A stretch of 64,000 nucleotides of DNA, taken from Asterochloris sp. CNOR1. Lineage: Eukaryota; Chlorophyta; Trebouxiophyceae; Trebouxiales; Trebouxiaceae. Numbering within the stretch: position 1 is the first letter of the stretch; every line of letters starts with the position of its first letter. The position numbers and the translations under genes were made by a program. The stretch lies in contig OZ017759.1 of NCBI GenBank assembly GCA_963969365.1, forward strand, positions 2,108,001 through 2,172,000, given 5' to 3'. Of this stretch, positions 1 through 64,000 are shown piece after piece. A model generated the notes under the pieces. It had not been told where the DNA came from. It saw only the letters and a program-made list of their open reading frames with translations, and did no database searches.

Positions 1-148
1 CAGCATGCACAGGCTGCTCCAGCAAGGAGCACTCCATCCTGACTGGTGTTCCAAGCAGTTGTCTCCACGCTCACTCATGATGACCGCAGCTGTGAAAGCA
101 GCCCTGCCTGCTGATGCTTGATGTGCTCTGTCTGCAGCTATTGCTCAC
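1..148. other. intron sequence at left edge
   Basis: This lies downstream of the last visible exon of the PDR/ABCG transporter (minus strand), whose donor GTGAGC is at 148-143. It should be intron leading to the rest of the transporter outside the window. I see no further exon in it. Confidence 0.6.
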
Positions 149-3100
149 CAGGCTCTCAAAGAAGTCCATGATCTGCTCTCGAGGGCCGTGGTACACCAGG
201 TAGCCTGCAATGCAGCGCAAGAGGTGGTGTCAGCAGACGCGCCGACCACATGCACTGCCCAAAGGTCCAGCCTTGTGTCTACACAAACAAAGCTTTGGGC
301 CCACTATGTGCTCTGCCCAGGGGTCAGTATATGCAGAGACGGCAGTGAGCACATAGTGGGCACAGCAGCAGCGAGGAGAGGCTCGTCAAGGCTGAGCTGT
401 GGACCCATCAAACAAATTGTGTCCTTTAGGGCCTCTTAGCCCGCCGGAGCATGTGCTGCGGTGAGACCGACACCAGTCGGATGAAGTGGGCGATGTTGAG
501 CAATGGGGCAGCACAACCTCCTTAGACTCTGCAGCCCCGCTGTAGCTGACCAGAATCAAGTCCACAGCAACAGGGCCTCTCAGCCATAGCCCTTAGACAG
601 CAGCATGATGGTCCCCGCCAGCATGCCACCCAAGACAGAAGGAGGATGAGCTTCCACAGAATCAAAGCAGCTGCAGGGTGCAGGCTAAGCCTCCTAGGTC
701 TGCTCTCATGCAAGCATGTGCAATGTGACAGGCAATCAAGACTATGCAGGGACACATGCTGCAGGAGATCTCACTGCAGCACTCACCCTCAGACAGTAGC
801 AGGATGTCATCAAACAGGTCAAACGTCTCTGGTGCTGGCTGCAGCAGCGCGATCAGCATGGTGTAGTGCAGGGAGTGGGCGGTGTCCCGCAGCCACTTGC
901 AGATGCTGTACGTTGTGCTGCTGTCCAGCCCTGTGCTGATCTGCAGGAATGATGTGGCAGGCTGAGACTGCATGCTCTGCCTGTGCAGCCAGCATGAGAG
1001 CAGGCTGGGAGAGCGCAGAGCGTTATGGTGCTGATGCAGGTGTCATGCAAGCTGAAATGTCAAGGCCTCTGCAAAGCTGAAAGGTGCTGCAGCAGCCTGC
1101 CGTGACTGTGGTGATGAGCTGCTGTGAGCAGAGGCAGGCAGCAGCAGCAGCAGACATGGCAAATCACAGCAAACAATGAGACCCAGACAGGAAAGCAGCA
1201 GCAGGCAGAGATATTGAAGGTCTTGCAGGAACCCACCTCGTCCATAAACAGCACCCTCTTAGGGCCCACCAGCATCTCCCCTGCAGGCCACAGGGCACAA
1301 GTCAGACTGCCAGCTTACAGCAACATTGCGCATGGCCAGTTCACATCCGCACAGCAACTCTGCCAGTGAAGCTTGGCGCCTGGGGTCAGACACATGCCTC
1401 TGGCAGTTCTGGCAACTTAGCATGCTTGCCCTGCTACCACTGAATGGCTCATGTTCGAGGCCGGCAGAGCTGCTCTCAACAGCATACGAGCTAATTGTGG
1501 ACCGCATTGAGCGCCTGGCTTGCAGAGGCAGGGTTCTGGGGCCCCATTTGACGCCCAGCTTTGTATGTGGAAGGCTCTGGCCAACAGTCAGTTGCCAGGC
1601 TTCAAGGATCAAAAGGTGGAGAAGCGCCGCTGGCATCCTGAGATACCAAGGTGCTAAGCAGAGCTTTCAATCCTGGCAGGTGCAGGCCAGATGAGCCTCC
1701 AGCCCAGCATGAGCCTTCCTCCACACGATGTCAAGCGCTGGCTTTGGCCACAGCTGAAAGCCGGCAGCCTGGCATTCCTCACCCTACACAAGAGCTTCAC
1801 CACTCAGCACAGCCGGCCGTACCTGAGATCACCCAATGCTTCTGATTGCCATCGATGCCCTGCCTTACGGCTGTGCCCACCCCGCGCCGCCTTTCATGTG
1901 CTTACAGCCGTCGAGATCTCGTCCACTCAGCACAGCCACACTGCAAGAGCTAGGGCCTTACCTGAGGTCACACGCTTCTTCTGCCCGCCGCTGATGCCCC
2001 GCAGCATGGCGTTGCCCACCACTGTCTCAGCGCAGATGTCCAGCCCCAGCATCTTGACCACGTACTCCGTGTTCACGCTGTGCTGGGCACCCTCCAGGGT
2101 CTGCGCCTTCATCATGTCATCCACGTCCCAGTCTGCAGCACCAGTGTCATGAATCTGCAGTCCTCCACCATGCGGGCTTCGACTATGTCATCACTGTCCC
2201 AAGTCTGCGGGTCTGGCCTGCACCAGCTGGCAGCAGACAGCCAAAGACAGGGATGGCTGCAGGTGGTGAAAAGCGAAAGGGTTGTTGGCCAGCTGCCAGT
2301 TTGATGACACCATGCAGGAGCCACCCAGCTAAGCAGCACTTGACCATGGATGCTCTGCCTTTGCATCACTCACCAGGCTCGATGCCTTCATCCTTCTCCC
2401 GCTTGCAGATCTCGTTGTACTCAGCTGCAGCGCAGAGAGGAAAGCAGCGAAGTCAGGGTGGCGCTGCTGTGGCAATTCCAGCATACTCAGGCTGCGCAGT
2501 AGCGCCTGCGTTCTGTGCATTTGTGCTGACAGGCGTCGGCAGGACAAGCAGGGCATAAGGAAGGCGTGCTGGCGGCTGGTCACTTGAAGTTACACGCAGA
2601 TGGCTGTCCCTGGGACTGGAGAGCTGCAGACATCGACAGGAGTGGGTGCTCCAGGCCCCTCTGGCCCTCTGTGCCACATCGAATGCAGGGGTGGCGCAGC
2701 TAGACAGAGCAGCGTGCTTCAGCCCCTGCGGACCCTCTCCGCCACACAAGAGCAGCAGTGGGGCAGCTGCACAGTGATGCATGCTCCCGCATGCATGGGT
2801 GGGTCCTCTTTGCCAGACACACTTTGAAGTGCAATTGCCTCATCTGTGATTACTCACTTCCTCGAGCGCCCACTCCCTGCATGCGCGCCGAAAAGTCCAG
2901 GGTCTCCCGCACAGTCAGCTCAGGCCTGCGCAGTGGGACAGACTGGCTCGTGACAGGTGGCTCAGAAAATCTTCTGACACAAGCTAGGTATTGGTGTGGA
3001 GCGTGCAGTGCTTCAGCATGCCTGGCCAGCAAGTTGCCCATAGGTCATGCAGGGTTGACGAGGGTGGAAAGATGAGCTTTCTTTGTGCGTCTAACATGGA

Positions 3101-5551
3101 CCTGACGATGCCTGCAGTTCTACAACCTGTGAGACTGCTCACAATGCCCCATGTCTTGGTACCTGCTCAAGCAATGGGCTTGAAGGCAGCTCACATGTGC
3201 TGGTCCTCCTGCTCCACATACGCCGCTGTGCGCTGCGCCAGGAAGTCGTTGAAGGTGTGGCCATTGTAGGTCACCTTGCCATCAATCTGCAGGACAGGCA
3301 GGCCAAGCTTCAGGACCACAAGGTCATGAGGGACTTGCTCATCGCTTTGCATGCAAGCCAGTGGTGTGATGCGATGAGGCCAGCTGATTACCAGCCTTGC
3401 GCTCAGCATAGAAGGCAGTTTCAGACAGTTCAAGGCTGGCTTGCAGACCATGCGGCGCCAGCTTCCCACTCAGCACGCTGATCAGCACTGAGGCCCCCCA
3501 CTGCAGACAGACAGTGTTCCGCTGCCCACATGCAGGCACCACACACAGCCCCTGCAGCTCCCCTCCCACCTTGAGGCCATGCGGTGCCAGCTTCCCGCTC
3601 AGAGCCTTGAGCAGCGTGGACTTCCCAGCGGCCGGGGGGCCCAGCAGCAGGGTGGCCCTCCCAGGCTTCAGAACGGAGGTGATGTTGTTGAGGATGGTCA
3701 TCTTCACCTTCCTCGGCCGTAGCAGGCCCACCTTGAGGAAGGCGTACTGCAGCAGGCAGGGATGCAAGTTGTGAGGCACCCACCTGCTGTCAGGCGGGCA
3801 CAACATGCACCAGGGCTGGCAGCTGCAGCTTCAGCGCTTCTGCAGACAGGACACAAGTTGTCAGGTCTGCCAGTGGCAAGCTGGCGCAACCGGCATGGGC
3901 GCGGGGCAGCTGCAGCTTCAGCACTTTTGCACATTGGTGATCATCAGGTGAGGGTGGGTGCAAGGCGGCTGCCTCTCCTGTGACAGGCTAGCTGGACCTT
4001 CGGCTGACACGCCCCAGTTCCTTGCAGAGCAGCCTTCACAGCTGCACCTGCAGATGTCCCGGGGTGTCACAGGTGCATGGGAGCCTGGCTGCAGCAGCCG
4101 GTAGCAGCTCAGGCACCAGTCGTGGCTGCTGCAGCACTGGTTGCAGCTCATGCAGTGCTCGTGACAGCTGCGATCCAAGTATCGGCACCGCAGCTGGACG
4201 TACCAGCTGCTCCACGGCTGCCCTGCAGCCTCACCTCAAGCACTGCACGGTAGGCATTGAGGATGGTGGGCAGGTTGCGCCCGGTCTCAGCGTACACCTC
4301 GGTGTCGATGTGCAGCCCCTCAAAGCGCACCTCCACCGCTGGCACCTGCATGTCCACCCTGCACACAAGGGGCAGGCGAACCAATGCTCGCTGTGGACAC
4401 AGCAAAGGGGAGGACTGCTGAATCTGGGGGGCACCGCAGCTGGCAGCCGGGCGTCTGATCCGCATGCAGGGGCCTGTGTTTTGCCCCTGCAGGCAGGCTG
4501 TAATGACTTGATGCCAGCTCCTACAATTTGCATGCCATCTCTGCAGTTTTGAGGGCCAGGTCAATTGGGTAGAGTTGCTCAAGATCGCGGGTCAGTGGGC
4601 TGCCAACACAAGGCAGCCCCATAGCGGCGGCGTACACGACACATGTCCGATGTTGCACAGCAGATGCACATTAGGTCCAAAGCGTGCAGCGAGACCAGGG
4701 ACCAGCTGCCCTTGCAGCCTGCCGGCAAAGGTCAATTGGTAAGGCCCTGAAGCCGCCCAGGTGGCTGAGCCAGCAGGAGGATGCAAAGGGCAGGGATCCA
4801 TCCAGCCAATGAAGCAATAGGCCCCACGGTTGATGTCACGGCAGCTGAGGTCAGTCATGCTCCAGCGTGGGGCACCTAACATGCTGTGGGCAGCAATGTA
4901 GCCTGGCGCAGCAATGTTACCCACCACCAGCAGCACACCAGCGTGCCTGCACCGTGCAGCTGCCTTTTGCAGACGGGCCCACCTGCTGAAGCGCTGCTTC
5001 ATGTTGTCTAGCAGGATTTCAGCATCCTGCTCTTGCGTGCGCAGGGCTGTCAGCACCACCGCCTGCCTCTGGTCCAGAGTCAGAGGCCCAAGCACATCAG
5101 GCCTGTTCTCCTTGGTATTCTGCAGTAAGAGGGCATATAACATGAGTGAGGGATGACAACAGGGCTGGCGCATGCGTGCCATAACATGCCATGCAGCAAT
5201 GCAGGGCTGCTTAGGCAAGCAGACAAACAGGCAGCACCTTACAGCAGGCGTCCAACAGCATCATTGGCAGCCAGGGGGGTTGCTCAAATCAAGATAAGCG
5301 CCATGCGCCCATGCTGGCCAGGGCTGTGCTAAGGGAGCAATAGAGCCACAGACGCATGTCACCTGCTTTTGGGGCTTGCCATTGGATTGGGCAACCTCTT
5401 GCTTTGTGCTTTTGGGGGAGGAGCTGGGGCTGGAGCTGCCCGTCTCCAGATGCTCTGCTTTGTTCTCTGTGGCAGCTGATGTTCCCTCCTCTAGCCTGAC
5501 AGCAGCCTCGGCTGAGCCCCCAATGGGTTGGGCTACTGCCATGCTGTTCAT
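149..5551 (-). CDS. PDR-type ABC transporter (ABCG), N-terminal part
   Basis: Full-size ABCG (pleiotropic drug resistance) transporter, an ATP-driven exporter of lipophilic compounds, usually at the plasma membrane. Exons read on the minus strand: 5551-5363, 5119-4983, 4358-4235, 3746-3570, 3296/3286-3195, 2925-2858, 2424-2374, 2132-1962, 1280-1237, 940-787, 204-149; phases close and give about 421 residues. The start ATG at 5551 opens a Ser/Gln-rich leader. Exon 4 has Walker A (GPPAAGKST) after the family motif [12 protein letters not shown]. Then come [18 protein letters not shown], the signature SGGQKKRVT (exon 8), Walker [16 protein letters not shown], the H-loop-like region [14 protein letters not shown], and VYHGPRE. 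This order is diagnostic of PDR NBD1. The membrane domains and NBD2 would lie beyond position 1, so completeness cannot be judged. Two introns carry copies of exon ends. The exact substrate is unknown. Confidence 0.93.
1800..1855 (-). repeat. donor-edge ghost of transporter exon 8
   Basis: This copy resembles the end of the signature-motif exon (real donor at 1961). It keeps the ACTCAGCACAGCC flank and a degraded version of the exon end with a GTAC donor-like site. Confidence 0.65.
3430..3480 (-). repeat. donor-edge ghost of transporter exon 4
   Basis: A degenerate direct copy of the 3' end of exon 4 (real end at 3570) lies about 130 bp downstream within the intron. Read on the minus strand, both encode SGKLAPHGL, preceded by LKAL in the exon and by SVL in the copy. 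The splice donor is lost in the copy. Confidence 0.8.
3780..3935. repeat. tandem duplication in transporter intron 3
   Basis: Two copies of a roughly 85-bp unit with the core GGCAGCTGCAGCTTCAGC lie just before the acceptor side of exon 4. The copies differ at scattered positions. Confidence 0.6.
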
Positions 5552-6596
5552 GATCTAAAGGCGTTCAGCACAGCAAGCTGATGGATAGACGTCACGATTC
5601 TGGCTGGGCGCGAGGGCAGGTATGCAATGGTCCTGCAGCCACTAAGGTGAGGTGCCAATGGCTGGTCACCTTACTAACCGGTTGATGTCACAGATGTAGA
5701 ATCCCTTCAGATGAGTAACTTACGATCGGGTCAAAGCCCCTGCGCCATGACCCAGACCACAGCCACATTCCTGATCAGCAAGGGGAAAGGTCTGCTTCCA
5801 TCGCTGGGCGCCGTCAGGCAGATACAAGCCACACTGGCATGGCCCCCATTGCCAGCATGCTGCCTGGCAGCGCTGTACACTCACGGAGGGCTGCCATCCT
5901 CTTTTGCAGTGGGGGTATTTATTGCACCGATGTGTGCCCACGGCCCCCAGCAGCAGCTTGCTGAGTGCCTCAGCCAGCACCCTGGCCCAGAAGGCCATTA
6001 AGGGCTGTGGCATCAGTGCCCCTGTAGCGGGCAAGAACAAGATTGCCCTTTACTCCCCAGAGTTTTCCAGCAGGGCCTGCACGATTGGTAGGCACAGGCA
6101 TAAGCACCGCTGCACTACGCCTGACACTGATGCAGTTCAGGCACAGCTTACAGGCAGCCTGCGCCTGCCGGCCATCTCCTGGGTCTCTGCATGCTTCAAG
6201 CTCTGCATTGTCTGAGGTCCCCACATGTTGCCATAGCCTCCAATCTGCTGAAATCAAGGCGCCTGGTGCCCAGGCTGTCACAGCGCAGTCTATCATGCGT
6301 CAGTGAGCTGAGCGCCTCTCTACTTCCCACCTGCATGTGGCATCTTCTTGTCATGTGGATTGACACCAACAGTGGTGGGGCATCTATGCATCCTGCTTCA
6401 GCATGTTGAGCTGGCTGCTGCTCGGCATGTGAGTGTGAAGGGCCCGACCCAGGGTCTGATAGCAGTGCTGGCATGAGCCTCCCCCTGCTACTGCAGGCGG
6501 CCATTTCCCAAGCCCAGCCGCGTGTCCCATCATCCCCATTTGCCTCCTGTTGTCTGCTGGAAATACCTTCTGAGGTTCTTCGCTGTTGGCAGATAC
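5552..6596. other. no resolved gene; likely promoter plus unassigned sequence
   Basis: The first bases after 5551 should hold the transporter promoter. On the plus strand a stretch near 5985-6075 could read AGKNKIALYSPEF, which looks protein-like but could not be joined to later exons with consistent phase. I found no convincing complete gene here. Confidence 0.4.
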
Positions 6597-7039
6597 CTGA
6601 TGGCAATTGGCATGCTCCTCACTGGCTGGGCGCAGCAGATGGAAGCTCGTTTCAACATTGTTCATGATACTATGTACACCCTGGTGAGGCCTGACAAGTG
6701 CTGCACTACACTTTGGCACAGGGGAACAGCTGATGCATGGGGTATCTGTTTGCTGTGCCCTGTGAGGCAGGTCTGGCTCTTATGTGAGGTGTACATCCAT
6801 GCAGCATGGTGGGCCTTTGCAGGGCTCCTCAAGAAGCACTTGTGCCCCTGCCGGCAGAGCCTGCCCCTTGCGGGAGTGATGGGCATCCTGCTGCCGTCAA
6901 CAACCTTTGGCAACAGCCTGCCTCTGGCACCCTGCCTCATGTTGGTGCACAAGGTGCTCAGGCTCTGCCAGGAGAGCCTCGCCCTTGGCAAGAAGTTTAC
7001 CTTCAACACCAGCACAATTTTGCATGGACACTGTTGACC
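6597..7039 (+). CDS. possible membrane protein, exons unresolved
   Basis: I do not recognise a family. The plus-strand frame at about 6597-6682 reads YLMAIGMLLTGWAQQ and ends at a GTGAGG donor after MYTL. The same frame at about 6823-7037 reads through hydrophobic segments (LPLAGVMGILLPS, LPLAPCLMLVHKVL) to a stop at about 7039. Joining the obvious donor and acceptor does not keep the frame of the second block, so either an exon is missing or one block is not coding. The hydrophobic stretches suggest membrane segments. The start and any upstream exons are unknown. Confidence 0.3.
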
Positions 7040-7976
7040 CAATCGGCCACCATGGCCAGAATCTCAGCTCTGGCCTGTGGATCCCAGCTGTCAGCCCAGA
7101 GGCAGCCTGCGTAAGCACATGTGACGTAGAGAAACAAGATATCTCATGCTGACAAAAGAGGGCCTCCTCAGGCATTGATCAGTTATAGAAATGTCACACC
7201 TCTCCAAACAGGCTTGCAGCCATGTATATCGTTCTGCATCTGCATGCTACTGGTAGTTGCACTGGACAGCCCCAAAGCTGATGATGAGCCTCCTGTTGGT
7301 CTTCAGCAGCCCCTCAGGGACTCTGACCTGTCTGCTTGAGTAAGTGACAGAGACCACCAAACCCTATATATTCAATGAACTTGAGCTCAAGGCCTGCTTC
7401 AGGCTGTTCAGTATAGTATACCGGCTAGTGCACCATCAACAAGTAAAGTCTGCATGCTAATGCACTGAACTGCTAGACATCTCACTTCACATGTCCAGTG
7501 GTATAGACACCAGTCAGTAGAACCAATGCCACAATCTTGTTTTGCGCATCAATAGCCGCCTTCAAGCATCGCAGCACAGGATGTGCCTGTGTCAGCAGCA
7601 AAGCTGCTCTGCAAACCTTGTCACAACGATGTTGGAGAAGGGCAAGTCATACAAGGGGATAGCCATACAGTTTTGCTCAGTGCATGACAGCCAGGCGGCC
7701 TCAGTGCGCTGCGGCTGAGCAGGTGTTCTTGTAAGGCAGGTGTTACACCCTTCTGGCGCACTCACTGCATTTCTGCCAAGTGCCCTCCCTTGCCAGCCCT
7801 GGTGTACAGCAGGCAGCCTACTTCCTCCAGTTGTGTCAGCGCCCTCCCAACAGCACATGTTGCAGGGCAGCCAGCCCTCCCCTCGCTGCAGATGTGAACT
7901 TGCAAGTGACTGCACCAACATAAGTTTCTGAGGGGGCCCAGATGCCAGGCAGGGAAGATAGTGATGTCTTCCACCA
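7040..7976. other. intergenic, no gene seen
   Basis: No exon with a recognisable protein was found on either strand. The stretch presumably holds the 3' flank of the upstream candidate and the promoter of the TFIIIC gene. Confidence 0.45.
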
Positions 7977-8475
7977 GTGCCTGGTATGACTGTGATAGAG
8001 CTTGGGGGATTTCATGGACTCAGAGCTCGAGGATCACTTGCATTCTTGTCTGAGCACATGCAGGCGGAGCTCTGCAGGCCTGCCCCTCAGGATGGCAGGC
8101 CTGTCACTCAGGATGACGGGGAGGTCAGCTATGTCTATATTGACCTGGCAGATCTGAGGGGGGAGCTGCCTCCACCAGGCTCCCAAATCACTTTACAGGC
8201 AAGCATTCAGCGTCCTGCAGCTTGTGATGGCATGCGAAACTTGGTTTGCCGACCCACAACATACTCTGCAGAGCCTGGACACAGAGCAGCCCATCATGGT
8301 GCTGCCTGATGGAGTTAGGCTTCATGGGAGGTACACCAAGACTGTTGGCACCATGCTGATGGTTCAGGTTCCCAGTGGCGCAGCAGCATCCACCACAGCT
8401 GGTGCAGACACCAAACAGCAAGCAGGGCAGCCGCTGGCAGTCACAGATACCTGTCTGAATATGAAGTCTAGTTGA
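7977..8475 (+). CDS. GTF3C6: TFIIIC small subunit, GTF3C6/tau55-like
   Basis: This is a likely small subunit of transcription factor IIIC, which recruits RNA polymerase III to tRNA and 5S genes. Two exons are inferred: up to 8198 and 8272-8475, stop TGA at 8473-8475. They are joined over a 73-bp intron with a GC donor (CAG/GCAAGC) and a TGCAG acceptor, phase 0. The join gives SLDTEQPIMVLPDG followed by GRYTKTVGTMLMVQV. This matches the conserved core of the human subunit as I recall it (an IDTERPI motif, then G-x-Y-x-D-T-x-G-T), the TFIIIC_sub6 beta-barrel. The start is ambiguous: ATG at 7977 gives 141 residues, ATG at 8058 gives 114. The tail is Ala/Gln-rich. It converges with VPS8, with 68 bp between the two stop codons. 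Confidence 0.72.
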
Positions 8476-8543
8476 TTGTCAGGGCTCAGCAGCACAGCGT
8501 GGTGCAGCAATGTCATGAGATGAAAATTCAGTAAAGAACATGA

Positions 8544-8658
8544 TCAAATGAATACTGAATCAGCGTTTGCCTTGTGCTGCTGTCTCTGCATAGCAAGTGG
8601 CCTATAAAACTCCCCCTGGGGCGCAAGCTGAAGCCCCAGAGGGCTACGCCCAGCACTG

Positions 8659-8707
<49 letters not shown>

Positions 8708-11700
8708 AGGTCAACAGAACAGCAGCCCCAGGTGCAGCACCTGGTTGGGTGCTGCTGGGACTTGCTGCAGCCCTGGTTGCCAGAGTCAGGTGTGTATTGA
8801 CATGCAGGTGTAAGCGGTACAGCGAAAAGAGTGATCTGAAGGCGTCAGACCCCAGCAGCTTGTTGGAAGTGGTCAGAATGCTCTGCTCATAGCGATACGC
8901 GCTCAGCAGGCCCAGCAGGGTGCCCTTGAAATCGCCAAAGCTGTCCTTGCTGAAGCGCGCAAGGATGCGCTCCCCAATGTCCTTCAGAGGGATGGACCCT
9001 GCACAGCCAGTAGGATGGTGCAATGGATGCCGTTTTTGATTGCTATCCTTCAGGGACGTGAACACGTGCCTGGTAGTGCAAATTGAGGCCAGTCCATGGC
9101 AGACTGCCACACTTCTGGGCCCTGCCCTTGACACGACATCGTCTCTAAATGGAACTTATGCAGCTCAGCTCTAAGTGCAATAGCTAGCATCTGATCCTTT
9201 ACATGCTACCTCCTTCATTGCTGTAAGTGTCATACAGGCTAATGCAGCAACACCAAGTCATACATACAAACACCACAGGCTGCTCCTGAATGGACTTTGG
9301 CATTCATCACCTGATGACGTCCTGCATGATGTCTGCCATAACCACCCACAGCTCCCTCTCAGGCGAGCACAAGTGCCCTCTTGATGTTCATGCCGCAGCT
9401 TATAACCCCACCCATCCCTGTTTGATGCCCGGTGCACGGTGGTTGCCACTTGTCAATGGTCTCAAACACTGCATGCTGCATGTTGTGCGGAGGCACCATC
9501 CAGAGATGTCACCCCAATAGCGCTCTTACATCGTAAGCTCCTCACCTGACCATGAAGCCTGCCATGGCCAGGATATGCCAGACACACTTATTCTGTATGC
9601 AAATCCAAGTTGCAGAGGCTTCCATTGCCCATGATGCAAGCCACTGCCGCAGAGAGCAACCAAGAAGCAACCCCCTCACCTGCTCTCACCATAATAAGAC
9701 TTTTCTCACCTGCCATGCTGGAGATGGTGTCTTCTATGAAGCCTGCCATGGCCTGCTCGAGGGCCTGCAGCTTTTCCTGGGCGGTGCTGGCCTGCGCCGC
9801 CTCTGCCTCGCCAGTCTGAGTCTGCCTGAGCTGGCTGGGGGTGGGCCGCTTCAGGGTGTCCTTCTGCGGCAACAGGGACAGCATGACGTCACCACATGCG
9901 CCTCAATGAGTGGGAGTGGGCAGCTTTGGGTGGCAGCAACAGGGTCGTGAAGGCACAGAGACGTCATTGACCAGTCGCACCTGAGCTTGACAGCTGTCCA
10001 CCAAGATGTGCATGGGAGCAGGGCACAGCTGTGCAGGGCACAGCTGTGCAAAGCACAGCGACACACAAGGGGACATCAAGAGCCTGTCCAAAGTTGTCAA
10101 AGGCCAGCTCCACAACCCTGGCAGGCAGTGCATATGGTTGGGATTCACAGTATGCACCCAGCAGGGCTGGAGAGCTACAATGACTCACAGGGGACACTGT
10201 TGACCAGTCCACGCTTGAGCTGGAAAGTCGCCCGCTGAGCTGCGCATTCAACTCCTCTGCAGGGGCAGGCATGCGCTGCTCCTGCTCCCGCAGCCCCCGC
10301 AGCTGGTCCACATAGCACTGCACCGCACCACAGAAACAATCTCAGATGGTAATGCCAGGGACATGAGCCACATCTGAAGCAAACAGGCGCTACTCCTGCA
10401 CCCTCAGCTTGCGCCTCTGCTGCAGCCATACAAATCACGATCAGTGTCTGTTGTTCACCAGCATGGCAGGCGCTCTTTCTGCGTCCTCACATTGTGCAGT
10501 TGGTCATTGTAGCACTGCATCCAGGACAGATATCGCCTAAGATGACCTTGGAAGGGACGTAAGCCACATGTCAGCTAGTGTGTCTTCCGGAAGCATGCAG
10601 GCACTGAGTTCCTGGCCTGCTTGGCAGGTGCTACAGCTCCACTCGGTGCGGCTTAAGCAGTGTTTCTCTGAGAAGCATGGCTTGCAGGCGGTGCTCCCGC
10701 TCCTTCAGGCCACTCAGCTGTTCCCTGTAACATGTTCAACAGTGCCAGCCTCGGCACCTTATCTTGTCAAAGTAGCATGACAGGCGGACCTCCTGTAACT
10801 CCAGGCCTCACATGTGATTCTGCAGCCGTCGCGGTGCAAGGTCAGTTGCAAGTGGCTAGGAAGCAGGCTGGTGCTGCTTCTGCACCCTCAGCATGTTTAG
10901 CCATGCAGCGCTTGGCTAAGTGTGCTGAGCTTTGAGCAGCAGGGATGTCGAGATTGCAGAAGTTGCATCATACAGCATGCAGCCAGCGCGATGCCTGGCA
11001 TCTTGAGCCCACAGCCACATCTTTCTTTAAGTGCAGCACCTCAGGCCACAACCTGTGCAGCCTGAGGCCCTGCAACTTGCCCATGCCGCTGACGACAAGA
11101 CTGCAGCAAAACCCAGAAGAAGTCATCCCCACTGATGTCCATCCTCAAACATGACCTGGCTCTGCATCTGCAGCCAGCCATACCCTTGTGCCACAGATTC
11201 AGCCCAGTGGCCGCCACCCACTTCACGCAGCTGGCCTCCTGCCTCTCAACTGCAGGACCTCAAATCACAGCCCCCTCAGCAGCCTGAGGACTCACCTGTA
11301 ACACCTCAAACCACAGCCCCTCAGCAGCCTGGGGCCCCGCGTCGCGCCCATGCCGCTGGCACAGAGCAACAGCGGCCCGCCAGGCGTCGCGCGTGGCAGC
11401 CAGCTCTGCATGCCGCGTGGAAGGGGCCTGTGCTGAAGGGTTACCGCTGGCCAGCAGCAGGCTTGGGGGCCGCCCACTCAGGCGCATTGCCCTGCCAGTG
11501 AGCGCCATCCTGCACAGCAATGACTGTGCACAATCATGACTGTGCATCACCCAGCCTCGGCAAGCTGCCTCTGCACAGCATAGGAAGTTACAGCAGGTAA
11601 CATTACAGCAGGTAACAACAGCGTTATGAAGTCAGTGGGATTGCAGGCTGCTCCAGGCATGCAAGGTCATGGCTGGACGACTGTGTTGCCCAGCAACAAG

Positions 11701-14700
11701 CATGCTGTGCTGTTCAGCTGACCATGCTCTGTTTCCCTGTTCACCTGCTTGTGGCAGGGCGTGGCAGCTGCAGCGCTCCGCGCTGCACTGCCTCCACCAG
11801 GGCAGTGTTGCAGGTGCGCACAGCGCTTGTGTACAGGTGAAGGGCGGCAGGAATGTCCCCAAGGCGCTCCAGAAGGTAGGCCTCTGCGTCATGTACCCCA
11901 TACTGCTGGCACAGGGGCAGGCAGGCCTCCACCCTGCAGCACTGGCAGGCCTTGCCACTCTGCGCCAGATTGGAATCCCCCACAAGACAGTGGTGTGCAG
12001 TGCAGGTGCGTGTCCACCAAGGTCTGCCAATGGGCCCCCCATGCTGCTGGCACAGGGGAGCGCAGGGCGCCACCCTGCAGCATCCCACATGGCTTCATCC
12101 TGAAGCAGATTTGCTGACAAGGTGAGCCTCTGCATGGCTTGGAGCCTCTGACATCTGATTTTAAACAGGTGGCACAAGATGGACAGGGTCAGTGCCCCGT
12201 CTCTGAAGGCTCACAGACATGCACAGCTTGCTGAGGTTCTCCCAGGTTTCCTTCACCTCACATCTCTGGCCCATGCAGGCTCAGAAGCCATTCACCTGTA
12301 AGCGCCGTGCCCCTCCAAGAAAGGAAGGACCGCCTTCGGCTCGTACTGGCACAGCAGGCATACAAACAGCTCGCAGACCTGCTGCTGCTGCAGCAGCTGG
12401 GCGTGCACGACGGCTGCGCCAGGCGCATTCCCTGCCTGGCCCGTCAGATGGTCCAGGGTCGATGCCGCAGTAGCACTGGAAGCCTCGGCGCGGCTGACCT
12501 GCAGCCAAGTCATTCAGCATGGAAAGACTCAGCACGAGAGATTTCGGTCGTCAGTAGGACGGGCGTCGGTGCTGCGCCATCATTGACTGCTGCAGCCGCC
12601 TTGTTGTTGCTTCAGCGACCCTGACAGCAGGGCTTCATCACCAGCACGCACACCCACCTGCAGCGCTGCCCGCAGGTAGCGGTACTGCAGCTCCGGCTGG
12701 GAGCCAAGAGCCCCCACAACGTGCGCATGGTCCTCAGGGAAGCGCTGCAGGACCAGCAGGGCTGCCTCCAAAGGGTCTGCTCCCACCAGGGAGGCTGCGC
12801 CGGCCAGCACTGCTTGGCGGAATGCAGCACATTGGGCTTGGGGCATCTGCCAAGCATCCTCCAAGACGTCGCGGATGTAGCTGAATGCTGCGTCTGCATG
12901 AGAGCACACGCGTCATGGTGTGACAGGCTTGCAGGCAATGGTAAACGCAGCAAGTGGGCTGCAGTGCATGGTGGGGAGGGTGGAAGAAGAGGTCATCGTC
13001 AGTGCCCAAAGCGCAGAGTGCCTCCTGTGAGAAGGCGCCATCTTCGCTCACAGAACTCTGCACCAAGCATCAATGCTGGCAAGGCCATCACCTGGAGCAG
13101 CCTTGATCCTAGACATGCAGTCCAGGGCGGCTGAGTAGTTGCCCGCCAGGTGGTGCACATGTGCCTCTGCCTGGAGGAAGCCAGCAGCTTGAGCAAGGCT
13201 CAGGACTCTGGCCTTGTCAACACCTGCACAGCCAGACAGGGGCCACCCTGCGTACAGCTTGCTCAGAAGCACGACAGGGTAGCATGGGCGTGTTGAGTGC
13301 GCCCACCTTGCGCCGTCTGGCCGCTGCACCAGGTGGGGGGGCTGATGGAGTGACAGCGGCAGCAGGGCACTGCAAAGCTGGCCTGGCCTATGTCAAGCAG
13401 GCCACCCTCGACAACAGTTACCTGACAAAGCAGCATGTGACTTGGATTGCGCCCCTGCCGCCTGCTGCAACCCTGCTTGGCGCAGCACTTGCACGAAGCG
13501 CTTCTCCTGCTCAGCTGCAGTGCCGGGTGACCTGGCAGCCAGCTGTTCCAGAATCTGCAGTGAAGGCGGGTTGGGCTTTGCTGCAGTACCGGCAAGGCTG
13601 CGCCAGGTGCGAGCATGTACCAGCTGCTCAGCATAACACGTATCTGCTTGTTTGCAGCCGCATTCAGAAGCAGGGTGGTATGCACTCTGGTATGTGTACC
13701 CGAGCACACCAGACCTCACCCTATTCATCAGCGCTGCAATGCTGGCAACATTCCAGTCCTGCTGCATGCATTTCAGCATGACAGCAAGATGTGCACAAGA
13801 TGTGCATGCAGGTGCTGAAGCCAAAAAGGTCATGGTAGGTGCTGACCTGCAGAGTGAGCATCGAAGATGCCACAGCTCTGCCCTCAGCAATCAGCTCCTG
13901 CAGAAACTGGAGGGCGGCAGCTGATGCATCTGCTGTCTCGTTGCCACTGCTCCTGCAAGCAGAGGCACAGCCCTGTCCTGCTGTTTGGGATGGCAACCAT
14001 CTAGCTTCAAGCATACTGCACAGCAGCAGCTAGCCCTGCTCCCACCAGTTATCATTTGAGCAATTGCTGACAGTCAGTCAGGGCCACAGATGACAGTGAA
14101 CTCTGGAACGGCTGTAGCCAAGCATGCGCAGTTTACATGCACTTGGTGAGGTTGTTTGGCAGGCAGTGATGCTGGGTGGGACAAAGTGTACCTGAAGGCG
14201 CCATCCTGCAGCAGCCCTGACAGGGCATCGACTGCCACTTGTGTGGCGCTGCGCTCTGCAGAGGTGCTGGCCTGCACCTGTAGGCCAGCAGCCTGCAGCA
14301 GCTCCCCCTCAAGGGCATCCCAGCCCGTGAGCCCCTCTCGCATGATCAAAACCAGTGCATCTGCAGAGCACAACAGGCTCACTCATCCTCGTTTGCTGAT
14401 TTCACAAAGCAAACATGGCTATACAAGCCGCCATCTCATCCAGGTCAGCCCATCATCCACGTGGCTTCAATTGGCTGTGTCCTGATGGAGCATGGTCATG
14501 TGAGCTAGCAATGCATGGTCTGAAACATTTTCTGCTTGTGGTGTAAACACAATAGCAAGCCTCTCATGAGTCAGGGCGGCACATAGTTGATACAGCCCTG
14601 GCACTGACCAAGTCAGGGACAGAAGTGCAGAATTGGGCACATTGCTGCCAGCTCAGCACGCAGCTGCTGCGACCTGCCACCAGCAGGAAAACGATGTCCA

Positions 14701-15381
14701 CCACCCAATGTTGCACCCACATCCAACACTACCAGGTTGCAGAGTACCAAAAAGCTGTCTGGCAGCTGTGCGTGCAGCTCTTTCCCGCTCGACAGTGTTG
14801 TGGACACCCCAACTGGAACCCTGAATTTGTCACCTGCATCCAACCGCGCCAGGCAACGCAGCACTGGAAAGCTTCCCGCCAGCTCGCTCTGCAGCAGCTT
14901 TAGTAGATGAGGCTGTTCTGCAATGTCCAGGCCGAAGGCCCCCAGCTGGCGCTGCAGCTGGGCTGGTGTGGTGTAGAGCAGCCATGCCATGATGTGGGCG
15001 CGCATGAGGGCCAGGTCTGTGGCAGGGATGGCTCCCGCACCTGCCACACAGACATGTTGTTTGATGCTGTGGCACATGCGTAGCACAGCAGGGACAGGTC
15101 TGCATGAGGCTGAGAGCTGCACCAGCAAGGTGTGCCCTGCGCTTGCAGCAGGCAGCAGAGTGACTTGCACTGGCAGCAGGCACACATCATCCAGGGGGGT
15201 CATAGAGCAGGGCTCCAGAAGGGGCCAGGAGCTGAGGCTGACACACGCACCAATCCGCAAGTCATGCAATGTGGCCTGCAAGAGTATTGATTGAGGCAAA
15301 CAGCAATGGCTGCACTCAAGCCAAAACAGGCAGCTGAGTGCAGCCAGGACAGCTGCTGCCACATTGCAGTTGCTCGTTGCG

Positions 15382-15412
<31 letters not shown>

Positions 15413-18400
15413 CACTGCCGTACAAGACCAAGTGCGCAGGCAGCAAGACCCAATACTGCCTGTCCAGACCAATCTGCAACATGCCCTCAGAGACCCACCT
15501 GGTGGAAAGGCCTTCCCTGTGAGGCAGCAGCGCAGGTAGACCAGCAGCTTGTAGCCAAACAGGCTGCCTGCCTGCGTGCCGCTGGCGGCATCCCCAGTTG
15601 CAGGGTCCGCCTCAGAGCCAGCAGGCCTGGAAGTCTCCAGCTGGCTGCCTTCAGCAGTTGCTCCTGCTGACGCTGGTGCTGGCGTTACTGAGGCAGCTTG
15701 CAGGTGTGCCAGCAGGAGCTGTGCTGCTGGGGCTGTGTAGTCCAGCAGGCCCCTGTTTGAGATGTAGGTAAGGGCACTGTAGAGGCGGTGCTTGCGGCAC
15801 AGCTGCACCACCTGTAGGCACAGAGGGGCACAGTCAGCTTGCAAGCAGGTGCATACTATGCTGCTGGACCACTGACAAGCTGGACATGCAGAGCATGGCA
15901 GCGCCTGCTGCATGCCAGGGGTAGTGTTGCTGCGTGCCCACGCCCTGCCGCAGCAGAGGGCCATCTGCCTCAGGCCTCCAGGCAGCCAACCAATGAAGTG
16001 GCCAGCACTTTCAGATGCTATCGGTCCTCTGGTCTCCCGTTGTCAGGGGTCCCCAGGATATGAAAACTTGCCTGGTGGATGTCCAGTGAGGCAATGTCCA
16101 TGTGTAGCACAGCCTGCTCCACCACCTGGGGTGCCCCTGCTGCTGAGTAATGCTCCACCAGGGCCTGCAGGGCAGGACTGGGAGGTCTGACTGTCTGACC
16201 AGGGACTGCCTCTGTAGCTTCCTTCTAAGTCGACTAGGCTGGACTGTTGACTGTGCCAAAGCTGTACGAGCCCTGGCAGGGCTGCAGCTCACAATGACGA
16301 CTTGTCCACAGCAGCTGCCTTGCCTTGCCCACACATTGCAGATAGACCCAGATCCCACAACAGATCAGCATGCGGAGGCTGGAGGCCTTGCAGCAGGGGG
16401 GGCCGCTGGTGTGTCAGACACCCATGCTGGCCCCCCACCACAACCTCTGGTGCCAAAGCCCCCAGCTGGGTCTGCTGGGTGCGGCACCTGCAGGCCTTCC
16501 TAGGGCTGCACAGAAAAGGAGACAAGTGACTTACAATCGCAAGCAGTCCTACAAGCCCTCACCTGCATGACCTCTGGTGCGAGGGCACGCAGCTGGTCTG
16601 CCAGGATGTGGGGCTGCAGGCGCTCCAGCAGTACGCTGCCCTGCCCTGCTGCCTTGAAGCGGGGCCACACCTCCTCCCACAGCACAGAGGTCTTGGCCAG
16701 CGCCACACACAGGTCAATGGCTGTCTCGGCAGCAGACACGGCCTGCAGGCAGGGCAGGCGCCTTTTACAATGCCATATAAACACCAGATGCTGCGAGAGA
16801 TGGGAAACAGTCTCAGAAAGGTATGCAGCAATCAACAGCAGATCAGGCATTGTTCTGATGACTCTCCACACTCACTGACATCCTGAGACTGCCGCCTGCA
16901 AAGACAAGAGTCCAGCAATCAAGCACTGCAGCCCCGCAAAGAGCTTTGGACAAGAGATGCAGCCGCTCCGCAAATTCCGCAAGACGCCATGCTTGCCTAG
17001 AAGGCGACTGCCTGCCAGGTGCTGCATGGTTGATGACAAAAGCAGTCACCTGCACCTTAGAGACTGCCATGCTGATGTGATGCATTCAGCGGCCCACCTG
17101 CATCTCAGAGGCTGGCCCCTGCTGGGGCACCAGAGCTGCGTCCACGTAGCCCAGCAGCACCTTCACCAGCTGCTGCTGCACCACCGCAGGCTTCACATTG
17201 ATGCCTGTGCCCCTCCAAGATGGCAGGGCAGCCCCAGTGGCAGGAGCTGCAGCCACCAAAGAAAGTAGTCAAAGGCCGTTTCAGTGTAGGGCTCTGCGAT
17301 AGCCTTGCTGAATCTCTCTCCAAGGGCATGGCACCTCAGAAGTGATGAGATGCAAAGGGCCAGTCAGCACCTGGTTCAACGCTGCCCTGGCCTGGGACAA
17401 TCTGCACGCCGACTGCCTGACGATGCGCTGCTGCAGCTGCTGCAGCAGCTGCAAGCTGGGAGGTCTGCAGGATGACGAGGCCAAGGTACAGCGCATGCTC
17501 CCAGAGGTTGAGCTGCTGCAGCACGGCCAGGCGCTCCTGCCACCCCATCAGCCTGGCAGCCTGCACTCCTGTGGCAGGGCACAGGCAGCATGCTCTTGTG
17601 AAGTCACAGAGGTGAGCTTGATCAGGGTCTTGTCAGGGGTGCTGCCAACTGTAGCAACCTGCTCCTCTGCAGCAGGGCATCTTCAGGCACAATGAAGCAT
17701 GTATACTGCAGCGTTGGCAGGTGCTCCTGACGCCGCATGAACTGAAAAGCACCCAGGCCTGCAGCAATATGGGTGTCGTAGTACAACATGCTCGAGCGAT
17801 TGGCTGTCCTTTGTGAGCCTGCAGCCCTTGCAGCAGACCGGTCTGTGCAACGCATGCTGTTGCCCTGGGAGAATTGACATGTATGGAAGACAGGCAGGCT
17901 GGTGCAGGCACAGACCACTTCGCAGGACAAGTACACACTCACAAGCCCTAGGAGCAAAGTTGCTGCATGTTGTATCACGCGCTGACTCGGACAAAGCACA
18001 AAACAGAGCAACATGACTGCTCTGGACGCAGGCTGATACCAGCAGAACAACTCAACTGACCCCAGACGAGCAGTCGCGCGCCTGTCACCAGACCATGTTC
18101 ACCTTCTGAGCTCAGCAACAGCAGGCGCTCAAAGTGGGACGTGGCAGCAGCGTGGCATGCCTGCTCGGGGACGCCACTGCGGTTCACAATGTGTTGGCTG
18201 CAAATGAGAGAGGCCTTGGCCACCAGCTGCTCCCGCTCGCTCCCATCTGCAGCAGGCAGGGTGTATATTGAGGAATGACCGCATGCATGTCTGCAGATGC
18301 AGCCTTCTGAGCGATGCAGCTGCATCGATGCATGCGGTACACAATATCAGCCCCATGGTAGCTCAGCTACCATGGGCGACACATTCCCATAAGATAAGAG

Positions 18401-21400
18401 CTGCCGGATTACACAGCTGCTACCATAGCAGCGACTACAGATGCATTCTGCCGCGTCACTGTGCACCAATGCATGAGGGCCGACCTGATACCCAGCCTTG
18501 GCCGAGATAGCCAAGGCAGCCTCATCCACATTCTCATGCAGAGCCCTCCAGGGTGCAAGTCTTGTCCACCTTGGACCAGCATAGCCCCTCACGCAGCGCC
18601 AGGCACATGCTGAGCTCCAAAGCAGACCCTCCCGGACAGCATTGTACAGCTGCATGTGCAGGTCCCATGCAGTGCCAGGCATGTGCTCAGCCTGCAAGCA
18701 ACCTTACCTGCAGCATCATAAAACTGTATGTGTATTTCAGGCCCAGCCTCGCTGAGCACAGCCAGGCACTGGGCGTCCAGCCATGCCGCGCCCACCACCA
18801 GGTGCTGCATGTGCCACGCCTGCAGCTGGCGGGCAGCTCCACCTGCCATGAGGTCATCTGCCTGCCCAGCGCCGCGAGCCCCTGCATTTGCTGACTGCTG
18901 GCCAGCTGGGGCTGCTTGCTGGCCCTGCCCAGCTGAGGGGGCCAGAGGTAGCTCCCAAAGGCTGACATCCTTTTCCCATGCAACGGCCAGATTGGCAGCT
19001 GGGGGCCTGTGCAGGAGGGCAGGCAGAATTTGAACAATAAGCAGATCTGACAGGAGCACGTTCTGAGCTGCAATCTGTGCAGGTTTACGCAGCAAAGTTA
19101 AGCAGCAGACTTTGTGAGCTTGTTCACACCGTTGGCTCACACCAAAGGCACTCACTCTGCCATCCCCAGCCTGGGCCCCTGCAAGTGCCAGGCTGCATAT
19201 GGCAGACAGCCTTCACGCAGCCCCTCTGGCCGCCCTAGGCTGTGCAACATCTGGAAGCGGCCCTCAGAGCTGACGCGCAGGGTGTAGACGCCGCTGGTGG
19301 CTGCCACCAACACCAGCCTGTCAGCTAGTGACCCCGTCTCCTGCAGGGACCAGGGCTATTGGATGGTGCACAAGGCTTGCATGCCCTGATGCAAAGCGTC
19401 CATGTTCAGGCCGTGCATCATCAAGTCTGGGATGGGTTGTAGTGCCACCCAAAGCCAAGAGGACATCACAACTCCTTGCAATTCAGGTGTCCAGCTGGGC
19501 AGGCACATGCGGCTAGTGTCAGCGCCAATACTGAGCATAGGCAGCTGTCTCTCAGAAAACCAGCAAGGCTGGGAAGGGGACCAGGCGCAAGACATTGCTG
19601 CAAGGGCGCCGAGCAGCAGCTCTTAGGGTCACCTGGCCGTGGAATAGCTGTGCTGGGCCTGTTTCTGCTGCAGCAGTGTGCTGGCTGCTCTTCAGGGGGT
19701 GCAGGGGCGCCAGGCTGCCAATTGGCCCCAGTCGGCGCCCGTCCAGCAGCGTGACAGGCTGATTGCCCTTTCCGAGGCGGCCTGCGCCGCAGACGCAGCA
19801 GGCCCTCAGTGCATGATCAGGTGCGCTGCAGCTTGCTGGCGCAATGATCCTGGCTAGAGGAGCACAAGGCATCCAGCACGAACGGCATGGCAGCAGTGCA
19901 ACACGGCACATCCAGCTTGCTTCTGCAGAGAGGGGCAGCCAATGCAGAGGTGTCTCTGTGAAGCACTGGGATGCAATGAGCCCTTCCAAGCCTGAAGTTG
20001 CTGCGGGATCGCACTACCAATGAAACTGGTCGCACCTGCCAGCATGGCCGTGAGGCTGAGGTAGCCAGAGACGTTGTGGAACACCAGCCTGCCCCTGCTG
20101 TCAGCAGTGAGGGCCATCATGCTGGGGCCCTCCAGGAAGCAGCAGCTGGTCACAGCCGTCACATGGGCATCCCTGCATGGCCAGAAGATTGAGCATTGGT
20201 CCTACTGGGGGCGAGGCAAAGCAGCAGAAAGCCTGGAAAGTCGGAGCTGTGATCATGTAGCATGCCCTGCTTGATTCTCTTCATTGCACACCTTGGCTTC
20301 ACACATGCACATGCAGGCATCTGGGGCCTGCGCAGAACACTTGCCACATCAGCTGACTTGTACCTGATGGGTTTCACACATTCCCAAGCGGCCCGCTTAA
20401 GCTCCCAGAAGTTGACATCACCATTTGCATGCCCCGCCAGCAGAATGCTGCCCTGCAGCAGGCCCATGAAGGAGTTGACCGCGTGCAGGAGCATAGACTA
20501 GGTGCGCGGTAGCTCACATTCAGAAGGCATTGCATTGGTGGAAAACTGTCGAATGAATTTGCAGGCAAGCAAACTGCCTTACCTGAGTGGAGAATGCCAG
20601 GCAACTGACTGCTGCACCCTCCTTGTTAGTTGGCTCTCCAGCCCTCAGCACGCCTGGTTGCCTGTAGAAATGCAAAAGCACAAAAAATTGACAGGTTGTA
20701 TGCTCAATGAAAGATCAAAAACACCAAAAGAGCTTATAGAATACCGAACCCCTGTGGAATATCTAGACAGGCAGGCAGAGATGTCATGCTGACCCTGCCA
20801 AACTGTTAGGCATCTGGCAAAAGCAAGAGGGAGACAGGGCTTGCTGCTGGGGAGGCAGAGCCATCACTAGCTTGCATGTCATTTTTTGCAGCCAGGAGCA
20901 CACCAAAGCATGCTGCATGATCACCAAAGCAGGCACGCACGTGCTGGGCAGCTGCCCTACTGTGCACTGCTTGATGCAGGAGAATTGTTCTTGCCAGGCA
21001 GGCATACAGAGTTGCTGGCTGGCTGCTAGAGAGGTGACCCTCTGCTGCAGGGGCCGCAGAGCACAGGACACGTACACACGTGCTGGGGGGCTGCCCGGGG
21101 ACGCTGGGGATGCGAGGCATCAGGATGAGGGTTGCCCCGCTGGCTGTCCCAACTGCTACAGCTGCCCTGAATGCTGCAACCGCCTGGCAGGCCCCCAGCG
21201 CTTTCTGGCTCCTCGCAGTCGCCTCCTGCACCATGCTGAGGAGTGCATTCTGCCCAGCAAACAGCAAGGAGCCCCCAGACACCCAGGCTTGCCAGGCTGC
21301 GCACAGCCGCCTCGTGCTGCCGCATACAATGGCTGCCCTGCCAGCAGACCAGTGCAGGTATGCCGGTTTGCTGCCCTTCACCTCCCTGCAGTTGCACATG

Positions 21401-24400
21401 TGCTGCTGCAGCCACACATGCATGCACTGCCCTGCCAGGAGAACGCACATGCTCAACATGCCACCATTGGCTCTGGCACTCATGCTCAGACAGCCACGTG
21501 GGACTCCTGCAACACATGCAGGAATAGCAGCAGCCACTGATCAGCAGTTTCAACAGCAAAGAACAGGCAGCAGCCAGCAAGTTCCTTGGTGACTCAGGAC
21601 CCTTCCTTCAACGCCTCTGTTGGGGGTAACAACTGACAATGCCCTCACTGCCTGTGAGCATGACAGCCTGTGGTCCCACTCAGAGTGGGCATGTGCAGTT
21701 GCACCCCCATGGGCTGCCTGGAGGCACATCTGCTTTTGACAACAGCTGACACAGCCCTTACTGCATGTAGGCATGTCAGCTAGTGGTTCAATGCAATACC
21801 TGCATGGGCGGCTGCAGCAGCAAGCTTCCATGCAGCTGCAGGATGGCATCCCAGCTGGGAGGCCAGCTGTTCACCCACCTGGAGCAAAGTGACAGGCTCC
21901 AGCCTGGCAGCCACATGCGCCCCCAGCCAGCCGCCGGCTGTGTCAGGTGCGCCAGTGTCGGGCCAGTCAGCCTGGCTCCACTGCAGGCGGACCCTGCAGG
22001 GCCAAATTCCAGCTGTCAGATCCATGGCAGCCAGCAGGATGCTGTGCTGACTGCTAAATGAGAGCACCTAACAGGTGTAAGGGCCAGGGCATGCTGCAGA
22101 CTGTGAGAGTCACCTGAGCTGCTCCGATATGCTGACTGGGTCCTCAGGGGAGGGAGTCGCTTGTTCAGACCCTGCACAGACGCACAGCTACTCAGAGTGT
22201 GCCTCAACGACACCCCTGCTAAAGCTGTGGCAGGCTCATGGCTGATCAACGGCAATTCAATCTGTACACAGCAGTTGACATGCTGCATCACTATGAGGGA
22301 AGCTATTGAGCTGTCACAAGGCAGCTCCCTGTCAGATAGGAGCTGACAGGCGCTCCGATTGTCTTTTGCGTAGAGCTTGCTAGGTACCCTTTGAGTGACA
22401 GCAGGAGCCCACTGCCCTGCACAGATCCGGTACCCTCACCTTCAAGTAGTGCTCGCTCAAGATCCTCTGCAGCCTGTAGGGCGACCTCGTGTGGCCTGAG
22501 CTTGGCAGCAGCAGGACCTGCGACGTCTGCTGCCTCTGCTGCAACACTCCCTGCAGTGCCAGGCGCACCCCTGGCCAGCTGCTGTTGCGGCAGAGCTGCC
22601 CCTGCACAGGTTGCAAGGGTGCCGACCTGAGGTCCTGACACCAGCCTGATGCCGTTACAGCTGCCGCAGACAGTCCTCACAACTGCAATCACTGGCAGCA
22701 CTTGACATGTCTTTAGCCTGCCTGGCCAAACACATAGGCACAGGCCTGATATTAATGCCAGGATTTCAACAATGCAATGCAACGACGCTGCAGCCAATAG
22801 CGGCCAGCGAATGCAGGAGGCTTAGAGCATCAGGCAGGTGGAACCCCTCACCTGGGACCTGTGCCGGCAGAGGAAGCAATTGCAGTGGAGGCTGAGGCTC
22901 CTCTGGTGCACGCAGTGGCTGCACATCAGTCTGAACCTCCTGGTCGTTGTCAGACAGGGCATCGTGGCTCTGAGCATTGGCCAGGCTGCCCTCCAGCAAC
23001 TGTTGGTCAGTAAACGACTCCAGCCCACCTGCAGCAGTGATGGCTGCATGCCTTGCTGCACATCTCTCTGAAGGAGCCTGCCTGCTTGCAACCTGTATGT
23101 CAGTGACTGTTAAAGAATGCAGCCTACAGTCCTCTCACAAAACGAGCACGAGAGTTTGTGCATCTGCTAGCCAAACAAAGTGGTGCAGGCAACATTGACG
23201 ATGGAAGCAATGTCAAATTGCAGGCGCCATCTCAAGAATGGAGCACAAAAGAAAGCTTGCCTGTCTGCCTTGCACCAGGGGCGCTGCTGAGCAAGTCAGC
23301 TTCAGAAGCCATGCTCGTCAGAGATTCCAGCCCAAAATCGCTGGTGCCCACACTGCGCACACGCATCAGCTCTGCTTTGCCCTCGCCTGGCAACGCATCC
23401 CCTGCGGGGTGTGTGCTGTTGCCTTCTGATGTTGCCGCCCCGCTGCCAGCCTGGTGTGCATGTTGCGTGTCAACTTGCCCTTGAGAGCCTTGTGGCTGCA
23501 AGCTGCCTGCTGCTTGCCCTGGCTGTGCCTCATCAGGCTCTGTAGAGGCAAGTTCTGTGACAGATGAAGCTGCCTGCCGCTGCCAACTCCCAGCAGCTGC
23601 GCCGCTGAGGCTCAGAGGCACAGCTGCTGCAACCTGCAGGGCCTCGGCCGGCAGTGCCTGACCTGTCAGCCACTCATCTGCCTGTAAGCTGCCCGCATCA
23701 ACGGAGGCTGCTGCCTCTGTGGCAAGTCCCAGACTGAGCCGCTCCTCCAGGCCAGACGGCTGCCTGCCTGAACTTGCAGGGCCTGCCTGAGAGGCAGCAG
23801 CCAGCAGTCTGCTCAGCGGGGCGGGCTCCTGCTGAGGGCTGCTCGACTTCTCAGCTGAAGGGCCTGCATGGCTCTGGCCCTCCGTGCGCAAGGCGCCAGG
23901 GCCTGGTGGAGCACTGGGCCTGGTCAGGCTGCCGTCTGCAGCAGCAGTGCCAGCGCTGGCCTCCGTAATGCCAGCGCAGGCCGCGGGGACAGCAGACTGA
24001 CGCTTCTCTTGAGGCCCAGGCTGTTCATCAGGCAGAGCGTGCAAGCCTGCTGCATCTGACGGACGGCTGTCAGCAGCAGCCTGAGTGTAGACAGCTGCTG
24101 TGGCGGGCACTGCTGCGGCATCTTCCGCAGGGTGCCCTTCGTGCCCAGAGCTGCCGCTCGGCTGGCCCTGGAGCCTCTCCTCAACAGCATCAGCTTGTGG
24201 AGAGACTCCTGCATGGGCTAGCAGTGCCAAGAACCTCTTGTCCTCGGCACTGCCCTCGCTGAACAAAAATGCATTCTGCCCTGTACATGTAATACAGCGC
24301 GCTTGAAACATTGAAACTGTAGACTGCTGTTGTTCAGCACAATGGGGACCCACCAGTGCCGTGGGGGATATTGTTGGGATCAAGATGTGCCTTTGGGGAC

Positions 24401-24520
24401 TCACCCTGCAAGACAACTTTTCTTGTCAAGCCAGCACAGTCCAGCAGGAGAACACAAGCGCAAACAGACCTCATCGTCGCTCAAAAGATCGTCCAGCAGG
24501 TCATCTATGTTCTTTGCCAT
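8544..24520 (-). CDS. VPS8: VPS8, CORVET tethering complex subunit
   Basis: VPS8 is the membrane-tethering subunit specific to CORVET at early endosomes. The start ATG at 24520 opens MAKNIDDLLDDLLSDDE, followed by a long acidic/Ala-Ser-rich exon (about 24291-23263). A WD40-like N-terminal half follows: HANGDVNFWELK near 20430, TADSRGRLVFHNVSG near 20080, and AWEKDVSLWELP near 18960. The C-terminal half matches VPS8 in order: WEDR-like WQERLAVLQQL (17540), ETAIDLCVALAKT and LQPHILADQL (16730-16570), VEQAVLHMDIASLD (16110), VVQLCRKHRLYSALTYI with GKAFPPG (15812-15507), FVCLLCQYEPKAVLPFLE (12330), QQYGVHDAEAYLLERLGD (11933-11745), and FGDFKGTLLGLLSAYRYE (8900). About 34 exons are inferred; several boundaries are approximate. 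The frame ends in poly-Ala with no visible RING domain. Confidence 0.88.
8660..8707. repeat. (CTG)16 repeat coding poly-alanine
   Basis: Sixteen uninterrupted CTG units on the plus strand are read as GCA on the minus strand. They give about 16 alanines near the VPS8 C-terminus. Confidence 0.95.
9545..9580 (-). repeat. ghost of VPS8 exon segment
   Basis: A copy of the bases coding AMAGF (real copy near 9755-9735) appears downstream in the following intron. Both share GCCATGGCAGGCTTCAT. Confidence 0.6.
9960..10010 (-). repeat. donor-edge ghost of VPS8 exon near 10320-10210
   Basis: The exon end codes LSSSSVDWSTV. The copy about 230 bp downstream reads QLSSSGATGQ before a stop and keeps GACTGGTCAA. 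Confidence 0.7.
10017..10062. repeat. short tandem repeat, 15-bp unit, about 3 copies
   Basis: The unit GCACAGCTGTGCAGG is repeated with a change in the third copy, inside a VPS8 intron. Confidence 0.85.
11245..11296 (-). repeat. VPS8 exon end and its adjacent donor-edge ghost
   Basis: The exon ends at 11296 (LWFEVLQ, then GTGAGT). A copy ending at about 11250 repeats GGCTGCTGAGGGG, TGTGRTTTGAGGT and the junction CAG with the donor degraded (TTGAGA), 46 bp away. Confidence 0.85.
12030..12076 (-). repeat. acceptor-edge ghost of VPS8 exon 11933-11745
   Basis: The real acceptor CTGCAG precedes GGTGGAGGCCTGC and codes LCQQYG. The copy 141 bp upstream has CTGCAG, GGTGGCGCCCTGC and LCQQHG, then drifts out of frame. 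Confidence 0.88.
14600..14820 (-). repeat. two donor-edge ghosts in VPS8 intron
   Basis: The real exon (about 15040-14835) ends with LQSELAGSFPVLRCL. Two successive downstream copies read LHAQLPDSFLVLCNL and LRAELAAMCPILHF, each about 120 bp further on. Confidence 0.8.
15384..15413. repeat. CTG microsatellite in VPS8 intron
   Basis: About nine CTG units on the plus strand lie between the exons near 15507 and 15040. Confidence 0.85.
18352..18376. repeat. perfect inverted repeat, 11-bp arms
   Basis: CCCATGGTAGC and its complement are separated by TCA. A second imperfect pair (ACCGCATGCAT near 18278 and its complement near 18330) lies just before it. Both are in a VPS8 intron. Confidence 0.9.
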
Positions 24521-24879
24521 TGCATAAGGGGACAGGCAGGTTGTTGAGCTCCCAGAGATCGAGGACCTACCGCCACAGCTGCTCCCACAGCTAGTCAAAC
24601 GCCTGCAGACTGGACACATAGCCGGCCAGATCGCAAATGCTTACTCACCAGGATGTTTTACAACGGGCGTCGACGATTCCTGCAGCAATTCAATGGGTTC
24701 GGAGATTAGTTTGGCCTGCACCATTATAGCTTTTGGGCATGCTGAGCATGAAGTTCCAGTCCTCTGTGTGGTCACCTACTGCCACAACACAACCTGCGCT
24801 GCGGATGCTGAGCAGCTGTGGGTACAGCTGTGGGCCAGATAGGTCAGCTCCACGAGTCTGGCTCCTTGCGACTGCAAAT
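24521..24879. promoter_or_regulatory. shared divergent promoter region of VPS8 and MTR4
   Basis: These 359 bp separate the start codons of two divergent genes. No exon is visible. By position the stretch must hold both 5' UTRs and promoters. I recognise no specific element. Confidence 0.6.
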
Positions 24880-27800
24880 ATGAGCAAAAGGGACAGACAG
24901 GAAGAGGCAAGCCCTGTGCGACATGCCAAGATGGCCAGGACAAATTTGCTGGGCGAAGACAAGATTGCTCCATCAGCTACGGGGATCAATGTGGTGCAAG
25001 GCTCTCAGGGCAAGGCATGCACCCACGAGGTCAGCTGGCCAGAAGGGCTGGAGGGATCTCCCCTGCCCCCTCAGCCAAAGGCTGGGCGGCCGGCTAAGGA
25101 GTATGCCTTCTCCCTTGACCCCTTCCAGCAGACAGCCATCAACTGTCTAGAAGCAGGTCAGCAGCAGGCTAACATACTGCGCAGCATGACCCCTGTTTGC
25201 ACGGCACAGTTTGACCATGTCAGCGGGTGTCGATGAAGCTGACTTGCAAATGTAGAAACCCCATGCTGCTCAAGGCCAAGTCAAGTCGCGGCAGCCTTGC
25301 ATGATGCTTACGTGCATGGCACTCACAGTCCGGTCTGGCTCAGGGAGCCATGCTGGCAGTCCTCTCTCCCAAGCCAACATGTTTCAAGCGTGCTGGCAAC
25401 AGCCTTATTTGCACATCACCAGGAGGTGCAGTTTCTTGAATTGCCAGCACTTGTGAATGCCCTGCTCTCTCTTCATATGTTTCTGGATCAAACAATTGCA
25501 TGAGCTGAATCCCCTCTCCCCTGGCCTGCAGGCCACAGTGTGCTGGTGGCAGCCCACACTTCAGCTGGGAAGACTGTGGTGGCAGAGTACGCCTTTGCCA
25601 TGGCCCTGCGGGACAACCAGCGAGTCATCTATACCTCCCCTCTGAAGGCGCTCAGCAATCAGGTGAGTGGTCGTGGGACTGATGGAAGGGCAGCAGGGGG
25701 AGGCCATCCATCCCCCATGATGCTGGCAATTGCAGCCCTCGGCAGCATCATGTAGGCCCCTAGGCTGCAGCTCCCAGACTCAGCGCAAGTATGTGAAGGG
25801 CGCCTGCAGCCTTAGCCTGCTGGGTGCCACATCACTACAGTGAGCATGAGGGTCAGCCTTTGCATGGCAGCTGGTGCTGCCTGCCTGCCCACAGCAGTGC
25901 TGGGTTGGCTGAGGCATGCAACTCAAAATCTATCATGACCTGCACTGGAAGGGGTCCACTGTCTGCAGAAGCACTGAGAAGTTTGGGGAGAAGGCCGTGA
26001 CTTGGGGTTGTTGACTGGACCCATGACAGCTTGCTGGCCCTCCTGCGTTCGTTGTGCTGTGCTGCCTGTCAGGCCGGCAGCCTCTCTGACTGGCCCTCTG
26101 TGCTGCCTGCAGAAGTATCGGGAGTTCTACGAGGAGTTTCAGGATGTGGGGCTGATGACCGGGGACGTCACCATCAACCCAAACGCGTCCTGCCTGGTCA
26201 TGACGACTGAGATCCTGCGCTCCATGCTCTACAAGGGCAGCGAGATCGTGCGGGAGGTGAGTCTAGGTATGTCGTTTCCGCCTTCTTCCTACAGGCATTT
26301 TTGGCGTATGATGGGTAACCTCCAGTGGGGACAGCCACACATGACCCCAGCCCCGCTGCCCCCTGCACATCTCCAGCTCTGCAGGACAGGAGGACAGGAT
26401 GCAAGTGAGCGGCGTCAAGAAATTGTGCCTCTGATGTGTGGCAGCTCACTACCTTTGATGTATGGCATGGGAGGTGTTGTGCAGCGCTGCCATATCAACG
26501 TCAATGCTGAAAGCTTGATTGTCATAAGTAGCATCAGTGGCAGCAACAGTTACTGCTTGTGCTTCATGCTTTCAAGGGCAGTGAGCTGCAAAAGATGAGG
26601 CAGGTGGCATGTTCAACATGGATGTGCCTTGTGGGCACCCAGCTCCGTCACAGCTGCCTGCATCCTGCAGCCTGAACTCTTCAGGGCTGCATGCGTGCCA
26701 CTCAGGCATGGCAGCATCAAGATGACAGTCAAGCTGGCTTGTCTCATTTTGCTTCACAATCTGCAAGCCCACCTCCTGTTGTAGTTAGTTCACATTGCTC
26801 CTCTTAAGCAACACAAGTGCTTGCGCAAGCGGGGACTTATCTTGACAGCTCACCATCATCCCAATGAAAGACAGGTTGTAGTCGCTCCAATGTGACATTC
26901 CACAGTGGGCACAGGGCCAGCCCCTGATATTTTGATGCCCCTATCTGTAGGGTACTGCGTCTTGCTCAAGCTTAACCAGAGCCATGTGCGGGCTAGGGCT
27001 GCATGCTGATCTGTACTGCTGCCCCTTCCTGTAGGATATCATGGCTTCCTCAAGCTAAACCAGAGCCATGTGCAGGCTCAGGGCGGCATGCTGATCTGTA
27101 CTGCTGACAAGGAGCTTCTCTCTCAAAAGGGTTCCACAGTAGCTGCCTGCAGGCCCAGCTCCTGGTGTTTGATGAGATCCACTACCTGCGGGACACAGAG
27201 CGCGGAGTGGTGTGGGAGGAGTCCATTGTGCTGGCCCCGAAGACTGCCCGCTTTGCCTTCCTGTCAGCCACCATCCCCAACGCCCAGGAGTTCACCCAGT
27301 GGATCGCCAAAACCCACAGGTGGGCGTGTGCGCAGCAGTGAAGATGCTGCGGCTTTCTGCAAGGGGATCAAGGCTCAAGACGCCCAGCAAAGGCTTCAGG
27401 CACAACGTCCTCTGATCTTTTGATCAGGGTTGCTTTGAGCTGATGGCTTAGGGCTGAAGATGTTAAGCTGACTTCTGCTACTCTGAGGGGCATGCTCCCT
27501 CGTCCCAGCTGAAAGCATGACCATGGCTTGCTTGTGTCTGCACTCAGATCTGCCCTGTTTGAATCTATGCAATCTGGTGTCCAGCCGCATGCAATCTGCC
27601 ACATGAAAGCTGCCGCATGCAACCTGGTTTCCACCCACATGCAATCTGGTGTCCAGCCGCATGCAACTTGCCACATGAAAGCTGCCGCATGCAACCTGGT
27701 TTCCCACCCACATGCAATCTGCTGCATCTGCTGCATGCAACTCGGTGTCCAGCCGCCTGCAAGCCCTTCTCCTGCTTTTCTACACAGCAACAGTCCTTTC

Positions 27801-30800
27801 TGACCTGCAGACCTCTCGCCGTGCTCATCAGCCATGCACAGCTGCTCACCTGCTGTCCACCCATCAGTGCCTCCACCGTAGCCTGCACTTACCAGTATGC
27901 AGTCTGATCTCTGCTGCGCTGCCCTGCAGGTCCCCCTGCCATGTTGTGTACACAGACTACCGCCCCACTCCCCTGCAGCATTACCTGTTTCCCGCCGGCG
28001 CTGATGGGCTCTATCTGGTGGTGGATGAGCAGGGTGAGCCCTTGACCACAACTGGTGTGTATATACATATAACATGTCATAGCTTATTGCATGTTTTCAT
28101 GCATGGTCTGCTTGTGGTTGAGCAGGGGGTCCAAGACGCTCTCTGTGTCCTCCCACCTGCAGGTGCCTCCAGAAGCACCTGTGTAGTGTGCATTCAAGCT
28201 GCTATGCCACAGCGTGCCCTTGTACCACTTGCAGGTGCCATCACAAACACCTGCACATTGAAGCAGCCCCAGTCAAGGTGCCACAGCATCCCCTCCCCCC
28301 TCCACTGCTGCTGTCTCACCTGCAGGTGCCTTCAGGGAGGACAACTTTCAGAAAACCGTGGCAGCCCTGACGGATACGGCAGGGGACGCTAACGGCAAGA
28401 AGGGCGGCAAGAAGAGCAAAGGCAGCACCACTGTGCAGGGGGACAAGGAGAAGAGCGACATCTTCAAACTGGTGAGCGTCCCAAATTTGAGGTTTTGCAG
28501 GCTCAGCAGCTGCAATCAGTCCTGCTGCAACCTTTCATCGCAGCGGCAGTGTCAGGCTAACACCTCTGCCGGTGGGTGGAGCATTACAGTCCCTCTGGAC
28601 TCAGGGAAATCCAGTGAACAAGCCCGGTACAGCCTGGAAGGTCCACGTCAGTCCTACTGTCTATGGAAGGTGCCCAAGACGACTCAAATGCTGTTAATGG
28701 CTTTTAAAGCATGTCCACTGTCTCGGCCATAGAGCAAACATTAATAAGCTTGCTGCTGTATGCCCGCCTGTGGGAGCTGTGCAGCATGCAGGTCACCTGC
28801 TCTGACAGGGTGCTGTTTATCGTCAGGGTCACGAATCCGCTCAGTGCAGGGCATGCTGCTGCAGGCAGAAGCCACAGCTGCAGGGCTGTCATGCCTTTGT
28901 GAGATACTCTGCAGGCTGACATGTTGAGGTGCTGCCCCTGGCACAGCCTCTGGCTGACATGTTTTGCTTTGGGACACGTTGGCCCCTGGCTATGCATGAA
29001 TGGCTAGCACTGGGCGCAGTCTTTGTGTAACGACAGGGCCACCATGGGTTGAGCCCTGCAGGGGGCCACTTGAAGCTGCAAGGTAACAAGTGCCCACATG
29101 TCAACTGTTCACCCAGCAGCTCCTTTGCATGAACAGACAGAGACAGGTCTTTCTCCAACCATATGCAGGGGCCGCTGACCATGCAGCTTAATGTCAAAAC
29201 CATTGAGCTGGAACAGGGAGGGTGCTCTAATGCCCCTGTGTCCCAGAGCCGCTGCAGTGTGAGGAAGCTGAGCCCCCATGCAGCCCAGCTCAGACCTCAC
29301 CTCTGTGTGCACAGAGGCATTTTCATCTCTCCACCCCCTGCTGCAGGTCTGCACGGCCATGCAGCACACATGACCCTTGTGCACCAATCAATCAACTCAA
29401 GACCCACTTTACCTGCACAAGGTGCCTGGTGGTTCAGCATGATCTTAGTCTCCTTTGGGGGTTGCCCATATAGGAGATGTTGACCACCCCTGCTGCAGGT
29501 GCATGCACCCGTGCAGCGTGACCACCCACTTATAAGGATGGCAAGTGTGGCACCCTTTCATGCACCTGCACACCTAAACAGCACTCATGTTTCTGGCCCC
29601 TGCTGCAGGTGCGCCTGGCCATGCAGCGCAACTACGACCCCCTCATCGTCTTCAGCTTCAGTAAGAAGGAGTGTGAGCTGCTGGCCCGGCAGATGACTGA
29701 GCTGGACTTGAACAATACCAGTGAGAAGAAGCTGGTGGAGGGGATTTTCTGGAATGCAGTGGACATCCTGAGCGAAGAGGACCGGCGATTACCTCAGGTG
29801 AAGACTTGGGGGGGCTTGGGCTGTGTTGGCAGCAGCTGCTGGGTATCGTTGGCCTTGCTGGGCATGACGTGTTGAGTAACGTCCGAGAAGCATATGGGGA
29901 GGACATACTCCCCATGCAGCCACCTGGCAGCAACAATATTGCCTCCCATCTTTGCAGCCTGCCATCTGCAGCTACTTGCTGAAGCTGCCCTGCATGTGTT
30001 GGCCCTCCTGGCCAGGCTGCAGCGCTGCGTCAGGCATACCACTCAGGCTGCAGCCATTGTCAGCTGCAAGCACATGCTGCTCATAGGGCAGTGGCCTGCC
30101 CTGCAGGTGGCAGCCATCCTGCCCATGTTAAAGCGGGGCATTGGCATACACCACTCTGGCCTGCTGCCCATCCTGAAGGAGGTCATTGAGATCATGTTCC
30201 AGGAGGGGCTCCTCAAGGTGGGGCGCCAGAGTGCTTGGTTTGGTAATCTAGGAGCGCTCCACGCAACCCATCAGCAGAGTCACTGGGTTGCATCTTGTGC
30301 CTTGAAGATGCTGTGTGCCAGCTCAATTGGACAGACTGCTGCAGCAGAGCAGCAAGTGAGAGCCTCAAGACCACCGGCTGGCAAACGTGAGCAGACGTGC
30401 TGCTGCTGTGTCTGCAGTGCCTATTTGCCACTGAGACCTTCTCCACTGGACTCAACATGCCAGCCAAGACGGTCGTATTCACCAATGCACGCAAGTTTGA
30501 TGGCGGCAGCTTCAGGTGAGCTGCTGGAGCGCCTACAGGGGCAAGCGGGCTGCGCCGGGGAGCGCATCTTGATGAGCATGTCCTGCTCTTTGCCACGGCA
30601 TGAGACGTACGCCTTGCTGCTGGTGCTGGCATTGAATTGAATAGCTCTTCCCATGCCTACACCTGCATTTTATCATCACCCTTACACATTGTCGTCTACC
30701 TGCAGGTGGCTCTCTTCTGGCGAGTACATCCAGATGAGTGGGCGAGCTGGCAGGAGAGGGCTAGATGACAAAGGTGAGACTTGGGTACTTGCAGCGCATG

Positions 30801-33800
30801 TCATAGCTCCTGGCAAGGCTTGTCCAGCTTTGGGAGCTGCACTTGTGGAGGTCTGGTATGTGCCCCTGTGCAGGTGTTGTTGTCATGATGCTGGACACCA
30901 AAATGGAGCCCCCCGTGGCTCGTGACATGGTCAAGGGAGCCCCCGACCAGCTGCGCAGCGCCTTCCACCTGAACTACTCGTCCCTGCTCAACATGCTGCG
31001 CTGCGAGGGGGTGGAGCCTGAGGCGCTCATGAAGGCCAGCTTCGCCCAGTTCCAGATGGAGCGGTCGCTACCCCAGCTGCAGGCGAGGGTGACCCAAATT
31101 GAGGTGAGGTCGCTACCACCCTCAAGAGTGAAAAGAGGAAGGGCAACAGTGAGCAGACAGACACCTGCTCAGCTGCAGTCAGAGCCTCAGGGGACATGGC
31201 TTAAGGCGTGGGCCTGTACACACTTGCACAGGGCAACAGCAACATGGACCAGCTGCAAGTGAGCTCGGGTGCTGATGTGCACGGCAATGCAAGGGGCAGC
31301 AGGGCATCTCGCAGGCACATATAGGAGTCAGATGGGCTGATGTAGGTGATGCCCGGGGCTGAAGCCCGTTTCCACAGCTCCATCAGCAGCAGATGCTCAG
31401 CAGTAACTCTGCCTGTGCAGTCTAAGGCTGATGAGGTCCAGATAGAAGAAGAGGAGAAGGTCAAGGCCTACCAGCAGTTGCTGCAGCAGGCGACTGAGAC
31501 GGCTGCAGACATGAGAGCTGTGGTCAACACTCCGCAGCACCTGCTGCCCTTCCTCCAGCCAGGGCGCCTGGTGCAGGTGCTGCAGCCTGGTGAGACACAC
31601 TGCTTGCTTGCAGCATGAGGCGCGGTGCAGCGGGCTGCTGCAACACTACAGTGGCCGCTTGCATACTGCAAAGCGCTGCTTGAGCTGTGTCAACCTTGCG
31701 AGCTGCAGTGGATGTCGAGGCTACACGTGATGCTGTTTGGCCATCTGCCTGCCTTCAAAAGGCTTGAAATGACTGAGCAGCTGCAACGGCCTTGTCAGCG
31801 TCCCATCCGGACAGCATAGCTGCACCGTCGTGGGTGTCAGCAAAACGGCAATGCCACCACAGCTCCCACACTGCCCGTCCTCAGAACAGCTGCTTGGTGA
31901 CCAGACCTGCTGCTTCACAGTCACAGGTAGCGTCTGCAGCAAGCATGAGGCTGTGGCTGTCACTGTATGCTTTCTCCAGGAGCAGATCCCTGCCTTGCAG
32001 ACACCATCAACAGCAGCGTAAGAAGCCAGCACAAGGGCCCTTCTGTGCTGCACCTACCCAAAGTGCACCTCGCTGCCCTGCAGACACCGGCAACACAAGC
32101 AACAAGCATAAGGGCGCCCCTGCTCCCGCACTGCCCACCCCCGAGACCGCCATCTGGGGCGCCATAGTCAACTTCGAGCGCGTGGGCTCTGAGGATGCCG
32201 AGGATGCCGACCCCACAGATGGGGGCGACGGTGGCGCCAGCAGAAAACGCAAGCCCAGGACATACATCGTAGACGTGCTTGCCAACTGTGCAGCTGACAC
32301 GCTCCCCGGCATGGGTCCCAGGCGGTGAGCCTGAGCGCCCTTCACAACCCTACCTTGACTGCATACAAAATGGACATCCTTGTGCCCTGTGCGGCTGACA
32401 TGCTCACCAGGCAGGGAGGCCTAAGCGATGAGCCTGGTATGTCAAGTGCGCACACTGCTCTGCTGTGAAGCGCAGGTCTGCTGCGGGATTCATTTTGACT
32501 GCCTCCTGCACAGGCTGCACTGCTGACTTGCAGAGTGGAAGAGTTGCAGCCTGATGTGGCTTACATTCTTGCATATAAATCCCTCAGTGTGGTGCCTCGG
32601 GACCTGTTTGCCTACATGCCTGGTCCTGCACGCCGGCAAGCAGCGTGGCGCTGCCTTTGCACATGCAGCAGAGGATGCAGGAGCTGAGCTGCTTGCGCCA
32701 TCTGATCGCCTCGGCAGCGTTGCTGCGTCTTGCCCCTTCCCCTCCTGCCCCCCACCGGGGACCGGAGACCACCACAACAACATCCGCCTGCACCGTAAAG
32801 CCTCGGGCATTTGCCTGCTGCGATGATTGACAGTGTTGACTAAGCACCTCATTGCCCCCAGTGCTCATGAAACTGTGGCTGGACCATTGCTGAGTGCGTG
32901 CGTGGCTCTGCCACAGGCGACCGCAGCTGGTGCCAGCCTCAGGGCAGGGTGTGCCCCAGGTGGTCCCCTGCCAGCTGTCAGAGTTGGCGGCCCTCAGCAG
33001 TGTCAGGATCTATATCTCTAAAGACCTGAGGCCGCTGGAGTCGCGGCAGCTGGGCCTGAAGGTGCGTGTGCTGACACCCAGCTTTGGGTGTCTGATGGGC
33101 AGCAAGTTTTGCCATCTGTGCAAGGTCCAAAAGCTCACGTCAGCACTGCGTGCCACGTGCTTGGCAAATTGCATGCAGCGTCTCGGAATTTCTGCATGCG
33201 TGAGTGAGCAGGGATCCTCTGGCTCTGCTTTCCAGCTTGCTGGGCAGGCGCCTTGGCATGCAATCCTCTGCAGCAGCCTGTCTTTCCTGCTCAAGGGTCC
33301 AAGGCACCCTCTTGCATGCCACAAATGGGCATGTAGGCTGTGTCAGCGGTGGGGTGTTGGGCCCTCTAAGGGTCTGCCCAAGTCCACAATACTCACTTGT
33401 CAGACTCTGCACCTCAGCAGCTGTTATGCTGGCTGTGTCAGAGGTGGGGCGCTGCTTTCCCCGAGTGTGTCCACATCCTGTCGCTGCTGTAATTGACAAG
33501 CCCTTTCACATGCCAGCAGCTGACGTGCAGGCTGTGTCAGAGGTGGCGCGTCGATTTTCCAAGGGCCTGCCCCTGCTGGACGCAGAGGTGGACATGAAGG
33601 TGGACGACTCTGCTTACCGCAAGGCTCAGCGTCGCGCAGAGGCTCTGGAGGGCATGCTGGAACGCCACCCCCTGCACAAGCACCCAGAGCTGCCAGGCAG
33701 GCTGCAGCAGCTGGCTGAGAAGCAGGTAGGGTGGAATGCCATGCACTGCATGGCTTGCTTGGGTTGTACCAGCTGGCTGAGATGCAGCATGACATGCTGA

Positions 33801-36564
33801 AGCACTCCTCCTTGCCAGGCCCTCTGCCCGCTTGCAGCAGGTGGGCAGCACAGGACACTACACACAGACACCCAAAGCTGCCAGGCAGGCTGCAGCTGCT
33901 TGCTGAAGAGCAGGTGCAACCAGGCTGTAAAACTTTGTGCTGGCCACTGAGCTCTTCTGCAGCAGCTGATGGTAAAGGTGGCTGGCAGGTGATTCTGGGG
34001 CTTTCAGGCCACACACAAGCGCCCAGTGCTGCCTGCCTGCAAGCCTGCAGCAGCTGGCTGAGAGTTCTCGTGGGCTCAAGCTGCAGCCACTGCCGCTGCC
34101 CTGAATGCATCTGCCGACATGCTGGGTGTAACAATCATTGGGTGCCTTGAGGCTGCAGGCGTCATCGTGTGGCGTCATGCTGCCTTGACAGTGTGCGTAA
34201 CCTCGCCAGCGTGCGACATGCACGTTGCGCCCGTCCTGCCATCATGAGTCCCTGCCTGCAGGGCATATTGCAGGGATGGCTGCATGAGGGGCATGTCTGT
34301 GATGCTGCACACGCTCCCCTGCAGGGCCCTGCTAGAGGTCACCGCAACCAGTTGTCCAGGAGGGCTGAGCCCCTCCATGCAGGGCATGTTGCAGTGATGG
34401 CTGCATGTGAGGCATGTCTGTGGTGCTGCACTTGCCCCCCTGCAGGGCCCTGCTCGAGGTCACTGCAACTGGCTGTCCAGGAGGGTATTCACGGCATACA
34501 CTTTGCTCAGCTAATTCCTCACCATCAAATCCCTCTTCTGCAGGGCCTGCTAAATCTAGCCAGGATTCTCCAAAAGGACGTGCACATAGACTTGTGCCCA
34601 ACTTTCCATCTCGGTAGCACCTCCTCCCCTGCAGGGCCTTCTGGAGGCGGCCAAGATTGCACGCAAGGAGGCCAAAGCTGCCCATAGCATGATCCTGAAG
34701 GACGAGCTGAAGGCGAGGCGGCGGGTGCTGCGCAGACTGGGGTGAGACGTGTTATTGTTGTGCTGCAACATGGTAATTTGAGCCGTCACGGCTTACAAGC
34801 TGCTGCAGAATGCGACACCAGCACTGAGTATGGCAGAAGGAGAGGAGATGCATGCTGCAGCCTTGGATGCACTGGGCCTGTCACAACGCACAGGCCAGTG
34901 AAATGTGCATGCCAAATGCTGTGCTCCTCACACACGGTCTTGGTGCATCTTGCTAGGCAGACCACTTACAGAGCACAGTGCTGCCCTCCCTGCAGGTATG
35001 TTAGCATGGAAGGTGTGGTGGAGGTCAAGGGTAGAGTGGCTGCAGAGATCCAGAGCGCCGATGAGCTCGTCCTTACAGAGCTCATCTTCAGCGGGGCTTT
35101 CAAGGTAGAAACAGGCCAGCACCAGGAACTTCAAAGATCATGCCAGGGCTGCCGCATCAGTTCCCGCAAGCACATGCATGTGGCGTCAGCTCGCTTTTTC
35201 TGAGGCATCGGAGCCTTGCTGTACTGTAGGACTTGACTTGTGAGCAAGTGGTGGCCCTGGTCAGTGCGTGTGTCTGGCGGGAGAGGGGGGAGCAGCGCCC
35301 GCGGGTGCGGGAGGATATGCAGGGCCCCTACCGCTCACTCCTGGAAGCTGCACGCCGCATCGGCAAGGTGGGCGCAGTGGTACATGCACATGCAGCACGG
35401 AGTGCGCTTGTGGCAGACATGACCGCCACTTCGGCCTCAGCACAGCTTCAGTCTACAACGTTCGCAAGCCAGGGGACCTGCTCGTCAATGCTTGAGGGCA
35501 GCTCACCGTATACGTGGCCACCTTAGTGATCAGAGGTCATGCAGCATGGGTCATGCATCATGGGTCATGCATCCTGGGCTGTGGGGTCAAACATGACTCC
35601 CTTTCGTCGCATGGCCAGTGGCAGCACGCTGACCCAGCTCAAGCCAGGCATGCAGCAGGGGATGTGTCTCTGGGGCTGTGAGACAGCTGTAAGCCACTGG
35701 ACAGGACTTGAGGTCTGCCGCACAGCGGTGCTACCCTGCTTTGTTTAGGGCCCCTGCATTGGCAGGGTTTCGCCAGCCCACTGTCTCTGCAGCGTTGTGA
35801 CCAGCATTTTGCAAAGATGAGTTGATCAGAGTGCAGCGCAGGTGCCAGCTGTCCGCAGCAGCAGCCTGGCATCCAGCAAGCCAAGCACTGGACCCCCATT
35901 AGCAGGCTGCAGGTGAGCTCCTTTATGTGGTGCAGGTGGCCCAGGAGTGCAAGCTGACTTTGGATGTGGAGGACTATGTGAACTCCTTCAGGGCAGACCT
36001 GATGAATGCAACAGCTGCCTGGTGCCGGGGGGCGCGCTTTGCGGAGGTCCTCAAGATGAGCGATGTCTTTGAGGTGAGTCTCTACAGACTGCACTGCTAG
36101 GGTGTCACCGCTTGGTGGGCTGCCGAATACGACAGCAGGCAGCCTACCCCGATGTGGTCCTAGTTGCTTGTGCTGCTGGCAGCTGCCGCAGCACTGTGCT
36201 CACCACCATCTGCATTTGTGGTGTATCGCAAGTCTTTTGTGGGCTGGTGCATCTCCGTGTGGTGTATTGCAATTCTCTTGTGGGCTGGTGCACCTCTGCT
36301 GTCTGGGTGCTGTGGCAGGCCTCTGCTGCACAGTCCTCCAGAGCATACAGTGCTGGCTACACTGCACCCTGACCTGAAGCCAACATGGGGGGCACCATTG
36401 TGCAGGGCTCCTTGGTGCGGGCTGTCAGGCGCATCGAGGAGGTGCTCAGGCAGCTCAGCGCAGGCGTGCATGCTGTGGGTGACATGGAGTTGGAGCAGCT
36501 CTTCGAGCAGACGCGGGAGCGCATCAAGAGGGACATCATCTTTGCAGCGTCTCTCTATCTCTGA
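24880..36564 (+). CDS. MTR4: MTR4-type exosome RNA helicase
   Basis: A Ski2-like DExH helicase that unwinds RNA and feeds it to the nuclear exosome. Exons: 24880-25156, 25532-25662, 26113-26256, 27153-27319, 27930-28033, 28326-28471, 29609-29797, 30107-30217, 30418-30515, 30706-30773, 30874-31103, 31421-31589, 32084-32324, 32917-33061, 33531-33725, 34635-34741, 34996-35104, 35230-35367, 35936-36073, 36406-36564. They sum to 3066 nt (1021 residues, all phases consistent). Motifs: Q-motif region [10 protein letters not shown], Walker [14 protein letters not shown] box, SAT motif ([11 protein letters not shown]), [44 protein letters not shown] and [10 protein letters not shown]. The arch region is on exons 12-14; the C-terminal DSHCT domain ends FAASLYL, as in plant MTR4. 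The length is close to the Arabidopsis protein. Many introns carry exon-edge ghosts. Confidence 0.96.
26947..27110. repeat. 84-bp tandem repeat, two copies, MTR4 intron 3
   Basis: Units begin at GTAGG, 26947 and 27031. They share CAAGCT-AACCAGAGCCATGTG and GGCATGCTGATCTGTACTGCTG-type sequence. The array ends shortly before the exon 4 acceptor at 27152. Confidence 0.9.
27581..27765. repeat. 72-bp tandem repeat, about 2.3 copies, MTR4 intron 4
   Basis: Units start with CCAGCCG at 27581 and 27653, with a partial copy at about 27749. They share GCCACATGAAAGCTGCCGCA and CAACCTGGTTTCC. Confidence 0.92.
28150..28290 (+). repeat. acceptor-edge ghosts, MTR4 intron 5
   Basis: The real acceptor reads CACCTGCAG/GTGCCTTCAGGGA at 28326. 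Copies start at 28163 (CACCTGCAG/GTGCCTCCAGAAG) and 28235 (CACTTGCAG/GTGCCATCACAAA), steps of 72 and 91 bp. Confidence 0.8.
29335..29540 (+). repeat. acceptor-edge ghosts, MTR4 intron 6
   Basis: The real junction is CCCTGCTGCAG/GTGCGCCTGGCCATGCAGC at 29609. Ghosts start at 29347 (CCCTGCTGCAG/GTCTGCACGGCCATGCAGC) and 29499 (CCCTGCTGCAG/GTGCATGCACCCGTGCAGC). Confidence 0.9.
31985..32025 (+). repeat. acceptor-edge ghost, MTR4 intron 12
   Basis: The copy CCTTGCAG/ACACCATCAACA at 32001 precedes the real CCCTGCAG/ACACCGGCAACA at 32084 by 83 bp. Confidence 0.82.
32378..32440 (+). repeat. donor-edge ghost, MTR4 intron 13
   Basis: Exon 13 ends GTGCAGCTGACACGCTC...GGCG/GTGAGCCTG at 32324. The copy reads GTGCGGCTGACATGCTC...AGCG/ATGAGCCTG, ending near 32428, about 104 bp downstream. 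Confidence 0.85.
33325..33480 (+). repeat. acceptor-edge ghosts, MTR4 intron 14
   Basis: The real exon 15 starts GCTGTGTCAGAGGTGGCGC at 33531. Copies start at 33337 (GCTGTGTCAGCGGTGGGGT) and 33432 (GCTGTGTCAGAGGTGGGGC), 95 and 99 bp apart. Both continue with recognisable but frame-broken exon sequence. Confidence 0.92.
33765..34075 (+). repeat. three donor-edge ghosts, MTR4 intron 15
   Basis: Exon 15 ends CTGCAGCAGCTGGCTGAGAAGCAG/GTAG at 33725. Degenerate copies end near 33789 (GCTGGCTGAGATGCAG), 33913 (CTGCAGCTGCTTGCTGAAGAGCAG/GTGC) and 34066 (CTGCAGCAGCTGGCTGAGAG). Confidence 0.9.
34245..34600 (+). repeat. five acceptor-edge ghosts, MTR4 intron 15
   Basis: The real exon 16 starts CCCCTGCAG/GGCCTTCTGGAGG at 34635. 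Copies start at about 34262, 34325 (CCCCTGCAG/GGCCCTGCTAGAGG), 34383, 34446 (CCCCTGCAG/GGCCCTGCTCGAGG) and 34544 (TTCTGCAG/GGCCTGCTAAATC). Confidence 0.9.
36218..36300. repeat. 41-bp tandem repeat, two copies, MTR4 intron 19
   Basis: Both copies carry GTGGTGTAT-GCAA-TCT and TTGTGGGCTGGTGCA. Confidence 0.9.
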
Positions 36565-36892
36565 CATTATTTGTCGATTTATGGACCTGAGATAGACATT
36601 TCATCATTGACAGGGGCCCTGTAGGGCCACCCCAATAAAACAAGGCAGTGCACTGCAGCTTGTGAGCCCACTAGCTTAGTTACTGTTCTGACCAAATTAC
36701 AAGCCTTTTTTGGAAGGTTTTCAGTGGTTCTGAAGTGGTTTTAGTAATAGCTTCACGATGAAGCAGCAGCCACATACGACCAGCTCCGCCACAGCTTAGC
36801 AAGCGTCTGTCCGCATGTTCTGCCGTTGTTGAAAGATAAAAGCATCGCCACCGATGTGTGGAAGCCACACGACACAGCCTGCCGGCTCAGTG
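36565..36892. other. MTR4 3' flank and desaturase promoter
   Basis: No exon is visible. A GC hairpin (GGCCCT-GTA-GGGCC-type) near 36614-36630 precedes AATAAA at 36634-36639, a possible poly-A signal about 70 nt after the MTR4 stop. Confidence 0.55.
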
Positions 36893-39736
36893 ATGTCCAC
36901 AGCAGACCTGCGGGGGGTGTCATACAGTGCACAGTATGATCACCTCATGCAGCAGCCCCTCGAGTCCATCAAGTTCAACAGTCCTATGCCCAAGCCATCC
37001 CACTCAGCTCAGAAGGAAGTACCAGGTGCATGGAGGATCCCATTCAGCGACGTCTTCACCCTGCCCAAGCACACAGCCTTCTGGAGCAGCGGCAAGTGGA
37101 CAGCGGCTCACATGCTGACCATGCACGCCATGTGCCTGCTGGCTCCCCTCTATTATACCCGGGGCCTGGCCATCAGCGCAGCCGTGCTCTATGTGGTGTT
37201 TGGCCTGGGGACCGAGATGGTCTTTCACCGCATGCTGTCCCATCGCAGCTTTACCACCGCTAAATGTGAGTCTTGCAACCACTGCATGCCACATGAACAC
37301 CCTGTGTGCTTGCTGGCATGAACTCTGCCTGGAAAGATTCTCATACTGCTGATAATACTTTCCCGCTCGACCTCAGCTCCACAGCTGCTTTGTGGGGCTT
37401 GCCTGATGACTTGTTGTACACTTTTGGGCACCTGTTCCTCTCATGTTGCTTGCCTGCTGCTCACTTAAAGGTGACTTTGCATCACAGCCCCGGCACTCTG
37501 GTTTATGCCCACACCACCAGCTGCAGTCTGCGTGGCCCACTTGTGGCCGCCAGCTGATGGCGTGGCTGAGCCATCTGCCCACGGCAGGAGTTCAGCACCC
37601 TGGATGGTCATGCCTGCTGATGTTTGCTCTGTTCTCTGCAGGGCTCGAGTACCTCATGGCCTACATTGGTGCACTCAACATCCAGGTGGGTGGCCAGGAT
37701 TGACTGTGGTGCCTGCCTTCTGGCCGATATGTAGCCGTACCTCTCTGGCCCTGCCTGTTGGCCGCCTGGAGATGCAGCGAGCCGCTTGGCTTGTGGGTTG
37801 CTCCCTGAGGGTGCGCTGGGACCACACAGGGCCCCTCACGGTATAGATTGCCAGCCGTGTGTCCCTGCTGCTTGTTTGAACTTGCAGGGGTGGCGCTGGG
37901 CAAGTCTTTGGGCTGCAGCAGGCTGCTGTTCTCCTTGGAGTCTGCTCAAAACTCCCTGAGGGTGCCTGGGTGCCTTCACATGGACAGCAGGCTGCCCCAG
38001 GATTGATCAGGCTGCATTTGCCATGTAGCAAAGCCAACTGCTGTGCAACTCGTCGTCAGCAGGGCGCCTAGCGTTCTTTGAGCCTGGCTGTACGTCACTT
38101 GGGTGTGCGCATTGAGCGTGTTCACCTGCTTTTCTGTTGGCCTGCTGCAGGGCGACCCCATCGAGTGGGTCTCAGACCACAGGTACCACCACCTGCACAC
38201 GGACACACCTCTGGACCCACACTCGCCCTACGAGGGCTTTTGGTGGGCGCACATGGGCTGGCTGTGGGACGACGAGGTCAGCAACCCCTGCAGTTGAGCA
38301 GACTGCCTGCTCTTCTAGCATGTTGCCTGCAGCCTCCAGGTGCAAGATGCAGCAGTTGGCTGACTTCTGCAGTTTTGTGGGATGTTAAGGGCAGCTTTGC
38401 CACTGGAAGCCGTATGTGCAGCTTTGAGGCTCATAGCCTGCTGCGCACCAGCACTGTTGCATGCAGCCTACAGCAATGCAGCCCCAAGTTCTTGCAATAA
38501 GCGTGTGCAGCATAGGGCTGCTCTGTACCGTCCTCTTGTGCACAAGGTCAGCGCTGTGCACTGGCAATCATGCACGCAACTGTCAGGCTCAGTGACTGCT
38601 GCATATCATGTATGAGGTACACACCAGTGTCGCTGCAGACGTCAGGCCCTGCCTTCTAACGCCAGCTCGCAGCAATGCAGCAGCCAAGCTGCAATGTGCA
38701 GCATCTGGCTGCAGTCTTGTGGTGCACAGCAGCACTGGAACATGGCAATGATGCCCGTCATTTCCAGCTGTGGTGTGCCTGCTACTTCGCTGCAAGCAGC
38801 CATCTGCCAGGTTGCGCTGCCTGCAGCCACCAGGCTCATATCAGCAGTCCTGCGATGCTGTTTGAACAACTGCTTTACCCCACCATCTGCCCACTTCATT
38901 TTCCAAGCTATGTGGTACACCTTGCCTGCATTGCCACTCTGGAAGATGCAGCTGTTCACCATGCTGTGCTTTGCTGTCCTGCAGTACCTCTGGCCCGAGA
39001 AGAACCTTTTCGCAAATGTCTCAGACCTCAAGGCCCAACCCTTCTACCGATTTCTGAGACGCACCTACTGGAAACATGTTCTGGCACAGTTCATTGTCCT
39101 CTACCTCCTGGGCGGCTTTCCCTGGGTCCTCTGGCTTGGTGTTGTCCGTATCGTGGCAATCTACCACACCACCTTTGCAGTCAACTCCGCTGCCCACATC
39201 TGGGGCGTTCAGAACTACCACACTGGCGATCTGTCCAAGAACTGTCTTTGGATTGCTCTTCTGTCCCTGGGGGTGAGCTCCTGCTGTTGGGCAGTACTAC
39301 CCTGCCACGGGTGCCTGGAGCTTTGCCTAATGCTTCAGGGTTCGAGTTGCTGAGGTGTTGCACCTTCCGATGCCCATTGGCTTGCCTCTCAATCAGTCTC
39401 TTCTTGATTCTACAGGAATTTCACAATTCCCACCACGCCTTCGCGTGAGTATACTTCCATGACATGCTGCGAGCTGCTCCCAGTGTTCTGTTGCACATAT
39501 CATAGGGGGACTTACCCTGCGGCTCTACTTGGGCACTGCTTCTCCTTTGCAGTGCAGTTGCATCAGTCCACCAGCCAAGTTTCAACTTGCCCTGCAGTTA
39601 CTCTGCTAACACGGGCTTAGAGTGGTGGCAGTTTGATCTCAGCTATTCTGTGATATGGATGATGGGGCTGCTCGGCTTAGCCACCAACATCAGGCATCCT
39701 CTTCCGGCAGACCTTATGCGCAAGCTCATTAAGTAG
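36893..39736 (+). CDS. acyl-CoA/acyl-lipid delta-9-type desaturase
   Basis: A membrane di-iron fatty acid desaturase that puts a double bond into a saturated acyl chain. Exons: 36893-37265, 37642-37685, 38151-38276, 38985-39272, 39416-39444, 39598-39736; 999 nt, 332 residues, phases consistent. An upstream in-frame ATG at 36854 would add 13 residues. The three histidine boxes are present: HRMLSH (exon 1, about residue 115), HRYHH in GDPIEWVSDHRYHH (exon 3) and HNSHH (on the 29-nt exon 5). Hydrophobic segments occur on exons 1 and 4 (LLAPLYYTRGLAISAAVLYV; FIVLYLLGGFPWVLWLG). GLEWWQFDLSY and the RKLIK end fit the plant ADS/SCD group. The C-terminal lysines resemble an ER-retention tail (inference). 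Regiospecificity cannot be read from sequence alone. Confidence 0.92.
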
Positions 39737-39990
39737 CTGTCCTGCTGATAGTATGTGATACTCAGCAGCAGCTGCTTGTGATTGAATAGGTGGGCACAGT
39801 GCTCACAAGGCTTATGTTACTTGTTAACTTGCTCAGTTCACTTGCCAGCAACAACCATGGAATTTCCATACCTCAGCCTTGAGACCTGGCGCTTGGTTCA
39901 GAATGCAAATTTACATAACTACATCATCTGACTAGTGTGTAAAATAATCACAGTATGCACACGACTCATTCAGACTTTGCAGGTGGGATC
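39737..39990. other. convergent 3' flanks of desaturase and DUF1664 gene
   Basis: TGTAA, the green-algal poly-A signal, occurs on the plus strand at 39938-39942 (about 200 nt after the desaturase stop). It also occurs on the minus strand at 39915-39911 (76 nt after the DUF1664 stop). If both are used, the two transcripts overlap at their 3' ends. Confidence 0.6.
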
Positions 39991-42900
39991 TCAGGAAGTG
40001 GTCGCCCGCTCCAGCACTGCTGCATCATACTGACGCTCAGTAGTGCTGCTTGGGCTGTCTCCAGCTGGGCTGGTCCATCTTTCACTGGCAGGCCCTGTGC
40101 TGTTGCCCCACCAGTTCTGCTGCGTGCTTGGGCTCCTGCCCAGAGCCTGGCCAGCAGCTGCCAGTGCCTTGCGGGCGTGGTCTCCAGGGGCCCCCTCAAC
40201 TGCGGATGTGTCCGAGTCCAGGACATCCTCCAGACCCTAGCAGGTTGGCAGCGAGGAAAAATCAAGTTTTGGCAGAAATGTTGATCATCCCCCCCATGAA
40301 AGGAGTAAGTCGCACTCAGCAGCGGCCTGGCCTGAAGCCATCAAGCACTATACAGGCAGAACACAGTTTGGAGCCATCAGGCTGCGCAAGGCTCAGCAGC
40401 TGTTGAAAGGGCTGCCAGCAACCAGACAGCCTTTCTGCTACATGACACGACAGGGCTTCCAGCATCTCGAGCTGCAGGCACGCCTCTCCTGACAGCGCAA
40501 GCCGTCCACTCCACAGCAGGCCCACATCACACAAGACCTCTCACCAGCGTCCCCTGCAACAGCTGTGCCTGCAGTGGTTGCAGGGCAGGCTGCATGAGCC
40601 CCAGTGCCCAGAGTTTCCAGCCCAACAAAAGTTGGCTCATCCCCAGCTGCAGGCATGCCTGTTCCTCATAACGGCAGAAGCAAGCAGGCCATTCGCCCCA
40701 CTGCAGCGTCATGCAGCACGCAAGGCGTCAGGCACGGCAAGCTGCATGCACCCAGGGTCGGCTGAGGCCCCCACCCACCCCAGCCTAGCACTGCACCCCT
40801 CCCCAAGCCTGCTTGTCCACCAAGCTCACCGGCATCTCCTGAGGCGGACGTGCCTGCAGGAAGCCGTCCAGCTCTGCCAGGCCCCCCATGCGGTCTGCGC
40901 CCATGCCCTTTATTAGGTTGCTGACCACCCTGCAGGGCAGGCGCCATAATGTCAACAGACCTGCCCAGAGTCTGGTGTTGACTCACCCGTGAAGGGGAGC
41001 ACAGATTCAGGTGCTGCTGATGATCAAGTTGTGATTGCTGACCACCCTACGGGGCAGCGCAGCAGAGCTAGCTCCTGCTGCTTATGATTGGATGGTTGAG
41101 CCTTGGCAGCACATTGCTGCGTGGCCATGGTTGTTGCTGATCAACCTGCAGGACGGCTCAGCTGGGCGCTGTGGGACGGCCTGCATGGCCTTGGCTTGGG
41201 TTGCAGAGCCACAACCCACTTCAGCATGGGCTGCGTGGCCCGCCTTTTGGTGAGAGCTCGCTCAACACCCCGCAAAGCGCCGCAGCCTGACTGGCAGGGT
41301 GGTCTGACTGGCGCTTAATCTGCAGGCAGTCTCTTTCATCTGGCACATTTGGCTGCACCAGGGCAAGTGCTCCGCTGAGGCACGCAGGTGTGAGATGCAT
41401 GAGTCCTGTGCAGGGGGCAGCAGGCACCAGCGCTACCAACGCCTGAGAGTGAATTTGCTGTGCCCGCAGGCAATGCCTTCAGGTAAGATTCATAGCAGGT
41501 CAGGCCTGCCACCCACACATGCAAGGGGCCTGCCTGCAACAGCCAGCCCCCTTACTTACCATTTGGTTGCATCAGAGTGGCACGCGCTGCACATGGCCGC
41601 CCACAGGCATTGCAAGGAGGCTCTAGCAGGTGCAGGCAGTGCATACTGACCCAGCACCCACAGACTAAGCAAAGATGCCCCATCGCCAACAGAGCTCCCA
41701 CCTACACAGCGCGTACAGCCCATCGTTGGCATACATCTGGTTGAGGTTGAGGTTCTCAACGCGGCCGTCCAGCTCATTCACGCCGTCATGCACCTGCAGG
41801 CAGCGTTTCTCATGCTACGGGCTCTTCACCAAGACACCCAAGCTTGACAGGGCTAAACTATTTCCTGCCGCCTCCAGAACACCGCAGACCAAGACCTTGT
41901 CTGCTGGACAGCCAGGCCAGGTGTGTGCACAGGATGGCCATCTGCTTTCCTGCTGCTCTAGACAGGAGACAAGAAGCTTGTCTGCTGGATGGCCATGCAG
42001 GGAGCAGCGCAGGTCTTGCAGCTGATCATACATTTCCCTTTTCATCTCCCTCTACCCTTCCAGCTGACAGTGACAGCATCTCATAGCGCTCAGGTGCTCC
42101 GCAAGAGAGCAGGGGGCCAGCACCAGCAGCCAGTGCCTGACAACACAGTCCAGCCACCACTCCCTTGAGCGAACAGTGGTGGCAGCTGCAGCCAGCCTTG
42201 CTGAGCATGCCGAAGCATGGCTCGCACCTTTGCGACATCGCTGCCAACCTGCGTGAGCTGGTCGCCAAACTCGTCCTGGGCAGCTGCCATCTGGTCCTGC
42301 AGGCACCCACAAATAGCAGTGTGTGAGAAGCTAGTGCAGCACAGGTGCCACAGGGTCACCATACGTAGAATCTCGAGCACATATTGCAGCGGGAGCGCCA
42401 CAGGCTCTATCAGCTGGCAGCAGCAGCGCAAGCAGGTGCATGGGGAGCTGCTGGAGCTCAGACGCTGCAAAGCATTGAATGGGACCAGACTTTGACCTCA
42501 ATGGTCCTTCGCAGTGCAGTGCATACACAGGGAAGCAGCACGCCCTGCAGGAGCCAGGGCACCCCTGCTTGCCTACAATGCCAGGCAGCAATGGATGTTG
42601 TGCCCTCCAAGCACCTCACCTGCTTGTCAGACAAGCGGTCTATCCGCTCCTTGAAAAAGGCGCGCACGCTGGCCAGTCGCTGCTGCAGGCCGGACACTCC
42701 TGCATCCACAGCTCACAGTGCATCATTGTTCTGGCAGCCGCTGAGCAGGCTCATTCAGCGTCACACAGACGCTTAGACGCTGCCACAGGCTGTGATGCCT
42801 GGAACCATTCAAAAACCCAATGGCTCGCGCGGGGGCGGGGGGTGGGGTGTGTGGCGCCAGCAGTGGGGGACATGACAGCCGACTCTCCTGTGCAGGTTCC

Positions 42901-44538
42901 TCTATGCCCGACCATCAGCCATGACGGGCACATGTAGGGGATGGCCTATGCGCCTAAATAGCAGCAAACCGCCAGGCATCCTAAGAGCCTGATGTTGAGC
43001 CATGAAAAACACAATGGCACCTTGGAAACAGGTCAAATCCCGCTGACCTCCTGCACATCGTGTGCACAGCAGCGTGCTGATAGAAGCCTTGCTTCTACAT
43101 CTAGCTTCAGCATGCACTTGAAGAGCAGGCAAGCCATGCTTTTGACTATGCAACATGTCAGCAAGGGAGGACACCCAGAAACAAGCCCAGTCTCCCTGGG
43201 CCATGCTATGCGTCCCAACAGTAAGTGCCCACCTTCGTTGACCTCCTGCATGCCCTTTCGCAGGTGCCCTCGCGTCACGTACAGCATGTCTGTGAGCCTC
43301 CACCCGCACACAAACTTGAAGTACACGGCTGAGACCGCTCCCACACCAGCCACGTACATCACATAGTTGGGGCCGCCGCCAGCGCTGCCGTGCATGATGG
43401 TGACTGCACGTTGCTGGCGGTTGACATCGCGGGAGAGGGACTCCACCTACAGGCAGCAGAGATGGGGGACTGTCACTGCTGGCTACAATTCTGGAGGTGT
43501 GCCCAAAGTGTCGGAGGCAAGTCAACCTGCAGCGGCGGCCTCCAGGAGAACCAGGTTGTGCATGTAGAGCATTGGACCTGCGTTTGCCAGCCTCAAGTGC
43601 CCGCGATTCTGGTACGACCCGGAGGCACTGCCGGCAGGGGTAAGGGTTCTTGCACGACGTTGCTGTCGGCTGACATGACAGGAAAGGGATTGCACCTGCA
43701 GGGCCGCAGTGAGGTTGAGTGGGTGCTGACCAGTCAGCCTGCTTTAGGGGGTTTTGTGTTTACTCCCAGGGCGTCTTACCCATCATTGAACACCGTTTCA
43801 AACGGCGCCAGCCCCGCAATGCAAACATGTCTGCTATGCAGCAATTGGCTTGGAGCTGTGCCAGGCATGACGGCCAGGGCGCTTTGGTCCCTGGCTCCTG
43901 CCAGCAGACTGCTGCTGATCCCACATGTGGCATCGGTAAAGTCACCACGCGATATAGATGCTTCAGCATGTTGGGAGTGCAGCTGTGCCGCAGCCCGCCC
44001 CTTAGCACGAACGCCTCAGGTCTTCACGGTGCCCACCATGAGCCGACAGCACAGGCTCCACACTGAATCCTAAGGTCTCACCATTCGGTAGAGCTGCTCC
44101 AGCTCTCGGCTGTGGGGAGCTGTGGTGCGGTCGTACCCCTGCGTGTCCATCACCCGCTGCAGCATGCGGGTCATGCCCCAGTCGGGAGTGCTGTAGTAGG
44201 CAGCCATGCTGCCGCTGCCCACCAGGCCGGCTGCAGGGGGAGCGGATCAGTAGTGGGCAACGTGCAGGAGATGTGTGAGGACAAATGCACTGTCAGCACC
44301 ATGCATTGCTGTGAGGCTCGTCCCGGCAGGTTGTTGCTTTGTGATTAGGTGTGCAGGCAGAGGGCGCATTGCAGCGGGATGCAACAAAGAACTTGAGCAG
44401 CAGATGCTCTTCCCAGGAGGACACTGAGATGACATGCGCACGATGTGTGCTGCTGGCAGCAATTGTTTCAGTAGAGCGGGACACCAGACTGTGGCTATGA
44501 GCTGTTTGCTCACCAAGAACATGGCCACCCTTTACCAT
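39991..44538 (-). CDS. DUF1664 family protein
   Basis: A plant-lineage protein of unknown function, usually with an N-terminal membrane anchor and a coiled coil. Exons on the minus strand: 44538-44514, 44230-44082, 43446-43233, 42699-42620, 42296-42228, 41793-41708, 40929-40830, 40236-39991; 969 nt, 322 residues, every phase consistent. The N-terminus MVKGGHVLAGLVGSG resembles the family's start. Exon 3 holds VESLSRDVNRQQRAVTI, a hydrophobic stretch (YVMYVAGVGAVSAVYF) and the family-like LTDMLYVTRGHLRKGM. Exons 4-6 are helical and coiled-coil-like (LQQRLASVRAFFKERIDRL; VNELDGRVENLNLNQ). The tail is Ser/Thr-rich. The first coding exon is only 25 nt. An extra in-frame exon in the long last intron cannot be excluded. 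Confidence 0.88.
41030..41050 (-). repeat. acceptor-edge ghost of DUF1664 exon 7
   Basis: The real start is CAG/GGTGGTCAGCAAC at 40929. The copy at 41046 reads TAG/GGTGGTCAGCAAT, 117 bp upstream on the coding strand. Confidence 0.75.
41880..42000. repeat. imperfect duplicate, DUF1664 intron 5
   Basis: Two copies of a segment carrying CTTGTCTGCTGGA-GGCCA, about 80 bp apart. Confidence 0.7.
43640..43700 (-). repeat. acceptor-edge ghost of DUF1664 exon 3
   Basis: The real exon begins after CTGTAG at 43446 and codes VESLSRDVNRQQRAV. The copy begins after CTGCAG at 43695 and reads VQSLSCHVSRQQRRA, 249 bp away. Confidence 0.9.
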
Positions 44539-46130
44539 TCCTCACAGTGACGCTCCTCCTTCAAGCCGTTTACAAATTTGTTCACCAGCAAGTCCAGCAC
44601 CTGCCTCAATGCTGCTTTCTCAGGTTAGTCCTGGGTCGAAAGCAAATAGCAGCAACAGATCAATGTCTTCTGTCTGCCACAACCGATACTGTTGAGACAG
44701 GAGAGACTTGGCTGAGTTGGACAGCGTAGCTGCTTATTTTAGCTTCTCGCTGGTTGGTTGACCGCCATGACAAGTGGGGCACGCCTCACATGCAGATCAC
44801 CTGCTTCCAGTTGAGACTGACTTGTGCTGCTGCAATAGGTGAGCCTGGCCTATGTCAGACCCCTTTCCTCCCTGCTGATCCTATAGAGTTTTCCGTACAT
44901 AGGAGCTGGCAATGGTGTGTTCAGCAGGCAGAAGCCAGGGCAGCTTGTTTGCGGACAGGTTTGGGCGGAGACATGCATGGTGGCATTCAACACAGCTATG
45001 ACCCATGGAGGGAGCTGCGCATCTCTGATTGTCATGTCTGCCGAACATCAGCTGTGCTACACTTCCAGCTGCCTGATGCATCGCTACTTTACATGACAGA
45101 GCAACACGTGGCCTGCCACGCTAGGCGCAGCTCAGTGTTGAGCTTGCAAACCATCTGCACACCTGACCACCTGGCGTCTGCAGTTGTCCAGCAAGTTTTG
45201 TAGGCAAGTCCATCATAGCCAGATTCAGTCTTGAGCAGGCCTGCACGGCTCAATCTCCTCAAGAGCAAGTGTTGCATGACTGGCAGCAAATGCCAGGCTA
45301 TGAAGCTTCACTCCAAGTTGCTTGTGATGCCCACAACCTTGTCTGCGTTCTCCTTTGAGCTGCACAGCCTGACTAGCAGACCGCGCGGCCGCTTCACAAC
45401 AAGCAGACGAGGCCCTGTCTGTTTGCCAGGCAAGCACCAAGATTATAATTGGGCCACCTGACTCTTGTCCAGACGGGAGCAGGCCAGAACTCCAGTCCCT
45501 GGTTTGCTTACCAGTCTGCTCCTTGCATTGGTTTGCTCTGTCAATCAACAAGTATTTGTCCTTGTTTGTACGCAACCATCCATATGGTATCAGCCTGGGT
45601 CTCCTCAATAATAGAACACAGCAGTGGGCCCAGAACTTTGGCATTGTACTTCCCCTGGTGTTCCCTTGAGCAACAGAAGTGGCAAGATGTCACCAAGCAG
45701 AGCGATTTGTACAGCATGCACTTGGCAGCAAATGCGTTGCCCAGCTGAACAGTGACCAAGCGCTGCTCTTGAGCTAAGGGGAATCGTAATGAGATCTAGT
45801 GCTGAGCATCAAGTGCTCCAAGTGCTCACGACAAGGTCTGAAGACTCTGACGACCACTTGTGCTGTGGAACTGTGTAGCTTGGCAGCAGCGTGGACAACC
45901 AGACCATGCACGCCTCTGTGGCTGATGGCTATGTGCATGGGGCAACATGATATGACAGGGGCAGGCTGACCTCAGCGTTCCTCAGGGCCCTACATGGCAT
46001 ATCATGCCAACCTTGCCAGACTCAGCTCGCGGCAAGGATTCCCCTGGTTTTGCTTCTTTTTCTTGCTTCACATACAGATGGCATTGTATCAAGAGTGATT
46101 GAACAGGAGCTGCAGAGGTTTGTCAATACA
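44539..46130. other. gene-poor stretch upstream of the DUF1664 gene
   Basis: Base composition is less GC-rich than in the genes. On the minus strand, 45759-45541 reads as a protein-like stretch (KYNAKVLGPLLCSIIEE), but there is no recognised family and no exon context. I make no gene call. The DUF1664 promoter must lie next to 44538. Confidence 0.4.
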
Positions 46131-46139
46131 CAGCCAGCT

Positions 46140-46215
46140 CTTCAGCTGAAGCTTCCCTTCAGGGGAAGCTCTTTTTTAATATCTTTTCGAAGTTTAAAAA
46201 TACGGAAAACGTTAT
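46140..46215 (+). other. hairpin followed by T-run in AT-rich sequence
   Basis: The palindrome CTTCAGCTGAAG (46140-46151) runs into an 8-bp stem AGCTTCCC/GGGAAGCT (46150-46157 and 46163-46170) with a 5-nt loop, then CTTTTTTA. About 50 bp of AT-rich sequence follow. It resembles a Pol III terminator or a structured RNA end, but no RNA family is recognised. Confidence 0.5.
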
Positions 46216-46669
46216 CTCAAGTCAAACTTGCAGCCACCACTCATTCTACAGCCTGTAGCACAGGCTGGAGCTTCACTGACGCTTCAGCGATCGTGGCCCT
46301 TCAGCGAGGGCGGTGTGGAAGAGGGCAGTGCCGGTCCAGGTGCCGACTGATCCGCATCTGCAGTGCAGCCTCCCACGCACCGCAAGGTCAGGCTTGAGGC
46401 GTTTGCAACACAGCCTGCAGTGACTCTGGCCGGAAACTGGCACTGCCTGCCGTTGCGATCCTTGCCCATTGTGATCCCTCCTTGCTGCACAACCATCCCA
46501 TCTTTGCCTCCATGCAGGATCAAAGGCATCCACAGCATTCATGTCGACTGCCATCAACATCTCCTTTTGGTCAGCCAACAACTCTGTCAACGCCTTCACC
46601 CATCCCTCCCAGGTGGCCGTGCATCCTCTGATGGCCTCAGAGTCATTTCAGGGAGTACTGGGTGCATTG

Positions 46670-47590
46670 GATGGCTGTGGCTGCAAGCCTCGCGCTGGAC
46701 TTGGTCTGCATGGCAGTGGAATACAGAAGAGTTTGCCATGGCTGGGGCTTGCTGCCTTCAAATACATTGCAGGCAGCAGCCCTGGCTCGACCACTCTGGT
46801 GTCCACTGTCACTCAGACAGGGTTGAGCGCGTTGCCTGGTACTCATTGCGGTGCCGGTCTGGTAGCTTGAGGTGGTGCCTGCTGCTGGCATTGCACATAG
46901 TTGAGGCTGCACGCCTCGCGCTGAAATCGGTCTGCATGGCTGTGGAATACAGAAGGAATTGCCACAGCTGGGGCTTGCCTCCTTCAAACACATTGCATGC
47001 AGCAGCCCTGGCTTGGCCACTCTGGTGTCCGACGTCATTCAGGCAGGGTTGAGCGCGTTGCCGGGGGTTCACTTCCAAGCAGGACCAATCAACAGCTTGT
47101 GGCTGCTGCTGGCATCGAGGCTGCTTCTCGGCATGGTTGTGGCCTGCTGCCCTCGCGCTGGACTTGGTCTGCGTGTCCCTGGATCCAGAAGGCTGGCTGT
47201 GCTTGGGCCCTGCTTCCTGCAAACACTTTGCAGGCCCCTGCAAAGACCCCTGCTTGGGCCCCCCTTGCTCCTCCAGTGTCACTCAGGCAGTGTTGAGCGC
47301 GTTTGCCTCTTGTTCACCTTGGTGCATGACTGGGCGCTTGAGGTTGTGGCTGCTGCTGGCATTTAGGTTTGGCATGGCTAAGGCAGCAAGCCTCGCGCTG
47401 GACATCTGCATGGCAGTGGATCACAGAAGAGTTTGCCATGGCTGGGGCTTGCCTCCTGCAAATTCAGTGCAGGCAGCCCTGGCCTGACCACTTTGCTGTC
47501 CACTGCCACTCAGGCAGGGTTGAGCACGTTGCCTGGTGTTCACTTCAGTGCAGATTCAACTGCCTCAGCTCTTGGCAGCTGCTGGCATTG
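46670..47590. repeat. tandem repeat, about 230-bp unit, four copies
   Basis: The phase marker TTGAGCGCGTTGCC recurs at 46823, 47049, 47293 and 47520, spacings 226, 244 and 227 bp. Units share CTCGCGCTGGACTTGGTCTG and CATGGCTGGGGCTTGC-type sequence, each diverged by substitutions and small indels. A degenerate fifth fragment lies near 48056. Confidence 0.93.
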
Positions 47591-47631
47591 ACACTGCTGA
47601 TTGGAGCTTACCAATATTGGTTGCTTGCTGT

Positions 47632-47870
47632 GAGTGCCACGCCCTGCCGCCTGTTCTCATGCTTTCGTTGCCGCAGGCGTCTCTGGTGCCTGCATCGACA
47701 AGAGCGCTGGGACATGCTGAGCAAGAGTCTGGCTCCTGCACCTATCTGCGAGTGCCACGCCCTGCTGCCTGTTTTCGTGCTTTTGTTGCCGCAGGCATCT
47801 CTGGTGCCTGCAGCGTCAAAAGCGCTGGAACATGCTGAGCACAAGTGTGGCGCCTTGCACACTCGGCACA
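47632..47870. repeat. 118-bp tandem repeat, two copies plus a distant third
   Basis: Units start GAGTGCCACGCCCTGC at 47632 and 47750. Each contains GTTGCCGCAGGC-TCTCTGGTGCCTGCA, which looks like a splice acceptor. A third decayed copy lies at about 48260-48340. Confidence 0.9.
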
Positions 47871-49248
47871 GGTTGCTGATTCATGCACTGCCACTGCAGT
47901 GCCTGCCACTGCAGGCATTGTAAGGCTCGCTGCCCGCGAGGCATCGGCCCCTGCAGTGCTTGAGTGGCTGGCAATGCTGTTGGTGCCGCATGCCATTTTG
48001 TGCATACAGCAGCTTCTGGGGCTACTTCATCAGCAGCAGGTGGGGCTTTGGACATCGCGCTGGACTTGGTCTGCCTGTTCATGCCTACTCAAGAAGTGCA
48101 GTAAGCCAGGGTCTGTTACCTGCAAATCTTTTGTAGGTGGGACCTTGCCGTCTCTCTTCTGCTGGCACAGACATGCAGGCAGGGTACAGCGCGCAGCTGC
48201 TAGGTTGCAGCTGCGTGCTCTTGTTTGTAACTTGATAGAAGCCTTGACCATGGCACCCATGCCTGTTCTCGTGCTTTTGTTGCAGCGTGCACCAGAGGTG
48301 CATGCAGTGACAAGAGCTCAGGGACATGCTGAGCAGTGATGGGTATGACACATGTCTCGAGCTGATCAGAGCACTGGCCCTGGTGCCGTTGCCTGCTTTT
48401 CAAGTCACAGGACTTGGGGGGCTTTCATGACAAGCAGCTGTTGTTGTTAAATTTGAAAGGATTCCTGTGCACAGGCTGTGTCTTGAGAGCAAGCAGCGAC
48501 TGAGAGCATTGGGTGAGTACTCTCTCTTGGCTGTGTGTCCTGATGCAGCCATGACTCTCTTGCTGAACTGCAGGCCCTTACTGACATAACCTGCGGCATG
48601 AATGATGTTATGTAAGTAGCCTGAATTGTATTGCCTAGGCTTCCAAAGGCCTCTATGTTGCTTGACTCATCGAAACCTAAGCTGACATGTTTCTGTAGGA
48701 AAATCCTTTCAGGAATCCAGCTATCACCATGTCATACAGGGTCATTATCTTGCAACGCAAACCATTTAGCCGTTCTGCAAATCTACTGTCCTGCCTTGAT
48801 CTGCACTGACACACCTTTTTTGACTTAGTGAATTGTAAGGCCATGCACCTCATGACTTCCACATAGCAGGCCAACAGTGAACACTTCTGTCCCTGGTGGA
48901 ACAGAAGCTGCTAAAGTGCATCACACATGAACAGCTCACTTGAATGGGAGAACAGGCAGAAGTGTGTTGCAGTCTAGCAGCTCCTGGTGCTGCAGAACAT
49001 TGGCAACTGGTTGTCTCATGGTGCTGTTGGATACTGTACTGGTGGAGCTGGTCTCAAGGACTTGAGCAATCACAATGTCACTAGCCATCACAAAGTCATT
49101 ATCTTGCACTCAGGCATGTTTCAACTGTTGTTGTCAGGCTGTCCTAAAGTCAGGGTACCTGTAGCACTGCTGCTGGTCAGCTTCAGCTATCAAGAACTTT
49201 CCAGCGAGGTTTGGAAGTGCTGCCCATGCAGTTACTTGGCAATCTCAT
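47871..49248. other. intergenic, 3' flank of pyruvate carboxylase
   Basis: It contains the decayed repeat fragments to about 48340, then non-repetitive sequence. No exon with a recognised protein was found. Confidence 0.45.
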
Positions 49249-52200
49249 TCACAAGTCGACGCTGCCCAGTATGCTTGCTGTGGCCTCTGTTGCTCCTTCT
49301 TTGAGCAGCAGAAGCAAGTCACCTGCAGAAAAGCCAATTAGTTTGTGGTTTCTTGATGCAAGAGTTCATTCCAAAAGCAAAGGCAACACAAAAGCCCATG
49401 TTTGCTGAGCAAAAGCATCTCTACCTGCATCCACAGTGTCCCCCTTGGCCACAGCCATGTGCCTTACTACCCCGTCACAGGGTGCGGCCACTGCCGTCTC
49501 CATTTTCATGGCACTCAGCACAACCATTGCCTGCCCTGCCTTCACTACGGTGCCTGCACAGCCAGCAGCAGCAGTCCTGAGGTTGTAAGGCTCCAGGCAC
49601 CAGCAGAAAGGCATGACGCAGGTGTGTGGAGACACATGGTGTTCTGGCAAGCTGTATTGATCACAGCTGCGGCGCTGAAATTTTGAGCGTAACAGAGCGA
49701 ATAGCAGTGTCTCGCTGACCAGCCTGGCAACTGAGTACCACCAGCATCGCACATCGTCACACAAAGCCTGCCTCACCTTCCAGTATATGGCTGCCCTTAG
49801 CATGCTGCACAAGGCATACTTATCAAAAGAGCCAAGCACCTGGCAGCCTTGAGTCCACAACAGTGATAACACCACTCAGCCTGGCATATGACTGCCTCAA
49901 GGCAGCTTCCAATGCAGCTGCCCACCTGGCTCGGCCATGACCTCAATGACCTGCCCACCCATGGGGGCACCCACCGAGCCAGTGGACTTGGGGTCTGCCT
50001 TCTCCCTGCACACAGCAGGCCAGCAGTAGGGACATTTGTCTGGAGCTAAGCACGGCAGGTAGCACCAGGGTTGGCTCCGACAGCTTCCTGACGACATCCC
50101 TTGTCAGGACAGGTGTGGCAGAGCGTGGCTCCCCAGCAAGTTTGCAGCAAGTCCCTGCAAGCTGAGCAGCAGCAGGGGCGCCCAGACTGCTCAGACCCTG
50201 CCGTCTGCGCCATGATTCCCTGGTTGCTTGTTTGCTGCTGCAAACAGCAGCCAGAACACAAAGGCATGCACGAGTGCAGGGGTTAGCACACACCTGACAG
50301 AGCCCAAGGTGTGTGGCTGCTGCCATTGCGCGTGCTTGCAAAGTGCTTCTGCCATGCTGCTCCGTACTGCAACCCATCATGCGCCTGACTGCCTAGCATG
50401 CTGGCTGGGGTCCTGCTGATATTGTGGCTGCCATGCACAGCAGCCGCACCATGCATGTGCAAGTCTGGGAAAGCACCCAAATTATGCATGTGCAAGTGTG
50501 GGGTTAGGCATGCATCTCATGGTGCCGCTTAACTGAACAGCTGCCACTATGCATGCATGCGGCATGTTTAGGCATGTCTGCACCTGACACCACGCTTGCT
50601 GGGACCTGCACCTCCACCCTCGCTGTCACCGGTGTCAATGACCTCCACCACGCGGGGTACGCTGTTGGTCTCAAAGAAGACCTGCAATCACGCAGGAGCC
50701 CTGACTTGTGCGGCTCCACAGATGATGGTGCCCACCAAATCAAGGTTCATCCCTGGTTTACAATGCACGAGCACTCCCAAGAGGGCTGAGGCGTATCTGT
50801 CCTTGTGCGGGGCCCATCCTGTGGTTCCACTCAGCAGGCTGCAGCTCACGATCACACCAAGCATCCCTTCAGCCAGTCTGGGTCAGCACTGCTGGCGTGC
50901 CTGCTTGCTACCGATTGTAGAGGTGCCTCCGGTGTAGCTCTTTCAGCCATGTAGCCTCAAGCAGCATTGAGCATGCTGGCAGCCAACACAGAAGCGAAGC
51001 TGCGAATTGCAACTGTAAGCTCCCTCAGGGCTGCCATGAGTGCTTGTGAGCAGCTTGCATGCTGCCGTCTGCAGGGGTGCTTAGGATGTGTGCTGCTGAT
51101 GACTCCAGCGCAGATGACCATTCGGCCATCGCAGTGGTCCAGCCCTCGTCACAGGTCCTGATAAGCACACTCATGACGGAGGCACATGAGCATGATCCTC
51201 CCCAGCGCAGCTGAGATCTTTGGCAGTTGCAGACCCCAGAGCCCACCTCACGAGTCCCATTGGGCTGCAGCTCCCCCACAGCCTTGAACTTGATGATGAC
51301 ATTCTGGTTGGGGCTGAGCTCCACCTCAATCTCATCGTCCTCTTCCATGGCAGCGAGGAAGGCTTGCGTGGGCAGCGCTTCGGTGTACCTACAGGCGGCA
51401 CAGTGGGGACTGCATGCTGGCGCAAGAACGCGGGAATGACTCTGCAGGCCACAGGGGAAGAGCCCAAGGGAGCCACGTGCTAGCCAACCCAGATATGTAA
51501 GTGTATCTAGAAGGAGAAGAGAATGTGGGTGGGCAGCGCCTCAAGACCTGCGGCAGACTGTCCTGTGTGACGCTACCAGTCCACGTGCAGGACTCCTGGT
51601 GGGAGCAATTTCAGGGCACCTAGTGGGGTTAGGGCTTCCAGAAACCGCCGATAGCACAGTGGGGACTTGATGTTGACAGGAGGGGTGGCTCACTGACCCT
51701 TCAGGCTGCAGGAGGAAGCTGCATGTGTACCATAGTGGCAGCAAAGGAGGCATAGATGGTGTAAATTCAACCACTGAACATGTGGCCTGAGGCCCAGCAG
51801 TAGGCTGAAGCACATGAAGGTGCACCTATCGTGTTGGGCGGGTTGGGCAGCAAAAAATGAGCCTCTTCACTGCTGCCGCGGTGATGCCTGCCAGAGTGGT
51901 GCCACAGCAGTGAGCCTTCAGCCAGGCTCTGCAGCTGTGCAGGCACGGTGCGCATGCCGTTGCTGTCACCCGTTTCCCACGCCAAGTACCTCCTGGCTCA
52001 GGTCACACAGTAGCACCAGTGCTGGTGCAGCCCACCTGCTGCAGTGCCGTTGGCTCATGTGCATCACACGAGCTGGTCGTGAGTCCAGCTCACCTGCTGT
52101 AGCGCAGCTGCCAGTTCTTGAACTCCTCGAAGACCTTGGGGTAGAGAGCTGCTGAGAGGACGTCCTGGTGGTCAATGGAGTACTTGCCGTACTGCTCCTT

Positions 52201-55200
52201 CAGGTCAGCCTCCAGGACTTGCAGGTTCATGGGCTGCATGCTGGCACCAGGACGGCCCTGCAGGTACCAGACACGGCTGTACAACCCTGTGCTGTCGCAG
52301 GGCTATGCCTCCAGTGTTGACAGACAGTTTTCTGGCGCTTGGGCAGCCCTGCAGGTGCCAGAACTGGCTCTACCACATTGCCATGACACAGGAGTGCGAG
52401 GCCCTCCCTCTCCCTGCAAGCACATCTAGGCCATTGCCCTTCCAGGAAATACAGGGCTGTGCCTCCGGGCTAGCAGGCTGAGGGAGCTGGCCCAGCAGCT
52501 CTGCAGCATGCGCAGCTACTGGAGCCAGGTGCAGCGTGCAGTCAGAAACATTCAGGTCTGGGGGCTGCTTGCCTGGGCCAGAGCAGATCTGTGGTGGCCT
52601 CACGGCAGCCCAGCCCCTTCCTCACTCACATTGCTTCTGCAGACCCTCAGGCATGGGTCCAAGCATGCCATCACAGGATAAGGTCTCAAAAGTGTTGCCA
52701 ATCACCTCAATACGTTTCTTGTCCTTGAGCACGCGCGACCTCAGGGGCTCTGGGAACCCACCAGCAGGCTGCCCTATCTGGCCTTGCAGGAACTCCACCA
52801 CACTGCAGCAGGCACGAGTGGGCAGTCTTGCTGAAACTCATCATGTGTACTGCACTGCTGCAGTTGCTGTGGCTTTCCCACAGACCACACAGTAGCAAGA
52901 GCAGCATGGTCGATGCCTGCCAGACAACCATCTCTGCGTGATCTGTAGCACCAGCTTTGAACATGCAAGCATGGGCTCCAGTCAGGACAGCAGCGACACA
53001 CGACTGTCTTCACCTCAAGCTCCTGCTTGGGACAGCAGCAGTGCACGGCTGCTGGCGGTCATCAGATCAAGCCCCTGCCCTGAACAGCCCCATATCAGGT
53101 GGCCAAGTCAAGTCAAAGATCTTTCATGCTCCGGCCAAGCACCATTCCTGGCACCAGATTGGCTGATGCACACCTGCCCGGGAAATTGAGCTGTTCTGCC
53201 TGCTCCACCACAGTCTTTTCGTCCAGCTTGTTTTGCACCATGAACTGGGCCAGGTCGCCCACCGTCTTGCTGCTGGGGGTCACCTGCAGGAGAGGCAGGC
53301 CACTGTTGCTGTCCAGTCCTGAGATTGCGTACAGCAACCCAGAGGAGCAGGAGCCTTTCTGCTGGTGGTCACCTGCAGAGCAGGGTATTGTTGCTGTCTG
53401 TACCTGTTGTTGGTTGCTGCTGGCAGCACAGAGGACCAGGGGCCTTGCTCAGAATGGTCACCTACACAAAGATATCGGGAACAGGGCGACTGCTGAACCC
53501 TACAAGCAACCACTTTAGGTGCAACCAAGGTTGTAAGGTGATCCCATCACAGACACACTCAGCAGCTGGTTTGCACGGGGAGGTGTGCGCCATGGCAGCA
53601 GCGCTGCTGGAGGCGCGGCAGGGAGCCAGTCACGCTGAGACATATTCACCGCCTCCGGCCACACTGTTGCATTACAGGGAGACACAGCAGCCACCGAAAC
53701 ATGTAGAAAGTGAGCTGGCCTGCAGCCTGAAGGGCTTCACATTCGTTCGTGCACACATGTATCGGTTCAGGGGACCTCACACAGTGCTGGTTGCCACTCA
53801 GCAAGCAGGCTTCTCACCTTGACGATGTCGCCCAGCACCCTATTAGCCATTGCATAGGCCGTCTTCACCTTCTCCCACTCCTCGCCCAGGCCCAGACTGA
53901 GAGCCTGCACATCAGTTGCACCCCATGAAATCACTAGATGTCACAAATACCTACAGGCTCAGTGCTGCGCCATTTTCGCCTACTGTCACTCAGAGGGCCT
54001 GCGCAGGACTGATGTCATACACGTCTGACTGGGCCCTTTACCGTCAGCAGCTTGACGGATTTTTGAAATGTCAGGCTGAGTTCCTGCTCAGCATGACCCA
54101 TAAGGGCTCTGTACAGCAGAAAACAGCCAAGAAACAACAGCCGAGATGTGAATGTGACTGCAAGGCAGCAGGCAGCCAAGCCAGCTGGCATCAGATGAGC
54201 AACACAGCAAGAAAAGCACAGGCAAGCTCAGAGGACCGGGGGCCAGCTCAAACAGAGGCAAGGGCATGGCCAAAGCGCTGCCAGGACTGCCAGAAGAGCA
54301 CATGTGACACATTGCAGCCACAGGACGGCTTGAGCTGCACCAGGGCTGGGCAGCCTGAGGCGGCACAGCACCTGGCCACAATGCTGCCGGCAGCCAAGCT
54401 GAGTGTGGCCGCAGGACACTTACAGGCTGCGCTGGGAAGGACGTGGCTACCCAGTCCAAGCTTTGCCCACAACACGATGCCTCAGCACCGCGCTGAGACT
54501 TGCCTGGAATTTCAAGTTGGTATACTGGCCCCCCGGCATCTCATGTTGGTACACATCTGAGGAGCCAGAGCGCATCTCGCTCTCAAAGGGAGCATACAGT
54601 CCCCGCGTCTGCTCCCAGAAGGTGCTGAGCCTGCAGCACATGCGCGGACAGTGGATTGTTGTCCTTGCACAGTAACAGTGGAGTGTGTGCATTGGGAACA
54701 AACCCCTCTCATGCATAAGACTCCCTCCAAGCTGTCCCCAAACAGAGGTCAGCAGGCAGGCCGTGACCTCACAGCCTTTAAAGGGCATAGCAGGACGCAG
54801 CAATAGGTCCTGCATCACCAAGCAAGCTCTGATTGAGTGCAAATCGTGCAGTTGCTGACAATGCCCTGGCTGCAGCTCAGACCTGTGTTGCCTAGCTCGT
54901 CAAGTGGCGCTGTTGTCATCTTGACTGCTGAATGCATGCCAAGAGGTGTAAAGGCGTCCTTTGCTGACTGCTCACTGTCAGCAGGTGCTCTGCAGCTGTC
55001 AGAGCAATCCCTTGCAAGACAGTCCCGCACAGTTCTTACCGATTAAGTTCTGATGGGTGGACGCCTGTGTCTAGCTCTGTCCCATTCAGTAGATTTACAA
55101 TTGCCCCTGCAACAGTACAGTACCAGATGGCCTCAGTGCACCCGCAAGACAGTCCCTAAGCCAAGCGCGCAGCCATGCTGAGACAGGTCGCATGCAGGTT

Positions 55201-58200
55201 TCAGTCTGCTTCACAGGGCAGCATGAGCCAGCCAAGACTGTGCAGTCCTCAGGGAAGCTTGCAAACAGTGTGCGGCAGACTTCGAACATGCGTGAAGCTC
55301 AGAAAGCAAGCAGGTGGTGCTGTGAGACAAGACGGCAGCCACCAGATGTTGCTCTTCCATGCACTTCAGATGGCTTGAGCAGCTAACCTATGGAGGGCTG
55401 CGAGGTCATGCCACTCATGCTGTCAATGCAGGCGTCGATTATGTCTGCCCCAGCCTCTGCAGCTGCGATCTGGGTAGCCACTCCAGTGCCAGCTGAGTCA
55501 TGGGTGTGGACATGGATGGCAAGGTCTGGGAACTGCTTTCTGCAAGCAGGGCAGAACGGGATGGTCATGTGGGTATTTAGGACGTGTGGCTGCGTCTACA
55601 GACAGCTTGTGCAGGGGCTGCATAGCTGAGCATTTGCAGCTTGGCAAGGCAGCAACAGAGCGATGAATTGTTGCCGCAGCTGTGCCAAGGCTGGGTGTAC
55701 CAAAGACCAGGAAAATATGTCTTCAGGCACAATAGTGCAGCCAGGTGGTGGGACCATCCGCAGTCACTGCAGCCTGCAACAGTCTAATCCCACTTGACCT
55801 CCTCAGGACCTGCAGTTGGGGTTGCTGCCATCAGCAGCTCTGTTGGCCTAGTTGCAAAGCACGCAGCAGCCCTTCTTCGACAAGGTGTGCCGTACATGAC
55901 ATCGGGTGAGGGAACAGACGCACCCTTGACCACCAAGCTTTTGATAGGGTGGCCTGCTCAGCTGCTGGTTGTGAGGGCAGTATGGCCAAGACACGCAGGC
56001 AAGACATATTTTGATGCAATGCCTGCGTACTGCAAGTGCAGTCCTGGGACGGCGCACCTGAGCATGGTGGCTTCAGCAGATGGCCTCAGACTTTCCACCA
56101 ATGCAGGGAGTGGTGCTTATGCTTTCAGCAGACCTCAGATAGAGGACATGACACCGCCGCCAGTGTTGCAGATGCAGAAGCCTACCTGACATCGCCAACA
56201 AGGCATGGTGGCTGCTTGCATTTGAAAAGGCCTGCCGACTGCTAACAACGAAAGCATACGCGCCACACCAGCTCTAGAAGACTGCTTAGGAGTCCGCACT
56301 GACAACAGACTATGCAAGGAGCCAAGTCAGCCTAGTGGTTTGCTGGAGGGCGTCATGACCATGATGGCGTTTCACATGTCCACCGGGTCGTCACATCAGC
56401 CACAACCTTGTGCGCACTCTCACCTGAGGGTGCTGATGAGCATGGTGGCGGCTCGCGGCTTCAACAGGCCTGCCATGTCCTTGATGCCCAGCACGTGAAT
56501 GCCATGCTCCACCAGCTTCTCAGCCAGGTCCACGTAGTAATCCAGTGTATACTGCAGAAGGTGAACCAGGGGCAGTTGAAATGGTCCGTCAAAGAGTGCT
56601 GAGACCAGGGACACAGCAGTCGCCTCAGTTCTGCGCTTGGCATTTGCAGCTAGCAACAGGCAAACTGGCTGACATGGCACTGTCACTGATGCTGCAACAC
56701 CAAGGTGGGGAGACTGGCCTCTCAATACTCCAAGGTGTCTGCAGCACACTACAGACAGCTAGCAGCAGCAACCTTGCTTAGTACACATGAAGCCAGAAGG
56801 CAAGGCACCCAGCACAGGCGGAGCCATGCAACCATTGCAAGTTGATGTGCAATGCATGGGGATGGCATCAGCTGAAGAGCCCACTGCTGAAGCAGGGCAC
56901 ATGCCGCCCTGGTGCTGCAGATGCTGCCGATCCTGTGTGGCGGTTGGAAGACCCAGATGCAGGCGGCTGTCTTTGTGAATGCCAGGGGCCTCACCTTCGT
57001 CCTGTTTGGGTTGGTGATGTCGCCAGTGTAGCAGATGGTGCCCTCGGCCACACCACCAGCCCTGCAGCGCAGACAGGACTGCACATCAGTGCCTTGCCTG
57101 TGGTAGTGTGCCAACATTCTGATGCCATGCAGCCTCTTTTGTGCTGTGACACTTTACGCATGTGGCATGTACTTACTCAAGTACTGTGCTGTTCCATGAA
57201 AGAGGGCGCACGTGATGGTTGTCATGTGTACTGTAGGCTGACAGTGCAGCAGCAGCTGCAGGGCAATGCCTTGCCCCGCAGTCAAGGTGCAGCAGGCTCT
57301 GCACCAGGCTTACTTTGTCACAGTGTCAATCCCAAACAAGATGTTGTCCACCTGCAGCCACACAGGACTGCTGAGCTCAGACTTCACAGGATTCAACAGA
57401 TTAAAGGTCACCAGTGACCAGCAGGACAGAAAACGCAAGGCCAGATTTTTAACGGGATCAAGTCGGCTGCTGCTGGAAGGGTACACTTTTTTGCAGAGGC
57501 AACAATGACCAAATGACGTGCAGCTGTAGTCCTCTGCAAGAGCAGTGAAGCCTCACAGCTGGCAAGAAGCACCTCCAAGTTGCAAATGCAGGCGGATGAA
57601 GCTGCTGGAGGCAAACGCAGCAGCCCTGGGCCCACTCACATAGTTCAGGGAGTCAAATACCCGGAAGATGTCCATGCCAGCTCGTTTTGCTTCTGCCACA
57701 AAGGAGTACACTACATTATCTGGGTAGCTGGTATACCCCACTGCAGCAATTTGCGCACAGCTTTGACACACATATGCTTAGGATGTGGCTGAGCGGACGC
57801 TGCATGGGATGTCAAAGCAAACAGCACAGCTCACCATGCCTGGGCTGCTTTCAGGAGTCCCCAGGACAGGGTCTGGCATCACCCCCAGCCACAAAGGGCT
57901 GCATAACGCTGTGCTCACAACAGCTGAAGGCATGAGCAGCAGGTCGCTGCCAGGCACACATGAGGCATGCTTGAACACCACATCAGCACAGCAGTGCTGC
58001 AGCAGATGTGTGACCTGCTTACCTGCATTGGCGCCTCTGAGCAACATCTGCAGAGCAGAAAGGAGCGCCCTCATGCAGACGGTGCCTCCTATCAAGCTGG
58101 CAAGCTGTTGATCAATCGATAACACACCACCAGACACGTTGCGTGAGAAAGAGATACAATTGCAGTCTGGGGGGCACAATGAACGGGCATGGACTTGCAC

Positions 58201-61200
58201 GTCACATAGGCTAACCCCTGAGCAGTCCACCCTCGACCTGCCAAGGCATTCCCTCTCAGTCTCAAGCACCACACACCTGGAAGGGGATGTGGGGAATCTG
58301 TTCCCTGAGGGCCTCCAGCCGTCGCCAGGGATCCTCGTGCAGGAAGCGCAGGGCCACATCAAAGGTGGCCCCGCCCCAGCACTCCAGAGAAGCGGCATTC
58401 CGCATGACATGCCCTGTGGCGGGGGCTGCCCTCAGCAGGTCATGCGTGCGCACCCGTGTGGCCAGCAGGCTCTGATGGGCGTCCCGCCTGCAGCAAACCC
58501 AGGTTGTGGCGAGTGTATTCAGCCGGCCGCAGGTGTGCAACCCCTTGGGCAGCTGGCTCAGGTGTGGGCCCCTTGTCCCAGAACAAGCCAACACAAGGGT
58601 GGCCCGAGCGGCACCCGGCTGGCAGCATATTCACACTGAGGAGGGTCGCCCTGCCAGTGGACCCACAACTCAGACCAGGCTTGGAACAATGCACCAACAC
58701 CAACACCAGAATGCAGCACATTTGCCAAAGGTGTGGGCGACAGGAAGTCCAATGATGGAAGCAGTACAGACCCAAGTGATACACTCGAGAACGGGAGCAC
58801 AGCCTATGACAGCTGGCACTGCTGTCATAGACTTTCTCCTATTTTGTCAACCGATCTGGCCTTGTATGGGCCTTCCACACCTAGCAACTGCCCCTCAGTC
58901 ACATGGTGGACTTCGTAAACAGCAGCCCCTCTTGTTCTCCACTGCCTTGGCCCAGGGCATTACTGATGTCTGTTGTTGCCATTCTAAGGGCTTGCGCACA
59001 GCAGCACAGCTGCGCCCCAACTCACCGGATGGTGACAGCATCCACAAGCATCACTTGCTTGTGCATCGTGTCCTGATGTCACCCTGGTGTCCTCGACCAC
59101 CAGGCACACCTTGCAACAGGCCCTGCCGACACTGCACCCCACTCAGACTTACATTGTCGTGTCCGTCAACAGGAGACCCTTGTGCTCCCGCACCGCCTTT
59201 GCCCAGGCCTCTGGCCCTTGCTGCGTCAGCAGGTCCCGCCACCCAGTCTTCTGCTGGACATCCATGCCTGGGATGACGGGCAGGGCGGGGGTGATCCGCG
59301 AGGGCGGCGCTCCCACTGCCCCGGGGTGCGACGGCCCATTCACCACCTGCAGGTTGGAAAGGTCGGGTTGCTGCCACTGCATGGTCTCTGACATGAAGAC
59401 GACACAACAAGGTGGCGCCTCCACTGCCTCTGGGCGTCTGCCCCTTTGATTGCCTCCACGGGGAAGCAGAAAGAGTGGTGCCATGCCACTCAGGCAGGCC
59501 GAGCCATCTTCCAAGACGGATGAGCAGTTGAGACATGGCTGCGACAGAGTGACACCTGATGGCATAGTGAACAAGCCTGGTAGGGGGGCTAGGGTTTAGG
59601 GTGTAGGGTTCGCTTTGCTGCCACGCGTCAACATCGTCAACAGAGTTGGGAGTCTGCTGCACGCAGGGTCAACGAGCTCAGCTCACCTGGTCCGCCAGGA
59701 ACTGCAGCACTTTTGAGCTCTGCCCTTCCGCCTCTAACCCGCCCCTAAACTCAAACAGCTGGGGGTTGTCCCCAATGAAGGAGGTGGTTGCCTTGCCCGT
59801 AAGGAACTCAGGGTGCTTCAGAACCTGCACGCACAGGTGGAGGGTTGAGAGCCTGGCAGCAATGCAGCAGCATAGGACCCCGAGCAGCTTGTACAGGAAG
59901 CCTGGCATTCTTCAGGGAGCTTTGCAGCCCACATTTGGTAGAGCACCCAGCGGATGCAGCATGCGTTTGGTCCAGAGAGGCAGCAAGGCTGACCATGCAC
60001 ATGGGCAAGCTGTGCTGGCCACATGCGGAGGTTGACAGTCAGCAATCAGCACAGAAGCCAGCATATGCAGCACACAGTCAAACAGGCACGCTAATGCTTC
60101 GGCAGCAAAGCCTAGGAGGGAACCAGCAAGTAAACATGCAGGGACCTAGATGCATCTCTTTGCAAATGTAACCCTCAAGAGTCCTTACATTTTCCAAAAA
60201 CAGGATGTTGGTCTTGATGCCCCTGCACGGCAGCAATCCAGATGTTCCAGCACAGTGCAGCAAATCGTGATGTTTGGCGGCAACACAGGCTGTTCACTTG
60301 CCCTTGTGCAACACATAGTGCATCTGACGAGGTCAGAAGGCTGCATAGGGCAACTGCATGCCAGCTTGCCCGCTGCAAAAGCCAAGGTGGGCCCAAAGCT
60401 AGTGGCGTCTGCAATGCCGCGCAACAGCAGATACTGCTTGCAGGATACTGCACAGCTCCGCTGTATGCCACACAGCATGGCCGCTGATGTCAAGTCCCAT
60501 GCCAGCTTGCCTGATGTGGAACTCATACAGGGCCCGCTGCATTTTCTGGACAGCGTGCAAGAAGGTGTTGCTTGAGGCAATGACCTGCAGCCAAATAATG
60601 AATGGTTTTCTATCCCAGGCTGAATGCAGTCATACTTTTGACGGCTTTACTACCCAAATGCATTCAGCCCTTGGCAGCAGACAAAGCCGCTGCAGACAAG
60701 AGGCTACAGCAGCAAGGCAGCTGACATCCAGACATAGAGTACTGCACGGCCAGCATACAGCTGGTCCTGGCATACACTCAGCACTAAGGTGTGTCACTGG
60801 GCAGAAAGAAAGTTCCTTGCAGGTCAAAGTGGCACCACAGACGGGTGCACACCTGAATCTACAGCCTGTCGGAGTAGGGCAACACCACCTTCGCATGAGC
60901 TTATCCGCTGCAGCAATGGGCAAGGCAGCCAGCTGGCTCACCTTCACTAGCAGGCTGTCAAAGTAGGGTGACACCACATTCCCAGCTGTCATGGCTCCAT
61001 CCAAGCGGATGCCCGGGCCGCCAGGGGAGCGGTAGGCCTGGATCCTGCCAGTGTCAGGCTGCAGGCAACAGTTCCAAGTCCTGTGGGAGGCTTGCAGACC
61101 AGGTGCACTCGCATGAGCAGATGACGTCAAGGAGACAGCAGGCATGAGATCTGCTCAAGTCGAGGGCTGCAGGCGCCGCCACCACTTGTCGGCGCTTGGC

Positions 61201-63576
61201 ACACTTAGCATGTTTATCAGTGATGGCTTGCTGAGAGGCAGACAGACCTCCTTTCCTAGAGGGAGCAGACTGCTGCAGAAGCACAGATCTGCGGGCTACC
61301 CACTCATGCTACAGCTGCAGTGAGGCCCACACATTGCAGCCAGGTGCAGTAGTCTTGGGTGCTGGGGTGCAGCCAGGGTGTTCTGGCCTGAATCTAAGGA
61401 GTTGTGGCTGACTGCAGTGGCCCTATTGCTGCCGAGTCCATTGGGCAGCCTGCCTGGCAGCAGTGCTTGCTTACAACAATGCGCAGGAGGTATGCGAACA
61501 CATTGATGAATCCCTGCCAGAGTGGACTTCTAATCAACAGCCTTGCAAGTCATCAGCACTGGTCGGCATGCCAACAGCAGCTACTTGCAATCCTCTCAGC
61601 CAAGGCGTCTGCAAGAGCCTCGCAAAATCTGCCAAAAAACTTGCGCCCCAGCTCCAGCCCAGCCTGTGCTCGAACATGCCAGCGATACACTGCTCACCTG
61701 GAAGTTCCGCTCTGGGTCTTCGCAGGTCACTCGGCACTGGATGGCATATCCCTTGGGCAGGGGGATGCTGTCCTGCTTGCCAATGCCCAGATCTGAGAGC
61801 GTAGCGCCTCCAGCAATCTTGATCTGGGCTTGCACAAGATCCACTCCAGTGACCTCCTCGGTGACTGTGTGCTCCACCTGCACGGCAGCGATGGCAGCCG
61901 GCCTGCGCTCACACTGTGGGCTTGCAAGACCTCTACTGTGTGCTTCATCAGGGGCTGCAGCGGCCACATGTGAGGGAGAGGAACAGTTGCACACATGCTG
62001 AGATGGTGCATCGCAGTGTGGGCTGAAGAGGGAGCCACCAGCGCCACATGCAAATGGCAGTGCTGCAGTAATGCTGGCATGGGTGCAGGCAGGCTTCTAT
62101 GCTGCCATAAATGTGCAACACAGTGCGACCCAGCTTGGGTTGCAGGCCATGGAGCTCGCCCATCCCTACACGCGACTGCCCTCGCTGACGGCAAAACACG
62201 TGCTGAAGGTTGTGTTGGCACCTTGCAGAGGTGGAACCTGCTGCAGCTGGCAATCTGCTGGCACTGTTTCACCCGGTCGGTCTGCCTCTTTCATTCCAAA
62301 CAGGCACCATAAGGAGATTGGGCCAGCAATACAGCCTCACCTGGATGCGAGGGTTGACTTCCAGAAAGAAGTACTCGCCGTTCTTGTCCACCATGAACTC
62401 TACTGTTCCAGCGTTCCTGTAGTCAACGTGCTTTGCCAGCTTGACAGCGTCTGCATGCAGCCGGGTCCTGACCTCAGGGTCCAGCCCATAGGCAGGCGCC
62501 ATCTCCACCACCTGCAGAGCATTGCTGTTTGTTGTTGAGGGTGCAGCCAACAGGCATCTGGGGGCAGCTTGCCCTGCCGTCAGGCTCAAGCCAACCCTGA
62601 TACCTGCAGGGCAGTGGACTACCATCAAATGTGCAGGCGGCAGATCTACGCCCTGATGTCAGGGCCCACCCCATAGGTAAGCTCAATCTCTACCACCTGC
62701 AGAGCTGCGCCGCTATGCCCAAATGCCTTCCATTGGGTCTGTGTGCAGACTGGCCTGACCTCAGGGCCCCTAGGCAGGCGCCATCTCCACCACCTGCCTT
62801 GAAGTGCTGCTTTGGGGCTGTGCAGCCACCAACTGTCAAGTGTTGGCTTCGTCTCTGGGAAAACGCCGCAGACGAACAGGTGCAATCCTAGACCCCTGCA
62901 GAGCAATTGCAACAATGCAGCCGGCGGCATGGCTCTGGCCTCTGGGAGCACGCTATGGCATCTGAGTGCAGCACTTTGGCAGATGCATGTTATACGCCTG
63001 CAATGCAGCACCACCATATGCGCCCCTGTTTCTTCCCCACACCGCGAAGGAGGATGCATGCAGCCAGCAGGCCATGGCCCCTGATGTGGGCACTGTTACA
63101 ACGACTTGGCTGAGGTGGCTGCTGCCCGCACCTGCACAACAAGCAGCAGGCAGGCCCAGCCAGAACCCGTGCAAACACCTGCGGACCTGGTGACACTGCG
63201 AGTCTGCACGTCAAGCACCTAGATATGACAGCAGGAGGCTCTCTCACCATCTGGTGCTTTGTTGCACAGACTGGTGCAGCTGCTGCACACAGATCAGGCT
63301 GTTTAGACTCAAGCAGGCAGTCACAGTGCACACTCCAACATTTGCATGGCCTCCTCTGTTTGCTCGTGCTGGCCTGGAAGCAGGTAGTTTGCCATGTGCA
63401 AGGCGGTGCAGATCTGCACGGTGGTGCAAACTCTGCACTGTAGGACTGTCACCTTTTGGTGCCTCCGCTGCACAGAGCAGTCCCTCTCATAGAGGTGCAC
63501 CACATTGCCGTGGTGGTCTGCCAGGATCTGAACTTCAATGTGGCGAGGGTCTTCCACGTATCGCTCAATGAACATT
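49249..63576 (-). CDS. PYC: pyruvate carboxylase, N-terminus outside window
   Basis: A biotin enzyme making oxaloacetate from pyruvate and bicarbonate with ATP. 26 exons, minus strand: 63576-63453, 62511-62341, 61877-61698, 61058-60942, 60584-60511, 60222-60189, 59824-59687, 59346-59153, 58487-58277, 58047-58023, 57740-57640, 57351-57314, 57061-56995, 56551-56424, 55539-55388, 55106-55040, 54630-54504, 53904-53818, 53283-53174, 52802-52706, 52257-52094, 51388-51247, 50681-50584, 50005-49926, 49553-49425, 49322-49249. All phases close (975 residues). Biotin carboxylase: [37 protein letters not shown]. Carboxyltransferase: [45 protein letters not shown]. Biotin site AMKMETAV. About 200 N-terminal residues (ATP-grasp start, any transit peptide) are beyond the right edge, so mitochondrial targeting cannot be judged. 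Two GC-AG introns occur. Confidence 0.96.
52300..52465 (-). repeat. degenerate acceptor-region copies, carboxylase intron before 52257
   Basis: The acceptor region GGCCCTGCAGGTACCAGACACGGCTGTAC at 52252-52280 is echoed near 52350 as AGCCCTGCAGGTGCCAGAACTGGCTCTAC. A GGGCT-TGCCTCC segment also recurs near 52310 and 52455. Confidence 0.7.
53284..53470 (-). repeat. two acceptor-edge ghosts, exact 89-bp steps
   Basis: The real exon starts CTGCAG/GTGACCCCCAGCAGCAAG at 53283 (VTPSSK). Copies start at 53372 (CTGCAG/GTGACCACCAGCAGAAAG, VTTSRK) and 53461 (TGTAG/GTGACCATTCTGAGCAAG, VTILSK). Confidence 0.92.
55014..55157. repeat. 13-mer direct repeats flanking a 67-nt exon
   Basis: GGGACTGTCTTGC (coding strand) occurs just after the donor and again just before the acceptor of exon 55106-55040, about 129 bp apart. 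Confidence 0.8.
62640..62800 (-). repeat. two acceptor-edge ghosts of carboxylase exon 62511
   Basis: The real start is CTGCAG/GTGGTGGAGATGGCGCCTG, coding [15 protein letters not shown]. The copy at 62696 reads [15 protein letters not shown] after CTGCAG. The copy at 62793 reads GTGGTGGAGATGGCGCCTG, then a stop and a small deletion. Confidence 0.93.
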
Positions 63577-64000
63577 CTGCAGGGAGCATGTGGAGACATG
63601 AGGAGCTCCGGCTGAAATCCCAGCACCTTGAGCCTGTTTGCGTCTGCACATGCTCTACAAGGCACTCAACCTGTGAAGGTGCCTGTTGAGCAGACAAAAG
63701 GCAACCTTCAAGCGCTGTCATGACAAGGTTGAGCACAAGCATTAGCAGCTGCAGGGAAGCGTTTGTGGGTGCAGTGTAGCACACCTCCTGATTGCTTTGT
63801 GCTTTATTGATTGCAGAGGACTGCCGAGGCGGGCATGCTGAGCATGAACATTACACGGTGACTTTGCTGGCATCGGCCGCACCACCTGGCACGCAGCAAA
63901 GCAGCCAGCAGATGTCCAGCTGGCACCACACCTATAACAGCATAATGTCTCCTGAGCACTAAATCTCCCAGATGCAGACTGGCACCATGCAAAGTGCAGC
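63577..64000. other. intron at right edge, no exon recognised
   Basis: This is upstream of the first visible carboxylase exon. No further biotin carboxylase sequence (ATP-grasp N-terminal part) could be found, so those exons lie outside the window. Confidence 0.55.

What the first reader, a model, noticed from the sequence alone, without database searches (positions are those of the whole stretch)
1..64000. Introns carry decayed tandem copies of the adjacent exon edges (exon-edge ghosts)
In the transporter, VPS8, MTR4, DUF1664 and carboxylase genes, introns repeatedly hold direct-orientation copies of 15-60 bp that span a splice junction plus the adjoining exon. Acceptor-edge copies always lie upstream of the real acceptor and donor-edge copies downstream of the real donor, at steps of about 45-250 bp. 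I count at least 14 introns and about 25-30 copies by eye. Copies show frameshifts, stops and damaged splice sites. This suggests introns lengthen by repeated tandem duplication across splice junctions, with selection keeping only one copy spliced. I know of no standard name for this pattern; its novelty is my inference.
Basis: partly seen in the sequence, partly recalled or inferred. Interest (0 to 1): 0.9.

Follow-up and report, generated by a model that had tools for sequence, protein, structure and literature searches.

The report
Fossil exon-edge copies inside introns
Introns of this unnamed eukaryote hold old, decayed copies of the ends of the exons beside them; they look like leftovers of a general process that duplicates short DNA stretches locally, and they stay recognisable because the working exon copy is kept unchanged by selection.

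Summary
Over 344 kb, 54 of 946 exon edges have a copy in the adjoining intron; length-matched foreign introns give 3.33, inverted introns 3, reversed introns 0. Placement is not a tautology: edges match the adjoining intron in 41 of 464 cases, the intron at the exon's other end in 2 of 464, exon middles in 1 of 327.

The reading is partly right. Local direct duplication is general, not aimed at splice junctions: intron-intron pairs are about as dense as exon-intron pairs. In simulations, junction-blind duplication, neutral decay and constraint on the real exon alone come close to the counts, anchoring and exon reach. The nearest runs have units of 55-65 bp, filler between copies, and a rate that has fallen; constant-rate runs fit badly. 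Ghost splice sites are not specifically broken (16 of 28 GT, 10 of 17 AG intact).

The mutation class, small break-repair duplications, is known; the abundance, bounded exon reach and lack of young copies make this a new variant. No RNA and no related genome were available.

The parts
1823..1881 (-). donor-edge copy, step 139, ABC transporter intron 1281-1961
   Evidence: score 23, 69% identity; its intron flank also matches, score 16
1727..1783 (-). second donor-edge copy in intron 1281-1961, step 237
   Evidence: score 21, 68%
3445..3486 (-). donor-edge copy, step 129, ABC transporter intron 3287-3569
   Evidence: score 26, 81%; a paralogue (L030) has a 95-bp intron at this place (length counted by me)
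9552..9569 (-). donor-edge copy, step 184, VPS8 intron 8999-9709
   Evidence: 18 of 18 identical, 26 bp from junction; weak case
11032..11091 (-). donor-edge copy, step 265, VPS8 intron 9864-11295
   Evidence: score 29, 76%
11250..11289 (-). donor-edge copy, step 46, same intron
   Evidence: score 25, 85%
12037..12074 (-). acceptor-edge copy, step 141, VPS8 intron 11934-12295
   Evidence: score 26, 84%, CTGCAG intact
16443..16500 (-). donor-edge copy, step 127, VPS8 intron 16165-16562
   Evidence: score 21, 71%
21250..21313 (-). acceptor-edge copy, step 88, VPS8 intron 21226-21878
   Evidence: score 16, 62%; borderline
26558..26585 (+). donor-edge copy, step 341, MTR4 intron 26257-27152
   Evidence: score 16; borderline
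30002..30055 (+). acceptor-edge copy, step 111, MTR4 intron 29798-30106
   Evidence: score 16; borderline
31850..31876 (+). acceptor-edge copy, step 260, MTR4 intron 31590-32083
   Evidence: score 15, 26 bp from junction; could be chance
32362..32416 (+). donor-edge copy, step 102, MTR4 intron 32325-32916
   Evidence: score 22, 73%
33432..33461 (+). acceptor-edge copy, step 99, MTR4 intron 33062-33530
   Evidence: score 20, 83%
33337..33379 (+). acceptor-edge copy, step 194, same intron
   Evidence: score 18, 74%
33863..33913 (+). donor-edge copy, step 188, MTR4 intron 33726-34634
   Evidence: score 37, 86%, GT intact
34014..34063 (+). donor-edge copy, step 343, same intron
   Evidence: score 29, 82%
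33762..33787 (+). donor-edge copy, step 62, same intron
   Evidence: score 18, 85%
43657..43695 (-). acceptor-edge copy, step 249, DUF1664 intron 43447-44081
   Evidence: score 23, 79%, CTGCAG intact
56203..56236 (-). donor-edge copy, step 237, pyruvate carboxylase intron 55540-56423
   Evidence: score 18, 80%
58903..58956 (-). donor-edge copy, step 250, pyruvate carboxylase intron 58488-59152
   Evidence: score 22, 73%; flank matches, score 14
58519..58572 (-). acceptor-edge copy, step 87, same intron
   Evidence: score 18, 67%
60862..60895 (-). donor-edge copy, step 89, pyruvate carboxylase intron 60585-60941
   Evidence: score 20, 79%
62737..62793 (-). acceptor-edge copy, step 282, pyruvate carboxylase intron upstream of exon 62341-62511
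   Evidence: score 35, 83%; the upstream end of this intron model is unreliable at the window edge (the model there carries stops)
62652..62696 (-). acceptor-edge copy, step 185, same intron
   Evidence: score 27, 80%
34245..34485 (.). younger intron-internal tandem duplication, 2 x 121 bp at 86%: taken as the same process, no exon involved
27567..27721 (.). youngest intron-internal array in the window, 72-bp unit at 96%

Best explanation
The copies are remains of a general local duplication process, probably error-prone repair of staggered breaks. Overhangs of roughly 55-65 nt are filled in, so the stretch is duplicated in direct orientation, often with filler DNA between the two copies. It acts without regard to splice sites. 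Events inside exons are removed by selection. Events in introns within about 60 bp of a junction copy the exon edge and leave the working exon intact, because the outermost splice sites still give the right message. The exon-like copy then decays neutrally while the real exon is held by coding constraint, so exon-edge copies stay visible long after their intron flanks have lost similarity. Each event lengthens the intron. Most events are old, which suggests the rate has fallen. Shown: excess, direct orientation, junction anchoring, bounded exon reach, decay pattern, similar density of intron-internal pairs. Inferred: break repair, filler, the fall in rate, selection.
For: Local direct repeats in the window run at 2.0-6.6 per Mb-lag (score >=18) at lags 20-299 and 0-0.03 at lags of 1000 or more, in direct rather than inverted orientation. 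Exon-intron and intron-intron pair rates are alike: 75 and 63 per 10 Mb of pairs at lags 60-149. Full-length younger tandem duplications exist in introns and between genes. Mismatches at codon positions 1, 2, 3 = 0.187, 0.202, 0.270 over 53 hits, so the real exon is constrained and the copy is not. Exon reach: median 45.5 bp, 90% within 64, 72 hits; exon middles 1 of 327. Of the models scored on 17 statistics, a junction-blind one with 55-65 bp units, 20-60 bp filler and a falling rate came closest (four nearest of 170 runs, ad hoc distance 16.0-17.8); plain tandem duplication reached 51.6 (150 runs); constant rate within the filler model 131. Some copies keep matching intron flanks: 3 of 55 with score >=13 against 0.19 expected. 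Spacers are not dispersed repeats: 4 of 57 with non-local hits against 29 of 171 control intron pieces.
Against: The fit is not perfect: the three nearest runs give median exon-intron lags of 109-126 against 136, 17-25 strong copies against 15, and flank shares (>=10) of 0.21-0.30 against 0.35. Filler is inferred from simulation only and adds two free parameters. On 11 statistics a plain 40-bp tandem model (12.5) and a local copy-paste model (18.9) were nearest; the first then failed on lags and the second on junction anchoring, but copy-paste was not re-scored on all 17. Conditional on exon similarity, flanks were less similar than plain tandem duplication predicts (z 3.9-6.2). Pairs at lags under 80 are 50 of 134 intron-intron but 5 of 88 exon-intron; part of this may be detection, the rest is unexplained. 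At lags 200-299 pairs between genes are denser than intron pairs (16 in 4.73 M against 9 in 7.89 M). The fall in rate rests on the scarcity of young pairs (8 of 133 intron-intron, 8 of 86 exon-intron) and could be an assembly effect or reflect divergence at birth. Break repair itself is not seen.
Confidence: 0.6

Rival explanations
1. Plain tandem duplication of 80-130 bp segments (no filler), followed by neutral decay, with selection removing copies that carry much exon.
For: The lag distribution of exon-intron pairs matches units near 130 bp; younger full-length tandem duplications exist; with an exon cap of 55 bp the reach is reproduced.
Against: Without a cap, 42-56% of copies should reach over 70 bp into the exon; 7% of 72 do. 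With the cap, the nearest run makes flanks too similar (0.40 against 0.13) and exon-intron pairs too few (43 against 86).
Confidence: 0.2
2. Duplication aimed at splice junctions, for example through transcription or splicing intermediates.
For: Similarity is centred on the junction; exon middles give 1 of 327; ungapped similarity ends within about 10 bp on the intron side.
Against: Intron-internal pairs are about equally dense; constraint on one copy plus short units reproduces the anchoring in junction-blind simulations; three of 55 flanks clearly continue.
Confidence: 0.07
3. The copies are kept because they work, as decoy or alternative splice sites or regulatory exons.
For: 11 of 28 donor copies score at least 4, within the range of real donors (5th and 25th percentile 2.2 and 4.6), and 6 of 17 acceptor copies likewise.
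Against: Codon positions 1 and 2 decay alike; the splice dinucleotides are no better kept than nearby exon bases.
Confidence: 0.05
4. Insertion of a mobile element or introner with a long target-site duplication.
For: A unit plus spacer geometry fits.
Against: Spacers match elsewhere in 344 kb less often than control intron pieces, 4 of 57 against 29 of 171; the rest of the genome was not searched with them.
Confidence: 0.04

Closest known systems
Tandem duplication across an intron-exon boundary, potato RNA-dependent RNA polymerase gene (PMC4974935; abstract seen)
   Same: A local duplication spans an intron-exon boundary; most splicing signals are inherited from the parent structure.
   Different: There a new intron arose in one recent event; here copies sit inside existing introns, look old, and occur at several percent of all edges examined.
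[quoted passage not shown] Gao and Lynch 2009 and Hellsten 2011 seen only in its reference list)
   Same: Duplication of segments carrying splice signals changes gene structure.
   Different: The classic model duplicates an exonic AGGT segment to make a new intron; here existing introns appear to grow.
Small tandem duplications from repair of staggered breaks (PMC8355091, passages seen; Vaughn and Bennetzen 2014 on rice, seen only in its reference list)
   Same: Direct duplications under 100 bp, tied to breaks from nearby nicks on opposite strands, named as a contributor to genome expansion.
   Different: Here inferred from fossils; filler between copies and a falling rate are inferred from simulation; splice junctions only make the copies visible.
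Introners (PMC9860276, search listing and start of abstract seen)
   Same: Mass change of introns in a lineage.
   Different: No dispersed shared element found in 344 kb.

Membership tests
Small local duplications by break repair | direct orientation, local | tested here: met
   60/117/43 direct against 3/12/0 inverted hits; excess only at short lags
Small local duplications by break repair | unit below about 100 bp | tested here: inconclusive
   exon reach 45.5 bp median; nearest-fit units 55-65 bp; some visible duplications have steps of 118-226 bp
Small local duplications by break repair | dependence on end-joining or Pol alpha-primase | not testable with these tools
   needs mutants
[quoted passage not shown]
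   copies lie inside introns that have their own outer sites; exon middles are not copied (1 of 327)
[quoted passage not shown]
   no related eukaryote genome held
Introners | similar sequence dispersed in many introns | tested here: not met
   spacers 4 of 57 with non-local hits, controls 29 of 171, within 344 kb
Tandemly duplicated (mutually exclusive) exons | whole exon copied with both splice sites | tested here: not met
   one edge copied, 90% of hits within 64 bp although 69 of 72 exons are at least 100 bp
Tandemly duplicated (mutually exclusive) exons | use in RNA | not testable with these tools
   no RNA data

The most novel reading that the evidence does not exclude
Introns of this lineage grew in a past wave of break-repair insertions that each duplicated about 60 bp of target, a wave that has largely ended. 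Exon edges serve as constrained reference copies, so each exon-edge fossil can be dated one-sidedly, giving a clock for intron growth.
Probability: 0.3. Interest if true: 0.65.

Novelty: new variant of a known kind. Interest (0 to 1): 0.5.

Why it matters
How introns change length is mostly inferred from alignments that fail beyond close relatives (general knowledge). Exon-edge fossils are readable inside one genome, because one copy is held by selection, and they would let the rate, size and age of intron-lengthening events be measured directly. Of 28 donor copies that reach the junction, 11 still look usable, so they also predict where mis-splicing could arise.

Tried and rejected
Steady-state duplication: the nearest constant-rate tandem run scored 106 on 11 statistics and the nearest constant-rate filler run 131 on 17; constant-rate copy-paste runs were not printed, and one search had none. 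Local copy-paste of random patches: near on 11 statistics (18.9) but puts 0.32-0.57 of copies more than 25 bp from the junction against 0.06 seen (four runs). Plain tandem units of 40 bp: nearest on 11 statistics (12.5) but lags far too short. Inverted or compositional explanation: rejected. Mobile element: no support within 344 kb. Presence/absence in paralogues: only old ABC transporter paralogues were found (exon-only DNA matches of 73-84%; protein matches, the C16 one 61%); one (L030) has a 95-bp intron where the window has 283 bp (my count), suggestive only. The ungapped flank profile at first looked like exon-only copying; gapped tests and simulation showed it is only partly loss of register. 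Simple age-uniform decay runs also gave far more young copies than seen. The HMM's 3-bp exon in MTR4 and a 21-bp exon in the C1 stretch look like model artefacts caused by copies. Results before and after retraining differ slightly (374 introns; 481 introns); both are reported. Paper searches; two returned nothing, and no listing showed a direct precedent. Passages on intron length in Chlamydomonas (PMC8226300) hold no 'tandem duplication'.

Full report
Setting. The window is C14:2108001-2172000 of a 56.4 Mb genome in 21 contigs.

Genes. A both-strand splice-aware HMM, self-trained on these stretches, learned donors CAG|GTGAG and acceptors CTGCAG|G and converged. Retrained on 344 kb it gives 481 introns: 88 window, 296 C1, 97 C6; 451 GT and 30 GC donors. 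Pfam, given 6 of the 7 predicted window proteins, supports ABC transporter, MTR4, DUF1664 and pyruvate carboxylase, the last split in two by the HMM; a 739-residue piece of the seventh is VPS8. The protein the HMM predicts at 36893-39448 had no Pfam hit; 'desaturase' is my recall of its histidine motifs. The MTR4 model aligns to human MTR4 (printed to near its end): at five of its six ghost-bearing introns (26257, 29798, 32325, 33062, 33726) the exons join without a sizeable insert; the sixth (31590) falls in a gapped stretch and is unresolved. So there the exon and not the ghost is the coding copy.

Observation. Exon edges (up to 120 bp) were compared with their own intron by gapped local alignment. 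Score >=16: 54 of 946 edges, against 3.33 for length-matched foreign introns (30 permutations, maximum 9), 3 inverted, 0 reversed. The earlier set of 374 introns gave 49 of 734 against 2.35 (20 permutations), 2 inverted, 0 reversed. By stretch: window 18 of 175 (0.83 expected), C1 32 of 582 (1.90), C6 4 of 189 (0.60, maximum 3). For internal exons of at least 130 bp, edges match the adjoining intron in 41 of 464 cases, the intron at the other end of the same exon in 2 of 464, and exon middles match the nearest intron in 1 of 327. Window: 25 copies at >=15 in 18 introns; those at 15-16 may be chance.

Anatomy. Over 72 hits at >=16, the exon arm ends a median 1 bp from the junction, reaches a median 45.5 bp into the exon (90% within 64; exon of 100 bp or more in 69 of 72), with a median step of 146 bp. 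In ungapped register similarity fades within about 10 bp on the intron side (63 hits). With gaps, 14 of 55 flanks score >=10 (6.2 expected) and 3 of 55 >=13 (0.19 expected); after retraining the shares are 0.35 and 0.13 of 69 (null not recomputed). Several introns hold two or three copies; in three the spacing is 95-98 bp (steps 139/237, 99/194, 185/282). Mismatches at codon positions 1, 2, 3 are 120/643, 131/649 and 176/651 (53 hits >=17): equal decay at 1 and 2, excess at 3, as expected if the copy is free and the exon is coding. GT is intact in 16 of 28 donor copies and AG in 10 of 17 acceptor copies that come within 3 bp of the junction.

Is it about junctions? Ungapped direct repeats (score >=18, low complexity not removed) run at 2.0-6.6 per Mb-lag in the window at lags 20-299 and 0-0.03 at lags of 1000 or more; C1 gives 0.65-5.8 and 0.01-0.04. 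Per position pair at lags 60-149, exon-intron pairs number 44 in 5.87 M and intron-intron pairs 54 in 8.61 M, against 10 in 4.81 M between genes and 0 in 0.65 M gene-end pairs (window and C1; sums mine). Other lags differ: at 20-59 exon-intron pairs are sparser than intron pairs (3 in 1.09 M against 24 in 4.62 M), and at 200-299 pairs between genes are denser (16 in 4.73 M against 9 in 7.89 M). So the process is general in introns and not concentrated at exon edges. Younger full-length duplications occur in introns and between genes.

Simulation. Real exon sets and shuffled introns were evolved under substitutions, indels, deletions and uniform local duplications, and run through the same pipeline. 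The ratio of exon-intron to intron-intron pairs is 0.31-0.66 in six constant-rate runs and 0.36-1.38 in six falling-rate runs; 86:133 = 0.65 is seen. Those constant-rate runs give 24-47% young intron pairs against 8 of 133 seen. In grids of 128 (11 statistics), 150 and 170 runs (17 statistics) the nearest run on 17 statistics is a junction-blind duplication of 65-bp units with 40-bp filler and a rate that fell 0.18 substitutions per site ago (distance 16.0); the next three have 55-65 bp units, 20-60 bp filler and a fall 0.12-0.18 ago. Plain tandem reached 51.6; constant-rate filler 131. The distance weights are mine and the grids are coarse, so these are rankings, not probabilities.

Reading. 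I take the copies to be survivors of break-repair duplications. A break in the intron within one unit of the junction duplicates the exon edge without harm; the same event deeper in the intron leaves no constrained copy and fades sooner; in the exon it is purged. This explains the anchoring, the bounded reach, the one-sided flank loss and the direct orientation without any junction-seeking step. Not explained: the scarcity of exon-intron pairs at lags under 80 (5 of 88, against 50 of 134 intron-intron) beyond what detection may cost, and the poorer C6 stretch. Introns with copies are longer (median 552 against 288), and the share with a copy rises from 14 of 150 (250-400 bp) to 37 of 155 (>=400 bp); longer introns also have more room, so this is support, not proof. 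Detectable arms (score >=16, chance hits included) cover 6.2-10.3% of intron bases in the three stretches.

Prior knowledge. Duplication across an intron-exon boundary is reported for a potato gene (PMC4974935, abstract). Tandem genomic duplication is a listed route of intron gain (PMC3443670, passages). PMC8355091 (passages) calls small tandem duplications the commonest short insertions in human DNA and ties them to staggered breaks. I found no report of exon-edge fossils as a mass feature of introns; the library is open-access only.

Noticed in passing
window 8660-8707: Perfect (CTG)16 run inside the predicted last VPS8 exon (8544-8998), read as poly-alanine on the minus strand.
   Followed up: no
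window 46671-46839 and 47628-47860: Two younger local duplications (step 226 at 85%; 2 x 118 bp at 86%) in a 5.6-kb stretch without a predicted gene.
   Followed up: no
L016:7741-8060 (C1:657741-658060): A 40-bp array of exon-edge copies inside an intron of a gene whose protein looks, from memory, like an SbcD-SbcC fusion; the last copy keeps an intact donor.
   Followed up: partly
481 predicted introns in window, C1 and C6 stretches: 30 of 481 predicted donors are GC; the HMM allows GC, and none was checked against RNA.
   Followed up: no
L030 (C16:1215357-1218441): ABC transporter paralogue with a 95-bp intron where the window gene has 283 bp and a ghost (length counted by me).
   Followed up: partly
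C6:500001-580000 (L021-L028): Exon-edge copies are rarer here (4 of 97 introns) than in the window (17 of 88); cause unknown.
   Followed up: no
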